NCBI GenBank assembly: GCA_964036195.1
Contig: OZ038460.1
Span: 15,255,504-15,319,503 of the forward strand
Direction of reading: 5' to 3'
DNA: 64,000 nt
Source: Sphaerolaimus hirsutus
Taxonomy: Eukaryota; Nematoda; Chromadorea; Monhysterida; Sphaerolaimidae
The translations under genes and the position numbers were made by a program. Positions 1 through 64,000 of the stretch are shown here, piece after piece; position 1 is the first letter of the stretch, and each line of letters opens with the position of its first letter. Under the pieces are notes generated by a model. It did no database searches and was not told where the DNA came from. It was given only the letters and a program-made list of their open reading frames with translations.

Positions 1-100
1 GCTTGGTGCTATTGTTTTGAATGGCGCCATTGGCGCTGGCGCCAATGCCAAATTGCCATTGTTTTCGATGGCGCCAGGTATAGCGCCAACATGCCTCGAG
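1..100. repeat. GGCGCC-rich family R element, truncated by window edge
   Basis: Dense GGCGCC and GCGCCA motifs alternate with short AT spacers. This is the same composition as the R copies near 22.7, 23.1, 29.2 and 49 kb. The left end lies outside the window. A related R-like stretch lies at 255-310 with GGCGCT and CACTTTTCCATCA. Confidence 0.6.
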
Positions 101-309
101 GAAATTGATCTGGGGACAGTATTTATCATGAGTGTAGTACAAAGTTCGCCTAAATACCTAGCCTATCCTACCTATGCAGTAAATAACTAGCCAATTTGCT
201 AGCACTAACATGTATCAAACATCACTCTCAATGAAAATATTTTAGAAGCCTGGTGCCCGGCGCTATTATTTTGAACGGCACCACGACGCCATTTTCACTG
301 GCACTTTTC

Positions 310-445
310 CATCAGAAGTCCAAACCCGGATCGGAATTTTTTTCTCTGGCCCGGGACCGGGAATGGCGTGTCCGGACCGGGACCGCGCCAGTACCGGAAA
401 TTTGCCCAACCGTGTGCCTGGACCGCGGTCCCGTTTGAACCATAG
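310..445. mobile_element. Degenerate hAT-like element with GGACCG core
   Basis: The right end (TCCCGTTTGAACCATA, up to about 445) closely matches the terminus of the better preserved element at 11213-11728 (TCCCGTTTGAACCCTA). The left end (GTCCAAACCCGGATC) is a diverged inverted copy. The interior is a short-period GGGACCGG repeat. I find no convincing target duplication, so this is an old or damaged copy placed next to family R sequence. Confidence 0.45.
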
Positions 446-1156
446 TGCAACAATTTGATTGAATGATATTTAAAAAATATATGCGCCAAAGAAGTCTGAT
501 CCGAATCGTCCATTCAGAAAATGTCGCTGGCGCCAAGCGAAAATAGTTCGCCTCTCTGGGTACATTCATAATCACAAGGACAACTCAACCGTTAATTCAA
601 GGGTTAATTCAAGGATATACGGAATACAATCAAATTGGGCACCGTACTTTTCAATTGACAAGACGACAAGACAATAGCCGAGCAATTAACGGTCGTTAGG
701 ACAAAAGCACTTGTATACCGTGTTACCTCAAACATAAAGTATGCCTTATATTGATTTCGTCAGCTATTTACTTTACCTTATATCAACTCAATTCAGTCAA
801 TAATTTTCGCCAAATTTTGCAAACATTTAACCAACAGTGAGCAACAATGCAATTCATTTTATCAAACTAGAATGTAACAAAATGGTGAACCAGGCCTAAT
901 ACAAGTTGACAGAGAATTGTCTTGGTGCTATTCAGCACCATTTTCATCGTAGTCCGCAATGTTTGGTTACTGTTTCTACGATTTCACGCTTTTTGGCACG
1001 CAGCCAGCTGTGCCTTGTATTAGATAGAGGTATACCTTCTATTATTTTTATCATCACATTCAAAAAAGCCAAAAGTTAAACCTTCTGTTAAAGCAGAGGG
1101 TACCTTTCTTTTCGTTATAATACGCCAAGTGTATACACTGGGCTAATGCATAGGTG
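446..1156. other. Intergenic or intronic, no gene seen
   Basis: AT-rich sequence without a convincing coding frame or RNA gene. It has the general composition of the unique spacer between repeats in this window. Confidence 0.5.
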
Positions 1157-1690
1157 TATTGGGTGAAAATGTGTTAAGAATTTATTTAGTTACCGTCAGC
1201 AAGTTCATAACCTTTTGGAGGTAAATAATACGCTATATAAATATGTATATATATATATATATATTAAAACACTTTAATACTACCGTATTTCCTCGAAATA
1301 CCCCCCAGGGGGTCCATTATTTCGCCAGTATTGGGTGAAAATGTGTTAAGAATTTATTTAGTTCCCGTCAGAAAGTTCATAACCTTTTGGAGGTAAATAA
1401 TATGCTATATAAATATGTATAAATATATATAGGTATATATATATATATATTGCACACCTGTAAATAAATATATGTATATTAGAACACTTTAATACTACCG
1501 TATTTCCTCGAAATACCCCCCAGGGGGTTCATTATTTCGCCAGTATTGGGTGAAAATGAGTTAAGAATTTTTTTAGTTGCTGTCAGAAAGTTCATAACCT
1601 TTTGGAGGTAAATAATACACTATATAAATATGTATAAATATATATAGGTATATATATATATATATATATTGCACACCTATATATATATAT
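1157..1690. repeat. Tandem array of about 172-215 bp units with TA microsatellites
   Basis: The motif TATTGGGTGAAAATG recurs at about 1157, 1329 and 1544. Each time it is followed by a segment containing TTCATAACCTTTTGGAGG, then a TATATA run of variable length, then a fragment of a family A terminus (TACCGTATTTCCTCGAAATA with a CCCCCCAGGGGG run). Unit length differs because the TA tract expands. The third unit is incomplete and runs into the open frame at 1740. Confidence 0.85.
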
Positions 1691-1739
1691 TGCAAAAGAG
1701 CACAAAATAGCACAGTATAGGAAGGTAGGTGAAAATGAA

Positions 1740-2051
1740 ATGAATGTGAAAAGTTTACGATACAATGAACTAAATTGGTTTCATGCACGCCACAATGGTT
1801 TAAGAGTATTTAAACGACAGTCGCGAAAAATATGTACACACTGTAGTACATCAGTGGTAAAACTAAGAGGGGATCTAAATCATGTCCTCAGAATCTGTAA
1901 AGGTAATGAATCAGAAAGAGAAGCTATATATAAAACAAAATGCTCGATACCCTGTAAATTTAGGGATTCACTTCTAGGAGGAGACCTGTGTCACGCGCAC
2001 AGAAAAGCATGTGACGAGATGATACGAGTGGGGATAAATCTTCTGGGATGA
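1740..2051 (+). CDS. Unrecognised 103-residue Cys/His-rich open frame, possibly a gene relic
   Basis: I do not recognise this frame. It encodes 103 residues from an ATG to a TGA. Seven Cys and several His lie in the C-terminal 70 residues, including CTHC, then C further on, CSIPC and CHAHRKAC, a spacing that could bind zinc. The segment is less GC-rich than the spliced exons downstream. It sits between two copies of the TTAAAACACTT plus family A terminus motif (1480-1540 and 2375-2440), so it may be an insert carried with that repeat. It could be a relic of a transposon protein, a single-exon fragment, or chance. There is no clear promoter or poly(A) signal. Confidence 0.3.
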   Translation: MNVKSLRYNELNWFHARHNGLRVFKRQSRKICTHCSTSVVKLRGDLNHVLRICKGNESEREAIYKTKCSIPCKFRDSLLGGDLCHAHRKACDEMIRVGINLLG

Positions 2052-2374
2052 TTGAAAAATGAAACTTTTGTACATTATGAGTAGAATGAAGGCTGGTCAA
2101 TGACCCCAGTCAATGTCTACTTGCAAGCTCAGAATGCAGCTCTGACTTAATGTGTCAGAAAGGTATGATTTGAATACCATTTATCAATGGGATACGATGT
2201 GCCTACTGCATGTTATGTTAAATACATGTACAGGAACAGTAAACATATATAGGAATGAAAAAAAAAAATTGATCAACACTGGATGGACGAGCCTCCATGG
2301 CAAAGTCCGCGTCATAAGACAATCCCTGTTAACCATAATAATAATAATAATAATACATATATATATATATATAT

Positions 2375-2450
2375 ATTAAAACACTTGAATACTACTGTAT
2401 TTCCTATAAATACCCCCCAGGGGGTTCATTATTTCGCCAGCAAATTGTGA
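2375..2450. mobile_element. Family A terminus fragment
   Basis: A diverged copy of the A terminus (ACTGTATTTCCTATAAATAC followed by a CCCCCCAGGGGG run) after a TTAAAACACTT motif that also precedes the termini in the 1157-1690 array. Confidence 0.6.
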
Positions 2451-2506
2451 GCGGGGACAATTCATATGTATGGGTTTATGTATGTAGGCAAAGATATATA
2501 TATAAC

Positions 2507-2724
2507 ACCGTATTTCCTCGAAATACCCCCAACCCCAGGGGGTTTATTTTTTCAGAGTAGAATTTCGAGGGGTGTATTTCGAGGGGGGTATTATTTCATC
2601 AGAAATTTTCATAAAATTTATAGTAAAGAGTACGCTTTTATATACCCAAAACCGGTAATCAATGTGTCCAAATAGGGTATATGGGGGTTAATTCAAGGGG
2701 GGTTGTATTTTGAGGAAATACGGT
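2507..2724. mobile_element. Family A element, short copy
   Basis: Bounded by ACCGTATTTCCTCGAAATAC on the left and its inverted form TTTTGAGGAAATACGGT on the right. The terminal C/G tracts (CCCCC, then GGGG) lie next to each end. It encodes no protein. Confidence 0.75.
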
Positions 2725-2739
2725 ATGTAAAAATGCAAC

Positions 2740-3190
2740 TACCGTATTTCCTCGAAATACCCCCGGGGGGTGATTGTTTCATAGTGGTCCCGAGAGGGGG
2801 GGGGTTAAACGAGGGGGTATTTCGAGGGGGGGGGGGGTATTTTTTCACAAGAGATTTTTTTTAAATCCCAGTACGAAATTGTCGACTGAAACGTACGCAG
2901 ACGTCGAAAAATACGACAATAACCGCCATTTATAAGGTTATGTACACTAATATTAGTACGTAGATGGTATAAACACTGTTCTAACGTGATTCCGACATTG
3001 TTTTAACGTGTTTTCTGCACTACGCAGAACACAAACTGCAGTATTTGTCATGTACGTTCTCTTTACACTCAATTTGGGGGGGTATTTCGAGGGGGGGTGA
3101 TTGTTTCATAGTGGTCTCGAGAGGGGGGGTCAAACGAGGGGGGGGGGGGTATTTCGAGGGGGGGGGGGGGTATTTCGAGGAAATACGGTA
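2740..3190. mobile_element. Family A element, near-complete copy
   Basis: Starts TACCGTATTTCCTCGAAATA and ends with the inverse TCGAGGAAATACGGTA. The interior has the family-specific segment with ACATAATATTAGTACGTAGATGG-like sequence, TTTTAACGTG, TTCTGC(A/G)C and CATGTACGTTCTC. The ends read TA...TA, compatible with TA target choice. At about 450 bp this is one of the best full-length examples. Confidence 0.85.
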
Positions 3191-4040
3191 TGTATAATCG
3201 CTATTTACGTTATGTAAAAATAATTATTACATGTATGTTAATATAATTATTATATGTGTGTAAATATAATTATTTTATGCATGAAGATATAATTATATGT
3301 TAATAATAATCATCTTTCATGCGTGATTACATATAAGGTTTGATGGATTCATATCGAAATCTGCAGCAATCTAATTCAAATTGTCTCCCATGACGTATGT
3401 AAACCCATTTTATTGAGAAAAATGTGAATGCATTTGTGACGTCATAATCTCGTACTAATTTTTTCCTGAATGAGTGCTGATCAGCTGTTTGTCTTGCTTA
3501 TTTAAAGAAATTGTGCAACAATATTCCATTTTTAGGACGCATTTGGCTCAAATTCGTCGTTTTCAATCATACAAATGTAATAAATATCTATACCCTAATG
3601 TTTTCCTAATGCAGATAAGCCAGCATTGATAATTCACAAAACCTCCTTTTTAATCGCTTTTTCATCCCTCAAATAATGCGAGGATTCGATATACCAACCA
3701 AACAAACAAATAATAAATCGGTAAAAATAATTTATACAAGTCTATGTGCCTCATTATTTATTTTCAATCCCGTGACTTCAACAAATGTGTCATCCATTTT
3801 GTAGTAGGTAGTTATTTGAAGGTGTGCCCATTAATTGAACCACCAGGGGGCCACCACAAAGTTATTTTCTGATACCTGTGGGGACCAATTTTGTTAGCTT
3901 GTCGTGTGTTTTCCCAATTGGCCTAATCGCTACTTTGATCGTGTTTGATTGCTCTCTTGCGCTTGCGACAGAATGTTATCTGCTAATTGCATGTATTTAC
4001 TAATTGCAAGAACAAATGCTATGTCAATAAAATACCTACT
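3191..4040. other. AT-rich non-coding stretch
   Basis: Contains a short AT repeat (TAATTATTATATG type, 3200-3320) and otherwise unique AT-rich sequence. I see no exon with usable splice sites. Confidence 0.5.
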
Positions 4041-4060
4041 ATGTGGCAAACGAGACGGGA

Positions 4061-4645
4061 AGGCCTAAAACGCACATCTGCCCGTTACGCACAGTTGCCC
4101 GTTATGCACAAAGTTGTGCCCGGTACGCACATCTGCCCGGTACGCACATGGCTGATGTTCTGTGCGTACCAGGCAGATGTGTGTACCGGGCAGATGTGCG
4201 TAACGGGCAGGGAATTTTCACACACCTCTGTGTTTGTTTGTTGCGGTCTCCACCCCCCCCCATACACAACAACTTAGCACTTGACTTGGCGAAAAATCAA
4301 GTGCCATAAATGCAAATTTCAAGTTTTCTTGTCGCTTGACAAGTTGTAAAATGACAAGAAAACTTGAAATTCGCATTTTTGGCACTTTATCGAGAAGTCA
4401 AGTGATTTCAAAAATTGAAACGTGAAAATGGCCATGAAAGTGATCGAAAATGGGCGTTTCGTCATGCTGCGGAGGGGGGTAATGTTGTGATGTATCTGAC
4501 GCTCGGTACGCACATCTGCCTGATACGCACGACTGCCCGGTACGCACAGAGCATCAGCTATTTGCGTACCGGGCATATGTGCGTACCGGGCACAACTTTG
4601 TGCATAACGGGCAAATGTGCGCCATGGGCACATGTGCGTATAAGT
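4061..4645. repeat. Hierarchical palindrome with GTACGCACATCTGCCCG ends
   Basis: Left block 4061-4215 is itself an inverted repeat of a 17-bp motif (GTACGCACATCTGCCCG and relatives). Right block 4501-4645 is a second such palindrome. The two blocks are also inverted copies of each other, sharing GTTATGCACAAAGTTGTGCC. Between them, 4269-4405 is a third inverted repeat containing AAGTTTTCTTGTC and GACAAGAAAACTT. No protein is encoded; the open frames across it come from the repeat. Confidence 0.85.
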
Positions 4646-5150
4646 GCACCCTTAACGAGACTGCGGTCTCGGTCTCGGTGTCGGTGTTGGTTTCGATCGA
4701 GAAGGATAAACATATCAGTCTATGTCTTGGATGGATCGATTTTTGAGAACTTTTGCCCAAATTTTCCTCAAATCACTAATTTTCATACTCTTTACTCATT
4801 TTCACCTTCAAAATCACTAGTTCACTCGCCTTATTGCCTATTTTCAGCTGTTTTTGACTAGATATCTGCTTGTACACGTTATTTTAGCTATATCTCTCCT
4901 ATTTTTAGCGATCTTTCTCCCGTTTTCTGCCTTATACACTTTATAAAAGCCTACCTAGGTATATATTTTACACCTGTGAACCGCGACAATTTTTTGATTC
5001 CTTGAAAAGTCCTCCTATCCTGAGATATCTTTTTAAAAAGGTTTCGATGCTTGCATTCTTTAAAATCGTTTTTCGAGCGCTTAAAAACCTCTGGCCAACC
5101 CTAACAGCTAAGCTCATCTCTGGTAATGCGTCTAAAAATCTTTGATGGGC
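4646..5150. other. Non-coding stretch with a CTCGGTCTCGGTGTCGG run
   Basis: Short simple-sequence tract at about 4662-4690, followed by AT-rich sequence resembling internal parts of family B (AATCACTAATTTTCATAC, TTCACCTTCAAAATCACTAG). Probably a decayed repeat. Confidence 0.4.
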
Positions 5151-5151
5151 T

Positions 5152-5330
5152 ATTGGTCCCACACAAACTAGTTGACATCGACACCAAATGTCAACTGGTT
5201 CCGTTCCTAATTCAAAGATTGCGTTTGAACATCGTTCGTCCACTCGTCAGCAAGCTTTGGATCGGGATAGGCACCAGTTGACATTTGGTGTCGATGTCAA
5301 CTAGCGTGCGTGGGTGGGCTTATTTTTCCG
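5152..5330. repeat. Inverted repeat around TTGACATCGACACCAAATG
   Basis: ACTAGTTGACATCGACACC at about 5168 is matched in inverted orientation at about 5275-5305 (GGTGTCGATGTCAACTAG), with the outer flank GATGGGCTATT paired loosely to the right flank. The arms are about 35-40 bp with a loop of about 80 bp. This is a small foldback element. Confidence 0.75.
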
Positions 5331-6380
5331 TATTAATGGGCTAATTTCTTATGTCAAATCCACCAGAATTACCCCCACACGTCTTTCAGATCAGCTGCTA
5401 CCCGCGCACGCCGATGTGAAATATGAGTCAACGACAGGTGAAAATGGATAAACGTTTATCGTTACGGTTTTCCAATTCAATAGCCTTTATGAGAGGTATT
5501 TATGGAACTATCGGCACAAATTCCATTCCAAAGATTTAATTAATATTTTCTTGCTAGATAATATTCACGGTGAAATTTGGCGCGATAATCGAAAAATTAA
5601 GGGGATTTTCGGGTTAATTTTATTTCAGTTTTTGGCGGTGGCTTTGAACAACTTCTTTCTAATTTTCGAACCATTTTGGATGAAAACTCACTGAAAACAT
5701 GAAAATTTCACTGAAAATCGCATTGGGCTATCTGTTTTGCTTGGGATTACTTAATTACTTATATCGAATGGTGAAATTCAAATTGATAAATAATTTTCCA
5801 TAATACTGCTGAAAGTGACTGAAGTGTAACAATGGCAAACCCTCTCGAAAAAGTATTTTAATTTTTAAGTGTTTTTTCCCTCGGCAAACCCTCCAAAACG
5901 ACTTTTCAAACTTTTTTCCAAAAATACTTTTCGAATTTTCGAATTTAGTTTTCGAATTTTCAAATCTTTTTGATCACTTATCGAATTTTTGAATCTTTTT
6001 TTTCTACTTTTCGATTTTTTTCATCAAATTTTAGTATTTTCGAATTTTTAGTCTGAATTTTGAATACATATTAATGTTTTACAGTTCCCTATACTGCTAC
6101 CACGGACATTTTTGCAAATTGAATTTATGCCACTACAAAAAAATCCGTGCAAAATTGATGTTTTGAGTAAAATTTTTGCATTTATTACCCATTTTCGACC
6201 CAAAATACCTGGAAAAATGAAAATCCGAAAACTTTTAAAAAATCGATGTTTGAGTATTTTTTTACCGCGTCATAAAAATTCGAAAAGTCCAAAAAAAATT
6301 CAAAAATTCGGAAACGTTTTCGAATTTTTGAATATTTTTTTGCCGTCGTTACTGATGTGTCATTTTTTTCCACATTTCAG
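5331..6380. other. AT-rich intron or upstream region
   Basis: T-rich and A-rich sequence with many TTTTCGAATTTT motifs (5900-6340). There is no coding frame of note until the acceptor at 6380. The last 40 bases provide a pyrimidine-containing acceptor for the exon at 6381. Confidence 0.5.
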
Positions 6381-6502
6381 GGTGTTTACTCCACGATGGA
6401 CTGGTGGGCAAAATTGTTCGTGAACAATTTCTAGTGGGCATTCAAAATCGCAATCTGGAATCAGAAGATGAAGATAACTTACCATTAGCAAGACTTCTCG
6501 AG
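6381..6502 (+). CDS. Putative exon 1 of a multi-exon gene (window's first)
   Basis: A 122-base segment between a CCACATTTCAG acceptor and a GAG|GTTTGT donor. After two bases completing a split codon it reads 40 residues, beginning CLLHDGLVGKIVREQF and ending with an acidic part (LESEDEDN) and LARLLE. It ends in phase 0 and joins exactly to the phase 0 start at 7440, giving ARLLE-KAKQQ. Composition and continuity make it likely to be a true exon. I do not recognise the family. The exon is internal, so the start of the gene lies upstream, possibly outside the window. Confidence 0.65.
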
Positions 6503-6542
6503 GTTTGTTTTTTGCGCTGTTTTTATCGTTCTCTAGACGAGA

Positions 6543-6932
6543 TACTGTATTTCCTCAAGTATTTATTATTTCGCCAGCAAGTTTTGATGGTGGCGGTTAA
6601 TTCAAAGGGTTTTTTTTATTTCATCAGAAATTTCCGTGAAAGGCCATTGAAAACGATGGGCTTTTACATACCCAAAACTGATTATCAATGTGACAAAACA
6701 GGATATATTTGCACATGTATAGGTTGGAATTTGTACATCTACACAAATATTAGATATACTGATTTTATGTATAGCTGCGCAATTAATACATCATGTACGG
6801 TGCTTACGTGATGTACCCCATTCAAGATGGGGGTATTTCGAGGGGGGAGTATTTTTTCCTCAACTCGCTCAGACGTGGGGGTATTTCGAGGGGGTCAATT
6901 CAAGGTGGGGGTAACTCGAGGGAATACGGTAA
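6543..6932. mobile_element. Family A element in the intron
   Basis: Begins TACTGTATTTCCTCAAG and ends with CTCGAGGGAATACGGTA. It contains GTATTTCGAGGGGG blocks. It lies within 40 bases downstream of the exon donor at 6502. Confidence 0.75.
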
Positions 6933-7439
6933 ACGCAGTTTCTGACCGCCGGACTTTTTTTAGAAAATGTCCAGTGGTCCGAATTGATGTTCACCATTTT
7001 ATGAATGCTGGCACTGAAAAGACACAAACTTTACGTTCTAGCCTTTGTAATTTTACAGACAGTATTCATTTCACTTGATGTAACATAGCAATCACTGTGA
7101 ACTTTACTTGATTACTATTATTAAAAGTTGGTTTGTGTAATTAGGCAGTGTCTGTGCGGGGATGAATTTTAATTGCCTGCCCCACCTGTGCTGTGCTATA
7201 ATAATGTGCAGTAAGTGAGAGCATATTATTTTCATGAAAATTAATTATTCTCGAGTGTACGAGAACAAGTTATGTAGTTTGGTTTTTCTGATCACGATTC
7301 ACTAGAAACTTTTGACATTCAACTATGTTGCAAATTTAGTCAAACTTACTTTACTCTATTACTATATTTAGCCACTTTATTTGTTATTTGTGCAATCCTT
7401 TTTATTCCTCTGCAAAAATCCTTATACCACCCTCCACAG

Positions 7440-8513
7440 AAAGCCAAACAACAAAAAACACAGCAAAGAAAATATCCTGCCAACTGCACACTATTCCCGA
7501 TCATAACTGAGGATCAAATAGCCGCTGGGCCCTTTCTATCAGAATCCAAGCCGCTCTCAGCAAAGACACCCAAAGATTCTTGTTGTCAAGTGGAGTCATT
7601 GTCCACACTTGACGCTACCAGTACCCCCAATGTGCATGAGGGAGGCAAGGCTCCTGAGGTGTGTATTGGCACCCCTAACATTTGTGAGGTGCCCAGAGAC
7701 CCTGACGCGTGCATCGGCACCCCCAACCAGTCAGGGCTAACCAGTAACCCTGGGGCATGCACTGGCACCCCTGATCTGACAGAGGCACCTATAGACCCAG
7801 AATCTTGTAGTAGCACCCCTGGACAACCTGAGGCACAGAGAGACTCTGAAGCATGTGGTGGCACCCCCAATCTGTCAGTGGCACCCAGAGACCTTAAGAC
7901 AGTCATCAGCACCCCCAACCTGTCAGAGGTACCCAGTAAGCCTGAGGCAAGCGCTGGCACCCCTGACCTGTCAGAAACACCCAGAGACCCTGAGGCATGC
8001 AACAATAGCCCTGGTCTATCCGATGCCCGCATAGACTCTGAGTTGTCCATTGGCACCCCCAATCTTTCGGAGGCGCCCAGAGACTCTGGTTATCGAGTGA
8101 GATCATTGGTGACACCTGGAAACGGCACTGACACCCTTGCAGTGACTGAGGTGTCCAGAGACTCTGAGATACCCACCAGTGTTGCTGACAGGGCAACAAA
8201 AACACCAAGTGGCTCTTGTTGCCAACCGGAGTCATTACTGACACCTGAGGCCAGTACCAGCACATCTGAAGTGTCAGAGACACTTTCTACGCCGACGCCA
8301 CCTATCTGCCTATCTGCGATAGAATTGAGCCACCCAAGAGGGATCTTTGAAGAGTGTTACAGTCACAAGAATCTTAGACGGTGCAAAAGTGAACCAGCTG
8401 ACTCGCTGGGCATCGATTTCGACATGAATCACAGTGGTGGTCTTGACGGGGCCGATGCCGAGCTGAGGGATAGTTTATTGGGCCACCTTGGGCACCAGGC
8501 TCTGCACACTCAG
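7440..8513 (+). CDS. Large repeat-bearing exon of the same gene
   Basis: A 358-codon open segment bounded by a pyrimidine-rich acceptor (CCCTCCACAG) and a strong donor (CAG|GTAGGT), in phase 0 at both ends. Residues 1-60 are basic then mixed (KAKQQKTQQRKYP). Residues 61-220 are ten 16-residue repeats of the type GTPNLSEAPRDPEAC, rich in Pro, Ser, Thr and acidic residues. Residues 221-290 are Ser/Thr-rich, and KTPSGSCCQPESL there echoes the KTPKDSCCQVESL that precedes the repeats, so a larger duplication is likely. The last 65 residues (SHPRGIFEECYSHKNLRR, then a Gly/Asp stretch) are less repetitive. I see no catalytic motif. It is probably a disordered region of a regulatory or scaffold protein. 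The open frame on the opposite strand is a shadow of the repeat. Confidence 0.75.
7620..8099 (+). repeat. Coding minisatellite, ten 48-bp units
   Basis: The 16-residue units are in register at exactly 48 bases, starting at about 7620. The GGCACCCC(C/T)AA..T core recurs every 48 bases. Units have diverged (for example GTPNICEVPRDPDAC against GTPNLSVAPRDLKTV) but never lost the frame. Confidence 0.9.
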
Positions 8514-8718
8514 GTAGGTTGCTAAGACACCGTTCTCTGCTTGATTGTATTACTGTAGGAATGGTTTTTGGAAAAAAAGGTTCAACACTTAAGCGGAAAA
8601 CTGTAGGGCCCTTACTTGTCATGTTTTGGTACGGGGCCACCCAAATCCCAAAGGCCTGATATAGTTTTTTTGTTAAGCTTGGAAAAATTAAAAAATTTAT
8701 TTTTAATTTTTGATTTTT

Positions 8719-9215
8719 CTTCGAAATACCCCCGTCGAAACACCCCCACCCTCGAAATACCGCCCTCTCAATCAGGGGGCAGTCCCAAGCCCTGTAAAGT
8801 GTAAAGTAAAGTGTCAAATGTAAAGTCAAATGCAAAGTAAAGTGTCAATCAAAACAAAAAAGAAAAGATTTTATTACTGAACTTTGCATGACAATTGACA
8901 GTTTACTTTGCATTTGACTTTACATTTGACAATTTACTTTACACTTTACAGGGCTTGGGATTGCCACCATCACTTTGAAAAATTACCCCCCCCCCCCTCG
9001 TAATAACAAAATTGCCCACCCAAAATGAGTGTAAGGAGAATGTACAATTGACGAAATTTGAGTTTGTGATCTGTGTGGTGCAGAACACACGTTAAAACGA
9101 TGACTGAGTTCCCTTAGGACAGGACTTATAAATACTAGGTATCTACATACTTACAAGTCTACAAGTCCCTCCCTCCCTCTCCCTCGTTTATAAACGCTCG
9201 TTAATTAACCCCCTC
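8719..9215. mobile_element. Family A copy split by a family T palindrome
   Basis: Left part has CGAAATACCCCC and CCTCGAAATACCGCCC. The right part resumes after 8963 with CCCCCTCGTAATAAC, AATGAGTGTAAGGAGAATGT and GCAGAACACACGTTAAAACG, all internal family A landmarks. The T palindrome 8766-8962 therefore landed inside an older A copy. Confidence 0.7.
8766..8962. mobile_element. Family T palindrome (copy T1)
   Basis: Ends GGGGGCAGTCCCAAGCCCTG and, inverted, CAGGGCTTGGGATTGCCACC. The arms are short-period TGTAAAGT / GTCAAATG runs, with a centre rich in AAAAC and AAGATTTTATTAC. It forms one long imperfect hairpin and has no coding capacity. Confidence 0.85.
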
Positions 9216-9480
9216 AACATGTTCATTTAAGGACTGATATCTCTAAGCATTCTCGTGTATTTGTACTTTGTTCAGACTGAATCTGTCATATCACCTTTTA
9301 TCTGTCTTGTCGTTACGCTGTAAATCCACCTTGACACGTATTTACTTGCACTGCATTTTATAATTTCCAAGTCATAACAAAATGCGCTGAAATGATTACA
9401 AACTACCACGCCACAACTATAGACTATTCATTAAGTCGTGAACCGCGCACTAAGCTAAATTTTTTTTTTGTTTGGATCAG

Positions 9481-9621
9481 TGCCAACAAATATGTATCAT
9501 GTACTCGTGGATCTCGCAGTCGGCGGATTTGGCCGCGGCGCACTCGCTGTTCAGAATACAGCAGCAACAGTTCGCTGCCCAGGCGCGCGGCAATGCCTTC
9601 GCCCCCGTCGGCTCCACGCAG
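9481..9621 (+). CDS. Exon with Ala/Gln-rich segment
   Basis: 141 bases, 47 codons, phase 0 on both sides, so it joins in frame to the exon ending at 8513. The acceptor TTTGTTTGGATCAG follows a long T tract; the donor is CACGCAG|GTCAGC. It reads CQQICIMYSWISQSADLAAA then HSLFRIQQQQFAAQARGNAF. High GC and GC-ending codons contrast with flanking AT-rich intron sequence, a good sign of selection. The family is not recognised. The short poly-Gln/Ala pattern is common in nuclear regulators, which is only suggestive. Confidence 0.75.
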
Positions 9622-9978
9622 GTCAGCCAGGTGTTTTTGTAAATTTTTTGCCAGGTGTTTTTTGCGCCCTTTTTCCAGGCGCTTTGCCTGGCACTGATAA
9701 GGAGTATAGCAATCGCTCCTTACAGTTTTTACATATAAATATGAAGAAAACATTTTTGCATCGTTTCGATGGCCATGGATTGCCTACTTAAAATGATTTT
9801 AACACAAATGATGTAAGGATTGTATGTACAAATTTTTAAATTTTCTCTTGTATGTATTGCATAAATGTATTTTTGGAAAATATAAACGTAAGTATAAATG
9901 CCTGGAATACACAATTATTTTGGGTAAATGTAAATACATTTTACATAAATACGTAAATATGTTAGAGAAGTATTATTA
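9622..9978. other. Intron, AT-rich
   Basis: After a C/G-containing stretch (CCAGGTGTTTTT, GCGCCC) the sequence is AT-rich with TACGTAAATA motifs. No further exon is seen. Confidence 0.5.
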
Positions 9979-10120
9979 CCGTATTACGTCGGAATACCCC
10001 CAGTGGGTTAATCAATTTGCCAGCAAAATTTGAGGGGGGGTAATTCGAGGGGGGCCTATTTCGCCAGAAATTTTTGGAAATTCCCCATACTCAGACGTAA
10101 AAAAACAAACAATTACATAT

Positions 10121-10532
10121 ACCGTAAATCCTCGAATAAGTCCCCGGGGGAGTTATTTTTTCCTCAGAATTTTTTGAGGGGGACTTATTCGAGGGGGGGA
10201 GTTATTCGAGGGGGGGAGTTATTTCTTCGTCGGAATATTGAGTAAAATACTTGATCAGTATATCATCTGAATGGGGTTAAGTAGGCTGCATAAACGTGTG
10301 AGCCAGAATAGAAATCCCGTAATTCATGCAATAAAATCAATGCTAGTGTGCATAAACTGCAAAATAATGAATGCTTTTAATGATCATATACATACATACG
10401 TTTTTTATACGTGGACTTTGTTCCCACCCATAAAAGAGGGGGGAGTTATTCGAGGGGGGGAGTTATTTTTTCCTCAGTCAGTTTACAGGGGGGAGTTATT
10501 CGAGGGGGGGACTTATTCGAGGATTTACGGTA
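10121..10532. mobile_element. A' subfamily element (TCGAATAAGTCCCC type), nested
   Basis: Starts ACCGTAAATCCTCGAATAAG and ends ATTCGAGGATTTACGGTA. The G/C tracts read CCCCGGGGGAGTTATT. It is inserted in the older A copy 9979-10880. Confidence 0.8.
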
Positions 10533-10628
10533 TGTACATGTGTTTTTAGTGATATATGACTGTATATACACATAAACCTTTCCCTAACGTCACTCAATCA
10601 TCGGTTTTATCGTGTGTTCTGCATTGTA

Positions 10629-10708
10629 TTAGGTTGTCAACTAAGTAACATTAATTTTTTGCGATCACACATACTCAAAAAATTAAGGTTACTTAGTTGA
10701 CAACCTAA
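10629..10708. mobile_element. 80-bp mariner-type MITE with TA duplication
   Basis: TTAGGTTGTCAACTAAGTAA and its inverted copy TTACTTAGTTGACAACCTAA bound an 80-bp hairpin flanked by TA on both sides (10627-10628 and 10709-10710). The family A copy at 26900-27332 has the uninterrupted site (TCTGCATTGTACAGAACAC), so the insertion can be seen directly. Length and TTAGGTTG ends recall human MADE1/Hsmar1-type mariner MITEs, known from the literature. The assignment to mariner is by inference. Confidence 0.9.
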
Positions 10709-11212
10709 TACATATCACTAACTGCGGTATTTGTCATGTACGTTCTCTTTACATTCAATTTTAGGGGGGGGGGTATTTCGAGGGGGTGGGGGTTATTAAT
10801 AATAAATATAATTTATCTTTATCATCTCCTCAGCCAAATTTTAGGACGGGGGGGTATTTCGAGGGGGGTAATTCGAGGTATTCTCCACAAACACCGCAAC
10901 CACCATGTTTCACTGGATCTATTCTATCAGAATCCAAGTAGAAATCATGCTCAACACAACTATGGGAACTGAACAAAATAAAATGTGGATCATTTCTGCA
11001 GATCTGAATCATATGATGAAGAACTGAAGATACTGAAGAATATGATACCATAATGTAAAAAATGCACATTTTTACAAACATTAATTTGTCCAGGAAAATA
11101 TAACAAAACGCAACGGTATTTTTAGAAAACGTTAGCGAGAAAAATGTCAATATAAAGATCCGTAATACCTGTTTTTCCGGGTAAACATAAATATGTTTTA
11201 CCAACTCTGAGC

Positions 11213-11728
11213 TAGAGTTCAAACGGGACTGACTTTTTGGGATCGGGATTGGCTTTTTGAGATTTCGGGATCGGGATCGGGGTTGGGCTTTCGGGATCGG
11301 GATTGGTATTTTGAGATTTCAGGATCGGGATTGGTGTCTCGGGATCGGGATCGGCATTTTTTTCAGGATCGGGATTGGGATCTTTGAAAAAGTTCTCATA
11401 TCGAAGGATTTTTTCAAATATACTGCAAAAAATAGGTCCAAAACACGCACGAATGCCGGAAAAGTGCCATAAATTGGACATTCGAGGTTCCTGGTCACAT
11501 TTCTTAGTGCAAAAATGTTATTTATAAAAGTTGGCAAACTTTCCCGGATCGGAATCGGGATTGAGTAAAAAAATTTCGGGATCGGGATTGGGATTGCAAG
11601 TTTCAGGATCGGGATCGGGATTCATTTTTGAGATTTCGGGATCGGGATAGAGGTTTCAGGATCGGAATCGGGACCACAAAATCAAGAAATTTCTCGGGAT
11701 TCGGGATCGGGATCCCGTTTGAACCCTA
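11213..11728. mobile_element. hAT-like element with GGGATC(GGGATT) core
   Basis: Inverted ends TAGAGTTCAAACGGGA and TCCCGTTTGAACCCTA, with an exact 8-bp duplication CTCTGAGC at 11205-11212 and 11729-11736. Almost all of the left and right thirds is a purine-strand repeat of GGGATCGGGATT. The centre (about 11385-11540) is AT-rich non-repetitive sequence. An 8-bp duplication is the hallmark of hAT transposons. There is no transposase. Confidence 0.9.
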
Positions 11729-11765
11729 CTCTGAGCCAAGCACTATCGCGTCAATATATGAATAC

Positions 11766-13372
11766 CGTAGTTCCACGAAATACCCCCAGGGAGTTTGTTA
11801 CCGTATTTCCTTGAAATACCCCGAGGGAGTTTGTTACCGTATTTCCGTTGTCTTACGTACGTACGTACGTTCCATATGTTACGTTTGAACAGGGTTTATA
11901 TTTACCATCTAAACACCTTCCCAGTCACGTCCGGCACCCTTTTATGATTTTACTTGTGACATCCTATCTCCAGTTCTAGGGCGCGCCAGAAGCTGAAACA
12001 TGGGGGAGATATTGGTGCAACCCCCCTCTACGCCACATCAATGGGGGAGTCGCGGCGACTCCTCTCAGGGTGGGTCACCTTAAGTGCAAAAATTTTATTG
12101 GCTTTTTTGGTGTCCCACACAGTTCCGGCACCCACTTATTTCTGAGCTGTGGGAGGGGTATAAATCTAAAATTTTGGGGATGTGTTACCAACAACCGTCC
12201 CCTACTATACACTATTCAATAATGTGAGATTAATGTTTAAAAAAATTCTAAAAAAATCTCTTATTCTCTAAAAAAAACACCACCCCCTAATAGATGGATG
12301 CCAAAAAATTCACTTTTTGGAACTTTTTTATTAGACATTTGAGAAACTGGTTTACGATACCTTAAAAGGAAGGGTTTGGTGTTTAAAGTTATGTAAAGAA
12401 ATTTACCTCTAAAATGCCTGCATTGCAAAATTTACTTGGGGGAATTTCAAAGTGTAAATTTTGTAAATTTTTGATCCTGCAATGATGTCATTATGATTTC
12501 ATAAAATTCCCCAAAGTAAATTTTGCAATGCAGGCATTTTAGAGGTATGGTTCTATACATTACTTTAAATATCAAGCCCTTCCCTTTACAGTATTGTAAA
12601 CATGCTCTTAAAGTGTCCAATAAAAAAGTTCCAAAAAGTGAATTTTTTTGTCATCCATCTATTGGGAGGTGGTGTTTTTTTAGAAAATAAGATTATTTTT
12701 TACAAATTTTTCACATTAATCTCACATTATTGAATAGTGTATTGTCGGGGAGGGGTGTTGGTAACACATCCCCAAAACTTTTGATCTATTCCCCTCCCAC
12801 AGCTTAGAAATAAGTGGGTGCCGGACCTGTGTGGGACACCAAAAAAGGCAATAAAAATTTTGCACTTAAGGTGACCCACCCTGAGAGGGGTCGCTGCGAC
12901 TCGCCCAGTTCATGCAAAGTAGAGGGGGTTGCGCCAATATCTCCCCCAAGTTTCAGCTTCTGGTGCGCCCCAGAACTGGAGATAGGATGTCACAAGTAAA
13001 ATCAAAAAAGGGTGCCGCACGTGACCGGGAAGGTATATATGTGTATAGACTCTTATTGTTACATTTTTACGTTACAAACAAAAAATTAGCACTGGGTGTT
13101 CAAAAACTTTCTGGTGAAATAAACCCCCCCCCTCGAAAAAACCCTCGTTTAACCCCCCTCAAAATTCTCACTCTGAAACAATCACCACCGGGGGTATTTC
13201 GAGGAAATACGGTGTTCCGCCAGCAAATTTTGAGGGGGTTTTTCGAGGCGGTTATTCAGCAATTAATACGTCATCTACATTGCATACATGATGTATTTAC
13301 ATTATTCGAGATCAGGGGTGCCCAGACCTGAGGGTATTTCGAGGGGGGGGGTAAATTCGAGGAAATACGGTA
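11766..13372. mobile_element. Family A copy (with tandem termini) holding palindrome G1
   Basis: The A terminus is repeated in tandem at about 11766, 11799 and 11836 (TACCGTA(G/T)TTCC..GAAATACCCC), followed by a family-internal segment (GAACAGGGTTTATATTTACC). After the palindrome the A sequence resumes (TATAGACTCTTATTG, TTACAAACAAAAAATTAGC) and ends with GAGGAAATACGGTAC near 13372. The palindrome therefore inserted into an existing A element. Confidence 0.7.
11913..13035. repeat. 1.1-kb palindromic element G1
   Basis: The sequence from CACGTCCGGCACCCTTTT (11925) through ATGGGGGAGATATTGG is repeated in inverse orientation at 12940-13030 (CCAATATCTCCCCCAAG to AAAAGGGTGCCGCACGTGAC). Further in, GGTGGGTCACCTTAAGTGC pairs with its inverse at 12865, and TTTTGCAATGCAGGCATTTT pairs with CCTGCATTGCAAAATTTAC across a centre near 12480. 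The arms are about 540 bp. It is related to G2 at 58116-59290. Confidence 0.9.
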
Positions 13373-13738
13373 CATGGTAATCACAAAAATTTTATTCTCT
13401 GGGTAATTGCTTCGCTTTAATTACATCGCTCTGATTGCATTTTGCATTCATTACACAGTGATTGCTGAAGTGTCACATGGTAATTAATCAGGAAGCACTC
13501 AATTAGGATACACATGCGTCAATTCAAAATCAGCTATGTCATAAATATTTAGACGGTTTCCATTCCAATTTACTTTGAATAATGAAATCAGTGTACGCTT
13601 TCGAAACTAACAAGATATTAAATGCAAACTAGATAAAGCTAGGTCTGTCTGATAAACAGAGATTTTTATTTACGTGCCATGCTCTTGCGCCTGTGATTAG
13701 TATCCTTGTCATTTGTATCAAATTGAAATTTTATGGAA

Positions 13739-14083
13739 TACTGTATATCCTCGAATTAGACCCCAGGGGACTAGGAGAGTGAATTTTTCGTCAGATGTTT
13801 TGGAGGGGGAGTTATTTTTTCATTGGAATCTACACTTTATTCATTTTGTGAATGCATTCCGTCAACTCGTGTAATCCAGGTACCTAGGTATATAACATTT
13901 CAGAAATATCAAAAACAAGGTATCGATGCTGAAATTCATGTTTGTTTGCATGCAATAATTCAAATACACGTTGTGGATACACATCAAATACCCGGAGGGG
14001 GAGTTATTCAAGGGGGTTATTTTTCCCTCACCTGGCCAGCTGGGGGGAGTTACTCAAGGGGTGTTATTCAAGGATATATGGTA
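13739..14083. mobile_element. A' subfamily element
   Basis: TACTGTATATCCTCGAATTA on the left and CAAGGATATATGGTA on the right, with CCCCAGGGG and GGGGGAGTTATT tracts. It abuts the next A copy, which starts at 14090. Confidence 0.75.
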
Positions 14084-14089
14084 CTTGTA

Positions 14090-14356
14090 TACCGTATTCC
14101 CTCGAATTACCCCCGGGGGGTTTATTTTTTCAGAGTGAAAATTTTGAGAGAAAAACGTGAAAAATGCAACAATAACCACCATTTATAAGTTTTTACAGCC
14201 TTATATAAGGATGTAGATGGTATAAACGATGTTCTAACGTAACACAGTAAGTGTTTTGAACGTATGTTATGCATTTCCTGGACCACAAATTCATAGTGCC
14301 CATTTTGAGGGTGGTATTTCGAGGGGGGGGGGGGGGTATTTCGAGGAAATACGGTA
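14090..14356. mobile_element. Family A element, short
   Basis: TACCGTATTCCCTCGAATTA on the left; TTTCGAGGAAATACGGTA on the right. The interior has the TTTATACCATCT-type landmark in inverse orientation. Confidence 0.75.
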
Positions 14357-14920
14357 ATTACATTTTTACTACCTTTGCACTTCGCTGCAAATAATTAACA
14401 ACAACCAACCGTTTTGCTTTGTGAAATACCAATCAAAATTTCAATTTTTTGCAAAATATTTTCCACACAAATCAGCCTCCGAGGTGGGGGTGTAAATAAT
14501 TTAGTCCCCCCCCCTGCAACTGAGCTTTTATCAATAGACTTCTTTGGGTAGTTTAATCAATTCGAACATGTTATAAATACCTAGATAACCCCGAAGCTCT
14601 GGTGATCAACCAAATATCTATATTAGCAATTAATTTTCGTGTCATCTTTTTGAGCTAATGATGCCAATGGCATGTGATATTTTTAAACTTCGTGCAAGCT
14701 CGGATTACATCCATTAATCAGAATATGAGAGCTTACTCAAACTGCTATCTCGCTAATTAATTTTCAGCCCGACATTTTGCAAACAAAATTTGCCAATTAA
14801 TTTATAGGTAGGTACCATTAGCGTGATGATCGGATCAGAATGTTTACCTACTGTAAATAGATGCGCCATTATTTAATTGACAACGATGGCAAGTTGTCCG
14901 TTTTGAATGTACAGTATTTT
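14357..14920. other. Intron, no feature seen
   Basis: AT-rich unique sequence with a C/G run at 14484-14515. No frame or RNA structure that I can support. Confidence 0.4.
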
Positions 14921-14925
14921 TAGAT

Positions 14926-15373
14926 GACCGTATTTCCTCGATATACCCCTCGAAATACCCCCTCGAAATACCCCCCTCGAAATACCCCCTCGAAATACCC
15001 CCTCAAAATGTACACTATGAGTTTATAAACCCCCCCCCCCCTCTGAATACCCTCCAAATATAGTGTTTAGAGAACGTTAATGACAAAAGGTAGGTTTGTG
15101 ATCAGGGAAACGTAGAACACACGTTAAAAACAATGACTGTGTTATGTTAGAACAGGGTTTATACCATCTACGTACATATATACCTATGTCTATTGAGTCT
15201 TATACATGGCGGTTTTTGTGGCATTTTTCGACGTCTGTGTACGTTACAGACAACAATTTGGTACTGGGATTTCAAAAAAATTCTGGCGAAATAATAAACC
15301 CCCCTCGTTTAACGCCCCCTCAAAAATCCCACTCTGAAAAAATAAATCCCCTGGGGGTATTTCGAGGAAATAT
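14926..15373. mobile_element. Family A element with reiterated terminus
   Basis: ACCGTATTTCCTCGATATAC followed by four more CCTCGAAATACCCC motifs (14940-15005). It ends in GGGGGTATTTCGAGGAAATA. The internal landmarks GAACAGGGTTTATACCATCT and GTTACAGACAACAATTTGG are clear. Confidence 0.8.
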
Positions 15374-16340
15374 ATTACTTTTTTATGAAAGTACGACTCG
15401 ATTTTCTTATTTTGAATAATTTTTTAAAATTAATTTAGACTGTACCTAATCTGCAGTTGAGTATATAGTGGAAAGAAGTGCAATCGTTGATGTTATTGTC
15501 ATTATAATTTACAGTGTGTGCAAATTACGTAAATGTGCGCATTGTTATGTTTTTATTTTTATTTTTTCTCATAATAGGTAATTCAATTTTACTGCTGCTT
15601 CAGCAATGGTTAAGCAATCAAAAATGTTTAACAAAACATTTTTCATTTCCCATCGTCATTAGTTGGAAGCTAGTTTCTTTTTATACTCCTCCCTAATATC
15701 AAATTCATAAAGGCGCGGATCATCCGGATTAGATTTACACGTGTTATTTGAACACGCGCAACCGTGCGTAACCAACGATGGTAAAAAAAACAGAAATTTA
15801 ACACAGAAACTCATTGAGTTTCTGTGTGTGTTTTTTTACACAGAAACAAGGAAACAAGAAAATTTGAAACTCAAAACACAGGTATTCAATTTTGAAAAAC
15901 TCAAAACACAGAAAGTTTTTTTTTTAAGAAAACTTACCCATCGCCGTGCATAACCGCTCACGGAAATTGGATAGGTTTACGGTGCTGTTAAGGTCATTAA
16001 GCCGATGAATTATTAATTTTGAATGTATTTTTTCTAAAGTTCATCTACATGCACTCAGCTTTTCCCAGCTATTTAGTTTGACATTTGGGAAGACGTTGAA
16101 AATTAGTCCGATATTTGCACCGTAGAAGCGCATTTTCTCGGTCGTACAAAATGTCAGGAAAATAAATACCGTTCCCTGAAAGGCATCCTAAATACACAAA
16201 TTACCCCCCCCCCTAGAAATACCCCCGCCCCATTTCGAAACATTCCCACCTGAAATGGTTCAAAGTTGATTTTCAAATGCACGCAGACTATGGATCGCAA
16301 TGACCGAACATTCAGCACTCACCGACGTTCTGGTGGTTAG
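15374..16340. other. Non-coding, with a small ACACAGAAAC inverted repeat
   Basis: AT-rich. At 15790-15940 several copies of AACACAGAAA and TTTCTGTGT alternate in opposite orientations. The outer motif CAACCGTGCGTAACC (15759) pairs loosely with GCCGTGCATAACCGC (15943), so this is a small foldback element. A fragment of family A (CCCCCCCCTAGAAATACCCC) lies at about 16205-16250. Confidence 0.5.
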
Positions 16341-16344
16341 CTAC

Positions 16345-16745
16345 GGGCCTGTGCCTCTGTGCATGTTTACCCGCTGTGCATGTCAGGAGTATTCAAGACT
16401 CTGACCCTCCAGGGGGTTGTATAGATGGCTAATCGCTCCTCTGGAAGGATAGATAGCTAGAAAAAATTTTTGGGGGGTTTGGGGGTTCGTGGGGGTTCAT
16501 TGTATAGGCTTTTTCATAATGAGGTAAAAAGGTAGAAAAATCGCTAAAAGTAGGTGAAAAATTACTAAAAATGGGTATATAAGCACATATACTACAAGAA
16601 ATAGCTTAAAATAGACAATAAAACACATGAACTCGTGATTTTGAAGGTGAAAATGTATAAAATGGTATGAAAATGAACGATTTTGTGTGAAAATTAGGGT
16701 CTACATGCACAGCGGGTAAACATGCACAGAGAGCCTCAGTCGTTA
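16345..16745. repeat. Foldback with doubled GTGCATGT ends
   Basis: CCTCTGTGCATGTTTACCCG and CTGTGCATGTC at 16354-16387 are inverted at 16700-16735 (GTCTACATGCACAGCGGG, TAAACATGCACAGAGAG). The interior has a TAGATAGCTAG / GGGGGTTTGGGGG block and TAGGTGAAAAATTACTAAAA. The end motif is a tandem pair of about 16-17 bp, as in the elements at 17.0, 30.6 and 61.2 kb. Confidence 0.75.
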
Positions 16746-16891
16746 GCTACGTTGTTTTTGTAAAACTTTTCTGTTCAAATAAGCTTCAATTTCAAGTAAA
16801 TTTAGTTCGAAAACATCCCGCTTGTTTTTTAAAATACTTTCTTTTTTTTACCCTAATTTTCGCAGAACTACCGATATCTGGCGATGCGCAG

Positions 16892-16929
16892 CTGCAGGCT
16901 CAATGGCAATACGGACGCTATCACCAGCC
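16892..16929 (+). CDS. Small putative exon reading LQAQWQYGRYHQP
   Basis: A GC-rich island in AT-rich intron, with a T-rich stretch followed by CGCAG. Two acceptors are possible: after 16865 (phase 2) or after 16891 (phase 0). The second is in phase with the exon ending at 9621. The donor is CAGCC|GTTAGT; the two leftover bases plus the first base at 18068 complete a Pro codon. The longer form would add LPISGDAQ upstream. The island is short, so it could be chance, but phase agreement on both sides supports it. Confidence 0.5.
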
Positions 16930-17004
16930 GTTAGTCGCCCATTTTAACTTTTATGCGCTCATTGAAATCGTCTATTTTTGTGTGCAAAAACAAAGTTGCA
17001 AAGT

Positions 17005-17995
17005 GACGTAGGCTCGCTTGGCATGTAAACCGCTTGGCATGTAGACCCATCGCGGTGGTCTCTTGGGGGAGGGCTGCTCAGCTATATATCCATTCCGAGA
17101 CTACTATCCCCTGAGCCCCCCACAAATCGCTCAACTAAATATATAGGTATAAATGTGGAGCAAACTTTGTGCAATTTTTCTCCAATTTTTACTCTAAATC
17201 ACCAAATTTATTCTGGCTGTCTAAAGTATATGATAGCATCTCAAAAAATGTGGTTTTGTTAGAAACCATATCAGTTATCTCAGCATAAGGAATTTAGACA
17301 CCACTGATAAGTTTGAAGTGTTATAACTTTTGATTGGAAAGAGATTTTTAACTCATTTTTGTTTTATGTTAATTCTCGATGACCAAAGTATATGATAGCA
17401 TGTTCAAAAAAGTTTATTTTTCGTGTTTAAAAACCGGGTGAAATGGGCATACGGAATTTAGACATCACTAATCTGACAACAAAAATGGCATCTTCAGGTT
17501 TTGCCGATCATTTGAAGTGTTGAACGAGCCAAATCGGCCCAGAAATGGTCGAGTTATCAGTCGAGTTATTCAAATTCAATCATGCAGATTGGCCATTTTT
17601 TTATTTTTATGGAACACTTTTTTATAGATCCCCCTTATCTTGGGCATGGGGGATTTTTTGAGCAAACGAAAATTTTCAGTCATAGGTCTGACCTCAAACC
17701 CCAACATACTCGAACAGCATCAAAGTTTGGCAAGGTTCAATGAAGAGGGTAGCAACAGAAGTTTGATGGACCCACAACCCCCCATTTCTCTATGGTGAAA
17801 AGTCCCAACTTTTCTGCACGGTAGTGTATATCATATATATTTTAGCCCCAGCGAGCCCCCCAGAAAAATTGTCAGCTATCTATCCCTCCGGAGGAGGGAT
17901 TTGCTATCTATGAAGCCCTCGCGAGGGTCAAAACCTTGGAAACCCCTGATCCGTTGTCTACATGCCAAACGGGTCTACATGCTGACAGGCACAGG
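17005..17995. repeat. Foldback with GCTTGGCATGTA ends around a palindromic core
   Basis: Left end: GCTTGGCATGTAAACC and GCTTGGCATGTAGACC (17017-17050). Right end: inverted motifs TCTACATGCC and GGGTCTACATGC (17955-17985). The core contains AGTGTTATAACTTTTGATTGGAAAGAG, whose relatives occur in the large palindrome at 46.2-47.6 kb, and CTATCTATCCCTCCGGAGG. No coding capacity. Confidence 0.75.
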
Positions 17996-18067
17996 GTCTC
18001 GCAAAAGCACAATTAGGTAGTTTTTCATACGCATCATCACCACCAGTTGCCTTAAAATTGTGCGCAG

Positions 18068-18181
18068 ATCGGCGGCGGGTGCAGTTCACCCAGGAATAAA
18101 CCAGGCCGCAGCGGCGCACAATAGCGCTAGTGCGGCTGCACTGCGTCAATATCTGATGCCGGCTGCCCTGCCCACTAACAG
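18068..18181 (+). CDS. Ala-rich putative exon
   Basis: 114 bases between GTGCGCAG and AACAG|GTGTGA. The reading in phase with the preceding exon starts SAAGAVHPGINQAAAAHNSA and ends LRQYLMPAALPTN. The other two frames are less convincing, and the phase 0 frame has a stop. Ala and Gln content matches the exon at 9481-9621. Two bases remain at the end and join to G at 20356 to make Arg. The donor GTGTGA is weaker than consensus. Confidence 0.6.
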
Positions 18182-18298
18182 GTGTGATATTTATGTGTGA
18201 AAATGACTCGTGTGGTGTTCCTTCCAATTACCTAAGTGTTCTCTTGGTGTTTTTTTTCTGCGTGACGATGTTGTGTTCTCTGAAATCTTTTGTAGTTT

Positions 18299-18717
18299 AC
18301 CGTATTTCCTCAAAATACCCCCCTTGAATTACCCCCTCGAAATACCCCCAGGTGTTTTCGAGCTGAGGAAAAAATACCCCCCCCCCTCGAAATACCCCCC
18401 ATCTGGAACAAGGTACATCATGCATGCAAGGTACATGATGTATTTATTACTGTCAGTTTGCATCGCAGTACACATATGCACTAGTTTGTGTAGCGATATA
18501 CGTCGATATGACCAAATATTATCTATCGTTTTTGGTCACATTTATTCACTGCTTTGGGTACTTAAGTGCGCATACTTAACTATGAATTTGACGAAAATTT
18601 CTGACGAAATAATTAACTCTGATCGAATACGCCCCTCTCCCCTCGAAATGCCCCCCTCAAAATTTCCACTGTGAAAAATAAACCCCTTGTCTGGGGGTAT
18701 TTCGAGGAAATACGGTA
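18299..18717. mobile_element. Family A element
   Basis: TACCGTATTTCCTCAAAATA on the left and GTATTTCGAGGAAATACGGTA on the right, with terminal C tracts. It lies in the intron just downstream of the exon ending at 18181. Confidence 0.8.
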
Positions 18718-18961
18718 TAATTTTTTATCATTGTAGAAAACGCGATATTTTCGGAAAATAGAAAAAATGAAAACCAATTTGGAATTAGGCAGCAGCAGCA
18801 TTCATACAAGCACGCAGTAGATCCACAATTGCGCTGCATTAGTGGCAGAAAAGTAAACACAAAAAAATGTGCAATGAACTTTCGCATCGTTAATCCCACA
18901 TGCATAACAACTCCACTCCCCAACAATCAATCACCATAAACATACATCAATCTTTCGGCAC

Positions 18962-19119
18962 CAGGGTTGGCAAAATCTCAGAGAAAAAAAACTTAAAAAA
19001 TGGAAATTTGAATTATAAATTAAAATAAAACGAAATGAAACATGAATAAAATTAAAATAAAAGTTTTTTACAATTTTACTACAATTTTAGTAAAAAGAGT
19101 TTTACTAAAACCAACCCTG
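18962..19119. mobile_element. 158-bp hAT-like element with AAAATAAAAT core
   Basis: Ends CAGGGTTGGCAAAATCTC and AAACCAACCCTG. Exact 8-bp duplication TTCGGCAC at 18954-18961 and 19120-19127. The core is AT-rich with TAAAATAAAA runs, then TTTTACTACAATTTTAGTAAAA near the right. It has the same termini as the larger element 53943-55350. Confidence 0.9.
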
Positions 19120-19665
19120 TTCGGCACACATTTCCCTTCGCCACCAACTCAGGCAATCCCACCCGCGGCGGCACGGCACATACGCAGTTGGGAGCGGGAC
19201 GGAGCCAACGGCTGCTAGTTCCAGCGGCGGGTGCAGCAATCCCGCCGTGGCGGCCGCTTTGAAAAAGATCACCGGGCATGTTGAGGTGAATTGATGATGG
19301 TTTTGTGACGGACCAGGGGCCGGATTCAATTCGAAGGTTTGGGGCGAGAGTGTAAACGCATGAAATTGTGCATGTACAATCATAGTTGCAAAAGCAGAAT
19401 TAGGTACGCTTACCCAAATTACCTGGGTATTTCGGTGTTTATATTTACGTTTACGCTATCATACAATACCCTCACTTGTTACGCTTTCCTAGCCAAAATA
19501 CCTGGGTACAGGGAAAGCGTAAAATTTGTTGCACACAGCCATGTTTTACATTTTAAAAATTGACATGAAGCATATGACAGATTCATGTACAAAAATAACC
19601 GCAGCATTAAAAAACGGGTCATTAAAAATGTTTCCTTTTCTGTCCCCAATCATTAGTATAAGGAT
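19120..19665. other. GC-rich patch and unique sequence
   Basis: 19125-19345 is GC-rich (CACCCGCGGCGGCACGG, CCCGCCGTGGCGGCCGC) and open on both strands, but I cannot assign convincing splice sites, so I do not call an exon. It could be an unrecognised exon of the same gene. Confidence 0.35.
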
Positions 19666-19667
19666 CC

Positions 19668-19877
19668 AAGTATACTCAGCGGACATCACACTTACCATGG
19701 AAACTGACCATAACCCATCTGAATAATGAACCAAAAATAATACAGGTTTGTCAGCATGATATTTCGTTTTTACTTTGAAAATAATTCATTACAAACTTTA
19801 TCACAAGATTTTATTAATAAAATTACGGTATGATTCCGCACATACCTATTTACTTTGCAGCCCCCCCGTGTATACAA
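19668..19877. mobile_element. About 210-bp element with GTATACTC(A/G)GCGGAC end
   Basis: GTATACTCAGCGGACATCAC, then CCATGGAAACTGACCATAA, CTGAATAATGAACC and a CACAAGATTTTATT tract, ending with GTGTATACA. Related copies lie at 35278-35480 and, inverted, at 60310-60525. The shared order of short motifs makes this a distinct non-autonomous family. Confidence 0.75.
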
Positions 19878-19887
19878 GTATTGCAAC

Positions 19888-20313
19888 TACCGTATATCCT
19901 TGAATAAGTCCCCAGGGGAGTTATTCTTTCGTCAGCGTTTTTGAGGGGGGAGTTCTTCAAGGGGGAGGAGTTATTCAAGGGGGGGGGGGGAAGTTATATT
20001 TTCCTCAGAAAACTTGGACTTGGTTCATTGTATGAATGCATTCTGTCAACTCATGTAATCCACCAGGTATTAAACAGTTCTACAACAACTAAAAGGTGTG
20101 TATACACTGCAAACACATTATGTATCTGCTGCCGCTGCCATACGTTAACATTCTTTTGTATTTTCATCGATCAATTTTGTAGTATTTATATTTTTCACCC
20201 AGAGGGGGAGTTATTCAAGGGGAGGAGTTATTATTTCGTCAGAGGTTTTGAGGGGGGAGTTATTCAAGAGGGAGGAGTTATTCGAGGCGGGTCTTATTCG
20301 AGGATATACGGTA
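19888..20313. mobile_element. A' subfamily element
   Basis: TACCGTATATCCTTGAATAA and TTATTCGAGGATATACGGTA. Internal GAATGCATTCTGTCAACTC matches the A' copy at 13739-14083. It ends only 42 bases before the next putative exon. Confidence 0.8.
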
Positions 20314-20355
20314 AGTAGTGCACTCCACTAATTCCAAAACCGCTCCACATTTCAG

Positions 20356-20440
20356 GTGGCCGTTGTGGGGTCTCCCGAACTGTTCGGCTCGCTCAACGAA
20401 GCCGTCCAGTCCGGCCAGCGGCAGCGGAGTCAAGGCGCCA
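20356..20440 (+). CDS. GC-rich putative exon, frame ambiguous
   Basis: 85 bases between CACATTTCAG and a strong donor GCGCCA|GTGAGT. All three frames are open. In phase with 18181 it reads RWPLWGLPNCSARSTKPSSP and on. Starting in phase 0 it reads VAVVGSPELFGSLNEAVQSG and on; this second reading connects cleanly to the exon at 25633. The two readings cannot both be right, so either an exon is missing between 18181 and 20356 or the downstream acceptor is different. The acceptor and donor quality make the exon itself credible. Confidence 0.6.
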
Positions 20441-20549
20441 GTGAGTTTCGTCTGTGTCACTCATGTTCGTCATTTTCTGACAACTAGTGATGGAAATGTG
20501 GCGCCGCGGCGCCGGGAGTTTGAACGGGATCTGGTGCAAATTTCGCAAA

Positions 20550-21640
20550 GGTGAAGTGAAAAGTGAAGGGTAAAGTGGGGACTTTCATTCCAAAAGTTAA
20601 CATATCCAGATTTTTCGATTTTTCAAAATCGCATTTTAAAGTTTGGCGCTGACCCGGCAGCGCCATGTTTGGGCGACAAAGCTTGGCCTGCACTTTTCAG
20701 ATATCTCGGACATTTGTCTACAATTTTTGTGTCCCTAAATTCTGTCGGCTGGCAAATATTTTGGGAGTTTTGTCATATTTTGTAAACCACCCAAAATAAG
20801 GAGTAAATTTGAAAATTTGAACTTGAAGTGTAAATAACTTCCTAACGGTGCACCACAGGGCAAAACCAATTACACCACTGAGAAGCCCTTTTCGAGAAGT
20901 ACACAAACCTAAATTTTCATATCTATATTTATACCCGTACTCGATTTATAGAGCAAAATATATTTGGAAATTCACGTATGCACATTTGGAAATGAAACTT
21001 TATTTTGTATGGGAAATCCGGCCGGCTCTTCGCGATCGATCCGGAGCACGCGTGCACTTTTGGAAATGAAACTATTTTTTGGATATGTGCACTTATGAAA
21101 TGAAACTCCGGTGGTCCGACATGGATATGTGCACTTACGAAATGAAAGTCCTGTTTTTCATAGGGGATCTGAGATGGATATGTGCACTTTCGATATGAAA
21201 ATTGTGATTTTTCTGAAAAACGGTACCACTGTATCTCGGGAACGAAATGGACTATAACACTGATTTTTTTACCAAAATGGGCAGAATTATACGTGGATGT
21301 CGAATCCACAGCTAACTCGATTTTTCTGGATTTGGCGCTTGTGAACTTTTGGAACGGAATTCCCCAAGTGAGGTGAAGTGAAAAGTGATGTGAAATAGTT
21401 TTTTTGAATAGGGTAACATTTTCAATTCTAAAGTTCCGACACAAGCGCAAAATCGGCCCGTTTCCATCTAAATCATCATTACCGTCATCAGAAACGATGC
21501 GTTCTAAGTCAGAATTCATCCTTTACGTTATTAAATTTTATTTTAATTTTATTTTTCACTTCAATTTTCACTTCACTTTTCACCTCATCTTTCGGTTCAG
21601 TTTTCACTTCACTTTATGTGGAAATGGCCAAGATCTATAA
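20550..21640. repeat. GAAGTGAAAAGTG foldback with ATATGTGCACTT repeats
   Basis: GTGAAGTGAAAAGTGAAGG at 20551 and GTGAAGTGAAAAGTGATG at 21372 oppose an inverted run at 21555-21620 (TTCACTTCACTTTTCACC). Between them GATATGTGCACTT(A/T)(C/T)GA is repeated about five times (20975-21200), with ATGAAA spacers. I see no protein. Confidence 0.6.
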
Positions 21641-22187
21641 AATCCCGACTTTTAGTTGAACTCTGGGTCGGAATTGCAGTTTTGTTTGTCGGTATTGGGA
21701 CTCCGGATCATTTTAGATTTGCCGCGATTCGTGGCTATTTTACTTATATATTTATTTGTCCGGATGGTGATTAGCATTGAAAAAATCATCAATTTTAAAT
21801 TAATAATATATAATTAAATATAATCTCAGAAAATCTCTCAATAATAAAATACAATTAAATATCATCTCAGAAAATATCTCAAAAATAAAATATAATCAAA
21901 TATCTCTCAAATAACCTGGAAAAAATAAAAAATATAAATATCAGAATTTGAGTGAAGTTCTGATATTTTTAAAAATCCCAGAAAATCTCTCAAAAAGAAA
22001 ATATAATAAAATCTCTCTGGCACTCCTTGGGAAAAATATAAATCTCAGAAAATCTTATATAATATTTTCTGAGATTTTTTAAATATAAATCTCGCATTTT
22101 TAAATATAAATTTTCATTGCTAGTAGTGATCGAGATTGGAAGTAGAAAATTCCAACATGTTGTACATGTGTGAGATCGGAATTCCCT
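21641..22187. repeat. AAAATCTCTCAAAAATAAAATAT simple-sequence tract
   Basis: 21790-22110 is a degenerate AT-rich repeat of AAATATAATCTCAGAAAATCTC units, partly inverted toward the right (GAAAATCTTATATAATATTTTCTGAGATTTT). Unusual but non-coding. Confidence 0.6.
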
Positions 22188-22668
22188 TAGAACACTGCAG
22201 CGATTTTTTCTGGCACTATCCAAAAAATAGTGATTCCTGTTTTGCCATAACTTGTTGGCGTTGGCGCCAAAAACTCTGGCGCTTTTCACATGAATGGTAC
22301 AGTATGGCACTGCTCGAATAGCGGCCAGATAAGCTCAATCAAATACATACACGCCGGATATAGATAGCGCACAAACCTGTGTTTATTCTGCTGCAAATAT
22401 TCTTGCTAGAAGCTGTGTTAAAAGGTGTTTGCTTTTATAACATCGTCATGATTTATTGGGCCAACGTGTTTGAATAGCTGACAAAATCATCCTTGTTTCA
22501 GTTGTCTGCGACATGCAAATAGACTGCAAATATATACTTAAATACTAGATCCTTTGCGGCTGCGAGTTCATTTCAGACAAGTCAGACAATTTATCTAATA
22601 TAGTTAATTAGTTTTTGATAATCGTAATCGCTGATGTTAAGCATATCCTTTACAGCTTGCCTGCAAAA

Positions 22669-22935
22669 TAGTGATGTAAAAAGCACCAACACTTTGGCGC
22701 CAAGCGCCAAAAACGCCATGGCGCCTTTTTCTTGGAGCTAGCGCCAAGCACCAGCGCCATACCCTTTTGTTGCTGGCGCCACCAAAAAATAGAGCCAACC
22801 AAGCCCCTCATAGCGCCATGGCGCTTTCCTTTGGCACGGCGCCAAGCGCCAATAGCGCCACAGCAAAATAGCGCCAAGCGCCCAGGCGCGTTTTGTATTG
22901 GCGCTAGCGCCAGGCGCCTGCGCCATGGCTCTTTT
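22669..22935. mobile_element. Family R element (GGCGCC palindromic type)
   Basis: Begins TAGTGATGTAAAAAGCACC and continues as alternating GGCGCC, GCCATGGC and GCGCTAGCGC blocks. Open frames in it are a by-product of the repeat. Confidence 0.75.
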
Positions 22936-23090
22936 ATTGCAAACTTCAACAAAATTTGTTTTCCAATCGTCGATAGTCGATGATTTTTCATAAATACTTT
23001 CTTATCTCTTCCTTTCGATACCATAACTCGATTTCGAACATTATGAGTCGATATCCGATTTGCCACATTATAACTAGTGAGTAGTGATGG

Positions 23091-23293
23091 AAAAGCGCCA
23101 GGAAAAATGGCGCCAGGCGCCAATGGCGCCATGGCGCCATTCAAAATAAAGGCGCCGGGCGCCAAAGGGCGCCAGAGAAAATGGCGCCAAGCGCCAATGG
23201 CGCCACGGCGCCATCTGAAAAAATTCGGCGCCAAAGGGCGCCAGAAACAATGGCGCCGGGCGCCAAAATGGCGCCAAGCATAAAAGTCACTTT
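23091..23293. mobile_element. Family R element
   Basis: Starts TAGTGATGGAAAAGCGCC. More than fifteen GGCGCC or GGCGCC-like sites lie in 190 bases, separated by AAATGG, AAAGG or AATGG spacers. It ends with AAAAGTCAC. Confidence 0.8.
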
Positions 23294-23719
23294 TTAAGCG
23301 TGTGTATCGTAGCAGAAGCTTTTATAAATAGAACAGAACATATTGTTTTACATTTTACTATTTAGTTCAAAATGCCATCGGAACTAACAAATTTGCTTGA
23401 TCTGCCTGTTCAACAGTTGGTGAGATCAACTTTTTATCCAAAAATAAGAATTTGAAGATCGTGAAGATCTTTGAAGGTTCTGCATTCAAAAAAACCTTTG
23501 TATTCATAACTGAAAAAATTTAGTGTGTACTTCACAGAATGATTTGCTTGGAATTTTGACATAATTATAATCAGGGGTCTGGAATTGTGGAGTAGGGGGG
23601 GTCACTGCCCCCGGTATGAGGACAAATTGGATGTGACAAATGGCTGTGGACAAACTGGCCGCGCCACATTTAAGACATATCAACATAGTTGGCTACACAA
23701 ACTAGTCTTTGTGTAGCTG

Positions 23720-23872
23720 CGATGCATATTGGCAGCAATTAATACATCATGTATCTTACATACATGATGAACATTATTCCAGATCGGGGTATTTCGAGGG
23801 AGGTTTCCCTCAGCTCGAAAAGACCGGGGGGTATTTCAAGGGGGAGGGGCTTATTTCGAGGATATACGGTAG
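23720..23872. mobile_element. Truncated family A copy
   Basis: Only the right part remains: TATTTCGAGGGAGG, then GGTATTTCAAGGGGG and TTTCGAGGATATACGGTA. Confidence 0.6.
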
Positions 23873-23944
23873 GTAAACTATATAAAGTAAATACTTTATA
23901 TAAAAATAGGTAACACTGTGCAGTTTGGGCATAGCAAAACCGCC

Positions 23945-24152
23945 ATTTTTACCACATCTTGGCGCCTTTTCTGGCGCCATCCAAAACAATGGCGCCGGGC
24001 GCCAAAATGGCGCCAGCGAAAAATGGCGCCAAGCGCCAAGGGCGCCATGGCGCCAGAGAAAAGGGCCATGGCGCCATTCCATCACCACTAGTGATATGAA
24101 AAGCGCCAGGACTTTGACACCATGCGTCAAAAGCGCCATGGCGCTTTTCCCA
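23945..24152. mobile_element. Two adjacent family R elements
   Basis: The first (about 23945-24090) ends GGCGCCATTCCATCACCACTA. The second starts at once, TAGTGATATGAAAAGCGCC (24090), and ends near GGCGCTTTTCCCACC. Back-to-back termini define the R end sequence. Confidence 0.75.
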
Positions 24153-24171
24153 CCCCCAGCAGTGACATAGA

Positions 24172-24265
24172 ATGTGGCGGTGACGCAGTGATTGTCACCG
24201 CCTGCTTTTTGGATGTCACCGCCACAAAATGAGATGTCTTCGCGGTGACAATCACCGCCACATTA
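24172..24265. repeat. GTGGCGGTGAC inverted repeat
   Basis: AATGTGGCGGTGACGCAGTG pairs with the inverse CGCGGTGACAATCACCGCCACATT. A second inner pair is GATTGTCACCGCC and GATGTCACCGCC. It is a 94-bp GC-rich hairpin adjoining the R element on its left. Confidence 0.75.
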
Positions 24266-24950
24266 ATTAATCAATTGAATTATAATTCAGGGCACGTTCT
24301 TGGCACACTCGATTGTAAATAAATAAAAGTGTAAAAGAATGTAGCATCCCACGGCGCTATTCGCGCTCATTAGCATTTGGCGTGCATAAAAAATATTCAC
24401 TGGCTGGCAGCTCTTTGCACGCAGCAGATGCAGAACAAATTCAAAAAATTCGAATAGCTTTGTGTACCCAAAAACATGGAAAAGTGAGCATTACATGGGA
24501 AAGCATTTTCACTACGTTCTTGTGATTTTGTTTTCTACCTTGTTACCTATATAGCAGTATTTATTTTTGAGACTAAAATTTTGTGCTTCGCTTTGCTAGA
24601 TTTTTCAACAACCGTCATTGATGCCTTTAGTTTAGGACCTTTTTCTATCATATTTCATTTGTTGATAAATATATTTTTTTTTGCATACATTGTGGGTTTT
24701 GTAGATTTTGACTCATGCGGGGGTTTATATAGTGTTGGATATCGACATTTCCCTGATGATAAGCATTTGATGATTTCCGCTGTGCTCGCTATGTAAGCGT
24801 TAGATAGAGCCCACTTGGGGCATTCGCTGCGCTCGCCGGACTTCTCCAATAAAGCTTCAAAAAGCACTCAGTGGTCAACTTTCAATAGATTGTAAATCGC
24901 TTTTAGCAATTTTTCCCCCTAACTTCTATACCTTGGAAAAGCATATATGG
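24266..24950. other. Intronic, no supported feature
   Basis: A hydrophobic open frame lies at 24581-24796 but lacks splice signals and GC-rich coding character. I treat it as chance. Confidence 0.4.
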
Positions 24951-24954
24951 ACGG

Positions 24955-25115
24955 GGGTTCGCGGGGGCCCAGGGGGTTTATTTTTTCAAAGTGAGAATTT
25001 CGAAGGGGGTTGAATGAGGGGGGAGTATTTCGAGGGGGGTTATTATCCCGCCAGAAATTTCTCAAGCTCCCAGTACGAATTTGTTGTTTGTGACATACGC
25101 AGACGTAGAAAAATG
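24955..25115. mobile_element. Left-truncated family A copy
   Basis: GGGGGTTTATTTTTTCAAAG, GTATTTCGAGGGGGG, TTATTATCCCGCCAG and the CCCAGTACGAATTTGTTG landmark match the interior of A copies at 2.8 and 42 kb. Confidence 0.6.
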
Positions 25116-25221
25116 GATAAGGTGATTTTGAATGTGAAAAACTATGAAAAAAGTTATGAAAATTGGCGAAAAGTGAAAATTGGGGCAAAATTTCTCAAAA
25201 ATCGCTTCAGATATAAGTAGA

Positions 25222-25400
25222 TACCGTATTTCTTCTAATAGAAGGGCGCCCTTCTATTTTTTTCATCAACTTTATTACCCACCCTTCTATTGGAGACCGC
25301 CCTTCTATTTTTTTCATCAACTTTATTACCCACCCTTCTATTGGAGACCGCCCTTCTATTTGTTTCATCATTTTTTCAGCATATTTTTTCACTTTCTCCC
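25222..25400. repeat. CCTTCTATT element with a 62-bp tandem duplication
   Basis: Opens TACCGTATTTCTTCTAATAG. CGCCCTTCTATTTTTTTCAT with CAACTTTATTACCCACCCTT, then CTATTGGAGAC, occurs twice in tandem. A fuller relative lies at 31790-32000 (TACTGTGTTTCTTCAAATAG to TTATTCAAGCTAATTCGGTA). Its termini resemble family A. Confidence 0.75.
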
Positions 25401-25632
25401 AAGGTTTTTCAATGTGTTCCGTTACAGACATTTGATCAGAAAGACGATTCGTAGAGTTAATTCGACCCCCAGTAGGGTCCCACACTGCCAAGCGCCAATT
25501 GATAATGTACCCATCGTTGGCCATACCTTCCAAACCGCGCATTGAACTTCTGAATAAAATTTCACCACCTGCAATATATAATAGCCACAACCCCCCCTCC
25601 AAAAAAAACAACCCCCCAAACCCCCCTCGCAG

Positions 25633-25835
25633 ACGACATCATAACGGCCTCGATGACAGACGAGCGAACGATCCACAGATGCGAAGTGCGGCCGCCCACG
25701 GACGCCGGCGCCCAGTCCAGACGGCTCAGTTTGCCCATCGAACAGCACGGCGACGTAGTTGGCACTGGGCCAAGTGACGCGCGGCGCGGACAGGACAGGA
25801 GGGCCAGCGATTTTGATCGGGTGTCGGCTGATAAG
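25633..25835 (+). CDS. GC-rich putative exon, frame ambiguous
   Basis: A GC island after a pyrimidine-rich acceptor (CCCCCCTCGCAG). In the frame joined to the phase 0 reading of the 20356 exon it is open for 67 codons: DIITASMTDERTIHRCEVRP, then SRRLSLPIEQHGDVVGTG, ending SADK|GTTGGC. GC-ending codons dominate. A rival reading uses an acceptor at 25659 and a donor at 25754 (GGCGAC|GTAGTT), giving a Ser/Pro/Thr-rich peptide (GRPRTPAPSPDGSVCPSNST). Both look protein-like. I favour the longer one because splice phases upstream and downstream agree. Confidence 0.5.
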
Positions 25836-25969
25836 GTTGGCGGGGGTGTTTTTGTTTGTTTGTTTGAGGGGGGGGGGGTTGCCGCTACTGCGACATGTGT
25901 GTGCGAATATGTACTGATTCAGATCACCGGGGGGTATCTTAGATTTTGGTCTTAGAGGTATCCTAAAAT

Positions 25970-26100
25970 AGAAAGTCGGCCGATTGGTGGGGAGGGGGGG
26001 GGGGGTTCAGGGGATAGTATACAAAAATTTTGCCTCCGGGAAAGATAGATAGCTGGGCGGTTTTTGGGGGGGGGGGGGTTACCCCCCCATTTGAGACCCC
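25970..26100. repeat. GATAGATAGCTGGGCG plus G-run repeat
   Basis: AGATAGATAGCTGGGCGGTT followed by GGGGGG and CCCCCCATTTGAGACCCC. Relatives occur at 16440-16490, 46190-46250 and 47640-47740. Confidence 0.6.
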
Positions 26101-26254
26101 TGCAAAGTGCAGTGATAGTCGTGTTGCAAATTTGTACTCAGATCAAGATGATAGGTCATCACCTGTTTGAAACATTGTCTGTTTTCAATAGAACAAGGTT
26201 AACTACTCCAAAAATTTTGACAATATTTTTACATGAAACGACATTAGCGCCTGC

Positions 26255-26900
26255 TGACGTGATGTAATTAAAGGGTAAGACATTTGGCGCCGAGCCAAGT
26301 ATCGCTTAACGCCAGAAGCGCAATGCACTTTTCTGTAGCTTGGCGCTTCTAACTACAACGATACTGACTTCCATGCCACACCTTCAATAACGTTTCGTAG
26401 ACTCCAGAGCTAAAATGTCTGCCGTACTTTTTATGATGGCATTGGAATATGGTAAAATTGGAATATGAAAAAGTCCAGAAGATTATTATGCGATGCAAAT
26501 TTACTGTTATGCAAATGCCGGTATAATAGTTTTGTTCGAACCAGCTTTTTTATTTACTTTGCGCAGATAGGCCGTGCCATTTTGCACCCTGATCAGCTAT
26601 CAGCATCAAGTACTTGTCATTTTGAATCATACTTTATTGCACGTCCCAGATTTTTTATTTCAAACCCATCATAATCTTCCATCATATTATAACTAGTAAA
26701 ACAATACTTATTCGTTGTGCGGTAGCGGGCAAAAATGTTTCCCCTGTATTTTTCGACTTCAAGAACATTGAAAATTTCTAGCATGACATGAAAGTGCGGC
26801 TATGCTTTTTGCTTCCCATTTATCTGATTTTGCTTCCCATTCATCTGATCTTTGAACAAATGTTCCAAGAATACGATCTGAATCATGAAAATAAAAACTT
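26255..26900. other. R-like fragment then unique sequence
   Basis: 26285-26350 has GGCGCCGAGCC, GCGCTT and GGCGCTTCT motifs without clear ends, so it is a decayed R copy. The remainder is AT-rich without a supported gene. Confidence 0.4.
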
Positions 26901-27332
26901 ACCGTATTACCTCGAAATACCCCCAGGGGGTTTATTATTTCGCCAGCAAAATTTGAGGGGGGGATAATTCGAGGGGGGGTTTATTCGAGGGGGGGTCTAT
27001 TATTTCGCCAGAAATTTTCGAAAATTCCCCATACGCAGACGTAGAAAAATCGAACAATTACATAGATGTATGTGTGTTTATAGGCAGCTATAACTGTATA
27101 TACACAAAACCCTTCCCTAACGTCACTTAATCATCAGTTTTAACGTGTGTTCTGCATTGTACAGAACACAAACTGCGGTATTTGTCATGTACGTTCACGT
27201 TACACTCAGTTTTAGGGGGGGTATTTCGAGGGGGGGGGGTTTATTATTTCCTCAGCCGAAATTTAGGGGGGTATTTCGAGGGGGGGGGGGGGGGTTAATT
27301 CAAGGGGGGGGTTAATTCGAGGTAATACGGTA
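26900..27332. mobile_element. Family A element, intact copy
   Basis: TACCGTATTACCTCGAAATA to TTAATTCGAGGTAATACGGTA, 433 bp. It holds the uninterrupted target of the 80-bp mariner element (TCTGCATTGTACAGAACAC), and so serves as reference for the copy at 9979-10880. Confidence 0.85.
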
Positions 27333-27340
27333 TATAAAAT

Positions 27341-28025
27341 TACCGCAAATCCTTGAATAAGACCCCATCGAATAACTCCCCCTGTTGGCGAGGTGAGGAA
27401 AAAACAACCTCCCCTTGAATAACTCCCCCCTTGAATAACTCCCCCTTTGAATAACTCCCCACACCTGAATAACTCCCCATGTGTATGAAAAGGATACAAT
27501 ACAAAATACATAAGAATATTAGCCAACGGCAGCGACAGCAGATAAATAAATACATGATGTGTATGCAGTGTATACTCCGGTTACTTGACACCTTGCACGC
27601 GTGGTTCCCGTTGAAAGTATGCCAACAATGGCTAACGCGTGTGAGTTTCATAAAAAGATGACAAAATTGATGGTTGTTATAATGTTATTCTTTAACATAT
27701 TCACATCGATGAATTTTTTTAATCTTTTTATGGAAATCGCATGATTAAATAATCATTGGCACGCTTCCAACACGAGACATAAATCAGTGCGAGGGCAGAG
27801 TATCATGTACGCCGAGTATATACACATTCTTTTGTTGTTGTGTACAGTTTTATACCTGAATAACATGAGTTGACAGACTGCATCTGCAATATCCCAAGTT
27901 GAGTCCCAAGTTTTCTGAGATAAAAATAACTCCCCGCTCGAATAACGCCCCCCTTGACTAAGTCCCCCCTCAAAAACTTCTGACGATAAAATATTCCCCC
28001 GAGGTCTTATTCGAGGATTTAGGAA
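27341..28025. mobile_element. A' subfamily element, long
   Basis: TACCGCAAATCCTTGAATAA to TTATTCGAGGATTTAGG. CCCCTTGAATAACTCCCC motifs are tandem at 27405-27480 and return at 27935-27990. It begins 9 bases after the previous A element. Confidence 0.75.
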
Positions 28026-28127
28026 ATATATAAAATTTGTTAAGTTACAGGCTACTTTACGGTAAATAGTGAAAGTGCTGTGCCGAAACTTTGCCCACTA
28101 TTTAAAATACCATACGGGTGTATACCA

Positions 28128-28626
28128 CAGTTGTTAAAATGTACGTACATTTACTCGAAAAATACGCATACGCGAGTACGCGGTAAATACATTTACATAT
28201 ACTTTTAAAAAAAGTAATGTACTCTCTTTTACGCGTACATTTTAAAAGTACACGCATACAGAGAAAATGTATTTTTGTTGCTAAAATCATAATTTTCTGT
28301 TGCTAAAATACGACATTTTTTAAGAAATCTAACTTTAAATAAATAATTTTTCTAACAGATACTAAATAATCACTAAGAAACGACATTTATTATGTCTTCC
28401 AGTGTAAAACTCACTCTTACATGTAAAAAAGTCGCAGCCTTTATGTTTTCCAGTGGAAAAGTACTCGCTTTTACATTTTCCCGGGAAAAAAGTACTTTAC
28501 TCACATTTACGCATGAGTACGAGTAACAAAAAAAAAGGATCTACATTTTCTATACTTTGTGGTGAGTAACAAGAAAATACTTACATAAACATATACTTTT
28601 AAAAAAGTTCAGTAATTCTAACAACT
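28128..28626. mobile_element. Family B element (B1)
   Basis: CAGTTGTTAAAATGTACG to TTCTAACAACTCTG, flanked on both sides by GTGTATACCA. The interior alternates TACATTTTAC, GCGTACATTTT and AAAAGTAC(T/A)C motifs. Confidence 0.8.
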
Positions 28627-28756
28627 CTGGTGTATACCATACCAATTTCTCTTCATCGCTATATGTATTCTGAATATGTGCTTATCCATCACTTACGGGG
28701 TAATCTGAATTGATCCCCATGGTGATTCGAAATTGCAACAAACATCCATTGTGCAG

Positions 28757-28849
28757 CCGATGAGCGCCTTCCCACCGTCGCCAAACCACCTGCACTTTGC
28801 AAAGTGGAGAAATCGTCCCCTCAATCCCCTGTTTACATTCGCTGCACCA
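28757..28849 (+). CDS. GC-rich putative exon, frame and right end ambiguous
   Basis: An exon-like island after CATTGTGCAG. One reading stays open well beyond the GGCCAG|GTGGAA donor and up to the T palindrome; it begins DERLPTVAKPPALCKVEKSS and continues SPVYIRCTTVIAYSRPGGII. The reading in phase with 25835 begins PMSAFPPSPNHLHFAKWRNR and would use the GGCCAG|GTGGAA donor. The longer reading runs directly into the T palindrome at about 28920, whose sequence supplies the first in-frame stop. Coding potential looks real; the frame cannot be settled from one sequence. Confidence 0.5.
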
Positions 28850-28919
28850 CCGTTATCGCTTATAGTCGGCCAGGTGGAATCATCACCGATGCACATTCCG
28901 TGGTCGAGGCGACCAGGTC

Positions 28920-29075
28920 CCACTCCCGGAGTCTGTAAAATGCCCTGTGAAATGTCAAATGTCATGCAAAGTGTCAAAAGTCATGTAAAATGTAAAAAGT
29001 GGGCATTTTACATGGCATTTGACAGTTTGCATGACATTTTACAGCGCATTTCACACGACCTCGGAAGGACACCAC
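28920..29075. mobile_element. Family T palindrome (T2)
   Basis: GTCCCACTCCCGGAGTCTGT on the left; inverted CACGACCTCGGAAGGACACC on the right. The arms are TGTAAAATGCCC / GTCAAATGTCATGCAAAG. It abuts GC-rich exon-like sequence on both sides. Confidence 0.8.
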
Positions 29076-29114
29076 ACCAGTTTCCGGCATTTCGTACTGA
29101 TTTTGCCCGTTTCC
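29076..29114 (+). CDS. Possible 13-codon exon fragment right of palindrome T2
   Basis: Between CACACCAG and CGTCAG|GTAGCC lie 39 bases reading FPAFRTDFARFRQ in phase 0. The GC-rich stretch continues to about 29200. It may be a tiny exon, or the other half of the exon disrupted by T2. Alone it is weak evidence. Confidence 0.25.
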
Positions 29115-29213
29115 GTCAGGTAGCCCACCATCTTGTCGCCCGACTCTCACTGGGCGGGCAGCCCGCCGGCCGCCGGCGACAAGATGCAGTGCGTCAATAG
29201 GAATATTGCGGCT

Positions 29214-29376
29214 AGTGATGGAAAAGCGCCATGGCGCAGGCGCCTGGCGCTAGCACCAAGGGAAAAGACGGCCTGGCGCTTTTGGCGCTTGGCGCTAGTT
29301 TTGCCTGGCTTTTTGCCTTTTTGCTCCGGCGCCATTGGCGATTGGCGCCAACGTCCTGGCGCTTCTTCCATCACTA
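29214..29376. mobile_element. Family R element with both ends
   Basis: TAGTGATGGAAAAGCGCCAT on the left and GGCGCTTCTTCCATCACTA on the right give perfect opposing termini TAGTGATGG / CCATCACTA. The interior has GCGCCTGGCGCTAGC and GGCGCTTGGCGCTAG. TA could be the duplicated target. Confidence 0.85.
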
Positions 29377-29532
29377 ATTACAGATCACCTGCGCGCTTAT
29401 CCTGACCGTTTTGTGGCCGTGACAGGTGTTGTCGGATGGAGCGACCATTTTGTACTGGTGCAATTGAAAGCGTGAACAATATTTTTGTGTTTTTGTTGAT
29501 TATTTTTGATCAATGAGTATTTTTGTGATGAG

Positions 29533-29967
29533 TAGGGTGTCATATTTCCGTTTTCCGTTTTCCGTTTCCGTTTACCGCAGACAATTTTTTTCTCCGTTTT
29601 CCGTTCCGTTTTCCGGCAGCTGAAATTTTTTCCGTTTTCAGGCTGCTGAAATTTCATTTTTCTGCCTGATCTTACCTTTTTATGGTCCAACTTTCTGTTT
29701 TCTGTTCCAGCCAAACTGGTAAACATTCATGCAGATTGTCAATTATGTAAATCTTTTCTGTTTCCCGATGAATTTCTGCAAATTTTTTCCACTTCCAGCA
29801 AAATTTCAGCAAATTTTATCTGTTTTCCAGCAAAATTTCACCAATTTTTTCCATTTCCGTGCAAATTTCATTTTCCGTTTCCGTTTTTCCGGCCCCTTTT
29901 TCCGTTGTCCGGCCGCTGAACTTTTTTTCCGTTTCCGTTTTCCGTAAAAAATTTTTTTGACACCCTA
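29533..29967. mobile_element. hAT-like element with TTTTCCG core
   Basis: Ends TAGGGTGTCA and TTGACACCCTA, with an exact 8-bp duplication GTGATGAG at 29525-29532 and 29968-29975. The core is pyrimidine-strand simple sequence of TTTTCCG and CAAATTTT units, with one TTTTCCGGCAGCTGAAATTT module repeated. Confidence 0.9.
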
Positions 29968-30574
29968 GTGATGAGGCAGGTGTATACCGAAATAGGTTTA
30001 CTTTTTTGGGCACATTACTCTCCTCTTCCAGGTGCGATTTATGATGCGTTTCTTTTTAAGACAACGTTCACCATTGCATTAATACCGATGCCTAGGTCTT
30101 CTACTTGTCATTTAAGAGAGTTTTGTTCATGGAAATCCTTCTCAGGTTTTGGTTGTCGACCTCGACGCTAGGGTTGGGGAACCGAACCGAACCGAACCGA
30201 ACCGAACCGAGAACCGAGCACAATTTTGGAACCGAGAACCGAGAACCGGAACCGAAAAAAATACCCGAACCGGAACCGAGAACCGGCACTTAGACCCGGA
30301 ACCGAACTAAAGAACCGAAAGAACCGAAATTTTATAAAATAATCGGCCGCCTCCTCCCTTCCTGGGTCAGAGTAGGGATATGCCTGGAAATGTAACTTCT
30401 GGCATCAATTTTTAGGGTGATTTGTCAAAAAAATTTGCGCGCAAGCGCGCAATTCTTGCTTCACGTGACCGGTGATTTCATCTCACCGGTCGCGCAGCCT
30501 CATGTGTTCACGATCCCACCTAAAATGTGTATATGTATGTAAAATACATATACAGCAGTCTGTGGGGGGCTGTG

Positions 30575-31395
30575 CCAGTGCGCATGTAAACCTGGTGCGC
30601 ATGTAGGCCCATTTCCCCACATTTCTCTATCACGCTGATATTTTAGAAGTACATTGGTAAGCGTACTGGTAATTCTCTATAAAATACAGCGAGTGGGGTG
30701 CCAGTCTCTCTATATGTACATGTATAAACATACATACAGGGACGTATCCAGGATTTTTGAGCGGGGGGGGGGCTGCTTGTTTACGGGGGCCGGCGAACGG
30801 GGGGGGGGGGCTCAGCCCCCCCTAAATTTTTTCTCTATATAGGTACGAAAAGGCGTTTTGGCGCTAGTGCCATACAAAAGCGCCACTCCATGGCGCTATT
30901 GGCGTTGGCGCCAGCTCCGGGAACCACTTTATATGTATGTAATTATGCATACATATACGGCGAAAAGTCACAAATATGTGTTCATTTCTAAGGATAGTGG
31001 TTTAAAGGGACCTATCCAATGCATGGGGAAGAAATTGCGCGCTTGCGCGCAAAATTTTTAAGAAACATCAAAAATTATATAGGAAAAGTTGCATTTTCTG
31101 GGACCTTTTAGGTCTCGCCCCGGGAAGGGGGGGCTGCAGCCCCCCCCCGCCCCCCCCCTGGATACGTCCTTGCATACATATCAGAGATTTTTGGCACCAA
31201 TGCCAATGGCGCCAGCGCCATGATGCCATTTCGTCACCATGTAGGTAAACTTTTAGGGTGGGTGGCTGAATCCCCCTCCCGTACACCAGGCTCAGTAAAC
31301 AAACATACACCATGCTCAAAAATCCTGGATATGTACCTGGCCCCCGAAGCAAGGGGTCTACATGCACACTGGGTTTACATGCACACCAAGTTTTG
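30575..31395. repeat. Foldback with doubled GTGCGCATGTA ends
   Basis: CAGTGCGCATGTAAACCTGG and TGCGCATGTAGGCCC at 30577-30612 oppose GGGTCTACATGCACACTGGG and TTTACATGCACACC at 31350-31390. Same terminal design as at 16.3, 17.0 and 61.2 kb, with a different core. TTGCGCGC(A/T)(A/T)GCGCGCAA palindromes lie at 30435-30460, outside the left end, and at 31034-31055 inside. Confidence 0.75.
30737..31172. mobile_element. Family C element with 8-bp duplication
   Basis: CAGGGACGTATCCAGGATTT to CCTGGATACGTCCTTG. The 8 bases on either side are CATACATA. Internal GGGGGGGGGC blocks and a short GGCGCTATTGGCG segment. No protein. Confidence 0.85.
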
Positions 31396-31789
31396 GCTGT
31401 CTGGGGCACCTATGCTAACACCAATGGCGCCATGGCGTGGTGCCTATGAATGGCGCGAGCGCCATGACACCATTCCGCCACTACAGGGGCAAAATTGTAG
31501 GGGGAGGTTGTTTTATGTTGTTTTTCCTTTGTCCGCTTATTATTTTCTTATTCCCGATTTTTTCATTACCCGATACCCGACTTTTTCATTACCCGGAATC
31601 GAATATTTTGATAATTTGGAACCGAAAGAACCGAACCGGAACCGAACTTAAGAACCGAACCGAGAACCGGAACCGAAAATTTTGAGGAACCGAGAACCGA
31701 GAACCGAACCGAAATTTTTTAGAACCGAGAACCGAGAACCGGAACCGAAAATTTAGAAATTCCCAACCCTACTCGACGCATACTGTGTT

Positions 31790-32000
31790 TCTTCAAATAG
31801 AACAGCGCCGTTCCATTTTTTGTCAAGTTCTTTACCTGCCTTTCTATTGAGGGTGCCGTTATAATTGTCACTAATTTTTTCACTCATATTTCACTTTAAC
31901 ATACCTACCTAGTTTTTATTTTCAATGAAACTTAAGCAATATTTGAAAGCGAGAGGGGGCTTTATTCAAGTAGGACTTATTCAAGCTAATTCGGTACCAT
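31790..32000. repeat. CTTCAAATAGAA element
   Basis: TACTGTGTTTCTTCAAATAG, then CCTTTCTATTGAGGGTGCCG, ending TTATTCAAGCTAATTCGGTA. Relative of the element at 25222. Confidence 0.65.
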
Positions 32001-32291
32001 AAGCTTTACTGAAGCCTCATTTCAGCGCTTGATTATCCAGCGATAGCCACATTATTCCCCCTGTTTAGTGTTTGATTGAGTTGTGTTTCAGTTGCCTTTT
32101 GTAACCAATGGCTACCTATTTGAAATGCAAGATAAATTGATCATAAAATCGAATCGCGTCGACATCACGTATTCATCCCACGGCCCTTTCGACTTATTTA
32201 TATACATTCATTCATTTATGGATGACTGTCTATTCAAGGAAGTGACATTTGTAAATGGCGCTTCAATATTTATGTTGACATACATATTTAC

Positions 32292-32970
32292 ATGGTCCGG
32301 CTGAAAAGTGGCCGGGCAGTGCTCGCCATTCGCGCTAGGGGTAAGCTACGGTCATAAAATTTTGACAGGTTAAGATATCAGGTGTTTTGAGTTCTCACCC
32401 AAAATTTCACCCCTCTAGCTCCACCCACTGCGGAACTGTGGGGGTTACAATTTCGGTCATTTTGTACTGATGTACAAATGGTGCTCTAGCTCTATTTTAA
32501 TGTTGTTTTGTAATGTGCAGTAAATGAATTATGTGGATAAAATTTCCCTATGTTTCATTACTAATGTGTAGTGGATACATTACCAGTGTTCAACAGCAGT
32601 GAGTAGACTCCAAGGGGGGCTATTTTGAGGAGAGGCAGAATGATGAATTTGGTAGTGAGAGTAGTGACAGTAATGACAATATAGACTAGGCTTATGATAT
32701 CATAGCTAATGTTGGTTACTGCTGGCACATTGCCAACACTGGTGGCTCACACTAGCCAAAGTTTCATGATCACAACATAAAGCATCATTGAGCTAAAGCT
32801 AGAGCACCATTTGTACATCAGTACAAAATGACCGAAATTGTAACCCCCACAGTTCCGCAGTGGGTGGAGCTCAAAACACATGTTATCATAACCTGTGAAA
32901 ATTTTATGACTGTAGCTTACGCCTAGCGCGAATGGCGAGCACTGCCCGGGGACTTTTCAGCCGGACCATG
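32292..32970. repeat. 680-bp palindrome
   Basis: TACATGGTCCGGCTGAAAAG (32291) is inverted at the right end (CTTTTCAGCCGGACCATGTA). Further pairs: CTCGCCATTCGCGCTAGG with its inverse near 32925, and TGTACTGATGTACAAATGGT with its inverse at 32808. The centre (32510-32750) is AT-rich and mostly unpaired. No transposase. Confidence 0.9.
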
Positions 32971-32987
32971 TACTTGTCGCGCAATAC

Positions 32988-33270
32988 CAAAGGCCCACTT
33001 CAAGCCCAAAATTGAGAAGTGATAAGTAAAATGGCAAAAGCGAAGTGAATTGCGATGTAAAATGGCAAAGCGAAGCGAATTGAGAAGTAAAATGGCAAAA
33101 GCGAAGTGAATTGACAAGTAAAATGGCAAAAGCGAAGAGAAATTAATTTTCATTTTTATTTTTTGACGTTGCTTTTGCCAATTCACTTGCCATTTTACTT
33201 CGCTTTTGCCAATTTACTTCGCATTTGCTCCTTTCTTCTCAGTTCTCAATTTGCGGAACTGGCACCAGGT
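32988..33270. repeat. AAATGGCAAAAGCGAAG foldback
   Basis: TAAAATGGCAAAAGCGAAG recurs in tandem at 33028-33140 and returns in inverse orientation at 33165-33230, ending GCGGAACTGGCACCAGG. The right end is shared with the complete copy at 45171-45402. The left end is missing. Confidence 0.75.
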
Positions 33271-33291
33271 TACCCAATTCATATGGGGCAG

Positions 33292-33510
33292 GCCTGATAC
33301 GCACACGTGCCCGATACGCACATTTGCCCGTTTTTTTCACTTGACACTTTTTCAAGTGATTTTCAGATATGAGTGAAGTGAAAAAGTTTACTAATGTCAT
33401 TGCGCAACTTTTTTTCACTTTACTCATATCTGAAAATCACTTGAAAAAGTGTCAAACGAAAAAAACAGGCATATGTGCGTATCGGGCACGTGTGCGTATC
33501 AGTGCACGCC
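33292..33510. repeat. Foldback with doubled GATACGCACA(C/T)(G/T)TGCCCG ends
   Basis: CTGATACGCACACGTGCCCG and ATACGCACATTTGCCCG oppose GGCATATGTGCGTATCGGGC and ACGTGTGCGTATCAG. The core is a clean hairpin of TTTTTCACTTGACACTTTTT and TATCTGAAAATCACTTG. It is a compact version of the hierarchical palindrome at 4061-4645. Confidence 0.85.
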
Positions 33511-33655
33511 CATTCATATCACCCAAAATTCCATGATTTGTCGAAATTTCAGTCTGATTCGCTTATTCACCCAATTAGTGATGGAATCCGACTGTGGATG
33601 TTTTAGTTGATGCTCAGCGCGCACTTTAGTGCGTTTCGGCATAAATTCGTTAATC

Positions 33656-33913
33656 CGTATTTCCTCGAAATACCCCCCCCCCCCTCGAAATACCCCCCTC
33701 AAAATGGGCACTATGAATTTGTGGTCCGGGAAATGCAGACGTTTAAAACACTTACTGTGTTACGTTAGAACATCGTTTATACCATCTACGTCCTTATATA
33801 AGGCTGTAAAAACTTATAAATGGTGGTTATTGTTGCATTTTTCACGTTTTTCTCTCAAAATTTTCACTCTGAAAAAATAAACCCCCCGGGAGGTAATTCG
33901 AGGAAATACGGTA
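33656..33913. mobile_element. Family A element, short
   Basis: CCGTATTTCCTCGAAATAC to TAATTCGAGGAAATACGGTA. Internal TACCATCTACGTCCTTATAT matches the copy at 14090-14356, in inverted orientation. Confidence 0.75.
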
Positions 33914-33970
33914 TATTTGCAATGCAATCCATTCATCCCATCAATATGGTGCCAAAAATCGGGAAAAGTT

Positions 33971-34668
33971 CAGAGTCGTTAAAAGTACTGAACTTTTTTT
34001 TAAAGTAAACGTAAACGTAAAGTATTTTTCTTTTACTCACCCCTGAGTATAGAAAACGTAAATTTGAAAAATACTTTTACACTGCGTAAAACGTGAGTAA
34101 AATACTTTTTTCCAGAGAAAACGTAAAAACGAGATTTTTTTCTGGGGAAAACGTCAAAAACGGGTATTTTTTTCTCACAGAAAACGTACAAGTTAATATT
34201 TTTCTCAGAATTAAGTCAGTATTTATCGAAGTTTTACTCTTATATACAACAAGATGCGTTTTTCTCTCCTGCTAAGTATTTCTGATGAAAATGTCTTATG
34301 TTTGTCACTTTCTTTTTGGCAAAATGACATTTTCTGTCCGCTAAAATACGTTTTCTGTACTCGCGTACTTTCAAAAAGTACGCGCGTAAGTGAGTACCGG
34401 TATTTTTTTCGCGAGGAAACGTAGACGTATTGCCAGCACACACACTAGTTTACCAACACGAAATGCTCGACCATTTTGGTAAACTGTTTTGATAAAACAG
34501 TACGAAGCACCGTACAAATCTGTACTGTGTTTCGTCCTGTTTTGTCAAAACAGTTTACCAAAATGGTCGAGCATTTTGTGTTGGTAAACTACTGTGTGTG
34601 CGCCCATTTACGCAGTACTCGAGTATCCGTAATTATCGAGTAAACGTAAATACGTTTCAACAACTATG
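33971..34668. mobile_element. Family B element (B2) with nested hairpin
   Basis: CAGAGTCGTTAAAAGTACTG to CGTTTCAACAACTATG. Flanks GAAAAGTT (33963) and GAAGAGTT (34669) differ at one base, an 8-bp duplication. The interior has AAACGTAAA and AAAACGT motifs. A separate hairpin (34436-34602) is inserted near the right end. Confidence 0.85.
34436..34602. mobile_element. 167-bp near-perfect hairpin element
   Basis: CACACACACTAGTTTACCAA / TTGGTAAACTACTGTGTGTG ends with arms of about 70 bases, including ATGCTCGACCATTTTGG and its inverse. The centre is ACGAAGCACCGTACAAATC. Very few mismatches suggest a recent insertion. Confidence 0.85.
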
Positions 34669-35277
34669 GAAGAGTTACATATTCCAAGTCAAGTGTCAAC
34701 TAAAAATACCTAATGCAGAAACTGGTGATGGAGCGCGGCATGTATTCTTTTTGTCAGCCGTTTCGTTGCTTAGGTACAGGGTTTTTTGCTTTTGTTTGTC
34801 TGATGTGCTGAATGATTCACAAGCAGTATATTGATATCCCAGGGATGTTTCTCCACTGTGAGACACCCCAGTATACTACATTTCTTCTAAAAAGAAACTT
34901 TTATTTTTTCGTTAGCCTTTTTTTCCCGTTTCCTCATTTTTTCCGGTCGTATTCTGGCGGACGACTTTTATTAGAATTCAGGATTTTACAAAGATTTTCC
35001 ATGTAAACATGCAGTTCACAAACGATGATAGCACTCGTTTTAACCTGTAAATCACTCTACCCTCACTGTGTTACTTTTGCGCTTCGGATGTTCGAATTAA
35101 GATGTTCGTTTTGACTGACAGACAGAGCTTTGAGATTTCTGTCTGACAAATGTGTACAAATTTGAACAGAGGCAAAACTTAATGATCTCCCACGAGAGAC
35201 ATCTAAAAGTAAACGTTTATGTGACTTGTAAACCGAACGGTTGAATAAATCTCCTGTGAACCCCGCCCCCATTGTGT

Positions 35278-35480
35278 GTTTATACTCTGCGAACATCACA
35301 CTTAGTATGGAAAGCTACCATAATCCACCTGAATAATGAACCAAAAGTTATACAGTTTTTCCGTCATAATATTTCGTCTTTACTATGGAATAATTAATTA
35401 CGAAATTTATCACAATATTTTATTCATTTAATTATGGTAGGATTCTACGCATACTATGCGTTCCCCCGAGTATACCTATC
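35278..35480. mobile_element. Element related to 19668-19877
   Basis: TTTATACTCTGCGAACATCA, CACTTAGTATGGAAAGC, CTGAATAATGAACC and ATCACAATATTTTATTC, ending CCCCCGAGTATACC. Same order of landmarks as the copies at 19.7 and 60.3 kb. Confidence 0.7.
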
Positions 35481-35547
35481 TGTTGTGGTGAAAAATGCAC
35501 TATGCTATGCGCACTAGCAATGGTGGATTTATTGCGTTTGAGTTCAT

Positions 35548-36010
35548 CATAGTTGTTAAAACGTATTTTTGTTCACTCGGAAAATACGCATACTCGAATG
35601 CATAGTAAAAACGTTTACGTTTCCTCCGTAAAAATACCTGTACTCACCTTTACGCGTACTTTTTGAAGGTACGCGGGTACAGAAAACGTAAAACGAGCAA
35701 AGCATGGAGTGCATAGAGACCAAAAACAAATTGAAACCACTGCGAAAATGGCAGCGAGAAGGATCAAAGTTGCGATGGGTCGGCTTAGCAAGGACTCTCA
35801 CTTTTACTTTCATGTTTTCCTGTATAACTCTCTCACAAAATACTCGCTTTTACGTTTTCCTTGAGTAAAAATATCTGTATTTATGTTTCTATCCAGTATC
35901 TAGTATCTATCCAATTACGCCGTGTAAAGTAAAAAAAAATTTAGTTTATGTTTTTTTTACTCTGTGATGAGTAGAAAAATATATTTTACGTAAAAATAGA
36001 AAAATATATT
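35548..36010. mobile_element. Family B element (B3), right end decayed
   Basis: CATAGTTGTTAAAACGTA on the left, then TACGCATACTCGAATGC, ACGTTTACGTTTCC and CGCGTACTTTTTGAAGG. The right side dissolves into TATATTTTACGTAAAAATAG. Confidence 0.65.
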
Positions 36011-36106
36011 TTGCTATTTATTGCACATATTATTCAATACATGGTGTTTTTGGATTGGGGTAGTTTTTTGAAGTTCATTCTGAGGCTGGCTCCGCGGTGG
36101 CAACCC

Positions 36107-36232
36107 GGTGGCACTCCCGCAGTCTCCCAGACCGTGTAAAATGTAAAATATATTTTTGGGCACTTTTCATGACGTTTTAAAGGAATTTTTACACATTACA
36201 GTCGACATTTTGCAGGATCAGAGAGGTCCCCT
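36107..36232. mobile_element. Family T palindrome (T3)
   Basis: GGTGGCACTCCCGCAGTCTC and TGTAAAATGTAAAATAT on the left; right half degraded (ATTTTGCAGGATCAGAGAGG). Confidence 0.5.
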
Positions 36233-36368
36233 TTGTGTGTACATTTGTGTACCATTTCAATGCACGTCCATAATTATTCATAGCACTTTCTCATGCAAAT
36301 TTCAGTCTTTCAAACAAGTAGTTGGATGGCCCAATGAAATACTGCCACGTGAAAATTTCACGTGGCAG

Positions 36369-36756
36369 CAAGGACGTAGCCAGGGGGGGGGGGTGAGGGG
36401 GGCGGCCCCCCCCCCGGTTCCCTGGTAAACATTGGGAAAATTACCGATTGAACATTCGCGCATATACCCTGCACTCAACAATTATTTTCAGTTCACCTGT
36501 CGTGGCAGCCTAAAATCCTTTGCAGATTCGCTAAACGTGACCACGTCGCAGTATGTTTTTAAAATACATACATATACAGCGCTCTATGGCGCCATGGCCA
36601 ACGCCAGTGGCGCCGTGACGTGACGTTGCGCCTACGAATGGCGCCAGCGCCATCGCACCATTCCTTTAGTACAGGGGTCAAATTGGGGTGGGGGGCTGCG
36701 CCGGGCTCCGTATACAATCCGCCCCCCCCCGCTCAAAAATCCTGGCTACGTCCCTG
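36369..36756. mobile_element. Family C element with 8-bp duplication
   Basis: CAAGGACGTAGCCAGG to CCTGGCTACGTCCCTG. The 8 bases on each side are CGTGGCAG (36361-36368 and 36757-36764). An internal R-like GGCGCC segment lies at 36590-36655. Confidence 0.9.
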
Positions 36757-37154
36757 CGTGGCAGTATTTTCATTTTTTATTTTATATCTATTTACTATTT
36801 TAATTTTATATCCAATATCCAATTTTATATCTATTTACTATTTGTTTACTATTTACTTTTTATCGTTTTTTGCTTGCTATAATGGCGGTCGTTCGGTTCT
36901 ACGATGCGTGGAATAATGCATATAAATATTTATGAAATTTTTTATGTTATTGTGAAACAGTGTGTTTTCATTGTTAAACCAAGGAAACATTCGTGAAATG
37001 GGCTTATTATCTCCTTAAATTACACTATTCTCAAATTTCAATCTTATTTTCTTCTCAATTGTCATGCAAAGTGTCAAGTTCAGTAATGTATCTTTTCTTT
37101 TAATTTGATGTCATCTTACATGACATTTGACACTTCACTTGAGACTTTACAGGC

Positions 37155-37260
37155 AGTGATGTATCCAGGATTTTTGAGCTCGGGGGGGGGGGGGTTGTTT
37201 GTTTACAGAGCCCGGCGAACGTAGTGGGGCTCAACCCTCTAAAAAAATTACTAAGCTAGG
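37155..37260. mobile_element. Partial family C element
   Basis: CAGTGATGTATCCAGGATTT then GAGC and a G run, as in the other C copies, but the right end is missing. It directly follows a T-type palindrome (37060-37155, CAAGTTCAGTAATG and CACTTGAGACTTTACAGG). Confidence 0.6.
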
Positions 37261-37317
37261 CCCTTGATTTCAGGGTGCGGGGCTGCACCTGGCCTTTTAG
37301 CTTGCCACTTTAAAACA

Positions 37318-37769
37318 TACCGTATTTCCTCGAAATACCCCCCTCGGATCGGAATACCCCAGTCAAGAAATACCTCCCCCCTCAAAATGGCCACTATGAT
37401 TTTATTAGCCTTCCCCTCGAAATACCCCCCCCCCCAAATTGAGTGTACAGAGAACGTACCTACATGACAAAACTGCGGTTTTTGATTCGGGCAACGCAAA
37501 ACACACGTTAAAAACAACGAATTGTTACGTTAGAACAGTGTTACATGCTTATATAAGTCAATAGACTCTTACATATAGCGGTTACTGTTGCATTTGAATT
37601 TTTCTTCGTCTGTGTACGTTTCAGACGACAATTTAGTACTGGAATTTCAAAAAAAAATCTGGCGAAATAATAAGCACCCCCTCGAAATACCCCCCTCGTT
37701 TAACCCCCGCTCAAATTTCTCACTCTGAAACAATCACCCCCCGGGGGGTATTTCGAGGAAATACGGTAG
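37318..37769. mobile_element. Family A element
   Basis: TACCGTATTTCCTCGAAATA to TTTCGAGGAAATACGGTA, 452 bp, with all internal landmarks. Confidence 0.85.
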
Positions 37770-38590
37770 ATATAATTTTGATGTAGCGTCAGTTTCTTTA
37801 GGTGCTGCTGTGACATTTTGTTTTGTCATAGGTCATTGTAATTTCTTTAAAATTGTCACCGAATTTGTCATCAAATTTTCCTTTTGAATAATCGAATAAG
37901 CTATTCAGTGGTGGCAAAATGCCGACTAGCGCCATGAAAACACCACATATCATATCGCAACAACCATAAATAATTAATAATGGTGCATTGTAAAACCATA
38001 AATAGTGCCGCGCCGCCCGAGATAAATACTTCCATTGTTCAGAAGCCATGAAACCACAATATCCACTTTGACAAAGTCATCACTCACTTTAAAAGTGACA
38101 TAAGTATTTGTGTCAATAAGTTATATTTCAAGTTGTCATATAGATGCCACTTGATGGATACCCGGTGTGCCTTTAGCTGTCTCAATAATACCATGTTGCC
38201 ACTATGGCGACAGTGTCACAATAGATTCAGTTCGGGTTTAGTTGAAATGAGTCCTCTATGGAGTGGTGGCTTCGCTACAGCGCTTTTGTCTCACTTGACA
38301 ATGATCATTTTTAACAATTCATTAACTAATTGTCATACATTCTTCTAGCGTCATGGATACCGGTTGCATATTTAAGGCCATTTTCCGCGCGCGACCGCTG
38401 GCCGCTCTTCGCGCTCACGATGGCAAATTTTTTTTGGTGGCAAAGCTAATGGCACCGATGGCAAAGTGGCAATTTTTGGATCACGAATTTTCTGAATTTT
38501 CACAGATTAGAATTCTACAAATTAGAATCCAAACCTTTGAATTTCCCAATCAAAACACCCAATTTTCTCGATTTATTTTCCCATCATTAT
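37770..38590. other. Unique AT-rich intron sequence
   Basis: No exon with credible splice sites. GTGGTGGC, GGTGGCA and GATGGCA motifs are frequent, which may be a decayed repeat. Confidence 0.35.
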
Positions 38591-38598
38591 TTGACGGC

Positions 38599-39179
38599 AA
38601 TGTATGCAGTCAGTTGTGTCAACTGAATGTCCAATGCAGAGTAGTTAAAAGGACGGAACTTTTGTCAAAGTATACGTAAACGTTAAGTATTTATTTTTTA
38701 CTCACCCCCTGAGTACAAAAAACGTTAAGTACATTTTCTTTACTTTTACTCATGAGCAAACATGAGTAAAATACTTTTCCTCCCAGAAAACGTAAAAGTG
38801 AGTATTTTTAAGGAATTTGGCCACTATGTTCACTAAAAATATCTAATTTTTGTACCGTTTTCACCTTTTTAACCTTCAAATTCACTAGTTCATGTATTAT
38901 TTGCCTATTTTCAGCTAATTTTCACAATTTTTTCGTTTTTCTGACCATTTTTTTCCATCAATGCCTTGAAAATTCCTATAACAAAGCCTATCTGAAATAC
39001 GTTTTCTGTACTCGAGTACTTTCAATAAGTATACGTAAAGGCGAGTACAGGTATTTTTTCGAAGTATACGTAAACGTATTTACTCAGCACTCGAGTATAC
39101 GTACTTTTTGAGTAAACGTAAATACGTTTGAACAACTATGGTATGCAGTCAATTGTGTCAACTCAATGTCCAATGATCA
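38599..39179. mobile_element. Family B element (B4) between 38-bp direct repeats
   Basis: The element (about 38637-39140) runs CAGAGTAGTTAAAAGG to GAACAACTATG. GTATGCAGTCAGTTGTGTCA with its continuation lies immediately left (38599), and GTATGCAGTCAATTGTGTCA with its continuation lies immediately right (39141), about 36 bp with two mismatches. Confidence 0.8.
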
Positions 39180-39414
39180 AGTATGCATGCTCACTTTCGA
39201 ACGGGTTTACCGACTCTCCGGGTTAGACCTATCAAAGTTACCTATTGTTACCCATCGAACAGACATGAATAGTCTAGTTTAGCTTGTTTTCTTGGTTCTA
39301 AATTTGGTTGTTTCTTGTTACTTTTGGTTCTGTTTAGAACCTTGCGATGTCAGCTGTATTGTTTTGACACGTTGCTAGTTATTGTGGGTTTTTACCTCAC
39401 TAGCCACTTATTGC

Positions 39415-39580
39415 CTTTCAAGTGTGAAGTTTCAAATGTCATGAAAATGTCAATCAAAACAAAACAAAAAAGATTTGATTACTGAAATTTTGAAGCTTTG
39501 CTTGACAATTGACAAATTTGTATGACATTTTGCATGACATTTGGCAGACTTCACACTTTACAGGGCTCGTGACTGGCACC
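39415..39580. mobile_element. Family T palindrome (T5)
   Basis: Left AAGTGTGAAGTTTCAAATG, CATGAAAATGTCAATC; right inverse ACTTCACACTTTACAGGGCT followed by GACTGGCACC. Hairpin with an AAAACAAAACAAAAAAG centre. Confidence 0.75.
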
Positions 39581-39902
39581 TGGTTAGATCAATCCTAATT
39601 CAGGCAGAAATCAAGTGTCATCCTTCATCAGAAGTATCCCCTATGATAGAAACGGTTGTCATTGGTAACTTGGTCGCTGGGCATAGTTTGTCAGTTTTGA
39701 ATTATGACCTATCTCTATTATTTGTCAAATATTGGCTGCAATTTTATGACCCATATAGGTAGCGGCGGGTGCTATTTTTAGTTTCGTTTTGTTGCCGTGA
39801 CTAAAGATACCTATTTAGATTGCATCCGTGGCGATTTATTTTGGCGATAGATTTGGGGGTGCCCTTGCCACGTTTCATGGGCGCACCCCGCCGTTTACAG
39901 GA

Positions 39903-40065
39903 CGTGTAAAATGTTATGCAAAGTGTCAAAAGTCATGTAAAATGCCCTGCAAAATGGCAACCGAGTTGCCATTTTGCAGGGCATTTTCCATAACGTTTGA
40001 CACTTTGCTAGACATTTGACATTTTACAGGGCATTTTACGTGGTCTGAGACTGCTCCCTGGCGCC
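39903..40065. mobile_element. Family T palindrome (T6)
   Basis: GTGTAAAATGTTATGCAAAG pairs with an inverse run ending CATTTTACAGGGCATTTTAC. Centre GGCAACCGAGTTGCC. Confidence 0.75.
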
Positions 40066-40094
40066 ATTTGTCCGAAATGTGCAGTGGCCAGTGG

Positions 40095-40560
40095 CTAGTG
40101 ATGTACAAAGCGCCTGGAGTTTGGTTCGTCAGTAGCACCAGTGCCACCCCCCGACGCATTCAAAGACCCTGTAAAGTGTCATGTGTCATGTAAAAGACCT
40201 TTTAATGTGTTATGTGTATCCTATTCCTGATCTTATTTTATTGTATCCAAATCTTAATTTTTATGTCCAAATCTTACTTTTTAACATAAGATTACGATAC
40301 AAAAACATAAGCTCTGGATACGATAAAATGAGATTGGATACACATGACACTTTACATGGTTTTTTACATGACATTTGACACTTTACAGGGTCTTCTACAT
40401 GACACATGACATTTGACAGGCTCTTTTACATGACACATGACATCTTACAGGGTCTTCTACATGACACACGACATTGTACAGGGTCTTTTACACGGTGTGT
40501 GGTGCCCCAGGCGCCAGCGCCACTACTAGCAGTGACGCCATTTCGCTTGGCGCCGTTTCA
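40095..40560. mobile_element. Family R element carrying a nested family T palindrome
   Basis: TAGTGATGTACAAAGCGCC on the left and GGCGCCGTTTCACATC on the right. In between, 40165-40500 is a T palindrome (CCTGTAAAGTGTCATGTGTC to GGTCTTTTACACGG) with an inner GGATACGATAAAATG / TTATTTTATTGTATCC hairpin and four near-repeats of ACAGGGTCTT(C/T)TACATGACA. Confidence 0.75.
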
Positions 40561-41070
40561 CATCTAGCTAGTGGCAACAGCGAATTTTGAATTTTTTTTT
40601 TGGATATTGACATCAAAAATATTTAGCGGGAACGCGAAAATCTCGCATTTACGTGTCTAATGATGTAAAACTAACATGGCGCCTTCTAGCTAGCGTCTAA
40701 GCCAAAAACGACGTTGTTATTGATGCTTTTATCTCATTTTATCTCTTTTAGGAAAAACACTGGCTGTTGCGGCTTAGCAGAAACCGTCACTGTTGTTTTT
40801 GGCGCTTTGCGGAATCAATAGACATTTCTGATTGTCAGAACTACATCCTGATTCAAAGAGACATTGTACTGTGTACCAGACTTGTTAAAATACTGGTATT
40901 TCTAAAATACTGGTAAAGGTCTGGTGTCATCTTCTATCCCTTATCTTGTAACCCCGACTGTGTGCTGTTGACCGCAGTGCTATTGTCACTGGAATCCATT
41001 TCACAAGCCCCAAATTTCACAACAATAAAATTTGAATTCATGGGTAGATATCGACAGATTCTGTACCTAC
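40561..41070. other. Unique sequence
   Basis: No supported feature. R-like GGCGC motifs at 40675-40690 and 40798 are isolated. Confidence 0.35.
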
Positions 41071-41071
41071 C

Positions 41072-41513
41072 GTATTTGCTTAAATAGTTCCCCCTTGAAT
41101 AAATCCCCACACGAATGGCCTAAATAATGCAGTACATCTTGAAAAAACAATCAATGAAGCCAGATCAAGCTAAATAGCTCCGTCTGGTTTGATTCAACGA
41201 ATGCAAATGCAGTAAAGTGTGCAGCAACGCCACACATGTGTATGTTGTAGTGTGTACACATTGTACACAATGGATGTACGCTGACGCTGATGCCGCTGAA
41301 AATGAATTTTAGGCATTTGATAAAAAAATTGTGTGCAATTTGAACAAAAATGTCATGTTCTTTTGTTAACAAAGCACATTTTGCAAAATGAATTGATAGA
41401 AACATGCTTAAAAACTTAAATGAAATAACAATCCCCCTTGAATAATTACCCCTCAAACAAGTCTGACGAATTAAAAATCCCCCGGGAGGATTATTCGAGC
41501 AAATACAGTATAT
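41072..41513. mobile_element. A' subfamily element
   Basis: ACCGTATTTGCTTAAATAG to TTATTCGAGCAAATACAGTA. Internal TGTATGTTGTAGTGTGTACA and GTTAACAAAGCACATTTTGC are shared with the copy at 62623-62968. Confidence 0.8.
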
Positions 41514-41529
41514 CCCTATTTTCAGTGCA

Positions 41530-41911
41530 TAAAGAAAAAAATGTACTGACTGTTCTTATTAGATTACCTACATATCAGTCTCCATCATATCTTCAAACAG
41601 CTTTCTCAAATGACAGAAATACGAATCTCAGAAATATTTTCTTCAGAAATAGAAATATTTCTATGACAAAAAAATGTCTTGAATTTGAGATTTCACAGCA
41701 ATATGAATCTCAAATGACATTTGAAATGTCCAAGAGAAAAGGGGCGGAGTCAAACAACCCTATGTATACCCAATGGCTTAACAAAGGTACATAAATATAA
41801 GAAACTTGGTTTCATTCCTTTCCCAGATCAGGATTTTTATCCATTGCCTCACACCGGAACTGATCAGTGGGTTGGTGTTTGGCAACTTAAAAATATGTGC
41901 GTGAAAATGTT
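41530..41911 (+). pseudogene. Unrecognised coding fragment with a frame change
   Basis: Protein-like sequence in two overlapping frames. The first (about 41530-41790) includes VHKEKNVLTVLIRLPTYQSP and ends NPMYTQWLNK. The second (about 41790-41911) reads VHKYKKLGFIPFPDQDFYPL and on to TGTDQWVGVWQLKN. Either one base shift at about 41790 broke a gene, or a 40-base intron (GTACAT...CCCAG, 41791-41830) joins QWLNK to DQDFYPL. The fragment is AT-rich in codon use, unlike the main gene's exons, and is framed by an A' element on the left and an A element on the right. It may be an exon of another gene or a relic of a mobile element's protein. I do not recognise the family. Confidence 0.45.
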
Positions 41912-42343
41912 TACGGTATTTCCTCGAAATACCCCCGGGGGGTGATTGTTTCATAGTGGTCCCGAGAGGGAGGGGGGGTGTTAAACGAGGGGGGAGTATT
42001 TCGAGGGGGGAGTTATTATTTCGCCAGAAATTTTTTCAAATCCTAGTACAAAATCGTCGTTTGTGATGTACACTGGGGTAGAAAAATGCATCAATAACTG
42101 ACATGTATAGACTCCTGTAGACTAATAGTAGTACGTAGATGGTATAAACACTGTTCTAACGTGATTACGACATTGTTTTAACGTGTGTTCTGCACTACGC
42201 AGAACACAAACTGCAGTATTTGTCATGTACGTTCTCTTTACACTCAATCTGGGCGGGGGTATTTCGAGGGGGGTGATTGTTTCATAGTGGTCTCGAGGGG
42301 GGGGGGGGTCAAACGAGGGGGGGTATTTCGAGGAAATACGGTA
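41912..42343. mobile_element. Family A element
   Basis: TACGGTATTTCCTCGAAATA to TTTCGAGGAAATACGGTA, 432 bp, with the CGAGAGGGAGG and TTTAACGTGTGTTCTGC landmarks. Very close to the copies at 2740 and 51792. Confidence 0.85.
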
Positions 42344-42606
42344 TATTGAACACAACAAAAAAATACAGTTTATATTCAACTCGAGAGAGGTGGCACCTTT
42401 ATAAATACTAGTGTTCCCAACACCTAAAACTTATTTCGTATATATCTATTTACAAGCACCGTCCAAAAGTTACTAGAAACTCGATAGAAAATGCACGCAG
42501 TTTTTTGTACACAACCTTTTTTACACTTAATCACAAGCTTAAAAGAGGACTGTGCAAAAAATATCACGGTTTCTCAGTATTTACCTAGGTATTTCAGCTT
42601 GGAAAG

Positions 42607-43066
42607 CAGAGTTGTTAAAAGTACTTAATTTTTTTCAAAGTATGCGTAAACGTAAAGTATTTATTTTTTACTTACACCCTGAGTACAGCAAACGTAAAGT
42701 AATTTTTGTTACTTTTACTCGTGAGTAAACGTACTTTTTCCCATGGAGAGTATTTTTGAGAAAACCCACCCAAATTTTCGCTCAAAACCACTAATTTTCA
42801 TAATTTTTTTGCCTATTTTAAGCGCTGTTTGGCTATATATGTGCTTATACATCCATTTTCGACTATTTTTCGCATGTTTTCTTCCTTTTTCCCTTCTATG
42901 CCTTCGAAAAATCACCGTAAAAGTTCTGGAATACGTTTTCTGTACTCGAGTACTTTGAAAAAGTGTACGTAAGAAGTGGATAAAGGAACTTTTTTGGAGG
43001 AAACGTAAACGTAATTACTCTGTACTCGAGTATACGTATTTATCGAGTAACGGTAAAGCAACTATG
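42607..43066. mobile_element. Family B element (B5)
   Basis: CAGAGTTGTTAAAAGTACTT to GGTAAAGCAACTATG. Interior CAAAGTATGCGTAAACGTAA, CTCGAGTACTTTGAAAAAG and CTCGAGTATACGTATTTATC. Confidence 0.8.
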
Positions 43067-43179
43067 CTGGTTAGTAAAACAAAGTATGTGAGTATTTGAT
43101 GAAAAAGTAAGCCAATGCATATACTCAATAAACTCGACGGACATTATAGAAGTCAATGGTCTAAGGAATTTTCGTACAA

Positions 43180-43450
43180 CTGCGTATATTCGTAGTTGGC
43201 ACACGTCCAAGTTACCGTTTGCGAGAATGTTACCAAATATGAAAGACGCATGATTTCCGTCAGCGTCAACAAAAATGACTGCGGAATGCGATTAAGCGAC
43301 CGCAATTGGTTGCTAATGGCAGCCCACACACGAGTTGACACATATGTTGACTTAATTGCATTCCGCGGTCATTATCGTTGACGCGAACGGAAATCATGCG
43401 TCTTTTACTTCGTTCGTATAAAACGCTTCAGTAACTTGGACGCAGCGGTA
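43180..43450. repeat. AAAGACGCATGATTTCCGT palindrome
   Basis: AAGTTACCGTTTGCGAGAAT and GAAAGACGCATGATTTCCGT pair with the inverse ACGGAAATCATGCGTCTTTT and the outer AACGCTTCAGTAACTT. The inner pair is TGACTGCGGAATGCGATTAA with TTAATTGCATTCCGCGGTCA. The arms are about 90 bp. Confidence 0.85.
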
Positions 43451-43985
43451 AGTTCATACGTAATTTTTTGAATGAATTTGTCGGGACTGCGACGGTAAGA
43501 TCTTACCTTAGACCTAACAATCCGACGTTCTATAACGAGTTGTCTATCAAATTCACATCATTCTCGCATAAAAAGTCGGATTGAATCAAATGTATCATGA
43601 ATGGAATGGAATCCGTCCATTCAAGTTCGAATTAAAAAACACACGTCATTGGTAACGAAGGGCCGAATCACTGATTCGTTTCATGTCCGCCGAGTTTACT
43701 CAAATATTTACCCGGGTATTTCGGTTAAGCACTTTGCAACTCGGCAGTGTTCTACCGTATTTGTGTACACCCGGTGTCATTAATATTTATTAAAAACAGA
43801 GCTGACGCAAAACGAGTTCCCCTTTGAATGCTGTTTAATCCGCCATTGTTTTGAAAAATGATTTACTCATTGTTAAATAATCTTCTCACTTAATGATATC
43901 CTTTAGGTATTACTATCGAGCTTTTTGCCCCGCTTACGGATTGTCTTTTGTTTCGTCAATGTCAATCCCAATTGAATATTGCATC
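43451..43985. other. Unique sequence
   Basis: No supported feature. GGTATTTCGGTTAAGCAC and a ATTTACCCGGGTATT palindrome lie at about 43705-43730. Confidence 0.35.
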
Positions 43986-43989
43986 CTAA

Positions 43990-44150
43990 TGACTTAAGCA
44001 TTCTGTGAAAGTGATGTAAAAAGCGTCACAAAACACAAAAGGCACACAAAAGACAAAGTCTTGTGACTGGCGCTTGGCGCTTGACGCCATTATTTTTTAG
44101 CGCCAGTACAAAAACAGCGCCAAAAAGTGTCAGCACACTGGTGATTTTTT
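43990..44150. mobile_element. Family R element, diverged
   Basis: AGTGATGTAAAAAGCGTCAC on the left; GCGCCAAAAAGTGTCAGCAC on the right. GGCGCTTGGCGCTTGACGCC in the middle. Confidence 0.6.
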
Positions 44151-44159
44151 GCCTTGTCT

Positions 44160-44875
44160 ACTTCAATTGCAGAAAATTGTCCATTTTCATTAAATCCGTT
44201 GAAATGTGATGTGGATTTTTTGCACGGCTGCTAATGCGTTGTAACATTTATCGTGAACATCATAGCTATTCACGTGAACACTTAACTGTGTATGTAGTTT
44301 TGATAGCTCTTACATATCTCTCATTACCGCTTGAGATAGGCACCATTTTTGTGGAACATTTGTTTGATCAACTGGTTTTGATCAATCATAGTGTGCACCG
44401 TGAACTAAATGAATTTCTGGTAAATACAGAAAACCAAAGTAATGCATCTCCTGTATTTATTTGTCAGCATTTGATAATTTTCACCACTTTTTAAATTCTT
44501 CAAATTTGAAAATTATAATTTCTAGAACAGCTAGAACCCAACAGACCTATTTTGCGAAACCTATAGCTATTAACACAATGATCACTGACGCCAGTGCGCT
44601 ATAACCTCCTGGCAGTAGGAAATAGCCTCGTTGCAATTTTTCAAGCCAAAAATGTATTTTTGACATGTGATTGGATAGACCCCACATCACGGTAGATTAC
44701 TTGAGGAATCCAAAAACTTTTTCATGGTCCCATCCTCAAAACTTTCATAATCCCATCCTCAAAACTTTCATAATCGTCAAATACACAAGAAAATGAGAGA
44801 AGTCTGGTGGATTCCCATCCACGCCAAAACGCTGCCATCGGTTCGTTCTGCACATTGATTGAAGTCCGCCATTTT
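44160..44875. other. Unique sequence with one doubtful frame
   Basis: An 86-codon frame at 44234-44494 (RCNIYREHHSYSREHLTVYV start) lacks GC-rich coding character and clear splice or start signals. Not called. Confidence 0.35.
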
Positions 44876-45170
44876 TTATCGATGGCGTCATTCTGAACGT
44901 CACTACTTGGGCCTGGCGCCTGGCGCCATTTTTTCGAATTTTTTTTTGGAATGGCGCCATTGTGTTTTTGACGTTAATGACCATTTTACTGTTTTTTTCA
45001 TGTCCCTTGACCCTTATTACTTTCATTTAATTCAGCTAATATTTTCATTTACCGTCAAATCCGATCGAATCCGAGATTCCAACTGAAATTATTATTTAAG
45101 CTCTCCTTCCAGATACAAATGCGTCATCAAATTTCCGAGTTAAGCTGATAAATGTGATTACATGATCAGG

Positions 45171-45402
45171 TGCCAGGCCAGTTCCGCAAAATGAGAAGTG
45201 AGAAGTGAAATGGCAAAGTCGAAGTAAAAGCGCAATGGCGAAGTGAAACGGCTAGTGAATTGGCAAGTGAAATGGCGAAAGCGAAGAGAAATTAATTTTT
45301 ATTTTTTTACTTCGCTTTTGCCGTTTCCTTTCGCCTTTGCGCCTTTACTTCGCCTTAGCCATTTCACTTCTCACTTCTCATTTTGCGGAACTGGCCCCAG
45401 GT
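45171..45402. repeat. Complete GCGGAACTGG-ended foldback
   Basis: GCCAGGCCAGTTCCGCAAAA and TGAGAAGTGAGAAGTGAAAT on the left; the inverse ATTTCACTTCTCACTTCTCA and TTTTGCGGAACTGGCCCC on the right. Interior of GGCGAAGTGAAAC / CTTCGCTTTTGCCG units. Confidence 0.85.
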
Positions 45403-46185
45403 ATTTTCTCAATTTGATGACGCAAAAGTGGTTTACAAAAGTCGTATCGAAATACATTGGCTACCTCCAAAATTTATGAAAAAAATTATTTTTGGTATAT
45501 TTTTATAATTTGGTACCGCATATAATTTTTCACTCTATTAATTCGTTTCAAACTTTGGTTCATGTGGACTCAGATATTCAGGGATAATACTTTAATATTA
45601 CATTCCCATGACTCTAGCTTAAAACATAAAAAAGTCCACTGGTCAAGAACTAAATTTGACAGTTCAGTTTGCACATCTGCTTCACAGTAAAAATGAAATG
45701 TCTCATAAAAATCTGAATTGCTTTCATGAGCTATCTCCAAGCATACTTGAGTATTTGTAATTTGTCGACACTGAATTAAATTCTGACACAACTTTCAAAT
45801 TTTATTTGTCGTTACGTCGTCGTAAATTAACCTTATGACCAATTTTTGGCCACTGTGGGTTTAACCTTGATTTCAAAGCTTTCCGCTGCGAGTTTACACA
45901 TCAAAGGGAACATTTTGGGCTAATGTACATATGAATCTACCATGGGTTTTTACAGTATGTGTTTAGTATGATACGTAAAATGTTAATTATATACCGTGCG
46001 ACTGAAAAAAGTATTTTCTGATGACCTAAAATTCAGTAAGGCTAGTAAATAGTTTAAATATTTTGGATGGAACTATTTATTTGGAAATTTACCTGTGGAA
46101 TGGGTGCCACAGCGAAAACGAGTAAAGCGTATGAGAATTAGTGAGTCTGTGCAAAAATTGGTTTAAAATTTCTCAAAAATTTAGG
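45403..46185. other. Unique AT-rich sequence
   Basis: No supported gene or repeat. Confidence 0.4.
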
Positions 46186-46219
46186 TAGCTGGGCGATTGG
46201 GGGGGTGGGATAGAGGAAA

Positions 46220-47592
46220 TCGGGGGTAGCATTTTAGGGGGGGGGGGTTCCGCCAGAGTTTGCATGGTTATAAATCTGCAACCAGTTGGCGAAATTTGTC
46301 GAAACTTGGATATAATGTGGTTTCATGTCGGGGCTGACATGAAAATCGAAGACATCTGCATACGACCCCCCTGACCCGAAATAGGGTGGGTCTGAAAAAA
46401 AGTATATTTTTCGATTTTTTTGCGTGTAGCCTGAAATATGCAAACTTTGAATCTCAATAACTTGGCTATTTCTTGATCGATTTTGTTCGTTTGAGTTTTA
46501 TTATGATTGTAAATGTTTGAAGAGTTCATTTGTGAGGTCAAATCTGCGATTTACAATTTGCCATAAATCGATTTGGGCCAATTTCAGAATGCAAAATTTT
46601 GAAAAAATTTTTTCTCTTAAGCATGCTATCTTGTACTCTTCATTGAGTGAAACAGAGTACCAAAACAATTAGATCGATATCTTTTTCCAATCAAAAGTTC
46701 TAGCACTTCAAACTTCCGCCTCCAATCCATACAATTAACCGCATGAAGAACAATGTGTGCAAAATCAAAACTACATATCTCGACCATTTCTCCACCGATT
46801 TTCGCCAATGAACTCTTAAAATGATCAGAATAACATGAAGATTGCATTTTCATTATCAATTTATTCATATATGACGTAAAGTTTCCTGTACAACTAAATA
46901 ATGCGAACTCTTGAATGAAATTGTCATGATGAAAAGTCATATAGAAAATCTGATGGTGAAAATGTAATCTTCAGGTTATTCTGATCATTTAAAGTGTTCA
47001 TTGGCGAAAATCGGTGGAGAAATGGTCGAGATATGGAGTTTTGATGTTGCACACATCGTTCTTCATGCGGTTTATTGTATGGATGGGAGGCGGAAGTTTG
47101 AAGTGCTATAACTTTTGATTGGAAAGAGATATCGATCTAATTGTTTTGGTACTATGTTACTCTCAATGAAGAGTACAAGATAGCATGTTTAAGAGAAAAA
47201 ATTTCTCAAAATTTTGCATTCTGAAATTGACCCAAATCGATTTATGGCAAATTTTAAAATCGCAAATTTGACCTCACAAATAAACTCTTCAAACATTTAT
47301 GATCAAATTAAAACTCAAACGAACAAAATCGGTCATGAAATAGCCAAGTTATTGAGATTCAAAGTTTGCGTGTTCCAGGTGACACGCAAAAAAATTCGAA
47401 AAATTTACCTTTTTTCAGACCCACCCTATCTCGGGTCAGGGGGGTCGTAAATATGCAGATGTCTTCGATTTTCATGTTAGCCCCGACATGAAACCACATT
47501 ATATCCAATTTTCGACAAATTTCGCCTAGTGGTTACTGAGTTATAACCATGCAAACTTTGGCGGACCCCCCCCCCCTAAAATGCTACCCCCC
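46220..47592. repeat. 1.37-kb palindrome with arms of about 630 bp
   Basis: Left arm: TTTTAGGGGGGGG, CCGCCAGAGTTTGCATGG, CTGACATGAAAATCGAAGAC, TCCACCGATTTTCGCCAATG. Right arm repeats them inverted: CATTGGCGAAAATCGGTGGA, GTCTTCGATTTTCATGTTAG, CCATGCAAACTTTGGCGG, CCCCCCCCTAAAA. The turn lies near 46850-46960. Outside on the right is GATAGATAGATAGCTGGAGC with a G run, as at 26040. No protein. Confidence 0.9.
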
Positions 47593-47759
47593 GTTTTCTT
47601 TTATGGGGGAGGGGTTATTTCAGGGACATGGTAGCCAAAAATTTCGCGTAGTGATAGATATATGAGCAGTCTCTCGGATAGATAGATAGCTGGAGCGTTT
47701 GGGGGGGTCACCCCACCAACCCCATCCCCCTATTAGCCCCTGGCTGCAATGCCAGCCAA

Positions 47760-47891
47760 ATTTGGCGCCATACAGCGCTGCAAATACTGAAGAAGGTACC
47801 ATACTTTGGCGCAAAACATCAAAGGACCATTGCGCTTTTACCGCTGTACTCATACACACTGCGAACACCGGCATGGGCTTAGTTTCATCAC
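47760..47891 (+). CDS. Possible exon, low confidence
   Basis: Between AATGCCAG and CCACAAA|GTAAAT a frame reads PNLAPYSAANTEEGTILWRK and continues TSKDHCAFTAVLIHTANTGM. It looks protein-like. However, TTTGGCGCCATACAGCGC, TTTGGCGCAAAAC and TGCGCTTTTACCGC resemble a decayed R element, and the phase does not match the next exon. A weak candidate. Confidence 0.25.
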
Positions 47892-47909
47892 CACCGCGCT
47901 CCACAAAGT

Positions 47910-48800
47910 AAATTTCCCATCCAGTTTACAACCAAATGTAATTACAATTGTGCCGCATATTTTACACGATGGAAAATCCCGAAGATGTTCGAATTTTGCT
48001 ATTTTTCATGAATTATATCTATTTTTTCACCGCCGATGAAGCGACGTAAAATTTAATTTATGTCATTAAAAACTTAAAAAAATTAAAATTATGTCCGACT
48101 CCGAGTAAAACAGAAAATTATTATTATCATTCAAACTATTTCCCATCGTTGTATACTTCAACGCTCCATTACACTGTCCTGTTTTCATATTATTACAAAA
48201 ATGTAAAACCGTTTTTGTTGGGCCAAAAATTAATGCTTCATGTATCATGTGATACAAGGCAGTATTTATTGTAATCTGAATAGAAGTGTCCATGAGTAGC
48301 ACTAAATTTATGGTTCTTATTTTCGAAAATCATTTTAAATAAAAATAAAAATATGGTATTTATGTTTTTAGTTTTTACTAACTATCTATTTGTAAAAAAA
48401 TTTTATGTAATATCAAGCTTCTTTGGTAATGATCATTATGTAGGAGTAAAAAGTCATCGTTTTGAAGAAGAATACCCGTTAGAAATAATATTTTTCAGTG
48501 ATTTTTTGGTATACTTTTTAAAGTAGATTTCATTTACTTTTTTTACAAGAACCGTCCAACTGTAGACTAGTGCTACTGTCGTGCTTTAATTTGGCATTGG
48601 ATCAAACCCCTCATTAGCTAAAATATAGCCTACCGGATCGCTGATTTTCATACAGCTACACATGATCATATGGAATTACCTGGTATATACTATTTATTTG
48701 TTGTACAATGTATTTTTGAACATGGGTGACGTTGACTTCAATCAATGTGGGACTCAATTTTAACAAACTTTGCGTGACGGTGGATAAATGTAATTCTGGG
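47910..48800. other. Unique AT-rich sequence
   Basis: No supported feature. Confidence 0.4.
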
Positions 48801-48802
48801 TA

Positions 48803-49402
48803 ATGATGAAAAAGCGCTGTGGCGCTAGCCCAAAGCAAAAGGCGCCATGATGCTAGCCCAAAGCAAAAGGCGCCATGATGCTAGCCCAAAGCAAAAGGCG
48901 CCATGGCGCTAGCCCAAAGCAAAAGGCGCCATAGCGCTAGCCCAAAACAAAAGGCGCCATAGCGCTAGCCCAAAGCAAAAGGCGCCATGGCGCTAGCCCA
49001 AAGCAAAAGGCGCCATGGCGCTAGCCCAAAGCAAAAGGCGCCATGGCGCTAGCCCAAAGCAAAAGGCGCCATGGCGCTAGCCCAAAGCAAAAGGCGCCAT
49101 GGCGCTAGCCCAAAGCAAAAAGCGCCATAGCGCTAGCCCAAAGCAAAAGGCGCCATGGCGCTAACCCAAAGCAAAAGGTGCCATGGCGCTGACCCAAAGC
49201 CAAAGGCGCCATGACGCTTTTGACCGTTGGCGACGGGAACCAAATGCCTGGCGGTGGCGCTGTCAGGGCGCTGCTATAGGGCATTTGGGCAAGAACCAAA
49301 TGCCAAAGCAAAAAGCGCCATGGCGCTTCTGGCGCTTGCGTCATTTTTCTCTAGCGCGATTGGCGCTTGGCACTGAAGTCCTGGCTCTTTTTACATCACT
49401 AA
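48803..49402. mobile_element. Family R element with an internal 28-bp satellite
   Basis: TAATGATGAAAAAGCGC on the left and GGCTCTTTTTACATCACTAA on the right. 48826-49208 is about 13 tandem units of 28 bp, each GGCGCTAGCCCAAAGCAAAA plus GGCGCCAT. Variation is mostly at one CpG-containing site (ATGATG, ATAGCG or ATGGCG). Confidence 0.9.
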
Positions 49403-49892
49403 TTCAGGGTTACATTGAGCTATCGAACCACTTTTCTAACTATTTACTTGGAATGCTTTTACTTTAAAAACGTGTACGCATCGCTTGTTGCTCAACGCCC
49501 TAATATAATTTCATCACGATAATTACAAATAGTGGGCGTAATCAATCCATTTACGCTTACGTTTCAGAAATTTTGGTGTCAGCTTTCCAGCGGACAGAGA
49601 CCTCACTCAGGGTTAATTGAGATGGATGTTAATGTGATTTTTTATCCGTGCTAATCCATCCTTACTCGGATGTCCTTTGTCGACATCATTTCCTTGATTT
49701 TAAAATTCCTTTTAGAAAATACCAGGGTTTTTCCGTAATGCCGGAAATCTCCTCATCTCATAATTAAATTTGAGTCTGTCTAAAAGATCAACCTTCATTT
49801 TGACATTTTTCATATTACATCCTAATGACAATTGTAATATTTTTTCTGGTCTTGTCTAGTTGAAGCGTCCGCGCTATCACAGCAAAAAATGG

Positions 49893-50033
49893 GTATGTGA
49901 TGCGTCGTGACGCGAGCTGGATGCACGTGAAGCGGAGCTCTTCCACACGCTTCACGAATTTCACAAGTTTTGTGAAGGTTGTGGAAGCGCGCCACTTCAC
50001 GTGCATCTAGCCCGCTTCCCGACGCATCACACA
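49893..50033. repeat. GTGATGCGTCG hairpin, 141 bp
   Basis: GTGATGCGTCGTGACGCGAG, CTGGATGCACGTGAAGCGGA and TTCCACAC pair with the inverse run GTGGAAGCGCGCCACTTCAC, GTGCATCTAGCCCGC and CGACGCATCAC. The turn is TTCACAAGTTTTGTGAA. Confidence 0.85.
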
Positions 50034-50074
50034 CACATCTAAGCGGCTTAGATATATTTCCATTTTACTCATCA

Positions 50075-50190
50075 TTTGATAGGTGTAAAACACTGAGCGC
50101 CATGGCGCATTTAAGTGTTTGGCGCCGGGCGCCAATTGCACCATGGAAAAATGGCGTGACGAGCAAAAATGCGACTTTTACATCATTACA
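50075..50190. mobile_element. Family R element, short
   Basis: GCGCCATGGCGCATTTAAG, GGCGCCGGGCGCC, right end GCGACTTTTACATCATTA. Confidence 0.65.
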
Positions 50191-50489
50191 ATGCCCATTA
50201 CTTATAGAAACTAATGGTGATGTTTATGTCCGTTGACTACCGTTCATAAAAAAATTTATTGTCATAATGTGACAGTGTAAAACTGGAAGTTTGTACGGCA
50301 GAAATCTGGCTTTCAAACGGTACGGCGTTTAATATCTATCGTTATCTGGGCTGTAGTTACTTAATGATGTAAAGATTTCATTTCCTACTTTTCATGCCTT
50401 ATTAGAACCGCAAATCCTTTCAATTTCCGTGGTTCGATACGCATTTTGGATATTATTTATCATCGAAATTTGGCTTATTTGAGAAGGAA

Positions 50490-50622
50490 TACTCTTCGCG
50501 TACTTCGCGTACTTTCAAAAAGTATGCGAGTAAGTGAGTACTGGTGTTTTTGGGGGGAAACGTAAATGTATTTACGCAGTACTCGAGTATTGAGTAAACG
50601 TAAATACGTTTTAACAACTATG
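50490..50622. mobile_element. Right part of a family B element
   Basis: TTTCAAAAAGTATGCGAG, ACTCGAGTATTGAGTAAACG and TACGTTTTAACAACTATG only. The left half is absent. Confidence 0.7.
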
Positions 50623-51107
50623 GTGTACAACACCAATTGCCAAAAACACAGAAGATGATGGTGCTAAGAGCCAGGACAACCAACAACAAAAAAGTTTCAC
50701 CTACAACTATTCCATTCTATCCTAAATTGCCAAATCAGTATGCAAAAGCTGCCCCTGCCCTAGCCTCCTACACAGTATTTACACAAGGAAAAACTTAAAC
50801 TGTTTAAACAGATGTATGCTTGGGTGCAAGCAAGCTTGCAATGATTCAACATTGTAAATTGGACGGCAATAAACAAGCAAGATATACTGATCAGACATTT
50901 GGAATGGACTCTATACCGAAAGTGTTACTGTCTTGTGATGAATAAAACACATGTTAAAAGTTGTGTATTGTGCACCCAATTCACTCATGAGCAATGTCAA
51001 GCAAGGGGAAAAATAGAGATTTGTTAGATTTCATTATAATGCATGCTACCAGTGAACTATACAAAATGACAAAGCACACTTGAGAGAAAAACAGTCCTTC
51101 AGGTGGC

Positions 51108-51512
51108 AGTCGCAAGCCCTGTAACGTGTAAAGTAAAGTGTCAAATTTCATGTAAAATATCAAGCAAAGTGTCAATTGTCATGACAAATGTAATGTAAAG
51201 TGTCAAATATCATGCAAAGTGTCAAATGTCAAGCAAAATGTCAATTGTCATGGCAAATGCGAGCAATGTGTCAATTGTGTATCCAACTCTTTTGTTGTTG
51301 TGTCCAGATCACATGTCTTTGTGTCCGAATCTTATGTTAAAAATGGATACAAAAACATAAGATCTGGATACAAAAACATAAAATTTGGATACACAATTGA
51401 CACTTTGCATGCCATTTGTCATGACAATCGACACTTTGCTTGAAATTTGTCATCACTTTTGACACTTTGCTCTACTTGGGCTTTGGGCTTGGGACTGTCC
51501 CCTGGTGGTGGT
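51108..51512. mobile_element. Family T palindrome (T8), long
   Basis: CAGGTGGCAGTCGCAAGCCC to GGGCTTGGGACTGTCCCCTG. The inner hairpin GTATCCAACTCTTTTG / GGATACAAAAACATAAG is also present in the T copies at 40.2 and 54.3 kb. Confidence 0.85.
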
Positions 51513-51791
51513 TCCACACCATGTCAGTGAACTACTAAAGATGTAAGTAACTTTATAAGTGAAAAGTAAACTTTTACCTAAGTACAAAAAATTGTCACTC
51601 GAATGTTTACTCGTGATTAGCTCCACACTGAGAATTATCGGTTATGACACACTTGTCACAGTTCCGGATTGGCTTCACACACAGGGTCAGCCTCATTGAA
51701 AGCACTAAATGCTCATTATGCACATGCTTAATGAACTCAGCATACCCCATGGCCGTTTCAGTGCTTAATTAGGATCCTATATGCATGTGAC

Positions 51792-52203
51792 TACCGTATT
51801 TCCTCGAAATACCCCCCCGGGGGTGATTGTTTCATAGTGCTCCCGAGAGGGAGTGGGGTTAAACGAGGGGGTTATTATTTTGCCAGAAATTTTTTGGAAT
51901 GGTAGTACAGAATCGTTGTTTGTGATGTGCGCTGGGGTAGAAAAATGCATCAATAACTGACATGTATAGACTCCTGTATACTAATAATAGTACGTAGATG
52001 GTATAAACACTGCTCTCACGTGATTCCGACATTGTTTTAACGTGTGTTCTGCACTACGCAGAACACAAACTGCACCATTTGTCATGTACGTTCTCTTTAC
52101 ACTCAATCTGGGGGGGGGTATTTCGAGGGGGTGGTGATTGTTTCATAGTGGTCTCGAGAGGGGGGGGGGGTCAAACGAGGGGTGTATTTCGAGGAAATAC
52201 GGT
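51792..52203. mobile_element. Family A element
   Basis: TACCGTATTTCCTCGAAATA to TTTCGAGGAAATACGGTA, with an interior almost the same as the copy at 41912-42343 (CATCAATAACTGACATGTAT, AATAGTACGTAGATGG). Confidence 0.85.
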
Positions 52204-52554
52204 AATTAGTTTAAATTTGACATAAAAATTCATCCACTCAGTGATGAGATGACATTCACTGCAGTGCAGTTACTAGCATTGAAAAATCTCATATTTATTT
52301 ATGTTTATATTTTTAAATTATCAACAAAAATTTTTATTTATTTATATTTCCTCTGGGACTTTCCAAATACCTAGATTTGATTTGATTTTTTCTGCGAAAA
52401 ACTATGAAAAAATATCTTATTTTTTATTTTGTTCTGGTTTTGTCAGAGTGATTTTATTATATTTTCTTTTTGATAGATTTTATGAGATTATGTTGAATTA
52501 TACTCTTTCAAAATCACCCATGTCTTCAATGATATCTTAACTACGGTAAAGTTT

Positions 52555-52735
52555 TATTAACATCATTGCACTTTTGGCGTTATTTAAAACGCTAGCGCCA
52601 AGCGCCAGACAGCCACCAGAATATGACGCCAATCGCCATGGCGCTTTTAGGATCGTGGCGCCAAACGCGCCCATGGCGCCACAGCATTTTAGCGCCATGG
52701 CACTTTTTCTTTGGTGCTATCGTTTACATCACTAG
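52555..52735. mobile_element. Family R element
   Basis: Left CATCATTGCACTTTTGGCG, interior GCTAGCGCCAAGCGCC and GGCGCCACAGC, right GTGCTATCGTTTACATCACTA. Confidence 0.7.
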
Positions 52736-53319
52736 TCGTGTCTTTTAATTATCCCTGTTCATATTTATTATTTTTGCATATTTAGCGCGATATTATCGGG
52801 ACACCTACTGAGGTGAAATGTCTACGTCCTACGCTGCCGCAGTGTAACATAACTTTACAACAAACAGAAAAAAGTTTGATTTGATCGCGATATTTTTTCA
52901 TTCCGATGTTTGCCAGGTCTGGTTCACTTAAACTCCACCGTCCGGGATTATTTATTTTACGCATTTTTGGGATAGATAGGAACTAAAAGATTGATCTTTC
53001 AAAAACTGAAATATTATTGCCGCGGGTATTGAGCGGATACGAATCTCTGAGTGGCTAGAAAAAAATACTATTGATTTATCAAATATTGTTTTAACAGGTG
53101 TAGCCTCTTGACAGCTGAAAATCTGCAAATGTGGGGGGGGTTACATTTACGACAAGGTGGGGGGGGGGGTAAAAACTTTTTTACGAGCTGTATATTCTCT
53201 AGATATTAAGGGTGGGAGGCTGGTCGCAAATCCCATACCAATCCATTCATTTTGCGTTTCCCAACCCCTTTCCCAAACCACCCAAATCTCAATTTCCCAA
53301 CCCCCCCCTCATTTCACAG

Positions 53320-53502
53320 ACGCAAACTACTCAGAGTGCTAGCAAATCGGATCAAAAAGCTCCTAATTCTCCCCAATCCACTTCGCAATTGTCCGAGGGC
53401 AAAAGCGGCGACGAGGAAACGATGGGCGATAATCGGAGGATTACGGTAGCCGGGTGCAGGTCGCCCGAATTGTCTGCCGGCGGGCTGAGTAGGAGTTTTG
53501 TG
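53320..53502 (+). CDS. Ser/Gln-rich putative exon
   Basis: Pyrimidine-rich acceptor (CCCCCCCTCATTTCACAG), then an open frame TQTTQSASKSDQKAPNSPQS, TSQLSEGKSGDEETMGDNRR and ITVAGCRSPELSAGGLSRSF. The donor may be GTG|GTTGGT (53502, phase 0, matching the next exon), CTGA|GTAGGA (53488) or TGCAG|GTCGCC (53459). The composition is Ser, Gln, Lys and acidic, typical of a disordered linker. The frame is in phase with 60207 and 63786 if the longest form is used. The T/C-rich upstream region has a G run at 53130-53170. Confidence 0.7.
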
Positions 53503-53942
53503 GTTGGTTTCGGGGGTTTTCCTTTTCTTTTTTTTTGGGGGGGGGGGGGGTCAGTCAGACCTCAGACTTTGACCCAGACGAAAGTACCGCGCTTTTTTCG
53601 AAGTATGTGTACCTGGTATTGTATGTGGAAAGTATTTTGTTTTTGTACAGAAAGCGTAAATTTAAAATTATATTTAATTCTCATGAGTAAATGAGAGTTA
53701 AATACTTTTTTCCCAGAAAGCGTAAATGCGAGTATTTTTTCATGGAAGCATAAAAATTGAGCAAAATTACCTTTTCTTTCTCCAAAAAAACATTATGAAT
53801 TTTTACCTTGGACAGCAAAAAGGTGTTCTCTTTCTATTAATAAGTATTCTTTATGAAAAGCAGGGGTTTCGAATTGCAAAAATACTCTTTCTGTACTCAC
53901 AAAAAATTACTCTACAGTACTCGAGTACTCTCGTCTCAAGAA

Positions 53943-55350
53943 CAGGGTTGGCAAAATCTCAGAAAAGAATAAAAATAAAATTAAAATAAAATGGAAAATT
54001 GAAGAATAAAATAAAATAAAATAAAATGGAAAATTTCAAAATAAAAATAAAAATTGTATAAAAATTCGAATTTTTGTAAAATTTTTGTAAAATTGTATAC
54101 AAATTCATATTTTTGTAAAAATTGTATAAAAATTCATATTTTTTTCTGTTGTTTATAGTTCAACCTGGTCATTCGCGGAGCTGGGGCAGTCCCAAGCCAT
54201 GTAAAGTGTCAAAATGTCATGAAATGGAATGGAAAGTGTCAATTTTCATGAAAATGTTAAGTAAAGTGTCAATTGTCATGACAAATATCAATTAAAGTGG
54301 AAACTGTTAAGCAAATTGTATCCAAATCTTATCTTTTGTATCCAAATCTTGCTGTTTTTGTAACCAAATCTTATGTGAACATTTGGATACAAAAACATAA
54401 GATTTGGATACAAAAATATATGGTTTGAATACCAAAACATAAGATTCAGATACACAATTTACACTCTGCACGACATTTGTCATGGCAATTGACACTTTGC
54501 ATGATGTTCAACAAATGCGCCCAGCACACTCCAGTAATCCTACTGAAAATGCAAACCATTCTTATTGATAATTGTAACTTAACACTTGCAACTAGCTAAC
54601 AATACCTACTGCATGCAACTTTTGCAAAGTAATGGAAAAATTTGTCACGCGTTTTTCATGTTTAGGTCTAATTATCACATTTTTCTGACCTTGCATGCAA
54701 GATTCTGATTTTTTGTAAAATTTCTGTAAAATTTTTGTAAAATTTTTGTAAAATGGTCCATTTTATTATTTTTTATTATTTTGGAATAAAACAAGGACGT
54801 ATCCAGGGGGGGGGGCGGGGGGGGCTGCAGCCCCCCCCGTTCCCGGGTGAGACCGGAAAAAATTGAGGAAAATGCCGTTTTCGGTACTAATTTCCAAGGT
54901 GCTATGTAAAAATTTTGCGCGCTAGCGCGCATTTTTCCACCGTCCACGGAAATCATTGGAAAATCGGCACCTGTACCTTCAAATATCTGTAATATACGTT
55001 GAATTTCGTGCCCATCTCTCCATATGTATGTATATTTACATACATATCAGCGGTTCATGGCGCCAGCGCCAACGCCAATGGCGCCATGGCGTGGCGTCTA
55101 CGAATGGCGCCAGCGCCATGGCGCCATTCCGCCACTATACAGGTACAATTTTAGTGGGGGGGGGGGCTGAGCCCCCCCCGTTCGCCGGGCTCCGTAAACC
55201 AACAGCCCCCCCCGCTCAAAAATCCTGGATACGTCCCTGGAATAAAATAAAATAAAATAAAATGAAACAAGAATAAAATAAAAATAAAATACATTTTTAT
55301 ACAATTTTTATACAATTTGTATACAAATGATTTTTATAAAACCAACCCTG
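53943..55350. mobile_element. 1.4-kb hAT-like element with AAAATAAAAT core
   Basis: Ends CAGGGTTGGCAAAATCTC and AAACCAACCCTG, with an exact 8-bp duplication CTCAAGAA at 53935-53942 and 55351-55358. It carries AAAATAAAAT simple sequence at both ends, a family T palindrome (54186-54500) and a family C element (54792-55239) inside. Same termini as the 158-bp element at 18962. Confidence 0.9.
54792..55239. mobile_element. Family C element nested in a hAT-like element
   Basis: CAAGGACGTATCCAGG to CCTGGATACGTCCCTG with exact flanks GAATAAAA (54784-54791 and 55240-55247), i.e. it inserted into the AAAATAAAAT core. Internal GGCGCCAGCGCC and TTGCGCGCTAGCGCGCA motifs. Confidence 0.9.
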
Positions 55351-55469
55351 CTCAAGAATACAGATACTTTTTTCAAAGTATGTGTACCTACCATGTGTAT
55401 TTACTCAGTACTCGAGTATGCATACTTTTTGAGTAAAAGTAAATATGCATTAACAACTGTGACTCAGAC

Positions 55470-56000
55470 CCGGGGATTTTTTTTGAATGGCACTTTTTTT
55501 GTCGGCCAGCCTGTGTGTGATTTGATACATATTATACGCCAGAAGCGCATTGAATTAGTGAATCATTCTGCTGAACAATGAACCGGTTCCGCGGACAAAA
55601 AACGTCCCAGTCTATTCAATTTTATATCTTTTATCATCTATTACTTACAACAGTGTTTCTTATTGGTTAGCTTAATGCGCTGATATCTCTCGTAATTGAT
55701 TAAATTTACATATTTAAATATATTAGTACATGGGTACAAATTTTATAGATAAATTATACTGTATTATAAATAAGTATAAAACATTCGCTTAATATGTAAA
55801 TGTGATCATGCAAAATCGAATTATTGTCAATTGTGTAACAATTTCATGCATTGTGTTTGAGCTTACAGCGCCCGCTGCCTATTTTTACAGCGGATCAGTA
55901 CTGCCGCATACTTCCTTTTTTTATAGTTTGTCTGCCACAATGTAATGTTAAATATTTTCACACTTGCATTGCAAGCGGAACAAAATTACCGTTCGTGAAT
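55470..56000. other. Unique AT-rich sequence
   Basis: No supported gene. Confidence 0.4.
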
Positions 56001-56003
56001 CGG

Positions 56004-56108
56004 CGCCAGTGATGGAAAACCACGCTGGCGCTAATGGCGCGTGGCGCCATTTGTCTGGGAAGCGCCATGGCGCTTTTCCCGAAGTCTGAACTTTTTTACG
56101 TCACTAAT
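56004..56108. mobile_element. Family R element, short
   Basis: CAGTGATGGAAAACCACGC on the left; GGCGCTTTTCCCGAAG and TTTTTTACGTCACTAA on the right. Confidence 0.7.
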
Positions 56109-56109
56109 G

Positions 56110-56785
56110 GGCAGCAATGCAGACATCGTTATCAAATTGTTAATGAGAAGTTGAGAGAACGATATAGAAGGAATAGAGAAAATGATATTTTATAAAAGAC
56201 TTTTAAAAAGTTACTAAAGATACTTAAACTTGCAAAAAATACTTACAAAAAATTAATGTACGTTTTGTAAAAACATACCAACACTGGTTGCAAAAAAATC
56301 TGTCTGTAATGGTTACTCTGCTGCCATGTTAAATGTAAACGATAACATGTTAGAGTATTTAAAAAACCCATGTTACATGTTTTTAACATGTAACAAATAT
56401 TCACATCTCATATTTTACTGCTGTGAAGGCGGCGATGTCTCCAAATCGACGTTTAATGTAGATATTTGTTATTGTGGGTCTACACACTAGCTTTCGTCCG
56501 AATTTTAAAAAAAACTGATATACCTAACTATTTGTTTTAAACAGATTTGAATTCAATATCAATTTGTACGTGAAATTGCGCGCTTGCATGCAAAACAAAT
56601 GCAAAATACCTAGTGATTAAGTATTTACTACAAAAATTTGGCTGCCATTTATGTCGCTATGCTTGCGTTTTTTTGAATCGTTCAAAAATCCAGCCATTCC
56701 TAAATATGTGGTAAGCTCACTCAACTACAACACTGGGAATGCTGGGAAATATTATTTTTTGCATAATTATATTTCTAGTTTCTTT
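56110..56785. other. Unique AT-rich sequence
   Basis: No supported feature. AAATTGCGCGCTTGCATGC at 56573 resembles the C-associated palindrome. Confidence 0.4.
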
Positions 56786-56786
56786 T

Positions 56787-57297
56787 TACCGTAATTCCTC
56801 GAAATACCCCCTCCCTCGAAATACCCCCTCCCTCGAAATACCCCCTCCCTCGAAATACCCCCTCCCTCGAAATACCCCCCGTCTCGAAATACCCCTCCCC
56901 TCAAAATAGCGATTATGAAATAATTACCCACCCCCTCCAAATACCCCCCCCCCCCCAATTGCGTGTACAGAGAATGTACATGACAAAACTGTGGTTTGGT
57001 GTGGCAATGCGGAATATATGTTAAAAACCATGACTGTGTCACGTCAGAACAGGGTTTACAACATCTACATACTAAAAATGGTGTATAGACCCTTATACAT
57101 GGTGCTTATTGTCGCATTTTTCGACGTCTGCGTACGTTACAAACCAACATTTTAGTGCTGGGGGTTAGAAAAATTCTGGCGTAAAAATAAGCTCCCCCTC
57201 GAAATACCCCCCCTCGTTTAACCCCCCCTCCCCCCCAAAAAAAAATTCTCACTTTGAAACAATCACCCCCCGGGGGGTATTTCGAGGAAATACGGTA
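56787..57297. mobile_element. Family A element with five tandem terminal motifs
   Basis: TACCGTAATTCCTCGAAATA followed by repeated CCCCCTCCCTCGAAATA motifs (56795-56895). Right end TTTCGAGGAAATACGGTA. Confidence 0.8.
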
Positions 57298-57434
57298 AAT
57301 ATGTTTACGTTTTCTTTCCAAAGACACTTCCATCACAGTAAAAGATAAAAATAATTCCCACGGCTTTCTCCATGTCTGTGTTAAAAACAAGATGATTGTT
57401 TCAAAATTGATAAATCGAATGTAATTCCTAATGC

Positions 57435-57650
57435 GGACCCTGGGGGGAGTCTCGAGCCCTGTAAACTAAGTCAAGTGTGAAATGTCATTAAAACAAAATA
57501 AAAATAGTAAAATATTTTATGACTGAACCTTGCATGATAATGGACACTTTGCGTGACACTGCATGGCAATTGACAGATTTGCATGACATTTTGTCATTAC
57601 ATTTCACACTTGACTTTACACTTTACAGGGCTTGGGACTGGCACCAGGAG
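57435..57650. mobile_element. Family T palindrome (T10)
   Basis: CCTGGGGGGAGTCTCGAGCC and CTGTAAACTAAGTCAAG on the left; inverse CACTTGACTTTACACTTTAC, GGGCTTGGGACTGGCACC and AGG on the right. Confidence 0.8.
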
Positions 57651-57691
57651 ACAATTTCAGCTACCCTTTGAGGACGCATGAAAAATCTGAA

Positions 57692-57915
57692 TACCGTATT
57701 TCCTCGAAATACCCCCCCCCCCTCGAAATACCCCCCCCCCCTCGGAAATACCCCCCCCCCCTCTCGGGACCACTATGAAATAATCACCCCCCCCCCTCTA
57801 AGTACCCCCCCCCAAATTGAGTGTAAAGGGAACGTACATGACAATAACTGTAGTTTGTGTTCTGTGTACTGCAGAACACACGTTAAAACAATGTCGGTGT
57901 CACGTTAGAACAGTG
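57692..57915. mobile_element. Family A element running into the assembly gap
   Basis: TACCGTATTTCCTCGAAATA, three C tracts, AATTGAGTGTAAAGGGAACG, GTGCAGAACACACGTTAAAA-type landmark, then GTTAGAACAGTG and the gap. The right end is lost in the gap. Confidence 0.8.
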
Positions 57916-58115
57916 NNNNNNNNNNNNNNNNNNNNNNNNNNNNNNNNNNNNNNNNNNNNNNNNNNNNNNNNNNNNNNNNNNNNNNNNNNNNNNNNNNNNN
58001 NNNNNNNNNNNNNNNNNNNNNNNNNNNNNNNNNNNNNNNNNNNNNNNNNNNNNNNNNNNNNNNNNNNNNNNNNNNNNNNNNNNNNNNNNNNNNNNNNNNN
58101 NNNNNNNNNNNNNNN
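57916..58115. other. Assembly gap of 200 N
   Basis: Exactly 200 undetermined bases. Open frames crossing it are meaningless. The gap falls between a family A element and palindrome G2, a place where repeats hinder assembly. Confidence 0.99.
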
Positions 58116-59290
58116 GCTGAAATTTGGGGGATGTCTTGCCAACAACCCCCCTCACAATACACCAGTGGGGCGGCTGCCAACGACCCACTAAAGCATGGGT
58201 CACTGCATAAAGTTGATAATTTTTTAAGAACAGCCCAAGTGTCCCAAACAAGTTCGCCATTCAACTGCATTACAAAAAATTTTTGTGAGAACATACCTGA
58301 TATAAAATTGAGTCAGATTTGAACCCTAGTTCTGCTCATAAATTTTTTTTCAGTAGGGCACCCACCCTGTCCCATAAACAGCAGACTGAAAATTTCACTT
58401 TAAACCAATTTTTTGTATCACACTTCAAAAGTTGGTTTACAAAGTTCACTAGTGGAGGGTCTAAGGTTCAAAGTTATGTAAACAACATAATCTCTAAAAT
58501 GCTTCCATAAGGAAATTTATTTGGGGTGAATGAAAAAGTGAAAATTGTGTCAAATTTTGTTCCTGAAATGACATCATTTTGACTTCATAGAATTCACCCC
58601 AAGTAAATTTCCTTATGGAGGCATTTTAGAGGTTATGTTGTTTACATAACTTTGAACCTTAGACCATTCTCTAGTGAACTTTGTAAACCAACTTTGTAAG
58701 TGTGAAACCAAAAATATGGTTTAAAGTGAAATTTTAATTCTACCGTTTATGGGAGAGAGTGGGTGCCCTACTGAAAAAAAGTTTTTTGGCTGAAATAGTG
58801 TTCCAACCCGATTCAGTTTTATATTAGGTATGTTGTTGCAACATTTTTTCAATGCAGTTGGGTGATAAACTTGTTTTGGGACACTTGGGCTGTTTTTAGA
58901 AAATGGTCAACTTTATATGCAGTGACCCATGCTTTAGTGGGTCGTTGGCAGCCGCCCCACTGGTGTATTGTGAGGGGGGTTGTTGGCAAGACATCCCCCA
59001 AATTTCAGCTTTATACCGCCATCACAGCTGGAGATATGGCTCTCGTAGTGTAGCCAATCAAGTGGGTGGTGAACTTGTTTGGGACACCAAAAACGCCCAA
59101 AAAATTGTTGCAGATAGGGCGACCGACCCTGTAGTGAGTCGCCGCACCTCCCCCATTGTTGGAGAGTAGAGGGGTCTTACAACTTTATATATACAAAGTT
59201 TCGGCTTTATAACACCCCCATGGACGGATATATTGCATTCGAAGTGAAATAAAAAAATGGGTGGTGAACTTGTCCGGGAAGGTGTTTATT
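58116..59290. repeat. Palindromic element G2, about 1.2 kb
   Basis: GCTGAAATTTGGGGGATGTC (58116) pairs with GACATCCCCCAAATTTCAGC (58990). Further pairs: CACTGCATAAAGTTGATAAT with its diverged inverse at 58900, AACTTTGAACCTTAG with its inverse at 58455, and TAAATTTCCTTATGG with its inverse at 58500. The turn is near 58555. Right of the left arm's counterpart it continues with GGGACACCAAAAACGCC, GTGAGTCGCCGC and GTCCGGGAAGGTG, which align with G1 (11913-13035). The missing left counterpart is presumably in the N gap. Confidence 0.85.
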
Positions 59291-59631
59291 AAAAACGTTC
59301 TTGATATTTTTTGAATCAGAGAAATGTACTTGTCTCTAATTTGTCACCTACCTAACTGTGATAGTCTGACATGACGACACCTATCAAATTTAGTATGCTT
59401 AGCTAACTATTTCAAAGTATCGATAAAAAATAGATAGATAGATAGATATATAGATCTAAATGTATTGACAGAAATGTCTACCTGAGCAATCTTAAAAATT
59501 CAAAGACCTTTTGCTGTCGTCACTAATACTGGAACAATAGTCTGTAAAAGGTATAAAAACCCGGCGTACGAACCAACACTTTTTGATTGTCAAAAAATTG
59601 TTTCTTCCTGATTTGTCGATCAATAGATATT

Positions 59632-60143
59632 TTGCAGAGTTGTTATAAGTACTGAACTTTTTCAAAGTATACGTAAACGTAAAGTATTTTTTTTTACTAA
59701 CACCCTGAGTACAGAAAACGTAAAGTAAAATTTTGTTACTTTTACTTATGAGTAAACATGAGTAAAATACTTTTCCGCCCAGAAAACGTAAAAGTGAGTA
59801 TTTTTGAGGAATTTTGCCCCAAATTTTACTCAAAATCACTAATTTTCGTTACTTTTTTGACCATTTCAACCTTCAAATTCACTAGTTCATGTGTTATTTG
59901 CCATTTTAAGATGTTTTCTTTTAAAGTCCCGATTTTTCGCTTTTTTCTCCCTTTTCTCCCATCGATCCCTTGATAAAGCTTATAACAAAACCTATCTGAA
60001 ATACGTTTTCTGTACTCGAGTACTTTCAAAAAGTATACGTAAAAGCGAGTACAGGTACTTTTTTCAAAGTATACGTAAACGTATTTACTCAGTACTCGAG
60101 TATACGTACTTTTTGAGTAAACGTAAATACGTTTTAACAACTA
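59632..60143. mobile_element. Family B element (B7), complete
   Basis: CAGAGTTGTTATAAGTACTG to ACGTTTTAACAACTATG. Flanks ATATTTTG and ATATTTTA differ at one base. Interior AAGTATACGTAAACGTAAAG, TGAGTAAACATGAG and CTCGAGTACTTTC. Confidence 0.85.
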
Positions 60144-60206
60144 TGATATTTTATACAGCACGACAAATTAGCCTTTTTAAAATCCTGAAACATGGCTATT
60201 TTTCAG

Positions 60207-60272
60207 ACGCGCCGTTCCGCCGACGAGCATATGAGACGTGAACATTCCCAAAGTTCTGCACCTGAAGAACAG
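60207..60272 (+). CDS. 22-codon putative exon
   Basis: 66 bases between TATTTTTCAG and GAACAG|GTGGGA, phase 0 at both ends, reading TRRSADEHMRREHSQSSAPE and EQ. Both junctions agree in phase with the exons at 53320-53502 (long form) and 63786. Highly charged. Short, so the evidence is splice signals and phase, not length. It begins 64 bases after a family B element. Confidence 0.65.
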
Positions 60273-60309
60273 GTGGGATTTTTTTTTGTTTTTTTTGCTG
60301 TTTTTTTGT

Positions 60310-60525
60310 TGTTGTTTTTGCTATACTCGGCGGAACGCAAACTATGTGCAGAATCCTACCATAATTATATGAATAAAATCTTGTGATAAATTCCCTAATT
60401 AGTTATTCCATGGTAAAAACGGAATATTATGATGAAAAAAGTGTATAATTTTAGGTTCATCATTCAGATGGGTTATGGTAGGTTTCATGCTAAGTGTGAC
60501 GTCCGCCGAGTATACGTGGTGTGGA
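60310..60525. mobile_element. Element related to 19668-19877, inverted
   Basis: GCTATACTCGGCGGAACGC, GAATAAAATCTTGTGATAA, GGTTCATCATTCAGATGGG and GTGACGTCCGCCGAGTATAC. The ends are inverted copies of each other (TATACTCGGCGGA / TCCGCCGAGTATA), which fixes the element's limits. Confidence 0.8.
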
Positions 60526-61225
60526 TTCTTTTTTTTAACTTAAAAGTTTATTTTGTCGGTGGCTGATATTTTGAATGCATATTTTGGAGCTATTCGTTTG
60601 ACACGCCTCTCATTACAACGGCAGTCTCAGTCTGTAATTGAGCGATTGCATTTGCAAGGTCAAAACACTGGAATAGTTTCGTTTACATCGTCACGAAATA
60701 GAAAACGACATCGATTTGTTATTTAGATAATCAATACTGAAGGGGGGTCCTGTGGTCGTTATCTTATGCTCACGCCCGTTTTTTCGGGCAACCCAATTGT
60801 ATGCTATTATGCCAATCAGAAGCACATCGAATCGACATGCTCTAATTTCATTCACATTCAGTGATTTTTATTGCCCGAGATAAACGTGCCCGGCCAGTCA
60901 GTTCCGCATCGGCATTGCATCTATCAATTCCGCATCACGTGTTATCACCCGCATGTGTATTTTGACGGCTTGGCAACTATCCATTGGAAGATACATATAA
61001 TCAGGTCTGATCGATCAGCATGTTACACTGCTGGGTTCGACGGCGATCATTGCTAATTCCATTCAGAATAAAAAAAGTGGGACAGTAGAATTTTCAGTAA
61101 TTGGGAATTACTGATGCACTGTACTCATGAAATCCAGCATTTTTTGAAATCTGACATTGTGGTTTTGAAGTAAATTTTTTATCCCTTTTTACCATAGTCG
61201 TGGTCGCGGGTAGTGACGCAATTGC
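60526..61225. other. Intron, no supported feature
   Basis: Unique sequence. No exon with acceptable splice sites. Confidence 0.4.
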
Positions 61226-61229
61226 GGCG

Positions 61230-61630
61230 TAGGCTCGCTTGGCATGTAACCCGCTTGGCATGTAACCCGCTTGGCATGTAGACCCGTTGCGAGGGTCCCA
61301 TGGGTGGGCTGCTCAGCTACACTATCTATGCTGAGGCTACTATCCCCTCAGCCCCGCCCGCAAACCTCTCAACAATCTACTATCTAAGTGAAGCAAACTT
61401 TGAGCGATTTTTCCCCAACACTAATTTACCTGAAATCACTAAATTTTACTCCATATTGTAAATTTTGCCATATATCATAAATTTTGCCCCAGCAAGCCCC
61501 CAGATAAATTTTCAGCTATCTATCCCTCCGGAGGAAAGATTTGCCATCTATGATGCTGCCGCGAGGGTCAAAACCTCAGAAACCGCTGTCTACAGGCCGA
61601 ACGGGTGACATGCCGTGCGGCACAGACCCT
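61230..61630. repeat. Foldback with tripled GCTTGGCATGTA ends
   Basis: GCTTGGCATGTAACCC occurs three times in tandem at 61237-61284; the right end has diverged inverse motifs (GTCTACAGGCCGAACGGG, TGACATGCCG). The core shares CTATCTATCCCTCCGGAGG and GGTCAAAACCT with the element at 17005-17995. Confidence 0.75.
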
Positions 61631-61669
61631 TTCGTCATGTGGTTATACATATTCATTTAAAAAAATTTA

Positions 61670-61727
61670 AATGGTGCCACATTTGTAGCGCCATTCGGCG
61701 ATGTTAAAGGGTGCTTTTCCATCACTA
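61670..61727. mobile_element. Right end of a family R element
   Basis: GTAGCGCCATTCGGCG and GGTGCTTTTCCATCACTA. Confidence 0.5.
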
Positions 61728-61879
61728 GGTGCCGGCCATCCCAGAGCTGATAAGATGCACTGCATCAGTAATTCATGAACACACCGAGTACATAAATAAA
61801 ATCCAATGAATTCCAACTACACTATCTAGCGTTGCAAAATGACTATTTTTCATATTTTACATATTGATTGAAGTGCAAT

Positions 61880-61955
61880 ATTTATGTAAATATTTACACA
61901 TTTATGTAGATATTTACGCATTTATGTAAATATTTACGTATTTATGTAGTTAACA
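61880..61955. repeat. ATTTATGTAAATATTTAC tandem repeat
   Basis: Four units of about 18 bp (ATTTATGTA(A/G)ATATTTAC(A/G)C). Confidence 0.8.
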
Positions 61956-62620
61956 GTTTCTTTATGACGCCTCTATATATGATGCAAATATGGAAGCGAT
62001 AGGAAATTTAAATAGAAATTATGGTATGAAACAGCTTAAAATGTTCCAGTTGTTACACATTTGCCAGACCTTATTGAAAATCACCCTTGAAATAACACTG
62101 TTTAAAAATTTTGTCTTGAAATAACAAAAGAAGCAACATCAAAAAGTTGTCTGGATTTGTCAAGTATCGATTCTGCAATGCAGGCGTTTAAAAAACATAT
62201 GTTTTATGTTTGCACCTAAAATTCTTTTTCCAGCACTATTAAAATTGTCGATCGCCCATGCATCAGTGCGGCGTTGTAAAAATTACAAAAAACTTACCTA
62301 CAGCCAGAAAAGTTGAAAGTGTCTGAACTGAACCAACCCCACAGTGTAAAGTTCCAAACGTATTTACCATGCGCACTATCCCAGATCCAATCAATTGAAA
62401 TAATGCATGATTTAATCAATGCAATTTCGTCTATATCTATTTTGGTTAAACAAATCGTGATGACCATCTAGAAACCCTGCGAAAAAACGTTTTACTACAC
62501 GGTTCTTTGAAGAAAACGAAACACCCGCGAACGCCTTTTCGAGTGAAAAAAATATTGAAACCTTTTTGTGTCTTAAATGACCATTCGGTAGGTAGATTAA
62601 AAGGTATCATCAAAAACCCA
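61956..62620. other. Intron, no supported feature
   Basis: Unique AT-rich sequence. Confidence 0.4.
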
Positions 62621-62622
62621 AT

Positions 62623-62968
62623 TACCATATTTGCTTGAATAATTCCCCCTTTAATAATTCCAACTTTTGAATAATCCCCCCTGTTAGACGAGTGAAAAAT
62701 AATAATTCCCCCCTCAAAAAATTCCCCCCTCAAAAATACCCCCCTTTAGGCATATGATAGATTTGCTGTGTATAATTTGAACAAAAATGGCAGGTTATGT
62801 TGTTAATAAAGCATATTTCATGAAATGAGTTGATAGAAATATGCTTGAAAATGTTGACGAAAAAATTATTCTCCTTCTCTGAATAATTCCCAACTTTGAA
62901 TAGTTCGCCTCAAAAAAAGTCTGACGAAAAAATAATTCCCCAGGGGAGTTATTCGAGCAAATACAGTA
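62623..62968. mobile_element. A' subfamily element
   Basis: TACCATATTTGCTTGAATAA to TTATTCGAGCAAATACAGTA. Tandem AATTCCCCC motifs and the ATGTTGTTAATAAAGCATAT landmark shared with 41072-41513. Confidence 0.8.
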
Positions 62969-63459
62969 GGTATAATACCGATATTGTATTTAATCTTGAA
63001 TCCCGAAATTACCTGTTTTTGCCATCAGTAGTAAAGTAAATGTATTGGCCAAAATGGCTGCGCGGGGCAAATTTTTAAATGTTGTAAAAAATTCCACGCT
63101 TGATGTACGCGCCGGGGGCTGTGTAACAAATTCGGTGCCGCGACGATAAAATTTTGCCAAAAAACTTATCCAATAGAAACTGTGACTTTGCGTTGTTTTT
63201 TTACAAAATAGGTACATTGATTTGATCAAATCGCATTTGGGGGTTGCCGAAGTGTGGGATGTGAAAATAGAACTTTTAGAGCGAATTTTAAATTGTGTGT
63301 TGTTGCTTGGGTCAGGGAAGGGATTACAACGGATCGGAAAACGCTCAACAAACATTTACTGCCCCTATCGGTAAGAATGCACACTTTCTAGGGTGCATCA
63401 ATAGTTTACTTTGCTTATCCACACACAGAAGTGTACTCAGAAACCAATGGTCAGTCCTG

Positions 63460-63640
63460 CTTCAGCAGCATGTAAAATGTCATGTAAAGTGTAAAACGTC
63501 ATGAAAAATGTCATGTAAAATGTCAATTCTTGCTGACATTTTGTTATATTTCTGTCTGTAGATCGAAATCTTACATGACACTACATTACATTATACACTT
63601 TCCATGACGATTTACAGGGTGCGGGACAGCCACAGGGTCT
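63460..63640. mobile_element. Family T palindrome (T11)
   Basis: CAGCATGTAAAATGTCATGT, GTGTAAAACGTCATG on the left; TACACTTTCCATGACG, TTTACAGGGTGCGGGACAGC on the right. Confidence 0.75.
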
Positions 63641-63785
63641 AAAGGCACTAAGAATAAGAGACCCCTGAAATGACCACCACACTACTGGGTCACCAAATTG
63701 GCAATCAATCAACCATAAATAATAAAAAAACACAAAAACTCACCACACAACAACCCAACCCAAATAACCCCCCCCCCCCCCTCAG

Positions 63786-64000
63786 CGCTCGATGGAACCC
63801 CCTTGCACCCCACCTGCCAGCAAACGGCTCTGTTCACGACGCACGTCGAGCCCCAGCCGCTCCAACAGCAGGGATCGCCTAGTGATCGATAGGGATCAGA
63901 GCGACGAGTCGAGACTGGTTGTCGATATGGCCGATGAAGAGGATGTCGATCCCGGACAGGAACGGGACGATGTTGAACGGGCCAGGCTGGCCGAGAGTAG
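63786..64000 (+). CDS. Arg/Ser-rich then acidic exon, cut by window end
   Basis: After CCCCCCCCCCCCCTCAG a frame stays open to the end of the window (71 codons plus two bases). It reads RSMEPPCTPPASKRLCSRRT, a Ser/Arg stretch (SSPSRSNSRDRLVIDRDQSD), then an acidic part (MADEEDVDPGQERDDVERAR). Phase 0 start fits the exon ending at 60272. GC-ending codons dominate. PPCTPPASKR followed by a basic cluster could be a phosphorylation and nuclear localisation region, which is an inference. Continuation or end of the gene lies beyond the window. Confidence 0.75.

Follow-up and report, generated by a model that had tools for sequence, protein, structure and literature searches.

Probable non-autonomous hAT elements with one-strand arrays of putative transposase-binding sites in the nematode Sphaerolaimus hirsutus

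How can a simple repeat come to fill the space between the ends of a hAT transposon? The question is raised by a window of 64,000 nucleotides from Sphaerolaimus hirsutus, in which an initial annotation had described four elements (E1 to E4) and a 158-bp miniature (M), all with exact 8-bp duplications and with an interior of simple repeat. All five were found at the positions that it had given (Table 1). We consider it likely, with some reserve, that they are non-autonomous hAT elements with amplified subterminal putative transposase-binding sites.

Table 1. Elements and arrays in the window
Feature	Position	Strand	Duplication	Ends	Remarks
E1, hAT MITE, 516 bp	11213..11728	.	CTCTGAGC	TAGAGTTCAAACGGGA / TAGGGTTCAAACGGGA	GGGATCG arrays
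E1 left array	11225..11390	+			GGGATCG/GGGATTG clusters
E1 right array	11545..11715	+			Strand as in left array
E2, hAT MITE, 435 bp	29533..29967	.	GTGATGAG	TAGGGTGTCA	TTTTCCG arrays
E2 left array	29545..29640	+			
E2 right array	29848..29945	+			Strand as in left array
E3, hAT-like non-autonomous element, 1603 bp	30169..31771	.	CTCGACGC	TAGGGTTGGG	GAACCG arrays
E3 left array	30178..30338	+			17 GAACCG
E3 right array	31610..31758	+			16 GAACCG; strand as in left array
N1, different hAT-like element inside E3	30737..31172	.	CATACATA		
E4, hAT-like non-autonomous element, 1408 bp	53943..55350	.	CTCAAGAA	CAGGGTTGG	AATAAAAT arrays
E4 left array	53965..54052	+			
E4 right array	55240..55291	+			Strand as in left array
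N2, hAT-like element nested in E4 array	54792..55239	.	GAATAAAA		
M, E4-family miniature, 158 bp	18962..19119	.	TTCGGCAC		
Relic with E1-type end	about 310..445	.	none		GGGACCG motifs

The terminal inverted repeats of the window elements and of the genome copies are short and of the YAGGG/YAGAG type seen in hAT elements. A scan of the window for end pairs gave nine with at least 10/14 end identity, every one with an exact duplication, and the best pair below these reached 7/14. The nine comprise the five elements already annotated and four more hAT-like elements (N1, N2, N3, and X). In an order-3 Markov control of 60 simulations, with one duplication mismatch tolerated, eight comparable pairs appeared in total, from seven simulations. 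The duplications of the five elements have T at position 2 in 5/5 and A at position 7 in 3/5; nTnnnnAn is given as the target preference of the Hermes group (PMC10512250). The corresponding figures are 6/15 and 6/15 for the E1 family in the genome (15 of its 16 exact duplications) and 8/14 and 9/14 for the other genome elements. An Rfam search gave no matches, and 10 open reading frames contained no Pfam families; a frame of 415 amino acids was without a homologue. A telomeric origin (TAGGGTT) was ruled out, since the units are bounded and carry duplications.

M is identical to E4 over the first 21 bp and the last 14 bp, and a third copy of this family, 162 bp long with the duplication GTCACAAT, lies at L070:1328-1489. 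The right part of a second copy of E3 was found in L037 (about 2009-2192). The degenerate relative annotated near the start of the window shares 21 of 25 bases with the right end of E1 but lacks a duplication; an intact 139-bp relative of its class, with a GGGACC motif, the duplication GTCACGTA, and perfect 14-bp ends, is present at L063:2878-3016.

The description of the interior as a simple repeat was overstated. Motif arrays are present inside both ends, and there is no single monotonous repeat: in E1 to E4 the motif occupies about the outer 100-200 bp at each end, in clusters of two to four motifs separated by AT-rich linkers, and the middle is mostly non-repeat. The middle of E1 (about 160 bp) is non-repeat, that of E3 is mostly DNA from a different hAT-like family, and that of E4 contains a palindromic core, recognized by eye in two other genome copies (L021 and L032), and a nested element. 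The middle of E2 looks like a decayed array, with four CpG-transition variants of the motif, all situated between the two intact arrays. Within arrays, simple-repeat runs such as (GAACC)6 occur; no common period was found when helical phasing of the clusters was examined. The repeat did not run on past the ends when 500 bp on each side of E1 to E4 were counted: the E3 and E4 motifs were absent from their flanks, GATCGG was absent and GGGAT occurred once at E1, and the E2 flanks held six TTCCG and two CCGTTT, counting both strands.

Despite the inverted terminal repeats, the motifs of E1 to E4 lie on a single strand at both ends (33 vs 0 in E3, 16 vs 0 in E2, and 15 vs 0 in E1). The 5-mer cosine between left and right arrays, direct and inverted, was.86 and.04 in E1,.82 and.10 in E2,.95 and.01 in E3, and.75 and.33 in E4, and the shuffle maxima for the direct comparison were.33,.51,.43, and.67, respectively. 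A 65-bp stretch of the E3 right array aligns directly, without inversion, with the left array at 85% identity. M alone gave.36 direct and.33 inverted, both inside the shuffle range, and hence no orientation signal. As the E4 motif is of low complexity and M lacks this signal, the case is weakest for E4. In the nested or extra hAT-like controls N1 to N3, inverted similarity was equal to or above direct. Direct similarity exceeded inverted in all 12 elements that carry a hAT domain. This polarity on one strand, which extends across seven motif families and had been overlooked in the initial annotation, is the notable aspect of the elements. Our literature search, with subscription papers and Repbase mostly outside its scope, gave no recognised description of one-strand arrays. 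Foldback or TU-like elements, whose long inverted arms are built of tandem repeats, likewise have tandem repeats near their ends, and duplications of 8-10 bp occur in Tetris (PMC4079207), as 8-bp ones do here; however, the arrays are direct, not inverted, in E1 to E4, and the same holds for all 29 array rows (29 of 29) compared in the genome. This orientation rules out such an identity, to which we give a negligible probability.

The arrays are inherited within a family. From 4541 first-look candidates for E1 in the genome, 40 were scored, which gave 46 rows; the first 40 rows, the window copy excluded, aligned at 77-86% across the arrays and the middle. Thus, the E1 array came from a master copy and was not rebuilt at each site. 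We inspected 30 copies, the window copy among them, allowing the ends to shift by up to 2, and all 30 kept the one-strand array. The expectation that 8-bp duplications are general in the family was borne out in part: they were exact in 16 copies and matched at 7/8 in seven, and the other seven matched at 6/8 or less. With many copies, conserved ends, and no intact transposase in those seen, E1 can be called a MITE. Among viral contigs, 13 matches to one pattern were phage-like sequences without an array and thus chance matches; three other patterns gave none.

A hAT transposase with matching ends had been proposed as a check, and domain fragments of one were found. A search of the same genome for the hAT dimerisation domain (PF05699) gave 28 matches, nine of which are enclosed by elements with E2 ends and AAACGG arrays. 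These nine elements are 1082-1950 bp long, with an exact duplication in eight and 7/8 in one, and the transposase fragment lies on the TTTTCCG strand in all nine. The flanks of E2 match L044 at 76/79 (left) and 150/165 (right) and L049 at 85/91 and 153/178. Because its flanks are 91-96% identical to an E2-ended, domain-bearing element (L044), E2 is a hAT with an internal deletion and a relative of L044 and L049. A hAT domain is also enclosed by L054 (AATATCG motif, duplication 7/8), whose TAGGGTTCAAACGA ends are E1-like and differ by one base, and by L047 and L050 (AAACGTA motif, CAGAGTTG ends, duplication 8/8). For 15 of the 28 matches no enclosing element was found, the available flank being in some cases shorter than an element may require, and L046 was without ends. 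None of the 28 lay between E3 or E4 ends. The fragments did not exceed about 120 residues, and the domain-bearing loci yielded neither a full-length transposase nor an autonomous copy. Longer E2-type elements with a full transposase were sought in L075 and L076 and not found; these hold a degenerate element of about 1.06 kb (7396-8455, duplication 7/8 by eye) and a 152-bp one (duplication 6/8), respectively.

These data bear on the alternative, also raised in the initial annotation, that an existing satellite tract chanced to lie between hAT ends and became mobile. One prior tract would give direct orientation at both ends, and the motif repeats are near-perfect in places. However, E1 copies share their array, and hAT transposase fragments sit between the same E2-type arrays in longer elements. 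Moreover, the inner edge of the end matches the array motif (TAGGGTTCAAACGG with GGGATCG or GGGACCG, and TAGGGTTCAAACGA with AATATCG), and each of the seven motifs would need a separate event. We regard this origin as very unlikely.

In Ac, binding sites occur in both orientations. The hexamers here are denser than in Ac/Ds of maize, form tandem clusters, and keep to a single strand at either end. Ac/Ds resembles our elements in several respects: its duplications measure 8 bp, its ends are of the TAGGG type, AAACGG is clustered within the outer 200 bp, and a large number of its derivatives are non-autonomous, having lost internal DNA or acquired filler; its transposase binds these hexamers, and at least three are required (PMC3260210). 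The E2 array TTTTCCG reads AAACGG on the opposite strand (reverse complement CCGTTT), and this hexamer occurs 11 times in E2 and nine times on each side in L044. Proteins with hAT BED/Hermes domains mostly prefer CGG motifs, some prefer AT-rich ones, and the four hAT motifs that were measured match the subterminal regions (PMC8097297). The array motif contains CGG/CCG in three of the four window families and is AT-rich in the fourth; in the genome, only four of seven motif families have CGG.

Hermes of the housefly also has short sites for its BED finger close to either end, and their orientation depends on the end: STR2-7 are antisense at the left end and STR1-5 sense at the right (PMC10368747). 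Should the numbering start at each tip, which the wording of that paper suggests, these sites would occupy one physical strand, as here. Hermes with symmetrised left/left ends is inactive (PMC10368747). Its AAGT/AAGC sites are dispersed, whereas ours form tandem clusters of 10-30. Subterminal repeats that are bound or stimulating are likewise known in Kat1/MAT (AATTCA/TGAATT; PMC4763223) and Herves (CG/AATTCAT; PMC3143072), but in few copies, and in Kat1 the polarity is said to change between the two ends. Satellite-carrying MITEs (Xmix/Xstir, miDNA4, and GTCY; PMC9659126) have tandem repeats within non-autonomous elements, and Galileo/Tetris have internal ones that in Galileo hold extra transposase sites (PMC4079207); these differ in belonging to other superfamilies or in having longer units or inverted arms. 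Coral CMITEs are piggyBac-like and hence not relevant (PMC2872659).

The duplications, together with the domain fragments in E2-ended elements, bear out the view that these units are hAT-like and have transposed as units. Of the origins offered for the repeat, expansion of subterminal transposase-binding sites is favoured by arrays that adjoin the ends, by an E2 unit equal to the Ac hexamer, and by family inheritance. A familiar transposon component that has outgrown its usual size is the likelier source of the satellite-like interior, and the clustered word of 5-8 bases is probably a set of docking sites for the mobilising enzyme. Each family would derive by internal deletion from a transposase-bearing hAT, as the comparison above shows for E2, and would be moved in trans. 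The "satellite" would be the subterminal region, with a family-specific motif in 10-30 clustered copies on one strand, separated by AT-rich linkers. The cognate transposase may bind the motif through its BED zinc finger, extra sites may capture extra transposase and so be selected for number, and arrays may lengthen by slippage in DNA synthesis after excision.

The arrays could instead be passive: slippage of the microsatellite kind, or gap repair that ended prematurely, would have built them up in a region that tolerates change, and transposition would simply take them along, additional sites bringing no advantage. Simple-repeat runs such as that noted above fit this explanation, as do the filler DNA of Ds elements (PMC3260210) and the microsatellites known to be borne by MITEs (PMC9659126). 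In Hermes, sites that lie more than 50 bp inside the end contribute little (PMC10368747), so long arrays may bring no benefit. We nevertheless consider passive arrays unlikely, if worth keeping in view: seven different motifs all adjoin the ends on one strand, the CpG-decayed units of E2 are central, with its intact units towards the ends, and the E2 motif is identical to a known hAT binding hexamer.

If the arrays are indeed amplified binding sites, a further reading, possible though doubtful, is that one-strand arrays are an end-identity device of this animal's hATs, that families compete by array length, and that BED finger and motif switch together. With every site on the same strand, the orientation of the sites with respect to the tip is opposite at the two inverted ends, and this would enforce the left/right asymmetry of synapsis on which Hermes depends. 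Longer arrays would be the means by which non-autonomous families compete for transposase, and new families would arise as BED specificity and array motif switch jointly while the outer end is kept (TAGGGTTCAAAC with GGGATCG, GGGACCG, or AATATCG). If the arrays are amplified binding sites, as we favour, genomes of this kind would hold a natural series of transposase-binding sites, by motif and by length. The specificities of BED fingers could be deduced from such a series, and how hATs distinguish their ends would become testable. Overgrown transposon ends would then be one source of satellite-like DNA.

The four hAT-like elements (E1-E4) and the 158-bp miniature of the E4 family (M) were confirmed where the initial annotation had placed them; all five have 8-bp duplications without a mismatch. 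We scanned the window for hAT-type ends with a duplication and graded the pairs by identity over 14 end bases. Nine pairs had at least 10/14 identity, all with an exact duplication, and all remaining pairs had at most 7/14; 60 Markov control simulations gave eight pairs of that grade in total. The pairs beyond E1-E4 and M were N1, N2, N3, and X. The first 21 and last 14 bases are common to E4 and M.

Features of the window and of loci fetched from the same genome
Feature	Position or locus	Duplication, ends, or array
E1	11213-11728	exact 8 bp
E2	29533-29967	exact 8 bp
E3	30169-31771	exact 8 bp
E4	53943-55350	exact 8 bp
M, miniature	18962-19119	exact 8 bp
N1, inside E3 (scan)	30737-31172	exact 8 bp; CAGGGACGTATCC ends
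N2, inside E4 (scan)	54792-55239	exact 8 bp; CAGGGACGTATCC ends
N3 (scan)	36369-36756	exact 8 bp; CAGGGACGTATCC ends
X (scan)	28126-28629	GTGTATAC; ends CACAGTTGTTAAAA / CAGAGTTGTTAGAA
Palindromic units	4057-4653, 33285-33511	
Long palindromes	46210-47604, 11910-13039, 32289-32972, 58116-59009	
Minisatellite	48809-49218	
Run of 200 N	57916-58115	
E1-type end with GGGACC	L063:2878-3016	TAGGGTTCAAAC
hAT-like	L019:2472-3130, L027:314-961	TAGGGATGG ends
PF05699, E2-ended (n = 9)	L044, L045, L048, L049, L063, L064, L065, L068, L071	AAACGG arrays
PF05699, E1-like-ended	L054	AATATCG array
PF05699, CAGAGTTG-ended	L047, L050	AAACGTA arrays

The short repeats described as filling the interiors were present, but they were subterminal, and the middles differed by element. 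In E3, the leftmost 160 bp contain 17 GAACCG units and the rightmost 155 bp or so contain 16; layouts were similar in E1, E2, and E4. The middle was a non-repeat stretch in E1, mostly DNA of another hAT-like type in E3, a palindromic core plus N2 in E4, and an apparently decayed array in E2. The arrays consist of 2-4-unit clusters separated by AT-rich linkers, and in E1, E3, and E4 the array at one end could still be aligned with that at the other in direct orientation (72-85% over 65-160 bp). The GGGATC/GGGATT alternation of E1 is a C-to-T change at CpG (5 units changed, 15 intact); this change was found in none of 34 E3 rows. Satellites captured between hAT ends were rejected as an element class in favour of overgrown subterminal repeats; the elements are real, non-autonomous hAT elements.

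The units lay on one strand in E1-E3 (15 vs 0 in E1, 16 vs 0 in E2, 33 vs 0 in E3), and nearly all did in E4 (9 vs 0 for AAATAAAAT, 17 vs 2 for AATAAAA). In direct orientation the 5-mer spectrum of the left end matched that of the right end (.86,.82,.95, and.75 for E1-E4), but in inverted orientation it did not (.04,.10,.01, and.33). X was intermediate (.56 direct,.38 inverted), N1 was more similar inverted, and N2 and N3 were roughly equal. M by itself carried no orientation signal (.36 and.33), and its array has the same orientation relative to the common ends as that of E4.

A breadth scan covered 203,692 bases from fetched loci and gave 41 rows. Direct exceeded inverted similarity in all 29 array elements among them; the 12 other rows gave direct in three (one enclosing an array element), equality in one, and inverted in eight. 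Seven motif families were found, with CGG/CCG in four, CpG in six, and one AT-only. The E1-type end also occurred with GGGATCG arrays, and its variant TAGGGTTCAAACGA with AATATCG arrays (L043, L054, L055). The right part of E3 recurred at L037, interrupted by a jumped-in E1 copy. The E4 family is also represented at L021, at L032, and by a 162-bp copy with an exact duplication at L070.

Several other repeats were noticed. N1-N3 form a second hAT-like family with G/C runs and additional copies at several loci in the breadth scan. X, rich throughout in RTAC-type words, may be related to the CAGAGTTG-ended family. The elements at L019 and L027 lacked one-strand arrays, and their ends are close to that of Ac, TAGGGATGAAA. 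The two palindromic units, a possible foldback family, contain 17-bp repeats of ACGCACATCTGCCCGGT type in both orientations and have 8-bp flanking repeats AACGAGAC and ATTCATAT. The four long near-perfect palindromes (arms 80-100% complementary) showed no clear end duplications; the run of N beside one of them is an assembly gap or masked stretch. The minisatellite (28 bp, 14.6 copies) is rich in GGCGCC, with like words elsewhere in the window.

We searched the genome (348 Mb, 762 contigs) with E1 and scored the best 40 of 4541 first-look candidates, obtaining 46 rows; the first 40, leaving out the window copy, were 77-86% identical to E1. Among 30 inspected copies, the 8-bp duplication was exact in 16, 7/8 in 7, and at most 6/8 in 7. 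Lengths ranged from 342 to 619 bp, and the left end of the shortest copy was degraded; in all 30 the GATCGG units (7-16 per copy) were confined to one strand. Because the copies are relatives, this is a single inherited trait, not 30 events.

Of the 28 matches to the hAT dimerisation domain (PF05699) in the genome, 12 lie within elements that have hAT ends and a duplication matching at 7/8 or better. For the other 16, the flanks examined revealed no enclosing element; around one of these, L058, a wider stretch (L075) contains a degenerate E2-type element. A GPCR-like frame was also identified by eye in L075 and points to an animal genome. All 12 domain-bearing elements had greater direct than inverted end similarity. 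The nine E2-ended ones carry their arrays at both ends on a single strand, with the transposase fragment on the opposite, TTTTCCG strand in every case. The transposase fragments span up to about 120 residues; no autonomous copy was seen among the PF05699-bearing elements. E2 matched L044 at 76/79 bases on one side and 150/165 on the other, and thus, judged by sequence, is an internal deletion of an L044-like element.

In Ac, the outer 200 bp contain AAACGG hexamers to which the transposase binds (PMC3260210), and CGG is the preferred motif of most hAT BED/Hermes domains, with AT-rich motifs preferred by some (PMC8097297). In view of this biology, position and motif give good support to reading the arrays as amplified putative transposase-binding sites. 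Passive slippage would also lengthen arrays, and interior Hermes sites are described as almost dispensable (PMC10368747), which counts against amplified binding sites. That paper also reports that site orientation relative to the tip differs between Hermes ends and that symmetrised ends fail. We therefore hypothesize that, with the arrays as putative binding sites, the one-strand layout may be a means of keeping the left and right ends different.
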